A stretch of DNA of 39,991 bases from Clostridia bacterium. Lineage in GTDB: Bacteria > Bacillota > Clostridia > Christensenellales > Aristaeellaceae. Both the position numbers and the translations under genes were made by a program. Shown in pieces: positions 1-39,991 of this stretch. The number at the start of each line of letters is the position of its first letter. Position 1 is the stretch's first letter. The stretch lies in the NCBI GenBank assembly GCA_017532155.1, contig JAFXJP010000040.1:1-39991 (forward strand), written 5' to 3'. The notes under the pieces were generated by a model. That model ran no database searches. It was not told the origin of the DNA and saw only the letters and a program-made list of their open reading frames with translations.

Positions 1-377
1 AGGGCCTGCCGGGCGACCTGTTTGAATCGGCACGTATCGACGGCGCGGGCGAATTCCGCATCCTGTGGCAGATCGTGCTGCCCCTGTCGCTGCCCATCAT
101 CTGCACGATCGGCCTGTACTACGCGGTATCCCACTGGAACACCTACACCGCGGCTATCTACTACATCAACACCACCAGCAAGATGCCGCTGCAGGTTGTG
201 CTTCGCCGCATGATCAACCAGGCTACCTCTAATGAAGTAAGCGCCGATGACGTGATCCCGCCCGAGACCATCCGCATGGCGGCGGTTGTTGTGGCGACTG
301 CTCCCGTTGTTATCATCTATCCCTTCATCCAGAAGTACTTCACCAAGGGTACTTTGGCTGGCGCGGTAAAAGGCTAA
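1..377 (+). CDS. Carbohydrate ABC transporter permease, C-terminal part
   Basis: Inner-membrane permease subunit of a sugar importer, truncated by the window edge; the reading frame is open from base 3. The cytoplasmic EAA loop that docks on the ATPase is visible at the start (ESARIDGAG followed by ILWQIVLPLSLP), then hydrophobic helices and a short basic tail ending AGAVKG. This layout is typical of MalG/LplC-type permeases (BPD_transp_1). The solute-binding protein gene follows 164 bp downstream on the same strand, so the two form one transport locus. The substrate cannot be read from this fragment. Confidence 0.9.
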   Translation, partial: GLPGDLFESARIDGAGEFRILWQIVLPLSLPIICTIGLYYAVSHWNTYTAAIYYINTTSKMPLQVVLRRMINQATSNEVSADDVIPPETIRMAAVVVATAPVVIIYPFIQKYFTKGTLAGAVKG

Positions 378-439
378 TTGCTCTCCTCGCTTTGCAGCGT
401 CATATCTGTGAAAAAACAGTAGCTTAATAGTTAATTTTA

Positions 440-448
440 TGCTATAAT
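440..448 (+). promoter_or_regulatory. Extended -10 promoter candidate for the solute-binding protein gene
   Basis: TGCTATAAT (TG-n-TATAAT) lies about 95 bp upstream of the start codon, with no good -35 hexamer at 16-18 bp. A second, weaker pair TTGCAC (451-456) and TACATA (474-479) follows. Extra transcription of the binding-protein gene relative to the permease is common in such loci. Confidence 0.45.
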
Positions 449-541
449 ACTTGCACAGGTTAAAGTGTAACGCTACATAAAGTTATTCATAATGTGCCGA
501 GAGTGCATATTATAAAATATTTAGAAAAGGAGACCCCAAGC

Positions 542-2026
542 ATGAAGAAGCTCGTTTCTCTGCTCCTCGTTGCGATGATGGCTCTGTCCTTCATCCCCGC
601 CATGGCTGACGAACCCGTTGAAATCATCGTCGCCGTGAAGTCTCTGGGCAATGGCTGGCCGGCCACCCTGGAAGAAGACTTTATCTACCAGAAGATCCTG
701 GAAAAGACCGGCGTGGCTTGGAAGCTCACTCTGGTTGACGACTACTGGGCCGCTATGGGCCAGCGCATCGCCGGCGATAACATCCCCGATGTGTTCTTCA
801 TCGATGCGGACCATCAGTATGACTACGTAGAAGAAGAAGTTATGCTGAACCTGGATCCCTACCTCGATAACGAACTGAAGGCCGTTATGGACTTCCTGGG
901 CGACACCAACCGTGCTCCCTACCTGGTAAACGGCTCTCTGTACTCCCTGCCCCGCCTGTACGTGACCGGCACCGGCGAAGGCACCAAGTCCCAGTGGGGC
1001 CTGCAGGTTCGTCAGGACTGGCTGAAGAAGCTGAACCTGGAAGCGCCCACCGACATCTACTCCCTGTACAATGTTGCCAAGGCCTTCTCTGAGCAGGATC
1101 CCGACGGCAATGGTCAGGATGATACCTACGGCATCTCTGGCGGCAGCGGCATCCGCGGCTTCCACATCATCGGCATGTGCTTCGACTTCGCTTTCGACAA
1201 CTACATCGTCGAGCGCGATGGCAAGATCACCAACAGCCTCCTCTCTCCCGGCGCCGTGCAGGCTCTGGAATGGGCGAAGAAGTTCGTTGACGAAGGCCTG
1301 ATGGACCCCGACATCATGACCACCACTGGTACCAACAACGCCATCGCTGGCAAGGTTGGTCTGCACTGCATCTCCTGGCCCGGCATGAACAAGCAGTATG
1401 CTCTGGACAACATCGCCGCGGTTAACCCCGACGCTTACTGGGATGTTATCGGCCCCCTGAACAACGAACTGGGCGGCGAAGACTACATGTACCCCTATGA
1501 CGGCGTTGGCGGCGGCGACTCCTACGCCCTGTGCGCTGACCTGGCTGACGACGAAGAAAAGCTGCAGGCTGTCTTCAAGGTACTTAACTACCTGACCACC
1601 GACGAAGGCTCCTACCTGGTCATGTTCGGTATCGAAGGCGAGCACTGGAACATGGTGGACGGCAAGCCCGTGATGACCGAAAAGGCCGGCGAAGCCAACT
1701 ACATTTCCACCTACCAGATCTACTCCCGTATCGAAATGCCCTACCTGCAGGCCAAGTTCCCCGAAGCCGAGCGCGCCTTCTCCTACACCATGAGCATCAA
1801 CCAGTATGAGTATCTGAACAGCCTGGTTGTTCCTCCGGAAGGCATGTTCCTCAACGAAATGCAGGCCTACATCACCACCCAGCTGACCGCTTTCGTGTAT
1901 GGCGATCGTCCCATCTCTCAGGAAGAGTATGACAAGTTCCTCAAGGAACTGGACGACCTGTATGGCTTCAACGCCTACATGCAGTCTGCCACCGAACAGC
2001 TGAACGCTTACGGCTACGGTGTGTAA
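542..2026 (+). CDS. Extracellular solute-binding protein of a sugar ABC transporter (LplA-like)
   Basis: Secreted binding protein (494 aa) that would deliver an oligosaccharide to the upstream permease. The ATG at 542 is chosen because AAAAGGAG (525-532) precedes it and a clean signal peptide follows: MKKL, a hydrophobic core to about residue 18, then a probable AMA|DE cleavage site. An upstream in-frame ATG at 494 has no ribosome binding site. The body is typical of family 1/LplA-like proteins: an early hydrophobic beta strand, an IPDVFF segment, many aromatic residues and DPDGNGQDDTYG-type calcium-like loops. No cysteine follows the signal peptide, so it is not a canonical lipoprotein. Codon choice is strongly biased (AAG, CTG, GAA), consistent with high expression. 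A strong terminator follows. Confidence 0.92.
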   Translation: MKKLVSLLLVAMMALSFIPAMADEPVEIIVAVKSLGNGWPATLEEDFIYQKILEKTGVAWKLTLVDDYWAAMGQRIAGDNIPDVFFIDADHQYDYVEEEVMLNLDPYLDNELKAVMDFLGDTNRAPYLVNGSLYSLPRLYVTGTGEGTKSQWGLQVRQDWLKKLNLEAPTDIYSLYNVAKAFSEQDPDGNGQDDTYGISGGSGIRGFHIIGMCFDFAFDNYIVERDGKITNSLLSPGAVQALEWAKKFVDEGLMDPDIMTTTGTNNAIAGKVGLHCISWPGMNKQYALDNIAAVNPDAYWDVIGPLNNELGGEDYMYPYDGVGGGDSYALCADLADDEEKLQAVFKVLNYLTTDEGSYLVMFGIEGEHWNMVDGKPVMTEKAGEANYISTYQIYSRIEMPYLQAKFPEAERAFSYTMSINQYEYLNSLVVPPEGMFLNEMQAYITTQLTAFVYGDRPISQEEYDKFLKELDDLYGFNAYMQSATEQLNAYGYGV

Positions 2027-2060
2027 TTCAGGCTTAACTGAATAACAGCAACTAAAAAGG

Positions 2061-2091
2061 CTGCCGCGCAGAAATGCGCGGCAGTTTTTTT
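2061..2091 (+). terminator. Rho-independent terminator of the solute-binding protein gene
   Basis: A 9-bp perfect stem CTGCCGCGC/GCGCGGCAG (2061-2069 and 2076-2084) with a 6-nt loop is followed by seven T. Confidence 0.93.
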
Positions 2092-2099
2092 GTTTATGC

Positions 2100-2132
2100 A
2101 AAAGCGGCAGATTGTTACAACCTGCCGCTTTT
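2100..2132 (-). terminator. Terminator of the MoxR-DUF58-DUF4129 operon
   Basis: An 11-bp perfect inverted repeat AAAAGCGGCAG/CTGCCGCTTTT (2100-2110 and 2122-2132) lies 19 bp beyond the stop of the minus-strand gene. A/T tails on both sides would let it work in both directions. Confidence 0.85.
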
Positions 2133-2150
2133 ATACGGTCTGCGGATCTT

Positions 2151-3374
2151 TTACCGCAGCCATTCCTTCATTTTTTCAGCGTCCTCGCGGGAGATTTCTT
2201 CGCTGGAGTAGCGCGCGCGTTCATATACATCCGCCGCCTGTGCAGGGGCTTTTTCCTGCAGCAGCACCTGCCGCGCGGTCAGATGCGCATCCGCGCTTTT
2301 GGCGCGTCCGCGCAGTACCCTGTAGCGCATGCGCACGCTTTCGCGCGGGGAAAGGCTGCTCCAGTCAACGGGCGCAGTTTTCGTGCGCTTCTCGCGGCGC
2401 TGAAAGAGCGCCCGGCGCATCTCGCCCCAGTCCATCAGGCTTTCTACGGTGTCCTCGTATGCGTCAGATACCTGATCCGCATAGCAGCGCAGACGCGCCC
2501 AGAGGTATTTTGCCAGGCGTATCAGCAGCTTGATCAGCTTTCGGATCAGCAAAACGCACAGCGCGGCAAAAATGACCGCTGCCAGTACATACAAAACGTA
2601 TTCGAGAATCCGCCAGAACAGCGGCGTTTCGCCGGCGCCGTCTGCCAGCGCGCTCAGATCCATGCCGCCGCCTCCGCTGTTGACCAGCGGCTCAGCAGGC
2701 TTTTCGCGCAGGAAAAAGGCGATGATGGCGGCGATGATCCGCTTGAAAAAGTCCACAGCCGCCTCTGCTGCGCGGCGAATGCTTTCAAGATTGCAGGCAA
2801 TAACCAGCGCCAGCGCCATCAGCCCTGTACGCATGCGGTTGCGCAGCCGCATCAGGCGCGTTGGGCGCTTATCGCCCGCCATGCCCTGGCTGAGCGACAA
2901 TTCATTGAGTGCAAACAGGACGAATATGAAATACAATAGCGCCGTCAGCTTGAAATGCTGCGCTGCGCCGGCAAAATAATCCGCCCGCAGCAAAAACAGC
3001 CGCAGCGCATGCACCAGCACGCCGATATACCAGATGGTGGGCGGATATTCCTCGCCCGGCTCCTGGCAGAGCATCAGCAAATGATACGGGATGAACCCTG
3101 CGCACAGCGCGGCGGGAATCAGCGCGGCAAAGTTTACGCCCTGCTGCATGGTATAGTACGTCGTCAGCGCCCATTGCGCGGTTGTCAGCACAACGCACAG
3201 CGCCATGCGCCCGCGCTGCATGAGCCGCACGGCCATTGCCAGGAGGAGCGAAGCGGCCAGCATCGGCAGGAAAAAGGCGGCGTTATGCAGCATGCCCCAG
3301 CCAAACATCTCCAGCACCGAGGCGCCAAAGAGGAAGCTGCCCACCGTTACAAACAGCCACGACGGCCTGATCAT
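2151..3374 (-). CDS. Multi-pass membrane protein with C-terminal DUF4129-like domain
   Basis: Integral membrane protein of 407 aa, last gene of the MoxR operon. Roughly the first 190 residues are hydrophobic helices (WLFVTVGSFLFGASVLEMFG, FLPMLAASLLLAMAV and others). A further helix lies near 250-275 (VLYVLAAVIFAALCVLLI). The cytosolic C-terminus (about 320-407), with RMRYRVLRG and AADVYERARYSSEEIS, matches the ending of DUF4129 domains, which usually sit at the C-terminus of transglutaminase-like membrane proteins in MoxR/DUF58 clusters. I see no transglutaminase Cys-His-Asp core here. The start overlaps the DUF58 stop by 4 bp (ATGA), implying translational coupling. The function is unknown; an envelope role is inferred from context. 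Confidence 0.8.
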   Translation of the reverse strand: MIRPSWLFVTVGSFLFGASVLEMFGWGMLHNAAFFLPMLAASLLLAMAVRLMQRGRMALCVVLTTAQWALTTYYTMQQGVNFAALIPAALCAGFIPYHLLMLCQEPGEEYPPTIWYIGVLVHALRLFLLRADYFAGAAQHFKLTALLYFIFVLFALNELSLSQGMAGDKRPTRLMRLRNRMRTGLMALALVIACNLESIRRAAEAAVDFFKRIIAAIIAFFLREKPAEPLVNSGGGGMDLSALADGAGETPLFWRILEYVLYVLAAVIFAALCVLLIRKLIKLLIRLAKYLWARLRCYADQVSDAYEDTVESLMDWGEMRRALFQRREKRTKTAPVDWSSLSPRESVRMRYRVLRGRAKSADAHLTARQVLLQEKAPAQAADVYERARYSSEEISREDAEKMKEWLR

Positions 3375-4444
3375 GCCTTTTCGCCTCCCTTCAGCAGCAT
3401 CAGCTGCACATGGTTGCCGCGGCGGCGCAAAAGCTCCATGTGCTCGTGAATCTCTGCGCTTTCATAGCAGGAGAGGATGATAATATCCATGCCCGTCAGC
3501 TGCGACAGCGATTCGAGGAACAGCGGGAAGCGCCGGGCGCGCTTGACCTGAAGCAGCGACATGGCGCTCAGCAGCATATCCTCTGCGCCGGCGCCGCCCA
3601 CGGGCGATACATAGGCGCAGTCCGTGCTGCCTTCCATGGGCATGTTGGCGGCAAAGCCTGCCTGCGTGCCCATTTTCAGCGCTTTTATGCAGATTGTCGC
3701 CAGGATGCTGATGCCATGCTCGATCTGCTCCTGCTCATAGTCCATCAGCTCGCCCCACTGATCCTCGCGGTTCTGGCAATTGAGAATCACCATCAATTTG
3801 GGATCTGCGGTAAAATCATGGGTTTTTACCTGCAATTCGTTCATGCGCGCTGTGGCCGCCCAGTGGATATCGCGCACGGGATCGCCCGCGCGGTAGGAGC
3901 GAATCCCGTTGACCAGGAACGGATCGTCGATGATGAAGCGCTTTACGCTTTCGTCGCCCTGATAGCGCTGGGAGGTGAAGAAGGGATCCTCGGGCAAAAG
4001 CTTAGGATATACATGCAGCTCCGCCGGCGCGCGCCAGGTGGCTTCGCTGGAGGCTACGCCCAGCAGATCGCCGCAGGTGACAGTGACGTCTCCCAGCACA
4101 AAATGCCCGCGATGGCGCAGCTTGACAGGATGCCGCCGTGTGACCTGGGAAAACGCCGGCAGCGTAAACACGCTCTTGTGGAAGCGGTCGAAGCGGATAT
4201 CCAGCTCCTCCTCGCTTTTAAACTGTAGATAGGGCGATATATTGCTTTCGATGCGCAGCCAGGGCAAAAACAGCGGCTTGCGGTTGCGGATGACCTCGGT
4301 GAAGGTGATGGTGTCGCCCGCGGTGGCTGTTTTCTGCGAAAAGCTGCGCTCATAATGAAAGCCGCGGAATGCAAAGCGCGCAACAAGCACGCGCTGCAAA
4401 ATCAGCAGCGCGACAAAGCCGAGCACCAGCACCAGCGAGCTCAT
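3371..4444 (-). CDS. DUF58 domain-containing protein
   Basis: A 357-aa protein with two short hydrophobic N-terminal stretches and a cytosolic DUF58 domain. The family signature is clear at residues 183-210: SYRAGDPVRDIHWAATARMN, then ELQVKTHDF. DUF58 proteins belong to the von Willebrand-A-like group and are nearly always encoded beside a MoxR AAA+ ATPase. They are thought to be clients or partners of the ATPase in assembling envelope complexes, but the biochemistry is unresolved. The gene starts 3 bp after the MoxR stop and overlaps the next gene by 4 bp, so all three are co-transcribed. Confidence 0.93.
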   Translation of the reverse strand: MSSLVLVLGFVALLILQRVLVARFAFRGFHYERSFSQKTATAGDTITFTEVIRNRKPLFLPWLRIESNISPYLQFKSEEELDIRFDRFHKSVFTLPAFSQVTRRHPVKLRHRGHFVLGDVTVTCGDLLGVASSEATWRAPAELHVYPKLLPEDPFFTSQRYQGDESVKRFIIDDPFLVNGIRSYRAGDPVRDIHWAATARMNELQVKTHDFTADPKLMVILNCQNREDQWGELMDYEQEQIEHGISILATICIKALKMGTQAGFAANMPMEGSTDCAYVSPVGGAGAEDMLLSAMSLLQVKRARRFPLFLESLSQLTGMDIIILSCYESAEIHEHMELLRRRGNHVQLMLLKGGEKA

Positions 4445-4447
4445 AAA

Positions 4448-5395
4448 TTATACCTCTTCTGTGGGGACGGGCGTATCGTGCAGGGCCTTGAGCACAATTT
4501 CCTCGCCCGTGCCGCCCTTGCCGTACAGGCCGCGGGCAATCACGCGATGCGCCAGCACGGGCAGCGCGAGCTTTTGCACGTCATCGGGCGTAACAAAGCT
4601 GCGGCCCTGGATGAGCGCATAGGCCTGGCAGGCGCGCATGAGCGCAAGCATGCCGCGCGGGCTGACGCCCAGCTGCGCGTTTTCATGGCGGCGCGTGTTT
4701 TCACACAGCGCAACGATGTATTCCTGCACGGGGCGGCTCACCTCGCACTGCGTCAGCGACTGCTGGGCGGCGATGATTTCATCGCGGGTGCACACGCTTT
4801 CAAGCTTCTCCAGCGGCGAATCCTTCAGGAAGCGGCTGAGGATCTGCACGGCGTCCTCCGTAGCCGGATAGCCGGGCGTCAGGCGCATAAGAAAACGGTC
4901 CAGCTGCGCCTCGGGCAGCGGGAAGGTGCCCTGGATTTCCACGGGATTCTGCGTAGCGATCACCAGGAAGGGCTCGGACAGCCTGCGCGTCACGCCGCCT
5001 TCGGTTACCTGGCGCTCCTCCATGCACTCAAGCAGCGCCGACTGCGTGCGCGGGGTAGCGCGGTTGATTTCATCCGCCAGCAGGATATTGGTAAACACCG
5101 GGCCGGGGATAAACTCAAACTCGCCTTTGTTCATCTGATATACGCGCGTGCCGGTAACGTCGGCGGGCAAAAGATCGGGCGTAAACTGCACGCGGGCAAA
5201 ATCGCAGCAAAGCGACGCAGCCAGCGCGCGGGCAGTGACGGTCTTGCCTGTGCCGGGCACATCCTCCAGGAGCACATGGCCGCGCGCAATCACGGCAGCG
5301 AGCATCAGGTCGATCATCTCGCCCTTGCCCACAATCACGCGCTCGATATTTTCTTTTACCTTTTTCGCCAGAGCGGCGATTTCAAGAGGCTGCAT
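4448..5395 (-). CDS. MoxR-family AAA+ ATPase
   Basis: A 315-aa cytosolic AAA+ ATPase of the MoxR class (AAA_3 domain). Walker A is DVPGTGKT (45-52), Walker B is ILLADEINRA with D108 and E109, and sensor 1 is ATQNP around N150. The C-terminal lid contains VSPRGMLALMRACQAYA. MoxR ATPases act as chaperones for vWA/DUF58 partners, and the adjacent DUF58 gene is that partner. The start is well set by GGAGGA at 5401-5406. It is the first gene of the operon and has an extended -10 promoter upstream. Confidence 0.95.
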   Translation of the reverse strand: MQPLEIAALAKKVKENIERVIVGKGEMIDLMLAAVIARGHVLLEDVPGTGKTVTARALAASLCCDFARVQFTPDLLPADVTGTRVYQMNKGEFEFIPGPVFTNILLADEINRATPRTQSALLECMEERQVTEGGVTRRLSEPFLVIATQNPVEIQGTFPLPEAQLDRFLMRLTPGYPATEDAVQILSRFLKDSPLEKLESVCTRDEIIAAQQSLTQCEVSRPVQEYIVALCENTRRHENAQLGVSPRGMLALMRACQAYALIQGRSFVTPDDVQKLALPVLAHRVIARGLYGKGGTGEEIVLKALHDTPVPTEEV

Positions 5396-5429
5396 AAGAA
5401 TCCTCCGATTGTATAAAATGAATAGAAAT

Positions 5430-5438
5430 ATTATAGCA
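5430..5438 (-). promoter_or_regulatory. Extended -10 promoter of the MoxR operon
   Basis: Read on the minus strand, TGCTATAAT gives a perfect -10 with a TGn extension, 35-43 bp upstream of the MoxR start. The -35 region (TTTTCA or TTTCAC, spacing 16-17) is weak. Confidence 0.7.
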
Positions 5439-5489
5439 CAGAGAAAGAATTGTGAAAAGAGAAAAGCAAGTCAAAAGGGCAGAAAAGGC

Positions 5490-5534
5490 AAAAACCGGAG
5501 AATAAGCGGGGCAAATGCGCCTCTTTCTCCGGTT
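5490..5534 (-). terminator. Terminator after the amidase-HAD-RlmH-RecF-HAD gene group
   Basis: A 10-bp perfect stem AACCGGAGAA/TTCTCCGGTT (5493-5502 and 5525-5534) encloses a 22-nt GC-rich loop. On the minus strand it ends in five T, 12 bp beyond the stop of the HAD gene. Confidence 0.8.
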
Positions 5535-5545
5535 CAAGCTTTATT

Positions 5546-6178
5546 TTACTTCAGCGCGCGCAGGGCAGCATCCAGCACGCCGCTTGCCACCTCGCAGCCG
5601 GCCTGCTTGAGCACAGCGTCCGACTGATGCCCGCCCGAGGCCAGTATGCAGCGGCAGGAAAGCGCGCGCGCTACCTCCGCATCGTGCAGCGTATCGCCGA
5701 TCATCACGCAATCCGCCGGATTGATCTGCTGCACGCGCAGCCATTCGCGGCCGATATCCACCTTGGAAGTGGCGTAAATGTGATCCAGCCCCAGTACCGC
5801 GTCAAAGAAGGGCAGCACATCGTAGCGCTGCATCTGCCGCAGCAGATTATCCAGCTTGGAGGCAGACAGCACAGCCTGTCGCCAGCCCGCCGCACGGAAG
5901 GCATGCAGCGCCTCCAGCGCACCCTCGCGCAAAAGGCATTGCCCCTCGCGCGCGTTATATTCGTCCATCCATTCATGCGAGGTGACGGCAAACAGCTCGC
6001 CGCCCACGCCAAGCTTATCATAATACGCGCTGACCGGGAAGCAAAACACCTCGCGGTAGTGCTTTGTATCGCGCAGGGGCGGCAGATTATACTTTTGCAG
6101 CAGCGCGTTCATGGCTGCCGTGCCTGTCCATACGTCGTCCAGCAGCGTGCCGTTCCAGTCCCATAATACTGTTTTCAA
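5546..6178 (-). CDS. HAD-superfamily hydrolase with DxN motif I
   Basis: A 210-aa cytosolic HAD-fold protein resembling phosphoglycolate phosphatase and related phosphatases. Motif I is WDWNGTLLDD (D7, N9). The usual second aspartate, which acts as general acid/base in phosphatases, is asparagine here. Motif II is probably VLSAS near residue 103, motif III the lysine in TSKVDIG, and motif IV MIGDTLHD. Its start overlaps the recF stop by 4 bp, so it is translationally coupled to recF. The substrate is unknown, and reduced or altered chemistry because of N9 is possible. Confidence 0.85.
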   Translation of the reverse strand: MKTVLWDWNGTLLDDVWTGTAAMNALLQKYNLPPLRDTKHYREVFCFPVSAYYDKLGVGGELFAVTSHEWMDEYNAREGQCLLREGALEALHAFRAAGWRQAVLSASKLDNLLRQMQRYDVLPFFDAVLGLDHIYATSKVDIGREWLRVQQINPADCVMIGDTLHDAEVARALSCRCILASGGHQSDAVLKQAGCEVASGVLDAALRALK

Positions 6179-7281
6179 GGGCGTGCCTCCGTGATTTCGC
6201 CGTTTTGTACGCGCAATATGGCGGCGGGCTGCGCGCCGGACAGATCGCTCAGATCTGTGCAGGTGAGCAGCGTCTGCACGCCGGCAATGCGCTCCAGCAG
6301 CCGCGTGCGGCGGCCGCCGTCCAGTTCGCTCAATACGTCGTCCAGCAGGAGGAGCGGCGCTTCTCCGCTGCGGTCTTTGAGCATATCCAATTCCGCCAGG
6401 CGCATGGACAGCACCGCTGTGCGCATCTGTCCCTGCGAGGCGAAGGCACGCATGTCGCGGCCCGAAAGCGTGAGCAAAAGATCATCCCTGTGCGGGCCGA
6501 CGGTGGTTGTCATGCGGCGGATATCCTCTGCGCGGCTCTGCTGCAAAAGCGCGTGCAGATCCTCTGCGGGCTTGACGCTCTCGCTCAAATGCCCCTGATA
6601 GCGCAGGGAAAAGGTCTCCTCCGCGCGGCCGCCGATGTGTGCGTAATGCCCGCCGGCATAGCCGCTGAGCGCCTGCGCGGCGTATTGGCGCGCCTTGACC
6701 ACGGGCGCGGCGGCGGCGCACAATTGCTCATCCCAGGCCGGCAGCGTGGCGCTGGAGGCGCCGTGCGCGATATCGTGCAGCAATGCATTGCGCTGCTTGA
6801 GCGCGCTGTTATACTGCTGCAGCGCGTAAAAATAGCCCTTGCCGCACTGGGACAGCAGCATATCGAGAAAGCGTCTTCTGCCCTGCGGCGCGCCGCGCAC
6901 GATATCCAGATCCTCCGGCGAAAACATCACGCACGTCACATGACCCATCAATTCGCCCGTGCGCGAGGCCGTTTTGCCGTTGATGTACAGGAGCTTGCGC
7001 TTGTGCGCCGTGGGCGCGTACAGCCTGACGCCTACGTCATCCACGCCGTCCTCCCGCTGCACCTTCACCTGCACTGCCGCCGTTTCCTGCCCTTCGCGGA
7101 TCATTTCCTTATCCGCGCTGGTGCGATGGCTGCGTCCCAGGCAGCACAAATGCACCGCCTCCAGCAGATTGGTCTTGCCCGCGCCGTTTTCGCCCACGAA
7201 AACAGTCACGCCCTGGGGAGGCGAGAGCAAAACCTGGCGGTAGCTGCGAAAATCATGCAGCCTCAGCGACAAAATGTGCAT
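6175..7281 (-). CDS. recF: DNA replication and repair protein RecF
   Basis: A 368-aa SMC-like ATPase that with RecO and RecR loads RecA at gapped DNA. Walker A is GENGAGKT (30-37), the family signature ASQGQMRT is at 281-288, and Walker B is LLLLDDVLSELD (310-321). Length matches typical RecF (about 360-370 aa). RecF usually sits in a dnaA-dnaN-recF-gyrB block; here it instead follows rlmH (the RlmH stop and RecF start share one base, TAATG) and precedes a HAD gene. A candidate DnaA-box cluster lies 2 kb upstream. Confidence 0.97.
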   Translation of the reverse strand: MHILSLRLHDFRSYRQVLLSPPQGVTVFVGENGAGKTNLLEAVHLCCLGRSHRTSADKEMIREGQETAAVQVKVQREDGVDDVGVRLYAPTAHKRKLLYINGKTASRTGELMGHVTCVMFSPEDLDIVRGAPQGRRRFLDMLLSQCGKGYFYALQQYNSALKQRNALLHDIAHGASSATLPAWDEQLCAAAAPVVKARQYAAQALSGYAGGHYAHIGGRAEETFSLRYQGHLSESVKPAEDLHALLQQSRAEDIRRMTTTVGPHRDDLLLTLSGRDMRAFASQGQMRTAVLSMRLAELDMLKDRSGEAPLLLLDDVLSELDGGRRTRLLERIAGVQTLLTCTDLSDLSGAQPAAILRVQNGEITEARP

Positions 7282-7742
7282 TACTTGTGGTACCTTTCAC
7301 CTGATAGTATCTTTTGCGCACGGTAAATCTGCTCCAGCAGCATTACGCGGAACAATTGGTGCGGGAAGGTCATTTTGCTCATGGAGAGCTTTTTGTTGGC
7401 GCGGCGGATTACCTCGTCGCTCAGTCCCAGCGAGCCGCCGATGACAAACACCACGCGGCTGCCGTACATCTCCCGCTCGCGGAAAAATTCCGATAATTCG
7501 ACGCTGTCCATCTGCTTGCCGTCAATGCAGTTGGCCACCACAAAATCGTCCGGGCGAATTTTTGAAAGGATCATTTCGCCCTCTTTTTTCTTGGTCATAT
7601 CGCCGCCGTCCTCGGGCAGATCATCCACTTCGATGATATCCAGCTTCACATAGCGGCTCAGGCGCTTTTTATATTCCTCGGCGGCGTCGCGGAAGAATTT
7701 TTCCCTTAGACGGCCCACGCCGATAATTACAACTGGCTGCAT
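7281..7742 (-). CDS. rlmH: 23S rRNA (pseudouridine-1915-N3)-methyltransferase RlmH
   Basis: SPOUT-class methyltransferase of 153 aa that modifies pseudouridine 1915 in helix 69 of 23S rRNA using S-adenosylmethionine. The knot region is conserved: VFVIGGSLGLSDEV (98-111), then LSMSKMTFPHQLFRVMLLEQIYRA and a C-terminal RYHK close to the family's YHK ending. The ATG at 7742 is preferred because GGGAGG precedes it and it yields the family's usual length; the frame stays open further upstream but without family sequence. It overlaps the upstream HAD gene by 16 bp and recF by 1 bp. Confidence 0.95.
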   Translation of the reverse strand: MQPVVIIGVGRLREKFFRDAAEEYKKRLSRYVKLDIIEVDDLPEDGGDMTKKKEGEMILSKIRPDDFVVANCIDGKQMDSVELSEFFREREMYGSRVVFVIGGSLGLSDEVIRRANKKLSMSKMTFPHQLFRVMLLEQIYRAQKILSGERYHK

Positions 7743-8389
7743 ACTGCCTCCCTGATGTGGCGCAGCGCATCGTGAAGATCGGCTGCGACATAATCCACCA
7801 GCCCTTTGTGCATTTCGCCGCAGGGGATGATATCGGGCACCATCACGGTGTGCATGCCCGCATTGCGCCCGGCGCGCAGGCCGTGGATGGAATCCTCCAC
7901 CACGCAGCAGCTTTGCGGTGATACGCCAAGCAGCTCGGCGCCCTTTAAAAAGCAATCCGGCGCAGGCTTGCTCTCAAGCCCCAGATCGCCCGAAACGATG
8001 GTGGAAAACGCACCCGCCAGCGGAGAATGCTGAAGATAAAAATCAATTACGCTGCGGTTGGAAGAGGAGACGATGGCATAGGGCACGCCCATCGCCTGCA
8101 GGGCGGTGATGATTTCCAGGCAGCCCTTTTTCAGCGGCGTACCGTTTTTTTCGATATGCGCGCGCATGCCCTGAGCAAAGCGGCGCCAGTATTCCTCGCC
8201 GTCAAGCGATGGAAAAAACTGATGCAGATATTCCGTGCCCGCTTTTTCGGTCACGCCCAGCAGATCGTGCGCCATTTGCATCGTCACGGCACAGCCCATC
8301 TCCGCACCTGCGTCGATCTCCAGCTGCAGGCCCAGGCCTTCGGTGTCAAACAGTGTGCCGTCCATATCAAAAAGCACCGCTCTGATCAT
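7727..8389 (-). CDS. HAD-superfamily hydrolase, beta-phosphoglucomutase/phosphatase-like
   Basis: A 220-aa cytosolic HAD subfamily IA protein. Motif I is LFDMDGTLFDTE (D8, D10), motif II SSSNRS, motif III the lysine of LESKPAPD, and motif IV VVEDSIHGLRAGRNAGM. The helical cap after motif I and the ESKPAPDCFL segment are typical of beta-phosphoglucomutase-like and sugar-phosphate phosphatases. The exact substrate is not predictable. The gene overlaps rlmH by 16 bp and begins 38 bp after the amidase gene, so it probably belongs to the same transcript. Confidence 0.9.
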   Translation of the reverse strand: MIRAVLFDMDGTLFDTEGLGLQLEIDAGAEMGCAVTMQMAHDLLGVTEKAGTEYLHQFFPSLDGEEYWRRFAQGMRAHIEKNGTPLKKGCLEIITALQAMGVPYAIVSSSNRSVIDFYLQHSPLAGAFSTIVSGDLGLESKPAPDCFLKGAELLGVSPQSCCVVEDSIHGLRAGRNAGMHTVMVPDIIPCGEMHKGLVDYVAADLHDALRHIREAVCSQL

Positions 8390-8427
8390 GCATTTTCGCC
8401 CCTTTCGTACCTTTCAGTATACAGGAT

Positions 8428-9135
8428 TTACGCGCCGTTTGCAAGGTGCAGGTATTCAATCAGACCGTTTACGATGCTCTGCGCGCACAATTGCTGATAG
8501 TCCGCCGACAGCAGCTTTTGCTCCTCCTCGGCGTTTGACAAAAAGCCGCATTCGATCAAAACGGCGGGCAGGCTTTGCTCGCGCAAAACATAGTAATCGC
8601 CTGTGTGCGCGCTGCGCGGACGCATGGGGGCAAGGTTTGCGTTCATGCTTTGCTGGATGGCGCCGGCAAGCAGGCGGCTTTGCGCGTCGTCGGCGGTATA
8701 AAACACCTGCGGGCCGGATTGCGCGCGGTCGGGGTATTCGTTCATGTGCAGCGACAGAAAAACATCCGCGCCCTGCGCTGCGTCCACGCGCGCTTTGAGA
8801 TCGCGGCGCTTGCGCTCTGCGCCGGGATCAGAAAGGGCAATATCCTTTTCGCGCGTGAGAATCACATCTGCGCCCTGGGCTTTCAGCGCGGTTTCAAGCG
8901 CCTTGCCCAATTGCAAATTGATGGCCTTTTCCAGTTCGCCGCTGTCGCGGCCCACTGCGCCGCCGTCATATCCGCCGTGTCCGGGGTCAACGCACACGGT
9001 CACGCCCGCCAGCGGGCCAGGCAATTTTCGTTCATTTTCTGTAACAATTACATCTTTTCCCTGATGCGTAACCACCATGAAAACAGCCACTGCGCACAGC
9101 AATAATCCACCGAGCCAAAGAACCTTTTTTCCCAT
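8428..9135 (-). CDS. cwlD: N-acetylmuramoyl-L-alanine amidase (CwlD-like)
   Basis: Membrane-anchored or secreted zinc amidase, 235 aa from the preferred ATG at 9135. It cleaves the bond between N-acetylmuramic acid and the stem peptide. An N-terminal hydrophobic segment (residues 5-22) is followed by an Amidase_3 domain: DPGHGGYDGGA with zinc ligand H53, LEKAINL with E69, SLHMNE with H130, and catalytic E195 in LIECGFLSNAEE. The short length without cell-wall-binding repeats fits CwlD, which prepares muramic-delta-lactam in spore cortex. The symbol is tentative because other short Amidase_3 proteins look alike. Its upstream region is the DnaA-box cluster. Confidence 0.85.
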   Translation of the reverse strand: MGKKVLWLGGLLLCAVAVFMVVTHQGKDVIVTENERKLPGPLAGVTVCVDPGHGGYDGGAVGRDSGELEKAINLQLGKALETALKAQGADVILTREKDIALSDPGAERKRRDLKARVDAAQGADVFLSLHMNEYPDRAQSGPQVFYTADDAQSRLLAGAIQQSMNANLAPMRPRSAHTGDYYVLREQSLPAVLIECGFLSNAEEEQKLLSADYQQLCAQSIVNGLIEYLHLANGA

Positions 9136-9277
9136 AGTTATCCCCACTCCTTTCGCGCACTTTATGCAAAGAAATGAGGGATTATGCATATGATATACAA
9201 GCGCCGCCGCTGCATTCCTGCATAACGGGCCGATTTTTCGCGCAAAACCGACACTTTATGCAGCATATGCTTGCAAC

Positions 9278-9464
9278 TGTGGAAAATGTTATTCATTTTT
9301 ATGATTATTTGAAGTTTTCCACATTATCCACATAGTTATCCACCGTTTTTGCGTGAAAAACCCTTGAAAAACCGTGGTTTTTTGCCGTGCCGGTGGATAA
9401 CTTTTGCAATCTGGATAAGTTATCCACCGTCCTACGCGAAAGTTTTCCACCGGAATTATCCACA
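9278..9464. other. Cluster of DnaA-box-like sequences, candidate origin or DnaA-binding locus
   Basis: Two perfect TTATCCACA boxes (9324-9332 and 9456-9464) and at least six one-mismatch boxes occur within 187 bp. The latter are TTTTCCACA at 9278-9286 (minus) and 9315-9323, TTATCCACC at 9336-9344, 9392-9400 (minus) and 9420-9428, and TTATCCAGA at 9410-9418 (minus). A weaker TTTTCCACC is at 9443-9451. AT-rich stretches lie at 9283-9314 and about 9482-9535 and could unwind. RecF and RlmH, often origin-proximal in Firmicutes, are 2-3 kb away. dnaA and dnaN are not in the window, so origin function is an inference. Confidence 0.6.
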
Positions 9465-9589
9465 GGAACACGCTTTCGGGCAATAGTTAAAAAAGTTTTA
9501 AGTGTGTAACGGGATTGCGTAGATATTACAAATTTATGCGGACAATTTGCGGCGGAGAGGGGGACGCTCGAGGGGGAGCGCTGCGCCTC

Positions 9590-9745
9590 ATTGGAACTAC
9601 ACCCGCCTTTATCTGCCCAAGGGCAGCGGCGAATTTCGTTCTCTCTCAAGGGGAAGCCTTTGGGGTAGCGGCCAATAAAAAAGCCTTCCCCCTGAGGGGA
9701 AGGCGTCATCCGAAGGCTGTCGAAGGAGGTGTAGCTGCCCGCAGG
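9590..9745. repeat. Intergenic palindromic repeat region
   Basis: This non-coding stretch shares modules with the repeat near 39393-39475: CTCAAGGGG (9645-9653), CCTTCCCC, TCATCCG (9706-9712) and GAGGTGTAG (9726-9734). It contains nested inverted repeats, one of which is the terminator at 9677-9704. I see no gene between 9190 and 9755; minus-strand reading through the region yields only repeat-derived peptide. Confidence 0.6.
9677..9704 (-). terminator. Terminator of the FAD oxidoreductase gene at 9756-11510
   Basis: On the minus strand, GCCTTCCCC, a 4-nt loop and GGGGAAGGC are followed by TTTTTTATT, 52 bp after the stop codon. The stem is 9 bp and perfect. Confidence 0.88.
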
Positions 9746-9752
9746 CGGCGTT
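9741..9752. repeat. 12-bp repeat GCAGGCGGCGTT, copy 1
   Basis: The identical 12-mer recurs at 19277-19288 and 24739-24750, always in the same orientation and always within 20 bp of a gene's stop codon. Confidence 0.5.
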
Positions 9753-9755
9753 GTT

Positions 9756-11510
9756 TTATTCGTACAGCCGTATTTCAAACAGCCGGATTTCCTCCGCGCC
9801 GTGCGTTTCCATACGGTCGATGATCACGCGGTCGCACAGGATGCCGGGCAGGCTGTGCTTTGTAAAGCGCTGGTAAAGGCCGGCAAGCTGCATTTCGTGC
9901 ACGCAGGTATTGCCCAGCATCAGTTTGATGCGGCAGGCGCGCAGGATTTCGGGCGGGGTTTGCTTACTCTGGCGGGAGATTACCTTATCATTGATGCTGA
10001 TGGTGATTTCGCGCGAGAGGTTGCTGTCGCTTTTGATGTGCATTTCGCGCAGCTGCACCGGTGCGGCGAGGGCAAGTGAGATTTCGCTCTGATCGCAGAC
10101 GCGGGCAGCAAAGCAGTGCGCTGCATCGCCCACAGTGCGCGAAACGCCGCTATTCAGGTTTTCCGCACCGCAGTGATCGGGCACAGAGGTGATTTTTGCC
10201 GTGCGGGCCAGGTCATGCGGATCTTCATTGACAATGCCGGGGATATAGCAGTCATCGCGCAGCAGCGTTTGCTGCAGCTCCTTCATGTGATCATTCACGC
10301 CGCGCGGCGTAGTGCCCTCGCGCAGCGCGATATATGCCGCCGTACCCACGGCCTGACCGCCCACAGCGCAGGTGGCCATCACGCGCGAGGAGGCAAAGGC
10401 CATGTGCGTGGCGCTGATGATGCGCCCGCAGGTGAAGAGGTTATCCACATTGCGCGAATATAAGCAGCGGTAGGGAATGGCGTATACGTCCGGCAGGTGC
10501 AGATACACCGTCGGGTCTTCGCTGTCGCTGAGGAAGCCCTCGATGACATGCACGTCCATCGGCCAGCCGCCGTAGGCGACGGCATCCTGAAAGCGCGCGC
10601 CCTGCTGGCAATCCTGCTCGCGCAGCACATAATCGCCCAGCACCCGGCGGCTTTCGCGTTTTCCGGGCAGCATGCCCACCCATTCCAGTTCGTAATTGTC
10701 CGCGCCGTGATCGCCGCCGTTTTTGATGTGATCCCACATGCCGTACACGGCCTTGAGCAGCTCTTCGCGCAGTACTTCGGCATCGTCAATGGTGTCAAAT
10801 GTCCCGCCGCCCAGCTCAATCCACCAGTAACCGGAGGCAATATCCTTGTGCACGCGGTTGCGCAGGGCGTGCTCGGTGTAGGTGTTGGCAAAGTCCGGCT
10901 TGATGAAGGGCACGGGTTCCCCCATATCGCGGGCCTTGAACATCAGCGAATTGCCCATCGTGCAGTGATCGGCCATTTCCGGCGCATGCGGCTCGTCGTA
11001 AGTATCGCGGCTCTCGCGGCCAATCACATACTCCGCGCCCGCCAGGTGCGAAAGCGTGCCGTCGCCCGTCGCATCCACAAACAGCGGCGCAGTAAAGGTG
11101 AAGCGCTTTTCGGTGGTCTGCTGATAGGCCGTCACGCTGCTGATGCGGCCGTTTTCCACCGCTGCGCCGTCCATGCAGGTATTCATAAAGAGCGTGAGAT
11201 GCTCGCACTGCATGGCCTTGTCAAAAAGTACCGCATCAAATACGGGATAGCTGTTCAAGGGATTGCGGCGCTTGTTTTCGAGCAATATTTCTTCAATGAT
11301 GCCCGTTTCACGGGCATTTTTGCGCTTCATGTGATGATCCGCGCCGCAAATGTGCATGCGAATCTCGCTGGAAGCGTTGCCGCCCAGCACGCTGCGCGCG
11401 TGAATGAGCGCGGTGTTTACGCCCTTGCGGGCGGCAGCCATGGCAGCAATCAGGCCGCTCATGCCGCCGCCGACTACCACCAGATCAAAATGCAGGGAAA
11501 TATACTGCAT
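9756..11510 (-). CDS. FAD-dependent oxidoreductase (FAD_oxidored-type), 584 aa
   Basis: Flavoprotein with an N-terminal Rossmann fold: VVVGGGMSGLIAAMAAARKG (11-30) binds the ADP part of FAD. It is followed by the family-typical GGNASSEIR (43-51) and FVDATGDGTLSHLAG, and a late FTCGRIISATHMAFASSRVMATCAVGGQAVGTAAYIA block closing the FAD site. About 130 C-terminal residues form an extra beta-rich domain. Such proteins cluster with sugar-degradation genes, but substrates are largely unknown. No signal peptide, so cytosolic. The start is set by GGAGGT seven bases upstream. It is monocistronic with its own promoter and terminator. Confidence 0.88.
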   Translation of the reverse strand: MQYISLHFDLVVVGGGMSGLIAAMAAARKGVNTALIHARSVLGGNASSEIRMHICGADHHMKRKNARETGIIEEILLENKRRNPLNSYPVFDAVLFDKAMQCEHLTLFMNTCMDGAAVENGRISSVTAYQQTTEKRFTFTAPLFVDATGDGTLSHLAGAEYVIGRESRDTYDEPHAPEMADHCTMGNSLMFKARDMGEPVPFIKPDFANTYTEHALRNRVHKDIASGYWWIELGGGTFDTIDDAEVLREELLKAVYGMWDHIKNGGDHGADNYELEWVGMLPGKRESRRVLGDYVLREQDCQQGARFQDAVAYGGWPMDVHVIEGFLSDSEDPTVYLHLPDVYAIPYRCLYSRNVDNLFTCGRIISATHMAFASSRVMATCAVGGQAVGTAAYIALREGTTPRGVNDHMKELQQTLLRDDCYIPGIVNEDPHDLARTAKITSVPDHCGAENLNSGVSRTVGDAAHCFAARVCDQSEISLALAAPVQLREMHIKSDSNLSREITISINDKVISRQSKQTPPEILRACRIKLMLGNTCVHEMQLAGLYQRFTKHSLPGILCDRVIIDRMETHGAEEIRLFEIRLYE

Positions 11511-11540
11511 GAATGTTACCTCCAGCTTCAGTGTAACTCC

Positions 11541-11569
11541 ATTGTAGCATCAATTGCAGCGAATGAGAA
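11541..11569 (-). promoter_or_regulatory. Promoter of the FAD oxidoreductase gene
   Basis: On the minus strand, TTCTCA (11564-11569), a 17-bp spacer and TACAAT (11541-11546) with a TGC extension of the -10. It ends about 30 bp upstream of the start codon. Confidence 0.6.
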
Positions 11570-11626
11570 GCGTATATTTTGAGGGTACGGCGCATAACAT
11601 GAACATCCGAATACAAGGAGGTTCTT

Positions 11627-12646
11627 ATGTCCAGCGTATCATATTTTCCCGGCAGCAATACCTGCCGCGGGTTTCATGGGTATTTTCAGGAGCTGCTGCC
11701 CGATGACATGAAAAAACGCGTATATATCATCAAGGGCGGCCCGGGCGTGGGCAAATCAACGCTCATGCGGCGCATTGGCGCAGCCTGGGAAAAGCAGGGC
11801 CGGCAGGTGCAGTATTTCTGGTGCTCGGGTGATCCGGACAGCCTGGATGCGGTGATTGCCGACGGCTGCATGCTGATGGACGGCACGGCGCCGCATGTGA
11901 CAGATCCTACGCTGCCCGGCGCGGCGGACGGCATTATCAATCTGGGAGAGTGCCTGGACGAAGTGATCATGGCGGCGCACCGCGAGGATGTGCTGCAGAT
12001 CAACCGCGACATCCGGCGCTGTTATTCGCGCGCATATCATTATCTGACCGGCGCGGATGCGGCGCTGCGGGATATGCAGGAGGTGTACGCGCAGGCAGTG
12101 GATGAAGGTGCGCTGATCAATTTACGGCTGGAATTGATGGCTTTTATGCAGGGCATGTCCGGCCGCTGCCAGCATGCGTATGCGCAGGCGATCACCTGCA
12201 AGGGCGTGGTGGGGCATCTGAACAGCGTAAAGCGCGAAAAAATGCTGTGCCTGGATCTGCCCTTTGGCTTTGATGCGGATTGTTTGCTGCGGCCGCTGGC
12301 AATGCATTTGTCCGCGCGCGGCGTCGGGCATCTGGCGCTGATGCAGCCGCTGGACGGCAAAAAGCACGCGCATCTCATGACCGATCGCTGCGCGGTGTGC
12401 AGCTTTGTGGAAAAAGGCTGTGAAACGCGCACGCTGCCCTTTGATGAAAAAATACTGCGGCGCGAGCATGAGCAGCTGGCTTTCAATCGCGCGGCGTATG
12501 ATCTGCTGCTCAATCAGGCGTTATCCGCGCTGCATGACGCCAAGGAAAAGCACGACGTGCTGGAGCGCATCTATGCCGACGCGATGGATTACCGCAAGCT
12601 GGACGACATGCAGGGAAATATGGTGCAAAGGATGACAAAAGCATGA
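11627..12646 (+). CDS. P-loop ATPase of unknown function (PRK06851-like)
   Basis: A 339-aa cytosolic protein with Walker A KGGPGVGKSTLM (36-47) and an early FPGSNTCRGFHGYF segment. It also has CSGDPDSLDAVI and DGTAPHVTDPTLPGAADGIINLGE, which I recognise from a conserved Bacillus/Clostridium ATPase family annotated only as hypothetical. A second half (about 190-290) contains a degenerate repeat of the nucleotide-binding fold (LDLPFGFDADCLLRPLAMHL). The role is unknown. AAGGAGG lies at proper spacing before the ATG. It stands alone between a divergent FAD oxidoreductase and a convergent sulfatase. Confidence 0.8.
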   Translation: MSSVSYFPGSNTCRGFHGYFQELLPDDMKKRVYIIKGGPGVGKSTLMRRIGAAWEKQGRQVQYFWCSGDPDSLDAVIADGCMLMDGTAPHVTDPTLPGAADGIINLGECLDEVIMAAHREDVLQINRDIRRCYSRAYHYLTGADAALRDMQEVYAQAVDEGALINLRLELMAFMQGMSGRCQHAYAQAITCKGVVGHLNSVKREKMLCLDLPFGFDADCLLRPLAMHLSARGVGHLALMQPLDGKKHAHLMTDRCAVCSFVEKGCETRTLPFDEKILRREHEQLAFNRAAYDLLLNQALSALHDAKEKHDVLERIYADAMDYRKLDDMQGNMVQRMTKA

Positions 12647-12647
12647 G

Positions 12648-12673
12648 AAAAGCGCCCGGAAGGGCGCTTTTTT
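12648..12673. terminator. Bidirectional terminator between ATPase and sulfatase
   Basis: A 9-bp perfect stem AAAGCGCCC/GGGCGCTTT (12649-12657 and 12662-12670) with a GGAA tetraloop. A six-T run follows on the plus strand and an A run on the other side serves the convergent sulfatase gene, whose stop is at 12675. Confidence 0.93.
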
Positions 12674-12674
12674 C

Positions 12675-14240
12675 TTATTGATGGTCGTCGTCTTTATCGT
12701 AGGTTCTGAGGTAATCCACCAGCTCCTGCAAGCTCTTTGCATGCTGAACGCCGTCCGTCATGCTCACCTTGAGGCGCTGCGGGCGCACCATGGGCAAGCC
12801 GTTGACAAAGTCCAGCTGCCGGGGTTCGTATTCCTCATTCTCGCGCTGACGCGTGTAGCCGCGGTAGCGCCAGTTGGGCGCCGGCGCGTCCTTGCGCCAC
12901 GGGCGGCACTCCCAGTAATAGCCGCGGAAGGGATCGCGGTCACGGCACATGCGGTCGCAAAGCGCATCGTGCAGGCGGTCGCGCTCGGCGGCATACGCGG
13001 GATCGTCAATCAGATTCACGCACTCGTAGGGATCCTTCTCCAGATCGTAGAATTCATCCTCGCTCATCAGGTTAATCGACAGCTTGTAGCGCCCGTCCGT
13101 TACCGCGCGCATGGGCTGGAAGCCGCCGTAATGATCGTGATCAAGCTCGAAGCGGTTGAACTCCATGAAGGCGTATTGCGCGGCGGGCGCGTCAAGATCA
13201 AGCGCTGTTTGCAATATGCTCTCGCCCTGTAATTGCCTCGGGATGGGTACGCCGAAGTATTCCAGGATCGTGGGCGTGACGGCAATGTGCGAGATAGGGC
13301 CCTTGTCGTATACGCCGACCTGGCCTGCGGGATGGCGGATGATAAAGGGAATGCGCGTCACGTCGTCATAGGCCGCCGGGCCCTTGGCAAACAGGCAGTG
13401 GCTCTGCAAAAGATCGCCGTGATCGGAGGTGTACATGATCATCGCGTCGCGGGGCGCGGCGTCAACCACCTGGCCGATCAATTCATCCACATACGAATTG
13501 CAGCCGAAGAAGTGCGCCTGTTTGATTTTGAGATTCTCGCGGTCGGGCTGCAAACGCTCAGCCGCCCAGACCTTCTGATAGGAAGGCTTGCCCTCCAGCG
13601 TGTCATATACCGCCGGATTCTTGGGAAACTCAAAATCCTTGTACATGTCGTCATACGGCGGCGGACACAGGAAGGGAAAATGCGGCTCGTCAAAGGAGAC
13701 GACCAAGAGATAATCCTCATCCTTGTATCTTTCCATAAAGTCCTTGGCGCGCTTTAATACCTGTGCGCCGTAGGTGAAATCCTCCGGCACCTGGGTAAAA
13801 TCCATCATCTGCGGCAGACGGCTCATGATGCGCTCGTCCTCGGTCTTTTCCTCCAGATAGCGGCGCATGTCGTACCAGTAATCCTCATCCCAGCCATCCG
13901 GGCAGATGCCGTTGCCAAAGTAATCGCAGCCGTCCAGATGCCATTTGCCGATGTACGCGCAGCGGAAACCGTTGTCGTGCAGCCGCTGACCGACGGTCTT
14001 GACATTGTCGCCCAGCGCCATGGAATTGCCCCACGAGCCGTTGCAGGCGGGGAAAAGGCCGGTAAACAGCGCCGACCTGGCCGGGCCGCAGACGGGCTGG
14101 GCGGTGTATGCGCGCTCATAGCGCACGCCGCTTGCCGCCAGCGCATCGATGCAGGGCGTTTTGAGGCCCGTATCCTTGTAGCAGGATACCATGTCGTAGC
14201 GCTGGGTGTCGGTCATGATGAAAACAAGCTGCTTTTTCAT
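12675..14240 (-). CDS. Sulfatase, cysteine-type, cytosolic (521 aa)
   Basis: Type I sulfatase of the alkaline-phosphatase superfamily. Metal-binding TDTQR (D11) is followed by the activation motif CGPARSALFTG, where C51 fits C-x-P-x-R and would be converted to formylglycine. Then come GKWHLDG (98-104) and the TSDHGD metal site (D273, H274). No signal peptide is visible, so it should act in the cytosol on imported sulfated sugars. The cysteine requires an anaerobic radical-SAM maturase or FGE, neither in this window. AAGGAG lies four bases before the ATG. A terminator and a repeat element separate it from the sulfatase gene upstream in the direction of transcription. Confidence 0.93.
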   Translation of the reverse strand: MKKQLVFIMTDTQRYDMVSCYKDTGLKTPCIDALAASGVRYERAYTAQPVCGPARSALFTGLFPACNGSWGNSMALGDNVKTVGQRLHDNGFRCAYIGKWHLDGCDYFGNGICPDGWDEDYWYDMRRYLEEKTEDERIMSRLPQMMDFTQVPEDFTYGAQVLKRAKDFMERYKDEDYLLVVSFDEPHFPFLCPPPYDDMYKDFEFPKNPAVYDTLEGKPSYQKVWAAERLQPDRENLKIKQAHFFGCNSYVDELIGQVVDAAPRDAMIMYTSDHGDLLQSHCLFAKGPAAYDDVTRIPFIIRHPAGQVGVYDKGPISHIAVTPTILEYFGVPIPRQLQGESILQTALDLDAPAAQYAFMEFNRFELDHDHYGGFQPMRAVTDGRYKLSINLMSEDEFYDLEKDPYECVNLIDDPAYAAERDRLHDALCDRMCRDRDPFRGYYWECRPWRKDAPAPNWRYRGYTRQRENEEYEPRQLDFVNGLPMVRPQRLKVSMTDGVQHAKSLQELVDYLRTYDKDDDHQ

Positions 14241-14251
14241 AGCATCTCCTT

Positions 14252-14283
14252 AAAAAACGGCCTGCGGAAACACAGGCCGTTTT
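14252..14283 (-). terminator. Terminator downstream of the 14491-15942 sulfatase
   Basis: An 11-bp perfect stem AAAACGGCCTG/CAGGCCGTTTT (14254-14264 and 14273-14283) is followed on the minus strand by further T. It sits directly before the ribosome binding site of the next sulfatase, so that gene is either read through or has its own promoter in the repeat region. Confidence 0.8.
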
Positions 14284-14315
14284 GTGATAAAAGAAACAGT
14301 AACTCGGCTGGGAGT

Positions 14316-14476
14316 AACGAGGGGCGCTAGCGCCCTCGTTTGCAATCCGCAGCGGCGGCATGTACGCCGAGAGGAGCAGTTGGAATACTGCTTCCGATAT
14401 CATTTTCCGGCCGTGCGGCTAGCCGCACAGGAAAATGATGTGTCCGAGTAAAACAGCTTTAGCTGTTTTACCTCGG
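14316..14476 (-). repeat. Multi-hairpin intergenic element, family II, copy 1
   Basis: Four consecutive hairpins, read on the minus strand from the stop of the 14491 sulfatase. H1: CCGAG plus GTAAAACAGCT arms (14444-14476). H2: ATCATTTTCC/GGAAAATGAT arms (14399-14439). H3: ACTGCTTCC/GGAGCAGT arms (14373-14395). H4: AACGAGG-GCGC arms (14316-14340). Copy 2 at 34275-34438 keeps the same order and the linkers but has different stem-loop sequences. No gene is visible in 14241-14490. Confidence 0.75.
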
Positions 14477-14490
14477 AAGCGCGTTAGCGC

Positions 14491-15942
14491 TTAATAGTCG
14501 GTATTCTTGCCGCCGAGGGTAATTTCATATCCCTTGGGCATGCGCGCGCGCTCGTCTTCGGCGTAGCGGGCGTGATCGTCAAAGGGCGGATAGAAGGAGT
14601 ACTTCTCCTGACGGGCGGGAGACTGCATGATGCGCTCGTCCTTGACGGGGCAGCAGTCGGAGGCCATATGCGCGTCAAGCTTTGCCTTCAGCTCCATCAC
14701 GCGGGGATTGGATTCATCATACTTATCCACAGCATCCGGGAAGGAATCGAAGTAGAAGTAGCGGTTGCCGATGGCGGAGTACACCAATTTGTCCTTGCCG
14801 GTGGCGACCATGTAGGTGCCGATGGTGCCGTTGGCGTACTGGCTGTATACTTCCTCGTGGGTGTCCTCAAAGAGGTTCACGCCGTCGTATTCATCCTTAT
14901 CATAGCCAATGCCGCAGGCGGACAGGAGCGTGGGCGCCAGGTCAACCAGCGAGGCGGGATCATGGCGGATTTCATGCTCGTGGCCGGGCATCTTCAGCAG
15001 GAAGGGAATATTGGAGGCGGCGTCCAGCATCGTGCGCTTGCCCATGGAGCCGTAGTCGCCCATCATATCGCCGTGGTCAGAGGTGAACACGATGATGGTG
15101 TCGTCGTACATGCCCTTCTTCTTGAGGGTGTCGAGAATGCGGCTGATCTGGTAGTCCACAAAGGATACGCAGGCGTAGTAGTGCTCAACCAGCAGCTCCA
15201 GGCGGCGGGGAGAAATGCCCAGCGCGTCGCAGGTGTACTTGTTGCGCAGCATGTCGGCGTAGCTTTCCTTATCCTCCGGCACGAAGGGCGTGTGGTGGAA
15301 GGGGCCGCGGTAGATCTTGTTCCAGGGGGCCGGCGGGTAGAACGGGGGATGCGGATGGATGAAGGAGGCCATCAGGAAGACGGGCTCTTTTTCGGGATCC
15401 ACGCCCTCCAGGAATTCCACCGCGCGGTCGCCTACCCACTGCGTGGGATGCGCTTCCTGCGGCAGCTGGGAAACCTGGGGAATATAATACAGCTCGCTGC
15501 GCTGGCCGTTGTAATCAAATACGTGCTTATAGGGGCCGGACTTGATGAACTTGGTATAGTCGTCATCAGGATGGGCCATTTCCTCCTGCGTATCGCGGGC
15601 ACGGAAGCCCAGCGAACCGTACAGATCGGGATTATAATGCATTTTGCCTACGCAGTGGGTGTTGTAGCCGGCCTTGGTGAACTCAGCATAGAAGCCTTCG
15701 CCCTGGTAGACTTTGGTGCGGTCATTGGTGTTATTGCCGGTGCGCGCGCAGTACTGGCCGGCGAACATGCTCATACGCGCAGGCACGCACACGGGCGAGG
15801 GCGTATAGCAGCGGTCAAAAACGACGGCCTCGTTGGCGATAGAGTCCAGCGCAGGGGTGACGATCTTGTCGTTGCCCAGCGCGTGGATGGTATCGCGGCG
15901 CTGCTGGTCGGTGAAGATAAGGAGCACGTGTTTCTTTTTCAT
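14491..15942 (-). CDS. Sulfatase, cysteine-type, cytosolic (483 aa)
   Basis: Type I sulfatase distinct from its neighbour. It shows FTDQQRRDT (metal D12), activation motif CVPARMSMFAG with C52 in C-x-P-x-R, GKMHY (99-103), and VFTSDHGDMMGDYG (D289, H290). No signal peptide, so cytosolic. The ending CCPVKDERIMQSPARQEKYS differs from the first sulfatase, suggesting another substrate. It lies 25 bp after the HAD gene and is probably in one transcript with the TIM-barrel isomerase and HAD genes. The ribosome binding site (GAGAGGGA) is weaker than in neighbouring genes. Confidence 0.93.
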   Translation of the reverse strand: MKKKHVLLIFTDQQRRDTIHALGNDKIVTPALDSIANEAVVFDRCYTPSPVCVPARMSMFAGQYCARTGNNTNDRTKVYQGEGFYAEFTKAGYNTHCVGKMHYNPDLYGSLGFRARDTQEEMAHPDDDYTKFIKSGPYKHVFDYNGQRSELYYIPQVSQLPQEAHPTQWVGDRAVEFLEGVDPEKEPVFLMASFIHPHPPFYPPAPWNKIYRGPFHHTPFVPEDKESYADMLRNKYTCDALGISPRRLELLVEHYYACVSFVDYQISRILDTLKKKGMYDDTIIVFTSDHGDMMGDYGSMGKRTMLDAASNIPFLLKMPGHEHEIRHDPASLVDLAPTLLSACGIGYDKDEYDGVNLFEDTHEEVYSQYANGTIGTYMVATGKDKLVYSAIGNRYFYFDSFPDAVDKYDESNPRVMELKAKLDAHMASDCCPVKDERIMQSPARQEKYSFYPPFDDHARYAEDERARMPKGYEITLGGKNTDY

Positions 15943-15967
15943 GGTCGGTCCCTCTCTTTATGTATAG

Positions 15968-16627
15968 TTAATGTTGATTGGTCGCAATAGTGACAATATC
16001 CTGCGGCACGTTAGCGATATAATCCGCCCCGGCGTCCCGGAGCGCCTCGGCTGTATGAAAGCCCCATGTGACGCCGACAGTGCGTGCGCCGGCATTTTTG
16101 CCCGTTACCATATCAATGGTGTGATCGCCGCAATACAGCGTATCAGCGCCCGAAACGCCGTATTTTTGCATCAGGCGGATCAATTCATCCGGCGCGGGCT
16201 TTAAAACCATGCCGGGGTGATCGCTGATGATTTCATCCAGCATGCTTTCATCAAAGAATGTGCGGCACAATTTATCGGCAATAGCCTTGGCCTTGTTGGT
16301 GACAATCGCTGTCACGATTCCTTTTTTCTTCAAGGCAAGCAGCATGTCCGCTACGCCGTCATAGGCCTGCGTCAGGTAGGTGAAATCCTGCTCATAGGTG
16401 CGCAGCCAGTCGTGCATCATTTCGTCATGCCGGCTGAGCGGCACATGCGCCTCCCGGCAGATGTTATTCCACAGGGCATTGGCGCCGCCGCCTGCCAGAT
16501 GGCGGTATGCATTCTCCTGGAAGGGCGCATAGCCAAATCTTTTCAGCGTTTCGTTGGCGAAATAGGCGATTGACCGCAGGGAATTGATCGTCGTGCCGTC
16601 CAGATCAAAAATGCACAGATGAATCAT
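15968..16627 (-). CDS. HAD-superfamily hydrolase, phosphoglycolate phosphatase-like
   Basis: A 219-aa cytosolic HAD IA phosphatase. Motif I is IFDLDGTTINSL (D8, D10), motif II VTNKAKAIA, motif III K in LKPAPDEL, and motif IV YCGDHTIDMVTGKNAGARTVGVTWGF. The Gph-like ending suggests a small phosphorylated compound as substrate. In this operon it may dephosphorylate a sugar phosphate released during catabolism, which is inference. Its start overlaps the upstream isomerase stop by 4 bp (ATGA). Confidence 0.92.
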   Translation of the reverse strand: MIHLCIFDLDGTTINSLRSIAYFANETLKRFGYAPFQENAYRHLAGGGANALWNNICREAHVPLSRHDEMMHDWLRTYEQDFTYLTQAYDGVADMLLALKKKGIVTAIVTNKAKAIADKLCRTFFDESMLDEIISDHPGMVLKPAPDELIRLMQKYGVSGADTLYCGDHTIDMVTGKNAGARTVGVTWGFHTAEALRDAGADYIANVPQDIVTIATNQH

Positions 16628-17493
16628 AGATTCAGCACCTGTTCCATGACATAATGCGCGTGACGGCCGATATAATCCTTCATATCGTTGGGCGTGTGGA
16701 AATTGCTGGCCGCTTCGGAGATAAAGTCGCCCGTGTATTGAATATCGCGCAGCGCGGCTACCACGCGCGGCCAGTCAATCGTGCCCTCAAAGGGCAGCAG
16801 ATGCAGATCGTCCTTGGCGTTGTTGTCGTGGATGTGCGTGGCATGCAGCCGGCGGCCGACAATATGCAGCGGCTCCCACTGATCGCCGCCCTTGTAGTGC
16901 ATGTTGGCATGGCCCGTATCCCAGCAGGCGCCGATGCGCGCATCCTTGTAGCTGTCGATATAGGCTACCAGCTCCTCGGCCTGCGAAAAGCGGCCGCGGT
17001 TCATGTTTTCAAAGGCAATGTCCACGCCCTTTTTGAGCGCGTACTCCACCAGCGGATCATACTCCCTGTGGTTTTCAGCGATGAACTGATCCAGATCCCA
17101 GCTTTCGCTGCCGGGAACAACAAAATACCGGTCGGGATGGATCACTGCCCAGGGGAAGCCGATCACCGCCGCCACGTCAATGGCGCGGTAGAACATTTGA
17201 ATAAAATAGGCATAGTCCTCGGGGGTTTGCCAGTTGACCTTGGCGGATTTGAAGGGCAGATGGCACTGCGGCAGGGAAATGCCCAGATCCTGCGCGGTCT
17301 GTGCAATGTCTTCGGCATCCTTCTGCCAGGTGGGCAGATGGAAGGTGGTTTTGTGCGAGCAGAGCCGGCACAGGTTAAAATCCACTACATCAAAGCCTGC
17401 GGCCTTGGCGCGGCGAAGGCATTCAATATAGCCGATATGCTCATCCGTGCCCAGCTGTTCACGGAAGAGAATGGACATGGTGCCGATACGCAT
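16624..17493 (-). CDS. Sugar phosphate isomerase/epimerase-type TIM barrel
   Basis: A 289-aa AP_endonuc_2/xylose-isomerase-like TIM barrel. Likely metal ligands are E162 (AFENMN), D192 and H195 (CWDTGHANM), H222 (THIHDN) and E260 (FISEAAS). These proteins isomerise, epimerise or eliminate on sugars or keto-sugars and often accompany oxidoreductases. The ATG at 17493 is preferred since AAAGGAG precedes it; an upstream in-frame ATG at 17541 lies beside the -10 region. It is the first gene of the isomerase-HAD-sulfatase operon. A second, divergent paralogue is at 33418-34248. Confidence 0.92.
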   Translation of the reverse strand: MRIGTMSILFREQLGTDEHIGYIECLRRAKAAGFDVVDFNLCRLCSHKTTFHLPTWQKDAEDIAQTAQDLGISLPQCHLPFKSAKVNWQTPEDYAYFIQMFYRAIDVAAVIGFPWAVIHPDRYFVVPGSESWDLDQFIAENHREYDPLVEYALKKGVDIAFENMNRGRFSQAEELVAYIDSYKDARIGACWDTGHANMHYKGGDQWEPLHIVGRRLHATHIHDNNAKDDLHLLPFEGTIDWPRVVAALRDIQYTGDFISEAASNFHTPNDMKDYIGRHAHYVMEQVLNL

Positions 17494-17545
17494 AGTATTT
17501 TCTCCTTTACAGGACGGGCAGAAAAAACGATATTCTAACATTTAT

Positions 17546-17574
17546 ATTTTACGCGCAAACAGTGTTTTTTTCAA
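17546..17574 (-). promoter_or_regulatory. Promoter of the isomerase-HAD-sulfatase operon
   Basis: On the minus strand, TTGAAA (17569-17574), exactly 17 bp, then TAAAAT (17546-17551), about 50 bp before the isomerase start. Confidence 0.65.
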
Positions 17575-17611
17575 GTCCTTTGAAACAGTTGCGCAATGTA
17601 GCGGTATTTTT

Positions 17612-17624
17612 TGCACACTGTGCA
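17612..17624. promoter_or_regulatory. Palindrome TGCACA-c-TGTGCA between divergent promoters
   Basis: A perfect 6+6 bp inverted repeat lies between the minus promoter (17546-17574) and the plus promoter (17631-17659), just upstream of the latter's -35. Position and symmetry suit a dimeric repressor or activator. No regulator is assigned. Confidence 0.4.
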
Positions 17625-17630
17625 TATCTA

Positions 17631-17659
17631 TTGATTTTTTTCGCCGTCTCCTATATCAT
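17631..17659 (+). promoter_or_regulatory. Promoter of the L,D-transpeptidase gene
   Basis: TTGATT (17631-17636), 17-bp spacer and TATCAT (17654-17659), about 90 bp upstream of the start codon. Confidence 0.6.
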
Positions 17660-17747
17660 AAAGAGGAAAATTTACAATTGATTTTACAGGATTTTTGTCA
17701 TTTGCCATCGAATGATGGAAGTGTACGCTTATTTTCAGGAGGTTTCC

Positions 17748-19259
17748 ATGCTGCGCAGAATACTAGCGCTCCTTTTATGTTTGCTGATGCTGCTGCCCGC
17801 GGTGCTGGCGGAGAATGTGCCCGCCGTGCAGGAATGCATATACACACCCGGTGAAAAAACGGTGATTCGCTATACCCTGCCAATGATGGCGACGATCTCG
17901 CTTGCCGTGTATGACGGCGAAAAGGAGGTTGCGTCCATCCTCAATAACCGCAAGATGATCGCCGGCAACCATGCGCTGGAGCTGGACGAGCAGTTCTTTG
18001 ACGGCAGCGTTTCGGGCGCGCTCACGCTTGTGCTGACGGTGGACGGCGCGCAGTACACAGCGCCCTTTACCACGGAGGGCGCGGCGGCTGTGCCGAATGA
18101 AACGCCTGTGCCTGCGCCCGTTGCGGCGCCGACGGAAGCGCCTGCGGCTGAGCCTGTTATCGTGCCGACCGAAGCGCCTGCGGCCGCCGTGCCCGGCGCG
18201 GTCATTACGCCCGCGTATGAGAGCGAATATCATCCCGGGCATGAGAACTGCTACTGGTGCACGCCCATGGATATTACCGATGAAGAGGCCGTATGGAACA
18301 TGCTCATCGCGCCTGTCAAGGTGATTGACGCCAAGCAAAAGGAGCAGGTGATCCTCTACGCCGAGCCCAGTGCGGACAGCGAGAAGATCGGCGTGGTCAC
18401 CGGCGCGTCCCAGGCCGTGCATGTACTGGAGGAGATGGACAACGGCTGGGTGAAGGTGGAGACGTACTCCTCCTCCTTCCACGATTCCAAGGTCAAGGCG
18501 TGGAATAAGTTTGTCACGGGCTATCTCAAGGAATCGCAGCTAAAAACTTACACCCCGCGCACGGATTACGGCATGGTGGTGGATAAGCTGACGCAGAAGC
18601 TGTACATTTTCAAGGACGGCGCGCTGTTTACGACGCTGGCGGTATCCACGGGTCTGTACAACGAACGCCAGCCCTACAACGAAACGCGCTCGGGCGAGTT
18701 TCTTATCATCTCGCGCACGGGCGATTTCAAGAGCGACAACCTCATCTGCGCCAAGGCCCTGCGCTTTAACGGCGGCGATCTTTTGCACGAGGTGCCGCAT
18801 GTGCTCAACGCCGACGGCAGCAAGAATTATAAAAACTGCGAGCCCAAGCTGGGCACTCGCGCCAGTCATGGCTGCATCCGCGTGCAGCGCCTCAAAAACG
18901 CTGAAAGCATTAACATGACCTGGATCTGGAATAATATCAAAGTGGGCACCAAGATGGTGGTGTGGGAGGATTATCAGGGCCGGCAGATTCCTGTTCCAAA
19001 GGACGATACGCCCCTTTACTACAATGCCAACGGCGGCAGCAATTACCATTCCACCGCCAATTGCAACGGCGTGAAGGAAAAATACCTGCCCCTGACTGCC
19101 TTTACCTATGGCGAGCTGGACACGGGCGATTATGCGGATCTGACCGTTTGCAGCTATTGCTACCCGCCGCTGCGCAAGGGGGAGATTGAGCAAATCAATC
19201 AGGAGCATCTCGTGTCGTCGCCCGGCATGGTGCCGCAGCATTTGCGGCAGGAGGATTGA
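17748..19259 (+). CDS. Secreted L,D-transpeptidase (YkuD) with Ig-like, SH3-like and Cys/His modules
   Basis: Exported cell-wall enzyme, 503 aa, that would form 3-3 or alternative peptidoglycan crosslinks. In order: signal peptide (1-21); FlgD-like Ig fold (30-112, YTPGEKTVIRYTLP); Pro/Ala/Thr-rich linker (115-150); Cys/His module HPGHENCYWC (162-171); SH3-like domain (195-265); YkuD domain (272-405) with catalytic ASHGCIRV (H374, C376); and a second Cys/His module with H434, C439 and CSYC (468-471). The ATG at 17748 follows AGGAGG by five bases; in-frame ATGs at 17712 and 17715 lack one. The paired Cys/His modules look like metal-binding or disulfide knots and are unusual additions. Confidence 0.9.
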   Translation: MLRRILALLLCLLMLLPAVLAENVPAVQECIYTPGEKTVIRYTLPMMATISLAVYDGEKEVASILNNRKMIAGNHALELDEQFFDGSVSGALTLVLTVDGAQYTAPFTTEGAAAVPNETPVPAPVAAPTEAPAAEPVIVPTEAPAAAVPGAVITPAYESEYHPGHENCYWCTPMDITDEEAVWNMLIAPVKVIDAKQKEQVILYAEPSADSEKIGVVTGASQAVHVLEEMDNGWVKVETYSSSFHDSKVKAWNKFVTGYLKESQLKTYTPRTDYGMVVDKLTQKLYIFKDGALFTTLAVSTGLYNERQPYNETRSGEFLIISRTGDFKSDNLICAKALRFNGGDLLHEVPHVLNADGSKNYKNCEPKLGTRASHGCIRVQRLKNAESINMTWIWNNIKVGTKMVVWEDYQGRQIPVPKDDTPLYYNANGGSNYHSTANCNGVKEKYLPLTAFTYGELDTGDYADLTVCSYCYPPLRKGEIEQINQEHLVSSPGMVPQHLRQED

Positions 19260-19276
19260 TAAGGGGAACGCGCTCT

Positions 19277-19288
19277 GCAGGCGGCGTT
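19277..19288. repeat. 12-bp repeat GCAGGCGGCGTT, copy 2
   Basis: Identical to 9741-9752 and 24739-24750; lies 18 bp downstream of the transpeptidase stop. Confidence 0.5.
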
Positions 19289-19297
19289 ATCTTCAAA

Positions 19298-19334
19298 TAA
19301 AAAACAGGCTGAGAAAATTCTCAGCCCGTTTTTT
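19298..19334. terminator. Bidirectional terminator between transpeptidase and small membrane protein genes
   Basis: Stem GGCTGAGAA/TTCTCAGCC (19307-19315 and 19318-19326) with an A run before and six T after (19329-19334). It serves the convergent genes ending at 19259 and 19342. Confidence 0.88.
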
Positions 19335-19341
19335 ATTGCAA

Positions 19342-19824
19342 TTATTGCTGGTCTATTAGCACCAGCTGCAATGCATTCAAATGGTTGATCAGCAGCGTTC
19401 TGGTTTCGAGGATGGAAGTGGTATTGGTCTGGATAATGGTGAAATAGGCGTCCAGATCCTGATACAGCGCATCAATGGCGTCGGCCGGCACGATGCGGCT
19501 GCTCTCGCCGTCAAGCGATATGGCCATGGCGTTGAGCTGGTCGAGCGAATACACATACTGGCGGATCTGCGCGAGGGTGGAAGCGGTGTTTGACTGCACC
19601 GAGCTTGTCAGCCTCTCGGCCAGCGTGCGGGCATTGGTCAGATCAGAGAGAATGCGGTGCTCAATCTGATCACGGGATTTGCTGCGGTAGGTGGCAGCGG
19701 AGGCGTACAGGCCGCCCAGCACCACGCAGCCAATCAGCGCGATGATGAGTACAAAAGCAATAATGGTGTTCTTCAGGCGATAATTCGCCATATTTTGACG
19801 CACCTGATGGGAATAGCGGTACAT
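19342..19824 (-). CDS. Single-pass membrane protein of unknown function
   Basis: A 160-aa protein: a short basic N-terminus, one transmembrane helix (about 20-45, TIIAFVLIIALIGCVVLGGL), and a mostly helical, charged outer or inner domain (SRDQIEHRILSDLTNARTLA and onwards) that may form a coiled coil. This shape recalls methyl-accepting or sensor-protein periplasmic segments, but no signalling domain follows. I recognise no family. AAGGAGG is five bases before the ATG, and a promoter with 17-bp spacing lies upstream, so it is a real monocistronic gene. It is divergent from the ABC exporter operon. Confidence 0.8.
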   Translation of the reverse strand: MYRYSHQVRQNMANYRLKNTIIAFVLIIALIGCVVLGGLYASAATYRSKSRDQIEHRILSDLTNARTLAERLTSSVQSNTASTLAQIRQYVYSLDQLNAMAISLDGESSRIVPADAIDALYQDLDAYFTIIQTNTTSILETRTLLINHLNALQLVLIDQQ

Positions 19825-19864
19825 TTTTTCCTCCTTTTTCCCCTCGAAAATGGGAACACATCGC

Positions 19865-19893
19865 AGTATAGCACATTTTGCTGCGTTCGTAAA
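19865..19893 (-). promoter_or_regulatory. Promoter of the 160-aa membrane protein gene
   Basis: On the minus strand, TTTACG (19888-19893), 17 bp, TATACT (19865-19870) with a TGC extended -10. Confidence 0.65.
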
Positions 19894-19973
19894 GCATCCG
19901 CGCGCCGGCAGAAAAAACCGTTACAATTTCCTGCGTGCATTTACATTTTGTTCACGTATTTTGACGCAAAACA

Positions 19974-19982
19974 TGTTATAAT
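19974..19982 (+). promoter_or_regulatory. Extended -10 promoter of the Gld-like ABC exporter operon
   Basis: TGTTATAAT, 31 bp upstream of the ATPase start codon. The -35 region is poor, but the TGn-TATAAT match is perfect. Confidence 0.6.
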
Positions 19983-20012
19983 AAAAAAGTATACGGAAAG
20001 GAGGATGGGCCG

Positions 20013-20936
20013 ATGATTTCTTTTTCTCACGTGACCAAGCGCTATGGCGCTGTGGATGCGGTGCACGACCTTTCCTTTGAGATCCCGCGCGGGCAGTTTG
20101 TCGGCTTGCTGGGCCAGAACGGCGCGGGAAAAACAACCACGCTCAACATGCTCACCGGCTACCTTGCCCCGAGCGAGGGCCGCATTGAAATAAACGGACA
20201 TGATCTTTTGACCGAGCCCCGCAGCGCCAAGCAGCATCTGGGGTATCTGCCCGAGCTGCCGCCGCTCTATGATGAAATGACGGTGGAGGGCTATTTGCGT
20301 TTTGTATGCCAATTGCGGCTGGTGGTGCGCGCGGATGTGCCGTCGCATGTGCGCGACATCGCGAAAAAAACAGGGCTTTCCGATATGCTTTCCCGCCGGG
20401 TGGGCAATCTTTCGAAGGGCTATCGCCAGCGCGTCGGCCTGGCGCAGGCGCTGTGCGGCGATCCGGAGGTTCTCATTCTTGACGAGCCTACGGTGGGCCT
20501 GGATCCCCGCCAGACGGCAGAATTGCGCGAAACGCTCAAGGAGATTGCGCGCGGGCGCACGGTGATTTTTTCTTCGCATATTCTTTCTGAGGTGCAGTCG
20601 CTGTGCGACCGGGTGCTGATACTGCATCACGGCAAAATGGTGTATGACCACGACGCGCATAAACTATCCCCCACCACAAAAATGCATGCGCGCATCCTCG
20701 CGGATGAAAAAACGCTTTTGCCCGCGCTGCGGTCGCTTGCGCACGTAACGCGCGTGACGCGCCTGCCTCAGCAGGAGAGCGGCGCGGTGGATGTGCTGAT
20801 GGAATGCAGCGCGCTTTTGCCCGCTCAAAAGGAGCTGCACACGCTTTTGTCCGGGCTGCATGCGCCTCTGCTGCGCCTCACGCCCATGGACGAAACGCTG
20901 GAGGACGTCTTCCTGCGCTGTACGCAGGGCGGCTGA
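20013..20936 (+). CDS. ABC transporter ATP-binding protein (GldA-like)
   Basis: A 307-aa ATPase of an ABC-2-type exporter. Walker A is GQNGAGKTT (34-42), signature LSKGYRQR (133-140), Walker B VLILDEPT (153-160), and H-loop H189. The C-terminal extension (about 220-307) is of the GldA/YhbI kind (LEDVFLRCTQGG). It is the first gene of a four-gene operon with an ABC-2 permease, a GldG-like protein and a DUF4340 protein. In Bacteroidetes gliding motility GldA-GldF-GldG form such a transporter; in non-gliding bacteria the substrate is unknown. Confidence 0.93.
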   Translation: MISFSHVTKRYGAVDAVHDLSFEIPRGQFVGLLGQNGAGKTTTLNMLTGYLAPSEGRIEINGHDLLTEPRSAKQHLGYLPELPPLYDEMTVEGYLRFVCQLRLVVRADVPSHVRDIAKKTGLSDMLSRRVGNLSKGYRQRVGLAQALCGDPEVLILDEPTVGLDPRQTAELRETLKEIARGRTVIFSSHILSEVQSLCDRVLILHHGKMVYDHDAHKLSPTTKMHARILADEKTLLPALRSLAHVTRVTRLPQQESGAVDVLMECSALLPAQKELHTLLSGLHAPLLRLTPMDETLEDVFLRCTQGG

Positions 20937-20960
20937 TACTGACCGAAAGGACTGAATGCA

Positions 20961-21668
20961 TTGCGCGCTATTCTTTCCCGCGAATTGCAAAGCTATTTTT
21001 ATACGCCCATTGCGTATGTGTACATGGGCGTGTTTCTGATGCTCGGCAGCGTGTTTTTTGCCGTCAATAATCTGGCGGCGCGCTCGGGCGATATATTGAC
21101 GCTTTTGTGGGACATGAGCTATCTGTGGCTGCTTTTGTCGCCCATCCTCACCATGCGCTCCTTCGCCGGCGAAAAGAAGGCGCGCACCGATCAGCTGCTT
21201 TTCACCTCGCCTGTATCGCTGTCCGCCGTGGTGCTGGGCAAGTATGCGGCGGCGTGCTGCGTGCTGCTTTTGATGGTGGTTATTTCCTTTGTTTATCCGC
21301 TGATTGTGGTGATTTACGGCCGCATTTATCCGGGCGAAATGCTGGCGGGATATCTGGGCTTTATTCTGCAGGGCTGCTTTTTTATCGCGCTGGATATGCA
21401 TCTGTCCGCCCGCGCGTCCTCGCCCACCACGGCGGCGGTGATGGCCTTTGGCGCCAATATGCTGCTGTGGCTGCTGGATGTTGTCAATTCTGCCGTTGAT
21501 CTGAGCATCTTTGCCCGGGCGGTGGATTTCATCAGTCCCTACATCCGCTATGAGCCCTTCACGCTGGGCCAGCTGAGCTTTGCGAGCCTGGTGTATTATG
21601 TGCTGTCCATTGCGCTGTTTTTGTTCCTGACGGTGCGTGTGCTGGATAAAAGGAGGTGGAGCGAATGA
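20961..21668 (+). CDS. ABC-2-type permease (GldF-like)
   Basis: A 235-aa membrane protein with about six helices (LLLSPILTMRSFAGEKKART is the typical loop after helix 2). It starts with TTG at 20961, ten bases after AAAGG; a nearby ATG at 20956 is out of frame. The motifs RELQSYFYTPIAYVY and MRSFAGEKKARTDQLLFTSP are typical of the GldF/NosY-like permease group that pairs with GldG. Its stop overlaps the next ATG (ATGA), indicating coupled synthesis. Confidence 0.9.
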   Translation: MRAILSRELQSYFYTPIAYVYMGVFLMLGSVFFAVNNLAARSGDILTLLWDMSYLWLLLSPILTMRSFAGEKKARTDQLLFTSPVSLSAVVLGKYAAACCVLLLMVVISFVYPLIVVIYGRIYPGEMLAGYLGFILQGCFFIALDMHLSARASSPTTAAVMAFGANMLLWLLDVVNSAVDLSIFARAVDFISPYIRYEPFTLGQLSFASLVYYVLSIALFLFLTVRVLDKRRWSE

Positions 21669-23125
21669 AAAAGCTGCCTCTTATCCTGCGCCGGCGCACG
21701 GCGCATGCGCTCCTTTGCGCGCTGGCGGCGCTTTTGTGCGCCATGCTGATTCTGGTGGTGGATACGCTGGAGGAAAGAAAGGGCCTGCGGCTGGATCTTT
21801 CCTACAACGCCATTACCTCCTACTCTGAAACGACGGAGGAAATCCTGCGGGAGCTGGATACGCCCGTGCATGTATACGCGCTCTTTTCGGCGGGCAGCGA
21901 GGATCAGCAGCTGATTGAACTGCTCAGCCGCTATCAGGCCGCGAGCAAAAATTTCACCTGGTCGCAGGAGAACCTGACCCGCAATCCGCTTCTGGCGCAG
22001 ATTGTATCCAGCGAATTGAGCGACAGCGCCGTTTCCAGCGACTGTATGGTGATCCGCTGCGAAAAGACGGGCCGCACGCGCATTCTTTCGGGCAATGATT
22101 ATGTGCAGTACAGCTACAACGCGCAGACCGGCGCGTATGACGCGGTGGGCTGGACATATGAAAAGAGCCTGTCGGAGGCCATTTTGTATGTGACGAGCGA
22201 TGAACTGCCGCTGCTGCAGATCCTCACCGGCCATGACGAGCTGGATGAGGATGAGGCTGCCGTGCTGGAGGACAAGCTGACAAGCGCCAATTACCGCCTG
22301 CAGCGCATCCACCTGGCGCTGGGCGATATTCCCGATCCCACCTGTCCGCTGCTGATTCTCTCCCCGCGCATGGATCTGACGGAGGCGGAATTGCAAACGC
22401 TCTATGATTTTGCGCGTCTGGGCGGCAATTTCTTTATCACCGTTGATTTTGACGATCCGGATGAACTGCCCAATTTCTATTCTCTCTACCGCGAATACGG
22501 CATCGAGCCGCTGCCCGGCATTCTGGTGGCGGATGAAAATGATCCGGCCAGCTATTACTATAACAACAGTCAGCTGCTGCCCGAAATGCTGCCCGGCGAC
22601 GTGACGGATTATCTGTATGCCAACGACTTTACGCAGATTATCATGGTGGGCGCGCGCGCCTTTGCCATGCCGGGCGAAACGGACAATTCGCTTCTTTTGA
22701 CGGTCAATCTGCAAAGCGGAAAGACGGCCTATATCCGCAATTTTGACGAAACGCTCAGCAACGAGCAGATTTCCGTTGCCCGCCAGGAGGATGATCTTTC
22801 GGGGCAGTTTGCCCTGGCGCTGACGGCGGACCGCGCCTTTTCTGACGGCACGCGCTCGCGGGCGTTTGTGATTGGCTCCTCGGCCATATTTACCGACAGC
22901 ACGGGCTTTATGTACGGCAACACCTACGCCGGTGAATTGCTTTTGTACGCCATGCAGCATCTGAGCGGCAAGGAGACGATTGATCTGAGCATTCTGCCGC
23001 GCGAGGCGGTGCGCCCGCAGCTGGATTATACCGATGCAGCCGTTCCCTCGCTCCTGCTGACGATTGCGCCGCTGATTGTGCTGGTGGCGGCGGTGGCCAT
23101 CCTGCGGCCGCGCAGGCACCTGTAA
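21665..23125 (+). CDS. GldG-like ABC transporter auxiliary membrane protein
   Basis: A 486-aa protein: a membrane helix near the N-terminus (about 16-35), a large extracytoplasmic domain and a C-terminal helix (about 465-482, LLLTIAPLIVLVAAVAIL). The body contains LDLSYNAITSYSETTEEILRELDTPVHVYALFS, the typical start of GldG/ABC_transp_aux domains, and a later SRMDLTEAELQTLYDFARLGGNFFI-like segment. ATG at 21665 is chosen over the in-frame GTG at 21656 because AGGAGG (21651-21656) is eight bases upstream. It overlaps the permease stop by 4 bp and the next gene by 1 bp. Confidence 0.88.
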   Translation: MKKLPLILRRRTAHALLCALAALLCAMLILVVDTLEERKGLRLDLSYNAITSYSETTEEILRELDTPVHVYALFSAGSEDQQLIELLSRYQAASKNFTWSQENLTRNPLLAQIVSSELSDSAVSSDCMVIRCEKTGRTRILSGNDYVQYSYNAQTGAYDAVGWTYEKSLSEAILYVTSDELPLLQILTGHDELDEDEAAVLEDKLTSANYRLQRIHLALGDIPDPTCPLLILSPRMDLTEAELQTLYDFARLGGNFFITVDFDDPDELPNFYSLYREYGIEPLPGILVADENDPASYYYNNSQLLPEMLPGDVTDYLYANDFTQIIMVGARAFAMPGETDNSLLLTVNLQSGKTAYIRNFDETLSNEQISVARQEDDLSGQFALALTADRAFSDGTRSRAFVIGSSAIFTDSTGFMYGNTYAGELLLYAMQHLSGKETIDLSILPREAVRPQLDYTDAAVPSLLLTIAPLIVLVAAVAILRPRRHL

Positions 23126-24582
23126 TGGCTGTGCGCAAGCGCGCAGTGCGCGCCGAGAAAAAAATGCGCCGTCTTTTCCTGACGGCGTTGTTTGCCCTGC
23201 TGGCGGCGGCAGCGGCGGCGATTATTTTCTATGTCAGCCGCGAAGCAGAGATTCCCGTCATTGAGCGCAAGGGCGTTCAAAGCGTTACCTTTGCCAGCTA
23301 TGATCCGCAGGATATTGTTTCCCTGACGGTGAAAAATCAGGAGGATGAATACACCATCACCCAGCAAAACGGCGTGGCGATGATGGAAGGCCGGGCGGAT
23401 TTTGTGTTTTCTGAAAATATGCTCACGCCCCTGCTGGCCAATGCAGCGCTGGTTTTTGCCGAGGAAAAGATCATGGATATGCCCGGCAGCGGCTATGACG
23501 ACCGCGATTTCGGGCTGCTGGAAAGAGGCATTCATGTATCCGTTTGCTATGCCGACGGCCGGGAGATTGCCTTCCGCATCGGTGATCTGATCCCGCAGGA
23601 AACGCCATTGTACTATATGCGCGTGGAGGGCGACGACGGGCTGTATGCTGTAGGGCAGGATGTACAGGAGATTTTTATGCTGCCGGCGGATTCGCTGCAT
23701 GCCGTGACCAATCCGGCGCTGAACGCTGAGCTGTTGGATCAGATTTCATTCACGGGCGAAAATCCCTTCACGATGGAATATACCGGCAGCGAGTGGTATC
23801 TGACCGCGCCCTTCCGCTATCCGCTGAGCACGGCAAAGGTGAATGCTTTCCTCAAAAAGCTGGAGGAGATTCGCTTTGCACAGTATGTTGCGCCCGAGGA
23901 GAAGGCTGATTTGCCCGCGCTGGGATTATCCCCTGCGCTGCGCACGATGACGGTGTCCGTTGCGCCCAGCATCCTGACGGGCTATGATGAAAACGGTCAG
24001 GCGATTGCCTCCGAGCATCTGGATGGCTATGAGCTGAGCTTCCATTGCGGCGCGGACAAGGGCGATGTGCTCTTTTACTGCCTGTACCGCGGCGATGTGG
24101 TGCTGGCCACGCGCTTTTCGGCGTCGGTGCTTTTGTCGCAGACATATGACACGCTGCTGCAGACTGCGCCCTTTGGCATTGCAGTGAATGAGCTGACGCG
24201 CCTGGAATGGCAATCGAAAACGCAAACGCGCGCCTGGGACATCACGCTGCATGAGCGCGTGCTTCCCAATAACGAATTTGAAACCGACGACTCGGGCAAT
24301 GTTCTCTATGATGTGCGCGTCTGGCAGGATGAAAATGAGGTGGACAGCGATGCGTTTTTGCTGTTCTACAGCCGTCTGGTAGATGTGGCGATGACACAGC
24401 GGCTGCCGTCGGATTATGTTCTGCCTGCTCAAAGCGAGGGGACAATCACCCTGCACCGGGAAAGAGATGCGCGCAGGATTGAATTGTATGCGTACGGCGA
24501 GCTGCATTACGCGGTGAGCGTGGACGGCGTGGCGCTGTATTATATCAGCCGCGACGCCATAGACGGGTTGCAGCTGCCGTGA
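23125..24582 (+). CDS. DUF4340 domain-containing membrane-anchored protein
   Basis: A 485-aa protein with a basic N-terminus, one transmembrane helix (about 17-37) and an extracytoplasmic body of repeating beta-rich DUF4340 units (VKNQEDEYTITQQNGVAMMEG and YTGSEWYLTAPFRYPLSTAKV). DUF4340 proteins regularly follow GldG-like genes and are presumed parts of the exporter complex; no catalytic role is known. It starts within the GldG-like stop (TAATG). It is the last gene of the operon and is followed by a family I terminator element. Confidence 0.88.
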   Translation: MAVRKRAVRAEKKMRRLFLTALFALLAAAAAAIIFYVSREAEIPVIERKGVQSVTFASYDPQDIVSLTVKNQEDEYTITQQNGVAMMEGRADFVFSENMLTPLLANAALVFAEEKIMDMPGSGYDDRDFGLLERGIHVSVCYADGREIAFRIGDLIPQETPLYYMRVEGDDGLYAVGQDVQEIFMLPADSLHAVTNPALNAELLDQISFTGENPFTMEYTGSEWYLTAPFRYPLSTAKVNAFLKKLEEIRFAQYVAPEEKADLPALGLSPALRTMTVSVAPSILTGYDENGQAIASEHLDGYELSFHCGADKGDVLFYCLYRGDVVLATRFSASVLLSQTYDTLLQTAPFGIAVNELTRLEWQSKTQTRAWDITLHERVLPNNEFETDDSGNVLYDVRVWQDENEVDSDAFLLFYSRLVDVAMTQRLPSDYVLPAQSEGTITLHRERDARRIELYAYGELHYAVSVDGVALYYISRDAIDGLQLP

Positions 24583-24628
24583 GAGAACAAAGGACAGTCG
24601 GTTTGAATGCTGGCTTTTTCCTATGTCG

Positions 24629-24704
24629 CGGCAGTTTATAAGAGAAAGACGGAGAATCTCAGGGACTTGAGCAAGCTCGGTTCCGTGATCTTCTCCGTCT
24701 TTTT
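24629..24704 (+). terminator. Family I terminator element, copy B
   Basis: CGGCAG (24629-24634) precedes a hairpin with outer arms AAAGACGGAGAA (24645-24656) and TTCTCCGTCTTT (24691-24702). The core is AATCTCAGGGACTTGAGC-AA-GCTCGGTTCCGTGATCTT and a T run follows. It lies in sense orientation 47 bp after the DUF4340 stop. Additional hairpins GTTTGC/GCAAAC (24707-24722) and CCTGCGGAG/CTCCGCAGG (24722-24743) follow before the convergent TetR gene. Confidence 0.85.
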
Positions 24705-24738
24705 CAGTTTGCTAAAGCAAACCTGCGGAGCAAACTCC

Positions 24739-24750
24739 GCAGGCGGCGTT
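24739..24750. repeat. 12-bp repeat GCAGGCGGCGTT, copy 3
   Basis: Identical to 9741-9752 and 19277-19288; it abuts the end of the TetR gene. Confidence 0.5.
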
Positions 24751-24752
24751 TT

Positions 24753-25436
24753 TTATACCAGTCTAAGCCTTGATGCTACGCGTTCCATCATGGGAATTGC
24801 TTCTTCCAGTTTTACAATCTCCACGCTGCCGTAGTCCATATCCAGCGTGCGCTCCCAGAGGAAGCGTGCGGAGGAGACGACCTCCGTCAAGGGATCGGCC
24901 ACGCTCACGCCTGTGCGAACGCACTCGAGGATGACCTCGCACATTTCATCGTAGAAGGCTGTGAACACCTCAAATACCAGGCTTTCAAGGCCGCGGCGCG
25001 CCACATGCGCTGCGCCTGTTTCGTTGAGGATCATCATCAGATCGCCCAGTTCCTGCTTGAAGGTATCGCGCATGGCAGAGCGCAGCACATTTTCCATCAC
25101 TGCCGCTTCTTCGCGGGCGCGCAGGCGCAGCATGAGAAAGACAAAGTCCTCCTCCTCTGGCCTGAACCACTGCGTGTGGTACAGCAAACTGTTCATTTTT
25201 TCCCGCGTGCTTGTCACGCGCGTTTTTTTATACGCGTCAAAGTTTCGTTGCACCTTGCTTTCGCAGATGGCTATGAGCACGGAAAGCTTGCTGTCAAAGT
25301 AATGATAGAAGCTGCCCTTGCTGCACTTAAGCTCCTGGAGGATGTCATCCACCGTCGTTTCCAGGTAGCCCTTCTGGCAGAAAAGCTTTTCGGAAGCTTC
25401 TATGATGGCCTGCTTGCGCACTTCACCCTTGCGCAT
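24753..25436 (-). CDS. TetR-family transcriptional regulator
   Basis: A 227-aa regulator. Residues 8-55 form the TetR helix-turn-helix: AIIEASEKLFCQKGYLETTV, then DDILQELKCSKGSFYHYFDSK. The C-terminal ligand domain is not assignable. AAAGGAGG precedes the ATG. It begins 13 bp after the VanW gene on the same strand, so the two are co-transcribed; it may control its own operon or the adjacent exporter. Inverted repeats that could be its operator are not obvious near the VanW promoter. Confidence 0.92.
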   Translation of the reverse strand: MRKGEVRKQAIIEASEKLFCQKGYLETTVDDILQELKCSKGSFYHYFDSKLSVLIAICESKVQRNFDAYKKTRVTSTREKMNSLLYHTQWFRPEEEDFVFLMLRLRAREEAAVMENVLRSAMRDTFKQELGDLMMILNETGAAHVARRGLESLVFEVFTAFYDEMCEVILECVRTGVSVADPLTEVVSSARFLWERTLDMDYGSVEIVKLEEAIPMMERVASRLRLV

Positions 25437-25449
25437 AAAACGCCCTCCT

Positions 25450-27228
25450 TTAATAATTGTATTCGATCTTCTGCGTATATGTGCGGTAGGTGGATTTGCG
25501 CACCAGCTCGCGGCCAGTTTCCACGCCGTTCATATAATACACGCGGTAGGTATTGTACACATAGCCCGGACGCGCCTTGCGGATTTCCTTGGTGGTGCCG
25601 TATTCCAGATTTTCGTTGAATACCATTTCCACTTCCGTGGGCGCGGGCGTGGTGGAGACCAGCTCTGTTGCAATGCCGATGGTAATGCCCGGATTGAAGG
25701 CCACGCCGTAAATCTCTACCACACAGGTACAAACGCGGTTGAGATTGCTTCCCTTGAGATAGGCCACGATATAAATGGGATGCCCGGAGGTATTCTTAAA
25801 TTTGAAATCTATGCTCTGATCGATATTCTGATAGCTTTGCCAGTCCACTGTCGCGTCGCGGCCGGGTTCCACATAGGTGCTTGGCCAGGCGTGCGGATAG
25901 CGGCTGACAATCTCCATATTGGCGAGCATTGCGGTATTAAACAGCGTAGAGGACACCTGGCAGATGCCGCCGCCCGTGCCTTCTTCATTGGCGCCGGAGA
26001 CGATCACGCCCGCCGAAAGATAGCCTTTTTCCACCGTGCGGCGGCCCGTCGCCTTGTTGAAGGAGAAGGTTTCACCGTTCTTTACTTCCATGGTGATGGC
26101 GTCGCACGCCAGGCGGATGTTGATATTGCGGTTGTAGTCCGCCAGCGTCTGCGTGGAATACGTCGCCACCAGACCAAAACTCTTGCTCAGCGTCGCCACG
26201 GTGGTGGCAGGCGTTACAGCCGTGGTATTGAGCGCAATGGCGCTGTTATAATTGCGCGCGTCCATCTGCGCGACAATGGCGCTATAAATCTGCTCTGCGT
26301 CAATATACGCGCCTACCTGCTCGGGATTGAATTTAAACGTGCGGGCAGAGGAATCAAAGGAATGCACTGAGGCGTCCCTGGGCTCCACATATACGCGGGA
26401 GGCGATGGTCTCCGCCAGCCTGCGCACGGTTGCCTTGTCATAGGTGATTTCGGTATACAGGTACGCGCCCTGCTGATTGACCTGCTGTGCATGCTGATAG
26501 CGCGCTTCAAAGGGCGTTATGTCGCTGCCCAGCGTGGAGAGCGTGCCCTGACGGCCGATAGTAAACGCCTCCTTGAGCACCGCCTCGGTATTACGCTTGA
26601 GCGGCAGCTCGTTTTGCGTAATGCGCCAGGTTTTGCCATCCACCGTCACCGCCAGCGAATAGCTTTCGTCGCTGTAATCGGCATACTGCTGCACCGCCAG
26701 CCGCGCCTCGGCCATCGTCATGCCGCCCAGGTGCACGCCGTCCACATGCACGCCGGCATAAAAGCGATCGTTGGACATGGCGGCAAGCTTTTGCTGAAAG
26801 ATGGGATAATAGGTGGAGTGCAGCGTAGACACATAAAATCCTGCGCCCGCCAGAATGGCAATGCACAAAATGATCACCAGCAGCCATTTGCCCTCGCCCG
26901 AGCGGCTGCGGCGCGGCGGCTGCGAGGATTCATAGTTATTTCCCCGCGGCTGGGGCGGATAGGGCTGCTGATAATACGAATTGGACGGATAGCTCTGCTG
27001 GGGATAGGATTGCTGCTGATAAGGCTGCTGATAGTAATTGTTTTGCTGATAATTCTGCCGCGGCGGCTGATAGGGCGCCTGCTGCCAGGTATTCTCCTGC
27101 GGATAGGCAGCGCGCTGCGGCTGCTCATATTCCGGATAAGAAGGATACGCCTGCCCCTGCGTATCTTCAGGATACTGGGCGCGGTTGCGCTGCGAGCGGC
27201 GCTGACGGGGCTGAGGGGACGACTGCAC
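25450..27228 (-). CDS. VanW-family protein with G5-like C-terminus
   Basis: Membrane-anchored envelope protein of 592 aa. In order: a Gln/Tyr/Pro-rich cytosolic N-terminus (about 20-100, repeats of QQPY and QQSYP); one transmembrane helix (115-133); YoaR-type peptidoglycan-binding-like domains (about 160-320); VanW domain (about 345-480) with GGGICQVSSTLFNTAML; and a G5-like end (about 530-592). The GTG at 27228 is chosen because GGAGG (27237-27241) is eight bases away; the in-frame GTG at 27235-27237 lies inside that ribosome binding site. VanW is named from vanB-type glycopeptide resistance clusters, but this context gives no reason to infer resistance. Confidence 0.9.
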   Translation of the reverse strand: MQSSPQPRQRRSQRNRAQYPEDTQGQAYPSYPEYEQPQRAAYPQENTWQQAPYQPPRQNYQQNNYYQQPYQQQSYPQQSYPSNSYYQQPYPPQPRGNNYESSQPPRRSRSGEGKWLLVIILCIAILAGAGFYVSTLHSTYYPIFQQKLAAMSNDRFYAGVHVDGVHLGGMTMAEARLAVQQYADYSDESYSLAVTVDGKTWRITQNELPLKRNTEAVLKEAFTIGRQGTLSTLGSDITPFEARYQHAQQVNQQGAYLYTEITYDKATVRRLAETIASRVYVEPRDASVHSFDSSARTFKFNPEQVGAYIDAEQIYSAIVAQMDARNYNSAIALNTTAVTPATTVATLSKSFGLVATYSTQTLADYNRNINIRLACDAITMEVKNGETFSFNKATGRRTVEKGYLSAGVIVSGANEEGTGGGICQVSSTLFNTAMLANMEIVSRYPHAWPSTYVEPGRDATVDWQSYQNIDQSIDFKFKNTSGHPIYIVAYLKGSNLNRVCTCVVEIYGVAFNPGITIGIATELVSTTPAPTEVEMVFNENLEYGTTKEIRKARPGYVYNTYRVYYMNGVETGRELVRKSTYRTYTQKIEYNY

Positions 27229-27271
27229 GGGCGGCACCTCCTTTACAAAAAGTGTACTTTAGTATAAATAT

Positions 27272-27299
27272 ATTATACAGATATTGTTTTATGTGTCAA
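27272..27299 (-). promoter_or_regulatory. Promoter of the VanW-TetR operon
   Basis: On the minus strand, perfect TTGACA (27294-27299), 16 bp, perfect TATAAT (27272-27277). Confidence 0.8.
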
Positions 27300-27376
27300 T
27301 CGGGCGTATCATAACAGATTGTAAATTCCATCTGCCAATATCCGGCAGGAAACGCAAAAAAAGCGTTGAACTTCCA

Positions 27377-27404
27377 TTGATTTACCCGTGATACGGTATA
27401 CAAT
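27377..27404 (+). promoter_or_regulatory. Promoter of the two-component system operon
   Basis: TTGATT (27377-27382), 16 bp, TACAAT (27399-27404), about 30 bp upstream of the response regulator start. Confidence 0.6.
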
Positions 27405-27434
27405 ATAAAGAGAATCCGCAAAGGAGGCTGTGCC

Positions 27435-28109
27435 ATGTTCAAAGTGCTGGTGGTCGAGGATGACCGCGAACTGCGCGAGCTTTTCAGCCGTGTGCTTACG
27501 CGCCATGGCTATAAAACGCTGGAAGCCGGCAACGGTGAAGAGGCTCTGGAGGTCCTTGACAGCGAATATATTGACGTCATCATTTCTGATATCATGATGC
27601 CCGTGATGGACGGATACGAATTGGTCCGTTCCCTGCGCGAGGCGGATATCAACATCCCCGTGCTGATGATCACCGCCAAGGACGCCTTCTCCGATATGGA
27701 AAGAGGCTTCCTTTCGGGCACGGATGATTATATGGTCAAGCCCGTCAACGTCAACGAAATGGTTTTGCGCGTGGGGGCGCTTTTGCGCCGGGCGCAGATG
27801 ATTTCTGAACGAAGAGAGGTGCTGGGCGCTACAACGCTGGAATATGACTCGCTCTCCGTCATCTGCGGCGACAGCCGCACGGCGCTGCCGCAAAAGGAAT
27901 TTATGCTCCTGTATAAAATGGCTGCTGCGCCGGGCCGCATCTTTACCCGCCAGCAGATCATGGACGATATCTGGGGCATGGACAGCGAGACTGACCCGCA
28001 CACGGTTGACGTGCATATCGGCAGGCTTCGCGAGCGCTTCCGCGACAACCCGGATTTTGAGATCGTCACTATGCGCGGTCTTGGCTACAAGGTGGTGAAA
28101 AAGACGTGA
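27435..28109 (+). CDS. OmpR/PhoB-family response regulator
   Basis: A 224-aa DNA-binding regulator. Receiver domain: acidic pocket D9/D10, phosphoacceptor D52 (IISDIMMPVMDG), T80 and K102. Winged-helix output domain (about 130-224): LPQKEFMLLYKMAAAPGRIFTRQQIMDDIWG, then DPHTVDVHIGRLRERF and GLGYKVV. AAAGGAGG lies upstream. Its stop overlaps the kinase GTG start (GTGA), so regulator and kinase are made together. Confidence 0.96.
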   Translation: MFKVLVVEDDRELRELFSRVLTRHGYKTLEAGNGEEALEVLDSEYIDVIISDIMMPVMDGYELVRSLREADINIPVLMITAKDAFSDMERGFLSGTDDYMVKPVNVNEMVLRVGALLRRAQMISERREVLGATTLEYDSLSVICGDSRTALPQKEFMLLYKMAAAPGRIFTRQQIMDDIWGMDSETDPHTVDVHIGRLRERFRDNPDFEIVTMRGLGYKVVKKT

Positions 28110-29146
28110 ACCTTAAAAAGATCAAATGGCGGCCGAGCGTCAAACTGTATTTTGTATTGTACACGTTCGTGTTTCTGTGCGTCGTATCCGGCGTTTCGGC
28201 GATCGTAACAGAATTGATTCAGCTGCTCACGCGCAAGTATTCCTTTGAGCTGCCCAGCGTTGTGTGGATGCTGATTATCTCCATCCCGCTTGGCACGGCG
28301 CTCAACACCCTGACCAGCCGTTTGTTCACCACGCCCATCACACGCCTCAACCGCGCCATGCGCACCGTGGCCAAGGGCGATTTCACCGTCCAGCTGACTG
28401 ATCCCGGCTTTATCAGCGAAATGCGCGAATCCTACGAAAATTTCAACGTCATGACCCGTGCGCTGGGCACTACCGAAACGCTGCAGACCGATTTTATCAG
28501 CAACGTATCCCATGAGTTTAAAACGCCCATCAACGCCATTGAGGGCTATGCCATGCTGCTGCAGGACGATACGCAGTCCAATGAGGAAAAACAGCAGTGC
28601 GTGGATAAAATTCTCTTAAACACCCGCCGCCTGAGCGAGCTGGTCAGCAACATTCTGCTGTTGTCCAAGGTGGATAATCAGGGCATTCAGGCCGCCGGCA
28701 AGCCCTACCGGCTGGATGAGCAGCTCCGGCAGGCGGTGATGATGCTTGAGCACAAATGGACTGAAAAGAACATAGAATTGGACGTCGATCTGGATCCTGC
28801 CGTGTATGTGGGCAATGAATCCATGATGATGCATGTGTGGACCAATCTGATTGACAACGCCATCAAATTTGATCCCTACGGCGGTCAGCTGATGCTCAGG
28901 CTGCACAAAGCCAATCATCAATTGATCGTCACCGTGCAGGACAACGGCCCGGGCATTCCTGCCGACAAGCAGGCCCAGGTCTTTGATCGCTTCTATCAGG
29001 CGGACGGCTCGCACCGCGGCGAGGGCAACGGCCTGGGGCTGGCGCTGGTCAAGACCATCCTCACCAACTGCGGAGGCGAGATCACGCTGTCCAGCTATGA
29101 AAACACGGGCTGCCGCTTCACCGTCACGCTGCCCGCGCAGGATTAA
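28106..29146 (+). CDS. Sensor histidine kinase
   Basis: A 346-aa membrane kinase with a GTG start at 28106 inside the regulator's stop. Two helices (about 14-40 and 52-68) enclose only a short loop, so there is almost no extracellular sensor domain. A HAMP-like linker (70-118) follows, then HisKA with phosphorylated H136 (ISNVSHEFKTPINAIEGYAM). The ATPase domain has N-box NLIDNAIKF (247-255), G1 DNGPGIP (279-285) and G2 GNGLGLALVK. The tiny sensor loop suggests sensing within the membrane or through a partner, as in BceS-like and VanS-like intramembrane kinases. Confidence 0.95.
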   Translation: MNLKKIKWRPSVKLYFVLYTFVFLCVVSGVSAIVTELIQLLTRKYSFELPSVVWMLIISIPLGTALNTLTSRLFTTPITRLNRAMRTVAKGDFTVQLTDPGFISEMRESYENFNVMTRALGTTETLQTDFISNVSHEFKTPINAIEGYAMLLQDDTQSNEEKQQCVDKILLNTRRLSELVSNILLLSKVDNQGIQAAGKPYRLDEQLRQAVMMLEHKWTEKNIELDVDLDPAVYVGNESMMMHVWTNLIDNAIKFDPYGGQLMLRLHKANHQLIVTVQDNGPGIPADKQAQVFDRFYQADGSHRGEGNGLGLALVKTILTNCGGEITLSSYENTGCRFTVTLPAQD

Positions 29147-29160
29147 AAGGAGCCTGTCTG

Positions 29161-29658
29161 ATGCACCCCATTTTCCGCTGCCTTCTCTATGTAGCAGCGA
29201 TTGGATTGCTTTCCAATCCCATCGCGTACTTTCTGCCGCGGCGCTGGTTTCACCCGGATCGCTTTCCCTTCCGCGCCTTCCGATGGGAAAAGAACGGCGC
29301 CGTTTATGAAAAAATCGGCATCCGCCGCTGGAAGGATAAGGTGATTGACCAGAGCCGTATCACGTCCTTCCTGGTCAAAAAAACCGTAACGCCGCGCATG
29401 ACTGCCCGGCAGGCCCAGCAATTGGTCATTGAAACCTGTGTGTCGGAAGCCGTGCACCTGGCCCTGGCACTGCTCAGCCTTTATTGCCTCAGGCTTTGGC
29501 CTGGCCCTGGCGGCGTCATTTTTACGGCCCTGTTCATCGTATTTGGGCAATTGATGTACGCCGTCATTCAGCGCTATAACCGTCCGCGCCTGGCGGATGT
29601 TGCCAAGCGGCTGCAAAAGCGCGAACAGAGAATCAAAGAAAAAGAACTCACTGAATAA
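29161..29658 (+). CDS. CrtO-like membrane acyltransferase family protein
   Basis: A 165-aa membrane protein. The segments FRWEKNGAVYEKIGIRRWKD (40-59), VTPRMTARQ and ETCVSEAVHL (91-100) match the family annotated as glycosyl-4,4'-diaponeurosporenoate acyltransferase (CrtO in staphyloxanthin synthesis). No other carotenoid gene is visible here, so the true substrate is probably another lipid-linked or glycosylated compound. Hydrophobic helices are at about 5-25 and 98-135, with a basic tail. It lies 14 bp after the kinase, likely the same operon. The terminator stem overlaps its last codons. Confidence 0.75.
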   Translation: MHPIFRCLLYVAAIGLLSNPIAYFLPRRWFHPDRFPFRAFRWEKNGAVYEKIGIRRWKDKVIDQSRITSFLVKKTVTPRMTARQAQQLVIETCVSEAVHLALALLSLYCLRLWPGPGGVIFTALFIVFGQLMYAVIQRYNRPRLADVAKRLQKREQRIKEKELTE

Positions 29659-29674
29659 AACAGTGAGTTTTTTT
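29645..29674 (+). terminator. Terminator overlapping the stop codon of the CrtO-like gene
   Basis: Stem AACTCACTG/CAGTGAGTT (29645-29653 and 29661-29669), seven-base loop containing the TAA stop, then a T run to 29674. Confidence 0.88.
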
Positions 29675-29755
29675 CATATAAACCCCGGAAAAAATCTGCA
29701 TTTTGCTTTGCCAATTGCGCCCTGTTCAACATTTCTTCAAAATTCTCACGATCAA

Positions 29756-29784
29756 TTGACATTCGCCCTTTTCTTCGCTATACT
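29756..29784 (+). promoter_or_regulatory. Strong promoter of the LexA-box operon
   Basis: Perfect TTGACA (29756-29761), 17 bp, TATACT (29779-29784). Transcription would start around 29791, inside the LexA box. Confidence 0.85.
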
Positions 29785-29790
29785 TTTATA

Positions 29791-29804
29791 CGAACAAACG
29801 TTCC
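29791..29804 (+). promoter_or_regulatory. LexA (SOS) box
   Basis: CGAACAAACGTTCC contains the perfect GAAC-N4-GTTC core of the Gram-positive LexA/DinR operator. It sits 6 bp downstream of the -10, where a bound repressor would block the promoter. This predicts DNA-damage induction of the genes from 29836. Confidence 0.8.
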
Positions 29805-29835
29805 CTTAAAATGTTCGCATAAGGAGGCGAAGATC

Positions 29836-30063
29836 ATGAAAAACAGTAAAAAAATCGTGTACCGTAAGCTTGCCGCACGCATGACGCTGCTGGCCCTGAA
29901 AAAGACCGAGGTTGCAAAAATGCTGGGCATCAGCTATTCCTCACTGCGCAACAAGCTGTGCGGCGTGTCGGATTTTACCTTGCCGGAAGCGCTGCGCCTC
30001 AAGCAGCTTTTGTGCGTCACCGGCTCTATGGAAGAGCTTTTTGAAAAATACGAGGGGGCCTGA
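29836..30063 (+). CDS. Small helix-turn-helix protein, phage-regulator-like
   Basis: A 75-aa basic protein with one predicted helix-turn-helix: LLALKKTEVAKMLGISYSSL (residues 17-36), then RNKLCGVSDFTLPEALRLKQ. The last part resembles small prophage-encoded Cro/antirepressor-type proteins. AAGGAGG is nine bases upstream of the ATG. It is the first gene after the LexA-controlled promoter, with a 2-bp gap to the next gene. Its target is unknown. Confidence 0.8.
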   Translation: MKNSKKIVYRKLAARMTLLALKKTEVAKMLGISYSSLRNKLCGVSDFTLPEALRLKQLLCVTGSMEELFEKYEGA

Positions 30064-30065
30064 GG

Positions 30066-30524
30066 ATGTCCAGTCAAACTGCCGCGCCGCTTGCGTCTGT
30101 CCGCGCGGGCGATTATCTCTCCCGCGTGCGCCGGCTGGAAGAGGAGCTGTCGCTTAAACTGCAGTATCTCAGCACACTGCGCACGCAAACGCCCACCTTT
30201 GCGCCGCATGAGCGCGTGACAGGCGGCGATATAGGCGATTCCACCGCGCACCGCGCCATCCGCATCGAGGAGCTGAGCGCGGAAATTGAAGGGCTGTACA
30301 ACGCCATAGAGCACGCCCGCCGCGAAACAGAGCAGCTGGTGCGATCCCTGCCGGATGCGCGCGTGCGCATGCTGCTGGAGATGCGCTATCTCAACGGCTA
30401 TAAATGGGACGCCATTGCCGATACCATGTTCGTCACGCCGCGTTCTGCCTTGCGCATGCATCAAAAGGCGCTGCACACCGTCTACGCGCTGTTAAGCGAA
30501 AAGCGCGCACAGCAAATCAAATAG
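30066..30524 (+). CDS. DUF1492/ArpU-like sigma-region-4-type protein
   Basis: A 152-aa protein. A helical N-terminal half (about 15-85, possibly a coiled coil: RVRRLEEELSLKLQYLSTLR) is followed by a C-terminal HTH resembling sigma-70 region 4: MRYLNGYKWDAIADTMFVTP (about 107-126), then RSALRMHQKALHTVYALL. This organisation is that of DUF1492/ArpU proteins, late-gene regulators encoded by prophages of Firmicutes. No other phage genes are nearby, so it is a remnant or a domesticated regulator. Two bases separate it from the upstream HTH gene. Confidence 0.8.
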   Translation: MSSQTAAPLASVRAGDYLSRVRRLEEELSLKLQYLSTLRTQTPTFAPHERVTGGDIGDSTAHRAIRIEELSAEIEGLYNAIEHARRETEQLVRSLPDARVRMLLEMRYLNGYKWDAIADTMFVTPRSALRMHQKALHTVYALLSEKRAQQIK

Positions 30525-30530
30525 CATCCT

Positions 30531-30567
30531 TTCGTCCTTTGCCGCATAGCGTAAAGCGGAGGACGAA
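30531..30567 (+). promoter_or_regulatory. Hairpin abutting the ribosome binding site of the flippase gene
   Basis: Arms TTCGTCCT (30531-30538) and AGGACGAA (30560-30567) with an inner CCGC/GCGG. The right arm runs into AAGGAG (30566-30571), so pairing with the CCTT at 30529-30532 could partly hide the ribosome binding site. The shared GCTCCTTCGTCC/GCTAT/CAAAGGA modules relate it to the first hairpin of the element at 34275-34308. Confidence 0.5.
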
Positions 30568-30572
30568 GGAGC

Positions 30573-31859
30573 ATGAAAAAGCAATCCGTTGGCAAACAGG
30601 CCGCTATTCTCACCTGCTTCAATGCGCTCACGCGCGCGCTGGGCTTTCTGCTGCGCATTGTGCTCAGCCGCCTGATGGGCGCTGAAGCCGTGGGTGTGAT
30701 GGAGCTTTCCCACAGCGCGCATATGCTGTCCATCACGCCCGTCACGGCGGGGCTGCCACTGGCTGTCAGCCGCATGACGGCGCGTGATAAGAATGATCTT
30801 GCCCTGCGCGCAGGGCGGCAGCTGGTGTGGAAAATTTCGCTGTGCCTCTTGCCCGTGTGGCTGTTGCTTTCGCCCGTCATGGCGTATCTCATGCGTGATC
30901 TGCGCGTGCTGCCGTCGCTGCTGCTCTTTGCGCCGTGCATCCCTGTTTTAGGGCTTTCGGCCATTTACAACGGCTACTGCTACGGCAGCGGCAATGTATT
31001 TCCGCCCGCGCTGAGCGAAATTCTGGAGCAATTGCTGCGCTTTGCGCTCTCAGCGCTGCTGCTGTTATCGCTGCCGGGATTGACTGTTGCCGGCCGCGCG
31101 GCTGTGCCGGCGCTGGCAACCGCCGCAGCCGAGGCAGCGGGGCTTACGCTGGTGATCTTTCTGGTGCGCCGCCGTCCGGCAGGCGCTGCGCAGCTTTCTC
31201 CTGCCCAGCGGGAAATATTGCAGCTGTCGCTGCCGCTGATCCTGTCGCGGCTGCTTACGACCATGCTGCGCACGGCCTCCGGCGCGCTGATCCCGCTGCG
31301 GCTCATGGTCAGCGGTCTTGACCGCACAGCGGCGATGGAGGCCTTTGGCATGCTGCAGGGCATGGTGATGCCGCTGCTTTTTCTGCCGGGCATTCTGACC
31401 GGCGCGCTGGGCACGGTGGGCACATCGGCCATTGCCGAGCGCTCGGGCTATGCCCGGCGGCGCATGGCCATTGTACTGTTTCTCTCTGCGCTGCTATGCG
31501 GCTGTGCAGGCACGGCCCTGCTGCACAGCGGCTCCGCATTGATTTCCAAGCATCTGTACGCCCTGCCTGCGTTATCGCCGCTGCTTCGCGCTGCCTCGCC
31601 GCTGACGCTCCTGTTTGCGCTGCAGCATGCCGTAAACGGCGTGATGAGCGGGCTTGGCCTGCAAAAGCAATTGCTTCTGCCTGCGCTTTGTTCGGCTGTT
31701 ATATCGCTTATTTGTCTTTACCTCTGGGCGGGGGATCCGGCGCTGCGCATCCTTGGCGCCATCCGCGCGATGGTGGTTTCGCAGACGCTGGGGGTGCTGT
31801 GGGGATTGTGGCTGGTATGGCGAAGAACAAAAGAAGGAACGTTCAAGAGGACGCTCTAA
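30573..31859 (+). CDS. SpoVB/MurJ-like polysaccharide flippase
   Basis: A 428-aa integral membrane protein with about 12 helices of the MOP/MviN superfamily. The start QAAILTCFNALTRALGFLLR and LSRLMGAEAVGVMELSHSAH are typical of SpoVB-type proteins, which move lipid-linked cell-wall or polysaccharide precursors across the membrane and in spore formers are needed for cortex formation. It is shorter than typical SpoVB (about 520 aa) but both ends look intact. It lies 48 bp after the DUF1492-like gene and could share the LexA-controlled transcript. Confidence 0.85.
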   Translation: MKKQSVGKQAAILTCFNALTRALGFLLRIVLSRLMGAEAVGVMELSHSAHMLSITPVTAGLPLAVSRMTARDKNDLALRAGRQLVWKISLCLLPVWLLLSPVMAYLMRDLRVLPSLLLFAPCIPVLGLSAIYNGYCYGSGNVFPPALSEILEQLLRFALSALLLLSLPGLTVAGRAAVPALATAAAEAAGLTLVIFLVRRRPAGAAQLSPAQREILQLSLPLILSRLLTTMLRTASGALIPLRLMVSGLDRTAAMEAFGMLQGMVMPLLFLPGILTGALGTVGTSAIAERSGYARRRMAIVLFLSALLCGCAGTALLHSGSALISKHLYALPALSPLLRAASPLTLLFALQHAVNGVMSGLGLQKQLLLPALCSAVISLICLYLWAGDPALRILGAIRAMVVSQTLGVLWGLWLVWRRTKEGTFKRTL

Positions 31860-31871
31860 GACCGTGTGTTT

Positions 31872-31946
31872 TGGCAGACATTGCAAAAAAAGGAGAGAAT
31901 CTCAGGGATTCGAGCAAGCTCGATCCGCTGATCTTCTCTCCTTTTT
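31872..31946 (+). terminator. Family I terminator element, copy A
   Basis: TGGCAG (31872-31877), then arms AAAAGGAGAGAA (31888-31899) and TTCTCTCCTTTT (31934-31945). The core is AATCTCAGGGATTCGAGC-AA-GCTCGATCCGCTGATCTT, with a 2x2 TC/TC internal loop and a bulged G. It lies 12 bp after the flippase stop in sense orientation and is symmetrical enough to stop the convergent FAD gene too. Confidence 0.88.
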
Positions 31947-31964
31947 ATGGCGCATTTCACGGGC

Positions 31965-33287
31965 TCATTCTTTGTCGTACAGCTCTGCGCCGTTCTTTTC
32001 AAGGACTGCCTGCACATCGCGCACGGATACTTCGCGCGGCGCAACGCCAGCCCTGGCGCTTAGCGCCGCTGCCGTGCCCGCTGCCTGACCGGTGGCCATG
32101 CACACCGCCATCACGCGATAGGACGCATGCGCGCGGTGCGTGCCCGAAATGCAGCGGCCCGAGAGCAGAAGATTATCCACCTTCTGCGGCAGCAGCGCGC
32201 GGTAAGGAATATCATAGGGCGTGGCAGGCTGAGACTTGCCCTCCGCCTGACCGCCGCCGGTGGGGTTATGAATATCGATGAGGAACCATGCGCGATGCAC
32301 GACCACGTCCTCGTGGCGCGCGCCCTTTTCCACATCCCAGTCAGAGATCGTGTAATCGCCGTGGAAGCGGCGCGTTTCGCGCACGCCCAGCGTGGCCGCC
32401 GAGCTCTTCACGCGGCAGTTTTCATAGCCGGGCACGTATTTTTTGAGGAAAGCAATGATCTGCGGAATCTGTCCGCGCAGCTTTTCCTCTGCCAGCGTAG
32501 CGCCCTCAAGCGTCAGCGTATCATAGCCGTTGGCCTGGGTGGCGTTGACGTTGCGCTCGCCGGGATAGAACGTTTTGTGCAGGCGCACGATGGACACGTT
32601 TTCAGGCAGAATGCCCTTGGCGTGCAGATCCTTGCACATCTGGCTGTAGCCCGTTCCATCGGGCAGCTTTACGGGATCGGAGCCGCCGTTGCAGTAAATC
32701 GCTACGGAATCGTCCACATTTTCTATTGTAAATTCAATGGTAACAGGCTGGCAGCGGCCGTCGCTGTCGCGGCCCATGGAGAAGGGCGCGCCGGCGAGGA
32801 AGGCCAGCATGCCGTCGCCCGTGGAATCCACAAAGCACTTGGCGCGATAGGCGCTCAGGCCGGTAGGCGTGTTGACCACGACCGCGGTGATCTTGCCATC
32901 CTCCATGATCGCGTCGCACAGCGGGGCATTCAGCAAGAACTCCGCGCCGCTTTCGCGCACAAAGCGCATCAGACGGCCCTTGCCCTCTTCGGGATCCAGG
33001 TTCACTTCATCGCCAATATAGGATTTGCCCATGGGCACGTCCTCATGGCCCACGCGGAAAAGCTGCACAAGCTCGTCATACATCGTGCCCCTGGCCACGC
33101 CGCCGAGGATGGGATTGACATGCCCCACCGTCAGGTTGCCGCCCAGCACGCCATTTTTATCCAAAAGCAGCGTCTTTGCGCCTTCGCGCGCCGCAGCCAC
33201 TGCTGCGCACACGCCGGCAGGGCCGCCGCCGACCACGATTACATCATATTCGCCCGCTACAGGAATCTGCTTCTGATACTGAATCAT
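31965..33287 (-). CDS. FAD-dependent oxidoreductase (FAD_oxidored-type), 440 aa
   Basis: Cytosolic flavoprotein. The FAD-binding Rossmann motif VIVVGGGPAGVCAAVAAARE is near residue 16, followed by VLGGNLTVGHVNPILGG, FVDSTGDGMLAFLAGAPFSMG, and the late LLLSGRCISGTHRAHASYRVMAV block that closes the cofactor site. It belongs to the same broad family as the protein at 9756-11510 but lacks the extra C-terminal domain. ATG at 33287 is preferred because GGAGG is nine bases away; ATG at 33314 has no ribosome binding site. It is divergent from a TIM-barrel isomerase with closely spaced promoters, suggesting shared control. Confidence 0.9.
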   Translation of the reverse strand: MIQYQKQIPVAGEYDVIVVGGGPAGVCAAVAAAREGAKTLLLDKNGVLGGNLTVGHVNPILGGVARGTMYDELVQLFRVGHEDVPMGKSYIGDEVNLDPEEGKGRLMRFVRESGAEFLLNAPLCDAIMEDGKITAVVVNTPTGLSAYRAKCFVDSTGDGMLAFLAGAPFSMGRDSDGRCQPVTIEFTIENVDDSVAIYCNGGSDPVKLPDGTGYSQMCKDLHAKGILPENVSIVRLHKTFYPGERNVNATQANGYDTLTLEGATLAEEKLRGQIPQIIAFLKKYVPGYENCRVKSSAATLGVRETRRFHGDYTISDWDVEKGARHEDVVVHRAWFLIDIHNPTGGGQAEGKSQPATPYDIPYRALLPQKVDNLLLSGRCISGTHRAHASYRVMAVCMATGQAAGTAAALSARAGVAPREVSVRDVQAVLEKNGAELYDKE

Positions 33288-33322
33288 GCTCTGTTTCCTC
33301 CAAGCAAATTTCATTTTTTATC

Positions 33323-33351
33323 ATTTTATCATCCGCGCGCGAAGGTGTCAA
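33323..33351 (-). promoter_or_regulatory. Promoter of the 440-aa FAD oxidoreductase gene
   Basis: On the minus strand, perfect TTGACA (33346-33351), 17 bp, TAAAAT (33323-33328). Confidence 0.75.
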
Positions 33352-33354
33352 TGA

Positions 33355-33383
33355 TTGTGAAACGGGCAAAAGCGTGATATAAT
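33355..33383 (+). promoter_or_regulatory. Promoter of the TIM-barrel isomerase gene
   Basis: TTGTGA (33355-33360), 17 bp, perfect TATAAT (33378-33383). Its -35 is only 3 bp from the -35 of the divergent promoter, so RNA polymerases would compete. Confidence 0.75.
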
Positions 33384-33417
33384 ACAGACACTCATTACAG
33401 AAAGGAAGTCGTTTATT

Positions 33418-34248
33418 ATGTGGCTGATCTCCACCAACTCCGGCCTGCATTCCGCACGCCCGGGGAAGCCGCGCTTCCGCATGCAGGATGCGCCCGCTGT
33501 ATTCAAAAAGGCCGGTTTTGAGGCCATGGATATCAATTTTGCCGCCACGATCTACGACGGCGAATATAAGCACGAGCCGATCCTGGATGGCGATAATTAT
33601 CTGTCTCAGGCCATGGAAGTCAAGCAGGCCTGCGATGAAAACGGCCTGGAAATGACGGTATCGCACCTGCCCTTCTACAATTATGAAATGGAAGACAAGG
33701 AAAAGCTGGCCTTTTGCAATCAGATGATGGAACGCGCCATCCGCGCCAGCGCGCATGTGGGCGTAAAATATGCCGTGGTGCATCCCCATCGCTGCCCCGC
33801 CAAGCATATCAAAATTGCGCGCACGGTGGAAATTCTGCGTCCCTTTGTGGAATTGGGCCGCAGCCTGGGCGTTACGCTGTGCGTGGAAAATATGTATACC
33901 GTCACTGCTGAAGCTACCCGCATGATTGCCGATGCGCTGGACTGCGGTATCTGCTGGGATGTGGGCCATGCCAATTTCGGCGGTCACGACCAGTACGCAG
34001 GCATTATGACGTGTGGAGAGCGCCTCAAGGTGCTGCATCTGCACGATAACAACGGTCAGGCCGACCTGCATATCCCTGCCTTTCAGGGCAATATCAACTG
34101 GCCGGAGGTTATGCGCGCGCTGCGTGACGTGAAATTCGAGGGCGAGCTTAACTTTGAAGTGGCGGTTTCCCGTGTGCCGGATGAGCTGCGCGAGCCGATG
34201 TATCGCTATATCGCCGACAGCGGCAAGCTGCTGCGGGACATGCATTAA
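33418..34248 (+). CDS. Sugar phosphate isomerase/epimerase-type TIM barrel
   Basis: A 276-aa AP_endonuc_2-type barrel, paralogous to 16624-17493. Likely metal ligands are E in CVENMYTV, D and H in CWDVGHANF, H in LHLHDNN and a late E in LNFEVAVS. The shared pattern HDNN-x-x-x-DLH and GxI(N/D)WP between the two proteins indicates one subfamily. No signal peptide, so cytosolic. The start follows AAAGGAAG at somewhat long spacing. It probably acts on the same sugar or keto-sugar as the divergent FAD oxidoreductase. Confidence 0.9.
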   Translation: MWLISTNSGLHSARPGKPRFRMQDAPAVFKKAGFEAMDINFAATIYDGEYKHEPILDGDNYLSQAMEVKQACDENGLEMTVSHLPFYNYEMEDKEKLAFCNQMMERAIRASAHVGVKYAVVHPHRCPAKHIKIARTVEILRPFVELGRSLGVTLCVENMYTVTAEATRMIADALDCGICWDVGHANFGGHDQYAGIMTCGERLKVLHLHDNNGQADLHIPAFQGNINWPEVMRALRDVKFEGELNFEVAVSRVPDELREPMYRYIADSGKLLRDMH

Positions 34249-34249
34249 A

Positions 34250-34274
34250 AAAGGCGTCCGTACAGGACGCCTTT
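34250..34274. terminator. Terminator hairpin, duplicated copy 1
   Basis: Arms AAAGGCGTCC (34250-34259) and GGACGCCTTT (34265-34274) directly follow the isomerase stop. A 24-bp stretch is identical to 34470-34493. The tail is T-poor on the plus strand and T-rich on the minus strand. Confidence 0.75.
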
Positions 34275-34438
34275 CGCTCCTTCGTCCGCTATAGCGAACA
34301 AAGGAGCGGGACATCATTTTCCTGTGAGGCTCCGCCTCACGGCCGGAAAATGATATAGGAAGCAGCTTTCAGCTGCTCCTCGCACCGCACATGTCGCTGC
34401 TGCGGAATAAAAATGAAGGGGCTGGCCGCCCCTTCATT
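34275..34438 (+). repeat. Multi-hairpin intergenic element, family II, copy 2
   Basis: Four hairpins. H1: CGCTCCTT/AAGGAGCG (34275-34282, 34301-34308). H2: ATCATTTTCC/GGAAAATGAT (34313-34322, 34345-34354) with inner GTGAGGC/GCCTCAC. H3: AGGAAGCAGCT/AGCTGCTCCT (34357-34367, 34371-34380). H4: AATGAAGGGGC/GCCCCTTCATT (34412-34422, 34428-34438). It has the same order and linkers as the copy at 14316-14476, in sense orientation after the isomerase gene. No gene is visible in 34249-34507. Confidence 0.75.
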
Positions 34439-34469
34439 GCATCCCCGCCATTTTGTTTGGAGATGGATT

Positions 34470-34493
34470 AAAGGCGTCCGTACAGGACGCCTT
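34470..34493. terminator. Terminator hairpin, duplicated copy 2
   Basis: Identical in 24 bp to 34250-34273 and only 15 bp beyond the stop of the convergent XRE gene. The two copies bracket the family II element. Confidence 0.7.
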
Positions 34494-34507
34494 CTTTTGT
34501 TATTCTT

Positions 34508-34855
34508 TTATTCCTGGCCAGGCTTTTTCAGCTGGATGGCATAATGGCCGCTGTCAACCATATCGCTCAGCAGCTGCAGTGCGCGGGTACGGCCTTCCTC
34601 ATTCATATTATGGAAAGCAGCCAGCATCTGATCATCTTCGCCGGTGCCGGGGTTATCATCCACCAGACGGATGAAATCATCCATACTCATACCCAGCGCA
34701 TCCACCAGTTTTTGCAAAGACTTATAGCGGGGATTGTCCGTCGCGCCGGACGCGATCTTGTCAATAGTACTCTTGGGCACGCCGCTCATCTGCGAAAGCA
34801 TGTCGCTGGTCACGCCCTGACGCTGCATCACACTGCGAATAACTTCCAGACCCAT
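34508..34855 (-). CDS. XRE-family transcriptional regulator
   Basis: A 115-aa DNA-binding protein. A Cro/CI-type helix-turn-helix spans about 14-60 (DMLSQMSGVPKSTIDKIASG, then YKSLQKLVDALGMSMDDFIR). The tail (65-115) is helical and acidic (EDDQMLAAFHNMNEEGRTRA). Its layout resembles small repressors that combine XRE DNA binding with a short dimerisation tail. ATG at 34855 is chosen because GGAGG lies four bases upstream. A strong promoter and two TTCGATTT direct repeats upstream suggest autoregulation. Confidence 0.88.
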   Translation of the reverse strand: MGLEVIRSVMQRQGVTSDMLSQMSGVPKSTIDKIASGATDNPRYKSLQKLVDALGMSMDDFIRLVDDNPGTGEDDQMLAAFHNMNEEGRTRALQLLSDMVDSGHYAIQLKKPGQE

Positions 34856-34900
34856 AACTCCTCCAAGCACATAGGTGCATAAAATACAAAATCTTTTAAT

Positions 34901-34929
34901 ATTATATGTAAAATTCTTCTTTTCGTCAA
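34901..34929 (-). promoter_or_regulatory. Promoter of the XRE regulator gene
   Basis: On the minus strand, TTGACG (34924-34929), 17 bp, perfect TATAAT (34901-34906). Confidence 0.75.
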
Positions 34930-34936
34930 CAGTAAA

Positions 34937-35056
34937 TTCGATTTAACTTCGATTTCTCTACCATTTTTTACAAAATAATCACATTCTCCATATATTTTCA
35001 TATATGGAACCATTGACAAATAGAGATATCTAACCAGTCTAAGAAACCGATTTCTT
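34937..35056. promoter_or_regulatory. AT-rich regulatory region with repeats between XRE and mgtE
   Basis: Direct repeats TTCGATTT at 34937-34944 and 34948-34955 are spaced one helical turn apart, just upstream of the XRE promoter's -35. Inverted repeats CCATATAT/ATATATGG (34988-34995, 35000-35007) and AAGAAA/TTTCTT (35041-35046, 35051-35056) follow. I see no convincing gene between 34871 and 35182. Confidence 0.45.
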
Positions 35057-35099
35057 CATTTCTCCAGTCAAAAATAATATTGCGCATGTTTTTTTATCG

Positions 35100-35128
35100 T
35101 TGACTTTATACGGCTGTATTTATATAAT
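35100..35128 (+). promoter_or_regulatory. Promoter of the mgtE transcript
   Basis: TTGACT (35100-35105), 17 bp, perfect TATAAT (35123-35128). Transcription from about 35135 gives a leader of roughly 178 nt. Confidence 0.85.
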
Positions 35129-35182
35129 GAAATAAATTGGGCAAAATATTTATCGCCCATGTATGATCAAAGGAGGTTCGCT

Positions 35183-35257
35183 ATGGAAGCTGGCAGTATC
35201 CCTTTACCCCCTGACACAGCCCACATACGCTGTCTGCTCCCGGCGAACATTGCCTGA
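35183..35257 (+). CDS. Candidate leader peptide upstream of mgtE (24 aa)
   Basis: A short ORF starting MEAGSIPLPPDTAH and ending ANIA, preceded by a perfect AAAGGAGG (35169-35176) six bases from the ATG. It is far too short for a structural protein and lies wholly in the mgtE leader. Enterobacterial mgtA is controlled by the proline- and acid-containing leader peptide MgtL, whose translation falters at low magnesium; the acidic/proline start here (E2, P7, P9, P10, D11) is analogous, though not clearly homologous. The ORF overlaps the left arm of a helix that competes with the helix covering the mgtE ribosome binding site. Confidence 0.6.
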   Translation: MEAGSIPLPPDTAHIRCLLPANIA

Positions 35258-35310
35258 CGAGTAACAGCCTGCGCGACTGTGTCTTTCCAACAAACCAAAG
35301 GAGGAAAGAC
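35213..35310 (+). promoter_or_regulatory. Mutually exclusive RNA helices in the mgtE leader
   Basis: Helix 1 pairs GACACAG (35213-35219) with CTGTGTC (35277-35283). Helix 2 pairs GTCTTTCC (35281-35288) with GGAAAGAC (35303-35310) and includes the last two bases of the mgtE ribosome binding site AAAGGAGG (35297-35304). Both use 35281-35283, so only one can form. A local ACAGC/GCTGT hairpin (35216-35220, 35229-35233) also competes with helix 1. No M-box-like sequence is apparent. Confidence 0.6.
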
Positions 35311-35312
35311 TC

Positions 35313-36662
35313 ATGTCTCAGATTGATACCGCCTTCGGCACGGCTATTGCCCGGCTGTGGGAGGATAAAAAGTACAATACCCTTCGTGATGTGCTCAGCA
35401 CGCTGCAGCCGCCTCAGGTTGTTGCCGTGCTGCTTTTGCTGCCCGAAACGGCGCTGGCGCCGCTGTTCCGCCTGCTGCCCAAGGAGCTGGCTGCCGAGAC
35501 CTTCGTAGAGATGGAAAGCGACCAGCAGGAAAAGCTGATCCGCTCCTTCTCCGATACCGAGCTGAGAAGCGTGCTGGATGAATTGTATGTGGATGACGCG
35601 GTAGACCTGGTGGAAGAAATGCCCGCTAACGTCGTCAAGCGCATCCTCGCACAGGCTGATCCTGAATTGCGCCGCAGCATCAACGAGCTGCTGCAGTATC
35701 CCGAGGATTCTGCCGGCTCCATCATGACCACGGAGTTTGTCTCCCTGCGCCCGCATATGACGGCCGCTGACGCGCTTTCCTCCATCCGCCGCACCGGCAT
35801 GGATAAGGAAACCGTCAACACCTGCTATGTCATGGATGACCGCCGGCATCTGATTGGCGTTGTCACGCTGCGGCAGATCGTCATGGCGAAGGAAGACGAT
35901 ACCATGGAAACGCTCATGGACCGCAACGTGATTTCCGTCACCACCCTGGAGGATCAGGAAACCGTGGCGCACATGTTCGCCCTCTACGACTATTTTGTCA
36001 TTCCCGTCGTCGATAAGGAAAACCGTCTGGTGGGCATTGTCACCGTTGACGACGCCATCGACGTCATGGAAGAAGAAACCACCGAGGACGTCAGCAAGAT
36101 GGCGGCTATGACGCCCAGCGACAAGCCTTATCTGAAAACAACCATCCTGGAATTGTTCAAGAGCCGCATTCCCTGGCTGCTTTTGCTGATGCTTTCCTCC
36201 ACATTCACCGGCATGATCATCACGCACTTTGAGGGTGTGCTGGCCGCCTCCATCGCGCTCACCGCCGCCATTCCCATGCTGATGGGCACGGGCGGTAACA
36301 GCGGCAGCCAGTCCTCCGTTACCGTTATCCGTTCGCTGTCGCTGGAGGAAGTGCAGTTCTCGGATATGTTCCGCATCTGGTGGAAGGAAATCCGCGTGGC
36401 AGTGCTGTGCGGCCTGACGCTGGCAGTAGCCGAGTTTTTCAAGCTCCTTCTGTTTGATCGCATCGCTCCGCTGGTGGCCGCAACGATCTGCATCACGCTC
36501 TTTGCCACGGTCTGCCTGGCCAAGTTCGTTGGCTGCACCATGCCGCTGCTGGCCAAGAAGCTGGGCTTTGACCCGGCGGTAATGGCAAGCCCCTTCATCA
36601 CCACCATCGTGGACGCCATGTCGCTGCTTATCTTCTGCGGCTGCGCGGGCATGATGCTGTAA
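35313..36662 (+). CDS. mgtE: Magnesium transporter MgtE
   Basis: A 449-aa magnesium channel. Cytosolic MgtE N domain (about 20-130, superhelical, LVEEMPANVVKRIL), two CBS domains (about 135-255) beginning YPEDSAGSIMTTEFVSL, then a connecting helix and about five membrane helices (285-449). The pore-region signature is GTGGNSGSQSSVTVIRSL. The N and CBS domains close the channel when cytosolic magnesium is high. AAAGGAGG precedes the ATG by eight bases. Expression is probably controlled by the structured leader and short ORF upstream. Confidence 0.97.
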   Translation: MSQIDTAFGTAIARLWEDKKYNTLRDVLSTLQPPQVVAVLLLLPETALAPLFRLLPKELAAETFVEMESDQQEKLIRSFSDTELRSVLDELYVDDAVDLVEEMPANVVKRILAQADPELRRSINELLQYPEDSAGSIMTTEFVSLRPHMTAADALSSIRRTGMDKETVNTCYVMDDRRHLIGVVTLRQIVMAKEDDTMETLMDRNVISVTTLEDQETVAHMFALYDYFVIPVVDKENRLVGIVTVDDAIDVMEEETTEDVSKMAAMTPSDKPYLKTTILELFKSRIPWLLLLMLSSTFTGMIITHFEGVLAASIALTAAIPMLMGTGGNSGSQSSVTVIRSLSLEEVQFSDMFRIWWKEIRVAVLCGLTLAVAEFFKLLLFDRIAPLVAATICITLFATVCLAKFVGCTMPLLAKKLGFDPAVMASPFITTIVDAMSLLIFCGCAGMML

Positions 36663-36671
36663 AATAACGTA

Positions 36672-36713
36672 TAAAAAAAGCCTGTGTTGAATATTTCACA
36701 ACGCAGGTTTTTT
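36672..36713. terminator. Bidirectional terminator between mgtE and the AI-2E-family gene
   Basis: Stem CCTGTGTTG/CAACGCAGG (36681-36689, 36699-36707) with one mismatch, flanked by an A run (36673-36679) and six T (36708-36713). Confidence 0.85.
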
Positions 36714-36715
36714 GT

Positions 36716-37918
36716 TTATTTTTCTACGCTCTTGGATTGTTTCGAAAAGAGCTTGCTTTTTACGTCAATCAGCCAGGTTTTAAGTGATTGTTTGTCTGTC
36801 GGCGTACCCAGCCTTCCGGCGTCGGCGTCCAGCACCACGCGGCAGATATTGGCTACCACCGGGCCGGCAATCAGGCCCAGCACGCCGATCATCTGGAAGC
36901 CGGCAAACATGCTCATCATGGTTACCAGCGGATAGAGGCCAAGCTGCTTGCCGACGATGCGCGGCTCGATGGTCTGGCGGACGATCAGGCTGGTCAGGTA
37001 TACAATAAACAGCCCCAGCGCCGAGGAATAATGCCCCAGGATCAGATCGATGATCGCCCAGGTGTTGATCACCAGGCCGGCGCCTACCACGGGCAGCGCA
37101 TCAGCCACGCCGATGATCAGGCCCATCAGCAACGCATAGCGCTTGCCAATGATGATCAGGCCGAAGATGACCACCACCATCAGCACAAAGGAGATAAACA
37201 GCTGTGCGCGGATCTGCCCGAAAATGGCAAAGATGACGCCGTTCTTGATCAGACCGAACTGCTTGACCACATTGCCCGGGAAGGTGCGTTTGAAGTAATT
37301 GGCAATGCGCTCGCGGTCGTAGCTCATGTAGAAGGTGCACATGATCGTCAGCACGATGGTGAGGATCACATACGGCAGCGAGGTGGCGGTGGAAATCACC
37401 GTTGTCACCGTGCCCCAGGTGACTTTGCCGGTCAGGTTGGCGGCCACGCTCAGTACGTTCTGATATACGGTGTTCAGCAGGTTGCGGACAATATCCAGGA
37501 AGTTTTCCGGCAACAGATGGCTGTATTCGTTGTAAAGGTCGGTGATCCACACAGTCACCGTGTCGTAAGCCGTCTTGGCCATATTGGGCAGGCCGGCCAC
37601 AAAGCTGATGGCTTCGGTGATCACACGGTTGGCAAAGATGATTACAATCGCTGTGATCATGCCAAAGAGCACGAACATGCACAAAAGCGTTGCCAGCGAG
37701 CGCGCCGCCTTGAACCGGCGGAAAAGCTTGCGCAGCACGCGGGCCACAGGCTCCATCAGCGAGGCGAAGAAGAACGCCAGCACTGTCGGCCAGCAATAGG
37801 GAAATACTTTGGCGGCAATTAAACAGCCCAGCACTGTGATGCCAATCAGCATCAATCGGCGCGGTACATCGTTATACGCCTTGTTCCAGGCGGATAGCTT
37901 TTCTAAAAATGTATTCAT
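36716..37918 (-). CDS. AI-2E/PerM-family membrane transporter
   Basis: A 400-aa integral membrane protein of the UPF0118 family (AI-2E, PerM, YtvI). It has the usual layout: a helix pair near the N-terminus (LMLIGITVLGCLIAAKVFPY, then a second ending FFASLMEPV), a middle amphipathic region, and a C-terminal block of helices with ADALPVVGAGLVINTWAIID and RIVGKQLGLYPLVTMMSMFAG. Members were linked to AI-2 export and to ion or cation antiport; the substrate is not predictable. ATG at 37918 follows AGGAGG by five bases; an upstream ATG at 37936 does not. Confidence 0.92.
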   Translation of the reverse strand: MNTFLEKLSAWNKAYNDVPRRLMLIGITVLGCLIAAKVFPYCWPTVLAFFFASLMEPVARVLRKLFRRFKAARSLATLLCMFVLFGMITAIVIIFANRVITEAISFVAGLPNMAKTAYDTVTVWITDLYNEYSHLLPENFLDIVRNLLNTVYQNVLSVAANLTGKVTWGTVTTVISTATSLPYVILTIVLTIMCTFYMSYDRERIANYFKRTFPGNVVKQFGLIKNGVIFAIFGQIRAQLFISFVLMVVVIFGLIIIGKRYALLMGLIIGVADALPVVGAGLVINTWAIIDLILGHYSSALGLFIVYLTSLIVRQTIEPRIVGKQLGLYPLVTMMSMFAGFQMIGVLGLIAGPVVANICRVVLDADAGRLGTPTDKQSLKTWLIDVKSKLFSKQSKSVEK

Positions 37919-37963
37919 ATAGACCTCCTGGCCCAACTGGAAGAAAAATGACTGGATATATTT

Positions 37964-37992
37964 ATTGTATCAGAAGGAAACAAAAAACGCAA
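37964..37992 (-). promoter_or_regulatory. Promoter of the AI-2E-family gene
   Basis: On the minus strand, TTGCGT (37987-37992), 17 bp, TACAAT (37964-37969). Confidence 0.6.
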
Positions 37993-38040
37993 CTGATCTC
38001 AGGGGATAAACATGTAAACATAATGAATACAGCAGATTAT

Positions 38041-38069
38041 TTGACACAACGCGGCATCGCGGGTATACT
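38041..38069 (+). promoter_or_regulatory. Promoter of asnA
   Basis: Perfect TTGACA (38041-38046), 17 bp, TATACT (38064-38069), 34 bp upstream of the start codon. The leader is too short for a T-box. Confidence 0.8.
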
Positions 38070-38102
38070 AAATAAATACCATGCACGAGGAGGAGGAAAC
38101 GC

Positions 38103-39110
38103 ATGAGCCGCGTTTTTGTCCCTGAAAATTATTCCTCTGCGCTGTCGCTGTATGACACGCAGGAGGCTATTTCGCTGATCAAAAAGACATTTGAAAAATT
38201 GCTGTGCAACGCGCTCAATTTAAAGCGCGTGTCTGCGCCTTTGTTTGTAGAGGGCGCAAGCGGCCTTAATGACGACCTTTCGGGCGTTGAGCGCCCGGTT
38301 GATTTCACTGTGCGTGAAACGGGCACCAAGGCGCAGGTGGTGCATTCTCTGGCCAAGTGGAAGCGCCAGGCGCTGCATCAGTACGGCTTCCCGGTGGGCG
38401 AGGGCTTGTATACCGATATGAACGCCATCCGCCGCGATGAGGATCTGGATAACCTGCACTCCATTTATGTGGACCAGTGGGACTGGGAAAAGGTGATTAC
38501 CGAGGAGGAGCGCACGCTCGATACCCTCAAGGACGCCATGCAGCGCATCGTTACCGCCGTGTGCGGCACGCTGGATTTTATCAAGTGGCGCTACCCGAAC
38601 CTGCCTGTCACGCTCTCGCGCGATATCGTATTTGTTACCACGCAGGAATTGGAGGATATGTATCCCGACAAGACCGGCAAGGAGCGCGAAAATCTTTTCC
38701 TCAAGGAGCATAAGACCGTAGGCATTTTGCAGATCGGCGGCAAGCTGCGCTCCGGCAAGCCGCATGACGGCCGTGCGCCCGACTACGACGACTGGCAGCT
38801 CAACGGCGATATCATGTTCTACAATGAAGTGCTGGACTGCGCTTTTGAGCTAAGCAGCATGGGCATTCGCGTGTCGCCCGAGTCGCTGCGCTGTCAGCTG
38901 GAGGAATCCGGCAAGCAGGAGCGCGCTGCGCTTCCCTTCCACAAGAAGCTCCTGAACGGCGAATTGCCCTATACTATGGGCGGCGGCGTGGGCCAGAGCC
39001 GCATGTGCATGCTGCTGTTGGGCAAGGCGCATATCGGCGAGGTGCAGTCCTCCTTCTGGGATCAGGAAACGCACAGGATCTGCGAAGAAAACAATATTGT
39101 GCTGCTGTAA
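38103..39110 (+). CDS. asnA: Aspartate-ammonia ligase (asparagine synthetase A)
   Basis: A 335-aa class II aminoacyl-tRNA-synthetase-like enzyme that makes asparagine from aspartate, ammonia and ATP. Conserved segments: VSAPLFVEGASGLNDDLSGV, VHSLAKWKRQAL, GEGLYTDMNAIRRDED, SIYVDQWDWEKVI, and the C-terminal GGGVGQSRMCMLLLGKAHIG with the motif 3 arginine. The length equals typical AsnA. A GAGGAGG ribosome binding site lies upstream of the ATG. It is monocistronic, with its own promoter and a family I terminator element downstream. Confidence 0.97.
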   Translation: MSRVFVPENYSSALSLYDTQEAISLIKKTFEKLLCNALNLKRVSAPLFVEGASGLNDDLSGVERPVDFTVRETGTKAQVVHSLAKWKRQALHQYGFPVGEGLYTDMNAIRRDEDLDNLHSIYVDQWDWEKVITEEERTLDTLKDAMQRIVTAVCGTLDFIKWRYPNLPVTLSRDIVFVTTQELEDMYPDKTGKERENLFLKEHKTVGILQIGGKLRSGKPHDGRAPDYDDWQLNGDIMFYNEVLDCAFELSSMGIRVSPESLRCQLEESGKQERAALPFHKKLLNGELPYTMGGGVGQSRMCMLLLGKAHIGEVQSSFWDQETHRICEENNIVLL

Positions 39111-39190
39111 GAGGGACGTTCGAGGGACGGCTTTTGTGTCAAAAGCCTCCCTCGAGCTCCCTCGAAAACCACTCTGTGGTTGGCTTGTTA

Positions 39191-39263
39191 TGGCAGGCTA
39201 TACGAAAAAAGATCTGAAATCGAATGTACGAGCAAGCTCGTTCCTCGGTTTCAGATCTTTTTT
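39191..39263 (+). terminator. Family I terminator element, copy D (divergent)
   Basis: TGGCAG (39191-39196), arms AAAAAAGATCTGAAA (39205-39219) and TTTCAGATCTTTTTT (39249-39263), and the conserved CGAGCAAGCTCG apex. The inner core is diverged from copies A-C. It lies in sense orientation 80 bp after asnA. Confidence 0.85.
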
Positions 39264-39392
39264 CTTGCCCGTTTCACGGGCGCGATGGCTGCGCCATCGG
39301 CCTGCCGCGTTGTTGTGTGTTTGCGCCCGCGGGGGTATCGCCGTTTTTCCTGCAGGAAAACGAGCGGGATTAGGATAACGCCGCTGCGGCGG

Positions 39393-39475
39393 CTACACCT
39401 CATCCGTCTCGCTGTGCTCGATACCTTCCCCTCAAGGGGCAGGTGGTGCGGTTTACCGCACCGGATGAGGTGTAG
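39393..39475. repeat. Palindromic intergenic repeat
   Basis: Perfect 14-bp inverted repeat CTACACCTCATCCG (39393-39406) and CGGATGAGGTGTAG (39462-39475), enclosing CCTTCCCCTCAAGGGG and GGTGCGGTTTACCGCACC hairpins. It shares modules with 9590-9745. Confidence 0.75.
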
Positions 39476-39574
39476 CGCTCCGCAGAGCGCGTTACCCCCA
39501 CCCCGCAGGCGATACCACACAATCAATCGGCAGGCCGATCACGCAAAGCGTGATCGCGCGCGTGGAACGCGCAG

Positions 39575-39650
39575 AAAAAGAGAGTGAAGATCAGCGAATC
39601 GAGCTTGCTCGATTTCCTGAGATTCACTCTCTTTTTCACACAGCCTGCCA
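39575..39650 (-). terminator. Family I terminator element, copy C
   Basis: On the minus strand: TGGCAG (39645-39650), arms AAAAAGAGAGTGAA (39623-39636) and TTCACTCTCTTTTT (39575-39588), core AATCTCAGGAAATCGAGC-AA-GCTCGATTCGCTGATCTT. It lies in sense orientation downstream of the peptidase gene ending at 39740. Confidence 0.87.
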
Positions 39651-39739
39651 AAACCGACCAACCAAAGACTGCCTTTCGGGGTGAGCTCGAGAGGGGGCTT
39701 TGGGCTCCAAAGCCGCCCTCTCGAACGCCCTCCCCCCGC

Positions 39740-39991
39740 TTACTTCTTTTCCTTCTTGAACAAATATTCCTCTACCTTGCCCTTGATCTCATCGCTGATC
39801 TCGCGCTTGATGGGGAAAACCTCCGCGCTGTCCACGCGCTTTGCCAGGTGCAGCGCCTGACGGAGGGTAATATCCAGAGACTTTTCATCCAGATAATTGC
39901 TCTTGAAGTTATCGCGGCGGTCATGGATATAGCCTGCGCCCATGGTGCCAAAGCGGCACAGGTTGACGGCGGGAACGCCGTGATCGGCAAA
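39740..39991 (-). CDS. M28-type zinc aminopeptidase, C-terminal part
   Basis: The last 83 codons of a gene entering from the right edge; the frame is open to the window end. FADHGVPAVNLCRFGTMGAG followed by YIHDRRDNF and LDITLRQALHLAKRV resembles the end of M28-family metallopeptidases, where IHxxxD supplies a late zinc ligand. The tail FPIKREISDEIKGKVEEYLF is typical of the family in Clostridia. The catalytic first half is outside the window, so the assignment rests on this segment alone. A family I terminator lies downstream. Confidence 0.7.
   Translation of the reverse strand, partial: FADHGVPAVNLCRFGTMGAGYIHDRRDNFKSNYLDEKSLDITLRQALHLAKRVDSAEVFPIKREISDEIKGKVEEYLFKKEKK

Follow-up and report, generated by a model that had tools for sequence, protein, structure and literature searches.

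Hairpins at gene ends in the window

The window, the whole 39,991-nt stretch of Clostridia bacterium DNA that was analysed, contains four hairpins that the initial annotation had described as a family of terminators. Reading of the window sequence bears out their positions and strands, and gene calls and Pfam matches place the 3′-end of a same-strand gene immediately before each of them, as had been proposed. The hairpin itself is real, but it is not the whole element: it is one arm, hp1, of a larger, paired cloverleaf of about 118 nt, in which a stem P1 (GGCAG..CTGCC) and the hairpins hp1, hp2 and hp3 form a four-way junction. In terms of this unit, which occurs as class A and class B halves, the window contains the following genes and features:

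23125..24582, + strand: DUF4340 gene; its end precedes the copy at 24630 (Pfam DUF4340, 3.2e-20)
24630..24748, + strand: class B half without a partner; hp1, hp2 and hp3 present, P1 nearly lost (R1 76.6 bits; fold)
30573..31859, + strand: Polysacc_synt gene; its end precedes the copy at 31872 (Pfam PF01943, 1.6e-17)
31872..31946, + strand: hp1 alone, terminator-like; rest of the cloverleaf absent (hairpin stability, model match, fold)
38103..39110, + strand: asnA (aspartate-ammonia ligase), ending at the composite (Pfam AsnA, 7.9e-103)
39121..39154, + strand: outer hairpin module, located after the asnA stop codon and before the first cloverleaf (sequence read directly)
39192..39306, + strand: complete cloverleaf, class A half, P1 GGCAGGC/GCCTGCC, hp1 at about 39204-39264, then hp2 and hp3 (R1 82.2 bits; MFE a four-way junction, z -9.4)
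39307..39528, no strand: central part of the composite, holding another inverted repeat with arms at 39392-39405 and 39463-39476 (GCTACACCTCATCC / GGATGAGGTGTAGC) (sequence read directly)
39529..39649, - strand: complete cloverleaf, class A half, facing the half at 39192..39306 (R1 85.9 bits; MFE a four-way junction, z -10.6)
39688..39724, - strand: outer hairpin module adjoining the second cloverleaf (sequence read directly)
39740..39991, - strand: partial gene flanking the composite opposite asnA, running off the contig (open ORF and codon-usage gene call)

The cloverleafs at 39192-39306 (+) and 39529-39649 (-) form one head-to-head composite, flanked by asnA (+) on one side and by the gene at 39740 (-) on the other. 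Hairpins comparable to the outer module at 39121..39154 are also found upstream of other copies. At the solitary hp1, folding of 31872-32010 predicts a closing stem made with bases from within the neighboring gene.

Each of the four hairpins is far more stable than expected (z -4.6 to -5.7, matched by 0 of 200 dinucleotide shuffles), and the pattern GCAGN{10,25}AATCTCAGG has three matches in the window where 0.03 would be expected by chance. The third copy, which had been thought to keep the apex only, carries a different type of hp1, one that occurs commonly in the family. In a single window copy TGGCAG..TTGCA looked sigma-54-like by eye, a reading that was dropped.

Copy number, pairing and placement in the genome

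Genome-wide, GGCAGN{15,45}GAGCAAGCTC has 50 matches, 25 on each strand, vs 0 for the reversed-pattern control, and CGAGCAAGCTCG occurs 55 times. Roughly 100 copies reach at least 56 bits among the matches listed, by a hand count that includes incomplete copies; the figure of 139 model matches in this genome was not used as a copy number. Our working set consists of the 81 copies that score at least 52 bits out of 151 matches, the other 70 scoring at most 41, and those of the 70 that were inspected either coincide in part with a true copy on the opposite strand or extend over hp1 alone. In 74 of the 81 copies the MFE structure consists of P1 and exactly three branches; of 405 dinucleotide shuffles 10 adopt this shape, and of 400 118-mers drawn at random from the genome 6 do. 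A T-run of at least 5 stands at the base of hp1 in 72 of 77 copies.

The copies are arranged in pairs. We find 34 head-to-head pairs and no tail-to-tail neighbors within 700 bp, and the pairs almost always join different classes (A/B 32, A/A 2, B/B 0), giving composites of about 500–700 bp. Modules have also been exchanged between copies: 27 copy pairs share the same hp1 (at least 95% identical), and hp3 type differs in 10 and hp2 type in 13 of these, in a comparison that covers 77 of the 81 copies and in which single-linkage classes chained hp1 types together. Such exchange is not free, since class B shows an association between hp1 and hp2 (z 4.8).

Placement relative to genes is not random, as it would be for the plain mobile palindrome that the initial annotation set against its own reading. 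In 286 kb of sequence, a non-random sample made up of the window plus three large contigs in which copies were already known, elements were found in 10 of 44 convergent spacers, 2 of 166 tandem spacers and 0 of 44 divergent spacers; the window site at 31873 is absent from this count by the overlap rule. In tandem spacers, as at L005 and L012, there is no gene that ends towards the second half of the composite. None of 62 GAGCAAGCTC sites falls within a called gene, in loci fetched around the CGAGCAAGCTCG occurrences, and a DNA uptake sequence acting as terminator, for which the motif should be scattered inside genes, was dropped.

Spread across species and covariation of the stems

The cloverleaf architecture recurs in two genera of one family. 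The counts for other species given here for mismatches, similarity, placement and fold are taken from the best 55 of 81 rows of alignment A4, de-duplicated. Among 39 such copies with both neighbors called, 20 lie between convergent genes, 19 between co-directional genes and 0 between divergent genes, and in the second genus (g46) 10 of 14 copies lie between co-directional genes, so the convergent preference is weaker outside the genome studied here. In g46 the hp1 T-run is found in 1 of 13 copies while the cloverleaf persists, which rules out termination as the conserved function everywhere. Most class-wide matches were rejected as homologues: 16 of 391 genomes matched, the present one included, and most of the 15 that were folded form long single hairpins.

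Copies resemble those of their own genome most, 80 of the 81 being nearest to another copy from the same genome, although this comparison was against only 10 copies from G007, the nearest carrier species. At five of the seven G007 sites with both flanks matched, the partner genes have been swapped, with the limits that synteny was read from draft metagenome assemblies and that one of the five (L399) rests on a match of only 69% identity. The class of a half stays with its gene in 11 of 14 comparisons between the two species.

An invariant CGAGCAAGCTCG apex can no longer be regarded as the key feature, as variants are found in the copies of G004 and G008. Twenty-two copies from these genomes were found via hp2 with the tip unused; by hand count 19 of them keep the tip AGC-NN-GCT, four having AAGCAAGCTT, and the exceptions are L166 (CGCAAGCG), L173 (GAGTAAACTC) and L160, which has a shortened hp1. 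In a larger set the tip is kept in 118 of 129 copies, a figure that is biased upward because most copies were found by patterns or models that include the tip.

The proposal that changes in the stems are compensatory is well supported. In an alignment of 66 distinct copies (A5), all 48 of 48 pairs have changed on both sides, 92.9% of cells are paired, and the covariation score is 0.721 vs 0.192 when shuffled, with the reservation that the copies are related and that the alignments behind the counts were fitted to the model. The further proposal, of selection on RNA structure beyond simple termination, holds in one part only. The conservation does reach beyond termination, as the cloverleaf outlives the T-run, whereas selection at the level of RNA is not borne out, as G-T pairs show no clear excess in the genome studied here and modules are exchanged. 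In P1, hp2 and hp3 of this genome we counted 1487 Watson-Crick pairs, 24 GT and 20 AC, and in hp1 81 GT and 50 AC; G-T is thus not clearly commoner than A-C. The corresponding numbers in the other species are 854 Watson-Crick, 18 GT and 5 AC in P1, hp2 and hp3, which leans towards selection on RNA or on one strand, and 36 GT and 55 AC in hp1. The test has little power, ordinary terminators (55 at 163 gene ends) giving 9 GT and 4 AC. Exchange of whole hairpin modules between copies would alone yield paired changes, and template switching during DNA replication has been described as a route to compensatory change of several bases at once (PMC8794818).

In line with the initial annotation, which recognized no named RNA motif in the hairpins, comparison with Rfam gave 0 hits at threshold in the window and nothing near the gathering threshold for the composite; 14 other loci gave only an S10 leader and a SAM riboswitch, both outside the elements.

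Known systems and the nature of the element

We assign the hairpins to a family of palindromic repeats interspersed in the genomes of gut Clostridia. In the paper collection that we searched, no title or opening of an abstract describes this element, and one of the closest parallels is with REPs and BIMEs, as these are presented in PMC2817692 and PMC3733652: palindromes of 20–40 bp, mostly tagged GTAG or CGTC, the GTAG ones tied to RAYTs, which are dispersed in many extragenic copies, have species-specific sequences, form inverted dimers and mosaics of modules, and in most families prefer heterodimers. The present element likewise consists of multi-copy extragenic palindromes in inverted dimers (34 head-to-head, 0 tail-to-tail). 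Its monomer differs in being a 118-nt four-way junction without a GTAG or CGTC tag, with ends that by eye read GGCAG/CTGCC or are otherwise paired. A REP with its RAYT was dropped as an identification, as the Y1_Tnp/RAYT family (PF01797) was not found in the genome studied here or in the carriers G000, G002, G003, G004, G006 and G007, all of them incomplete genomes; G008 has a match and G009 a weak one. Hairpins flanked by A and T between convergent genes have been proposed as bidirectional terminators in low-GC Firmicutes (PMC1590033), and hp1 resembles them in its strong stem, in the A-run on its 5′ side and the T-run on its 3′ side, and in its frequent position between convergent genes, but it is an arm of a larger unit, the shape of which persists in the second genus mostly without a T-run. 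The element would behave as a bidirectional terminator merged with a REP/BIME heterodimer, but judged by the features tested, namely size, tag and transposase, it does not qualify as a REP.

BOX, RUP, ERIC and NEMIS are modular intergenic repeats that are able to fold, and the element is similarly modular, intergenic and foldable; the likeness to them is by description only. Integrons have attC sites with the boxes RYYYAAC and GTTRRRY.

On balance we favor, with modest confidence, a REP/BIME-like dimeric palindromic repeat without RAYT that probably serves here as a two-way terminator, keeps its pairing largely by copying at the level of DNA, and would form a junction for recombination. Two halves of different class face each other in a composite that in this genome lies mostly between convergent genes, and hp1, to judge from its flanking A- and T-runs, probably stops transcription from either side in this species. 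The near-perfect pairing of the stems may largely stem from repair and copying of palindromes in DNA, by template switching and exchange between copies, with selection also helping to keep the structure. Homologous recombination between composites, A to A and B to B, could rearrange the chromosome and swap the genes that meet there.

A real though lesser chance goes to a mobile element that is non-autonomous, either of a MITE-like kind or from a new class resembling REPs, in which the inverted halves are ends recognized by a transposase, insertion occurs preferentially behind genes and the terminator effect is incidental. The high copy number, species-specific sequences, head-to-head ends and GGGGACGTT-like outer ends (by eye) would all fit, as would the variation of sites from one species to another: where the DUF4340, polysaccharide and FAD genes have their best matches in G007, plain hairpins stand at the gene ends instead, although the orthology of these matches, at 63–69% identity, is uncertain. 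Some copies are moreover closely alike, one pair in the genome studied here being 98.6% identical over 209 bp at a distance of 2.3 kb and some G007 cloverleafs 99% alike. On the other hand, among 47 units of this genome a single pair reaches at least 95% over 150 bp, which gives no sign of a recent burst. The PF01797 search described above found no candidate enzyme in most carriers, there was no phage or plasmid match, and the strict pattern occurred in 0 viral contigs (a looser one matched at least 120 stretches and was too loose to use). No target-site duplication was made out by eye at the orthologous sites, which were too diverged for alignment.

We consider it unlikely that the cloverleaf is a 3′-UTR element acting as RNA, whether by shielding the mRNA or by binding a protein at its apex. 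Strong covariation, placement behind genes, the tip retained while the stems change and the 18 GT against 5 AC in other species speak for it, but the hp1 T-run precedes hp2 and hp3, and most transcripts in this species should therefore end before the whole cloverleaf is made; the 24 GT against 20 AC and the tandem spacers where a second half follows no ending gene also count against it. An attC-like site, at which a recombinase reads the fold and reshuffles genes, seems very improbable. It would account for a shape kept at gene ends with little sequence, much as attC, which is associated with gene shuffling, is described in PMC2727003, and for partners being swapped with class kept; the element is, however, dispersed in head-to-head pairs rather than in a cassette array. 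R boxes were dropped as a feature, RYYYAAC lying at the 5′-end of 0 of 81 copies and GTTRRRY at the 3′-end of 1 of 81 (7 and 0 on the other strand), and ordinary homologous recombination may suffice, given repeats that reach 88% identity over about 630 bp. Equally hard to credit are ordinary intrinsic terminators made similar by a preference of the genome for one type of hairpin: A/T-flanked hairpins are indeed common at convergent gene ends of low-GC Firmicutes (PMC1590033), but this would leave hp2, hp3, P1, the A/B pairing rule and the g46 cloverleaf with its few T-runs unexplained.

Going beyond the preferred reading of a REP/BIME-like repeat, we speculate, as a long shot, that a cellular protein might read the folded cloverleaf in DNA, perhaps at the AGC-NN-GCT tip, that paired halves might act as junctions for exchanging gene neighborhoods, and that the sequence of the element would then be free to turn over. 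A structure of 48 pairs has been kept across two genera with every pair changed, in sequence that follows genes and fits none of the known RNA families. The discovery of RNAs by covariation has to reckon with such elements, since they could be mistaken for structured RNAs, and this one allows selection on shape to be separated from palindrome-preserving copying of DNA. Pairs of the element, finally, mark sites at which gene order differs between species.

A cloverleaf around the gene-end hairpins

The hairpin picked out by the initial annotation belongs to a larger element, a cloverleaf of about 118 nt in which a closing stem (P1) encloses that hairpin (hp1) and two more (hp2 and hp3). All four hairpins claimed in the window are present with their positions and strands as assigned, fold much more stably than shuffled sequences (z −4.6 to −5.7), and lie behind a gene 3′-end according to gene calls, ORFs and Pfam. 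The three window spacers that hold them are all convergent.

Window copies (R1 match and fold) and the genes before their hairpins
24630–24748: cloverleaf with P1 nearly gone; DUF4340 gene, stop 24582
31872–31946: hp1 without the rest of the cloverleaf; polysaccharide synthesis protein gene, stop 31859
39192–39306: complete cloverleaf; asnA, stop 39110
39529–39649: complete cloverleaf; gene at 39740, minus strand

In the source genome (2.02 Mb in 62 contigs, completeness 82.5%) the pattern GGCAGN{15,45}GAGCAAGCTC occurs 50 times, 25 on either strand; the reversed pattern, used as a control, does not occur. Two further hairpins follow 3′ of the T-run, and then a terminal complement of GGCAG. 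Copies fall into class A (GGCAGG) and class B (GGCAGT); the class B consensus fold (24 copies) is the full cloverleaf, and that of class A (24 copies) keeps P1, hp1 and hp2 with hp3 only partial. P1 was closed in the minimum free energy (MFE) fold of 29/30 copies, and P1 plus exactly three branches was the MFE fold of 74 of 81 own copies, against 10/405 dinucleotide shuffles and 6/400 random genomic 118-mers.

Head-to-head pairs and their neighbours

The 81 own copies occupy 47 loci, where 68 of them form 34 head-to-head pairs (composites) and 13 stand singly, some at contig ends; no tail-to-tail neighbours occurred within 700 bp. Class A meets class B in 32 composites and class A in two, including that of the window, and there is no B/B pair. 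Eight of nine composites in G007, another genome of the genus, are also A/B, the ninth having one unclassified half. Entire composites can be aligned for some 630 bp, with identity reaching 88%; the most alike of the 47 units share 98.6% over 209 bp and lie 2.3 kb apart, and a second pair shares 95.5% over 111 bp. Four loci (L008, L018, L026, L047) carry an extra module, ACAATTCGGCATTGTCG..TTCGTTCCC, full or partial, inserted within or beside the outer hairpin. Several contigs (C9, C30, C51, C53, C62) have an element a few hundred bases from their end, and the final 141 bases of the window (39851–39991) recur unchanged at the end of contig C49, an assembly join left unresolved.

Genes were called by codon usage, trained on window genes with Pfam support. 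In 254 spacers (286 kb: the window and three large contigs with known copies, the site at 31873 being dropped by an overlap rule), elements occupy 10/44 convergent, 2/166 tandem and 0/44 divergent spacers, with exactly two copies in 9 of the 12 and none within genes. The 39 copies from other species with both neighbours called divide into 20 convergent, 19 co-directional and none divergent; those of g46, a second genus of the family, into 4 convergent and 10 co-directional. From these counts together, avoidance of divergent spacers is general and the convergent preference less so. Another convergent spacer of the window (34249–34500) holds a different multi-hairpin repeat, with copies of about 110–140 bp, 86–90% identical, on contigs C30, C47, C27 and C11. 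The same 24-bp palindrome, AAAGGCGTCCGTACAGGACGCCTT, stands on both its sides and looks like either the duplicated flank of an insertion or a pair of similar terminators.

Partner genes change between species. The class A half stays with asnA in G007, where the partner gene differs and is mgtE. Among 21 G007 sites examined, seven had both flanks matched to genes beside own composites; partners were kept in two and swapped in five (identities 68–98%), one swap (L399) resting partly on a 69% match, perhaps to a paralogue. Beside matched genes, the class of half agreed in 11/14 cases. From the gene starting at 20961 to that starting at 39740 there are 17 spacers; read by hand, synteny with G007 breaks at 3/3 element spacers and 2/14 element-free ones, though some breaks could be assembly errors since the assemblies are drafts. 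In the asnA 3′ stretch of the other nine genus members, G004 gave a weak cloverleaf match (37 bits), G008 a palindrome alone, about 70 bp long (30 bits), and the remaining seven no cloverleaf match, G003 and G005 offering only about 100–230 bases. The G004 array (L136) has outer ends resembling the two halves of the G008 palindrome (L137), a pattern reminiscent of modules inserted at the centre of such a palindrome.

Termination, covariation and exchange of hairpins

A fully invariant apex was rejected, as the apex varies among copies. The tip AGC-NN-GCT is found in 118/129 distinct copies, a figure inflated by how copies were found, in the hp1 part of 76/81 own copies, and in 19/22 copies found without using it (hand count). 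The hp1 base carries a T-run of at least five in 72/77 own, 9/10 G007 and 14/14 G004/G008 copies, and less often in G003/G006/G002 (4/9) and g46 (1/13), where the cloverleaf is nevertheless retained (9/9 and 12/14). Judged from these sequences, hp1 likely terminates transcription in the source species, but termination is not the universal reason for the cloverleaf shape, because the T-run is often lost while the cloverleaf is kept.

The initial annotation read exchanged outer stems around a fixed core as selection on RNA. The covariation itself is real and strong: across 67 copies (66 distinct) of both genera, two-sided changes occur at 48/48 pairs, 92.9% of cells are paired, and the score is 0.721 against 0.192 for shuffled (0/500 reach it) and at most 0.135 for slid alignments, in an alignment that was fitted to the model and is thus biased towards the structure. 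The step from there to RNA selection is not supported. Hairpins are exchanged whole between own copies: among 77 copies, 27 pairs have hp1 at least 95% alike, and within these pairs the hp3 type is not the same in 10, nor is hp2 in 13. The association of hp1 with hp3 is about what shuffling gives (z −0.5 for class A and 1.7 for class B), as is that of hp2 with hp3 (2.2 and −0.5); hp1 and hp2 combine freely in class A (0.0) and not in class B (4.8). Such exchange alters both stem arms at once, as template switching is also reported to do (PMC8794818). The own genome has few GT and few AC mismatches, with no clear strand preference, and in other species they lean towards GT outside hp1 and AC inside it; the test has low power, since ordinary terminators give only 9 vs 4. 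The nearest relative of an own copy was another own copy in 80/81 cases, with 10 G007 sequences as the alternative; similarity is 0.90 among G004/G008 copies and 0.71 between these and own or G007 copies.

Distribution and identity

R1, a covariance model built from 25 class B copies, matches seven of 11 genus genomes and has no match in four. Among the matches listed, antisense included, the own genome has at least 139, G007 54, G004 23, G003 15, G008 13, G006 6 and G002 1. Under stricter filters, 19/250 family genomes match, six of the own genus and 13 of g46, these being 2 of 50 genera; fetched g46 copies have the same folding plan with different sequences (12/14 by a strict fold test). A second model, R2, matches 16/391 genomes class-wide, the own genome counted. 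Of the 15 matches fetched, most form one long hairpin whose tip is similar. The Clostridia MAGs RGIG7448, RUG12722 and RUG10934 are among the named records carrying such copies. A Clostridia record (L120, isolate Lapin-026) has two head-to-head pairs like those of g46, at 1766–2381 and 6113–6730. Loci from Lachnospiraceae and other Clostridia (L079, L082, L097, L114, L121, L123) place GAGCTTGCTC-tip hairpins within a closing stem, often GAGCCATGC..GCATGGCTC and enclosing hp1 and further hairpins by eye; 3/9 GAGCTTGCTC-tip loci inspected are without this fold. These loci make a wider superfamily possible.

The element reaches no Rfam family threshold, and no relatives were found in phages or plasmids, nor in viral contigs by a strict pattern. 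A profile search for the RAYT/Y1 transposase (PF01797) found none in G000 (the own genome), G002, G003, G004, G006 or G007; it is present in G008 and weak in G009. Tag, size and RAYT tests set the element apart from REP. We conclude that it is an interspersed palindromic repeat dimer of an apparently new variant, one that would work, by analogy, like a BIME heterodimer with a two-way terminator added.
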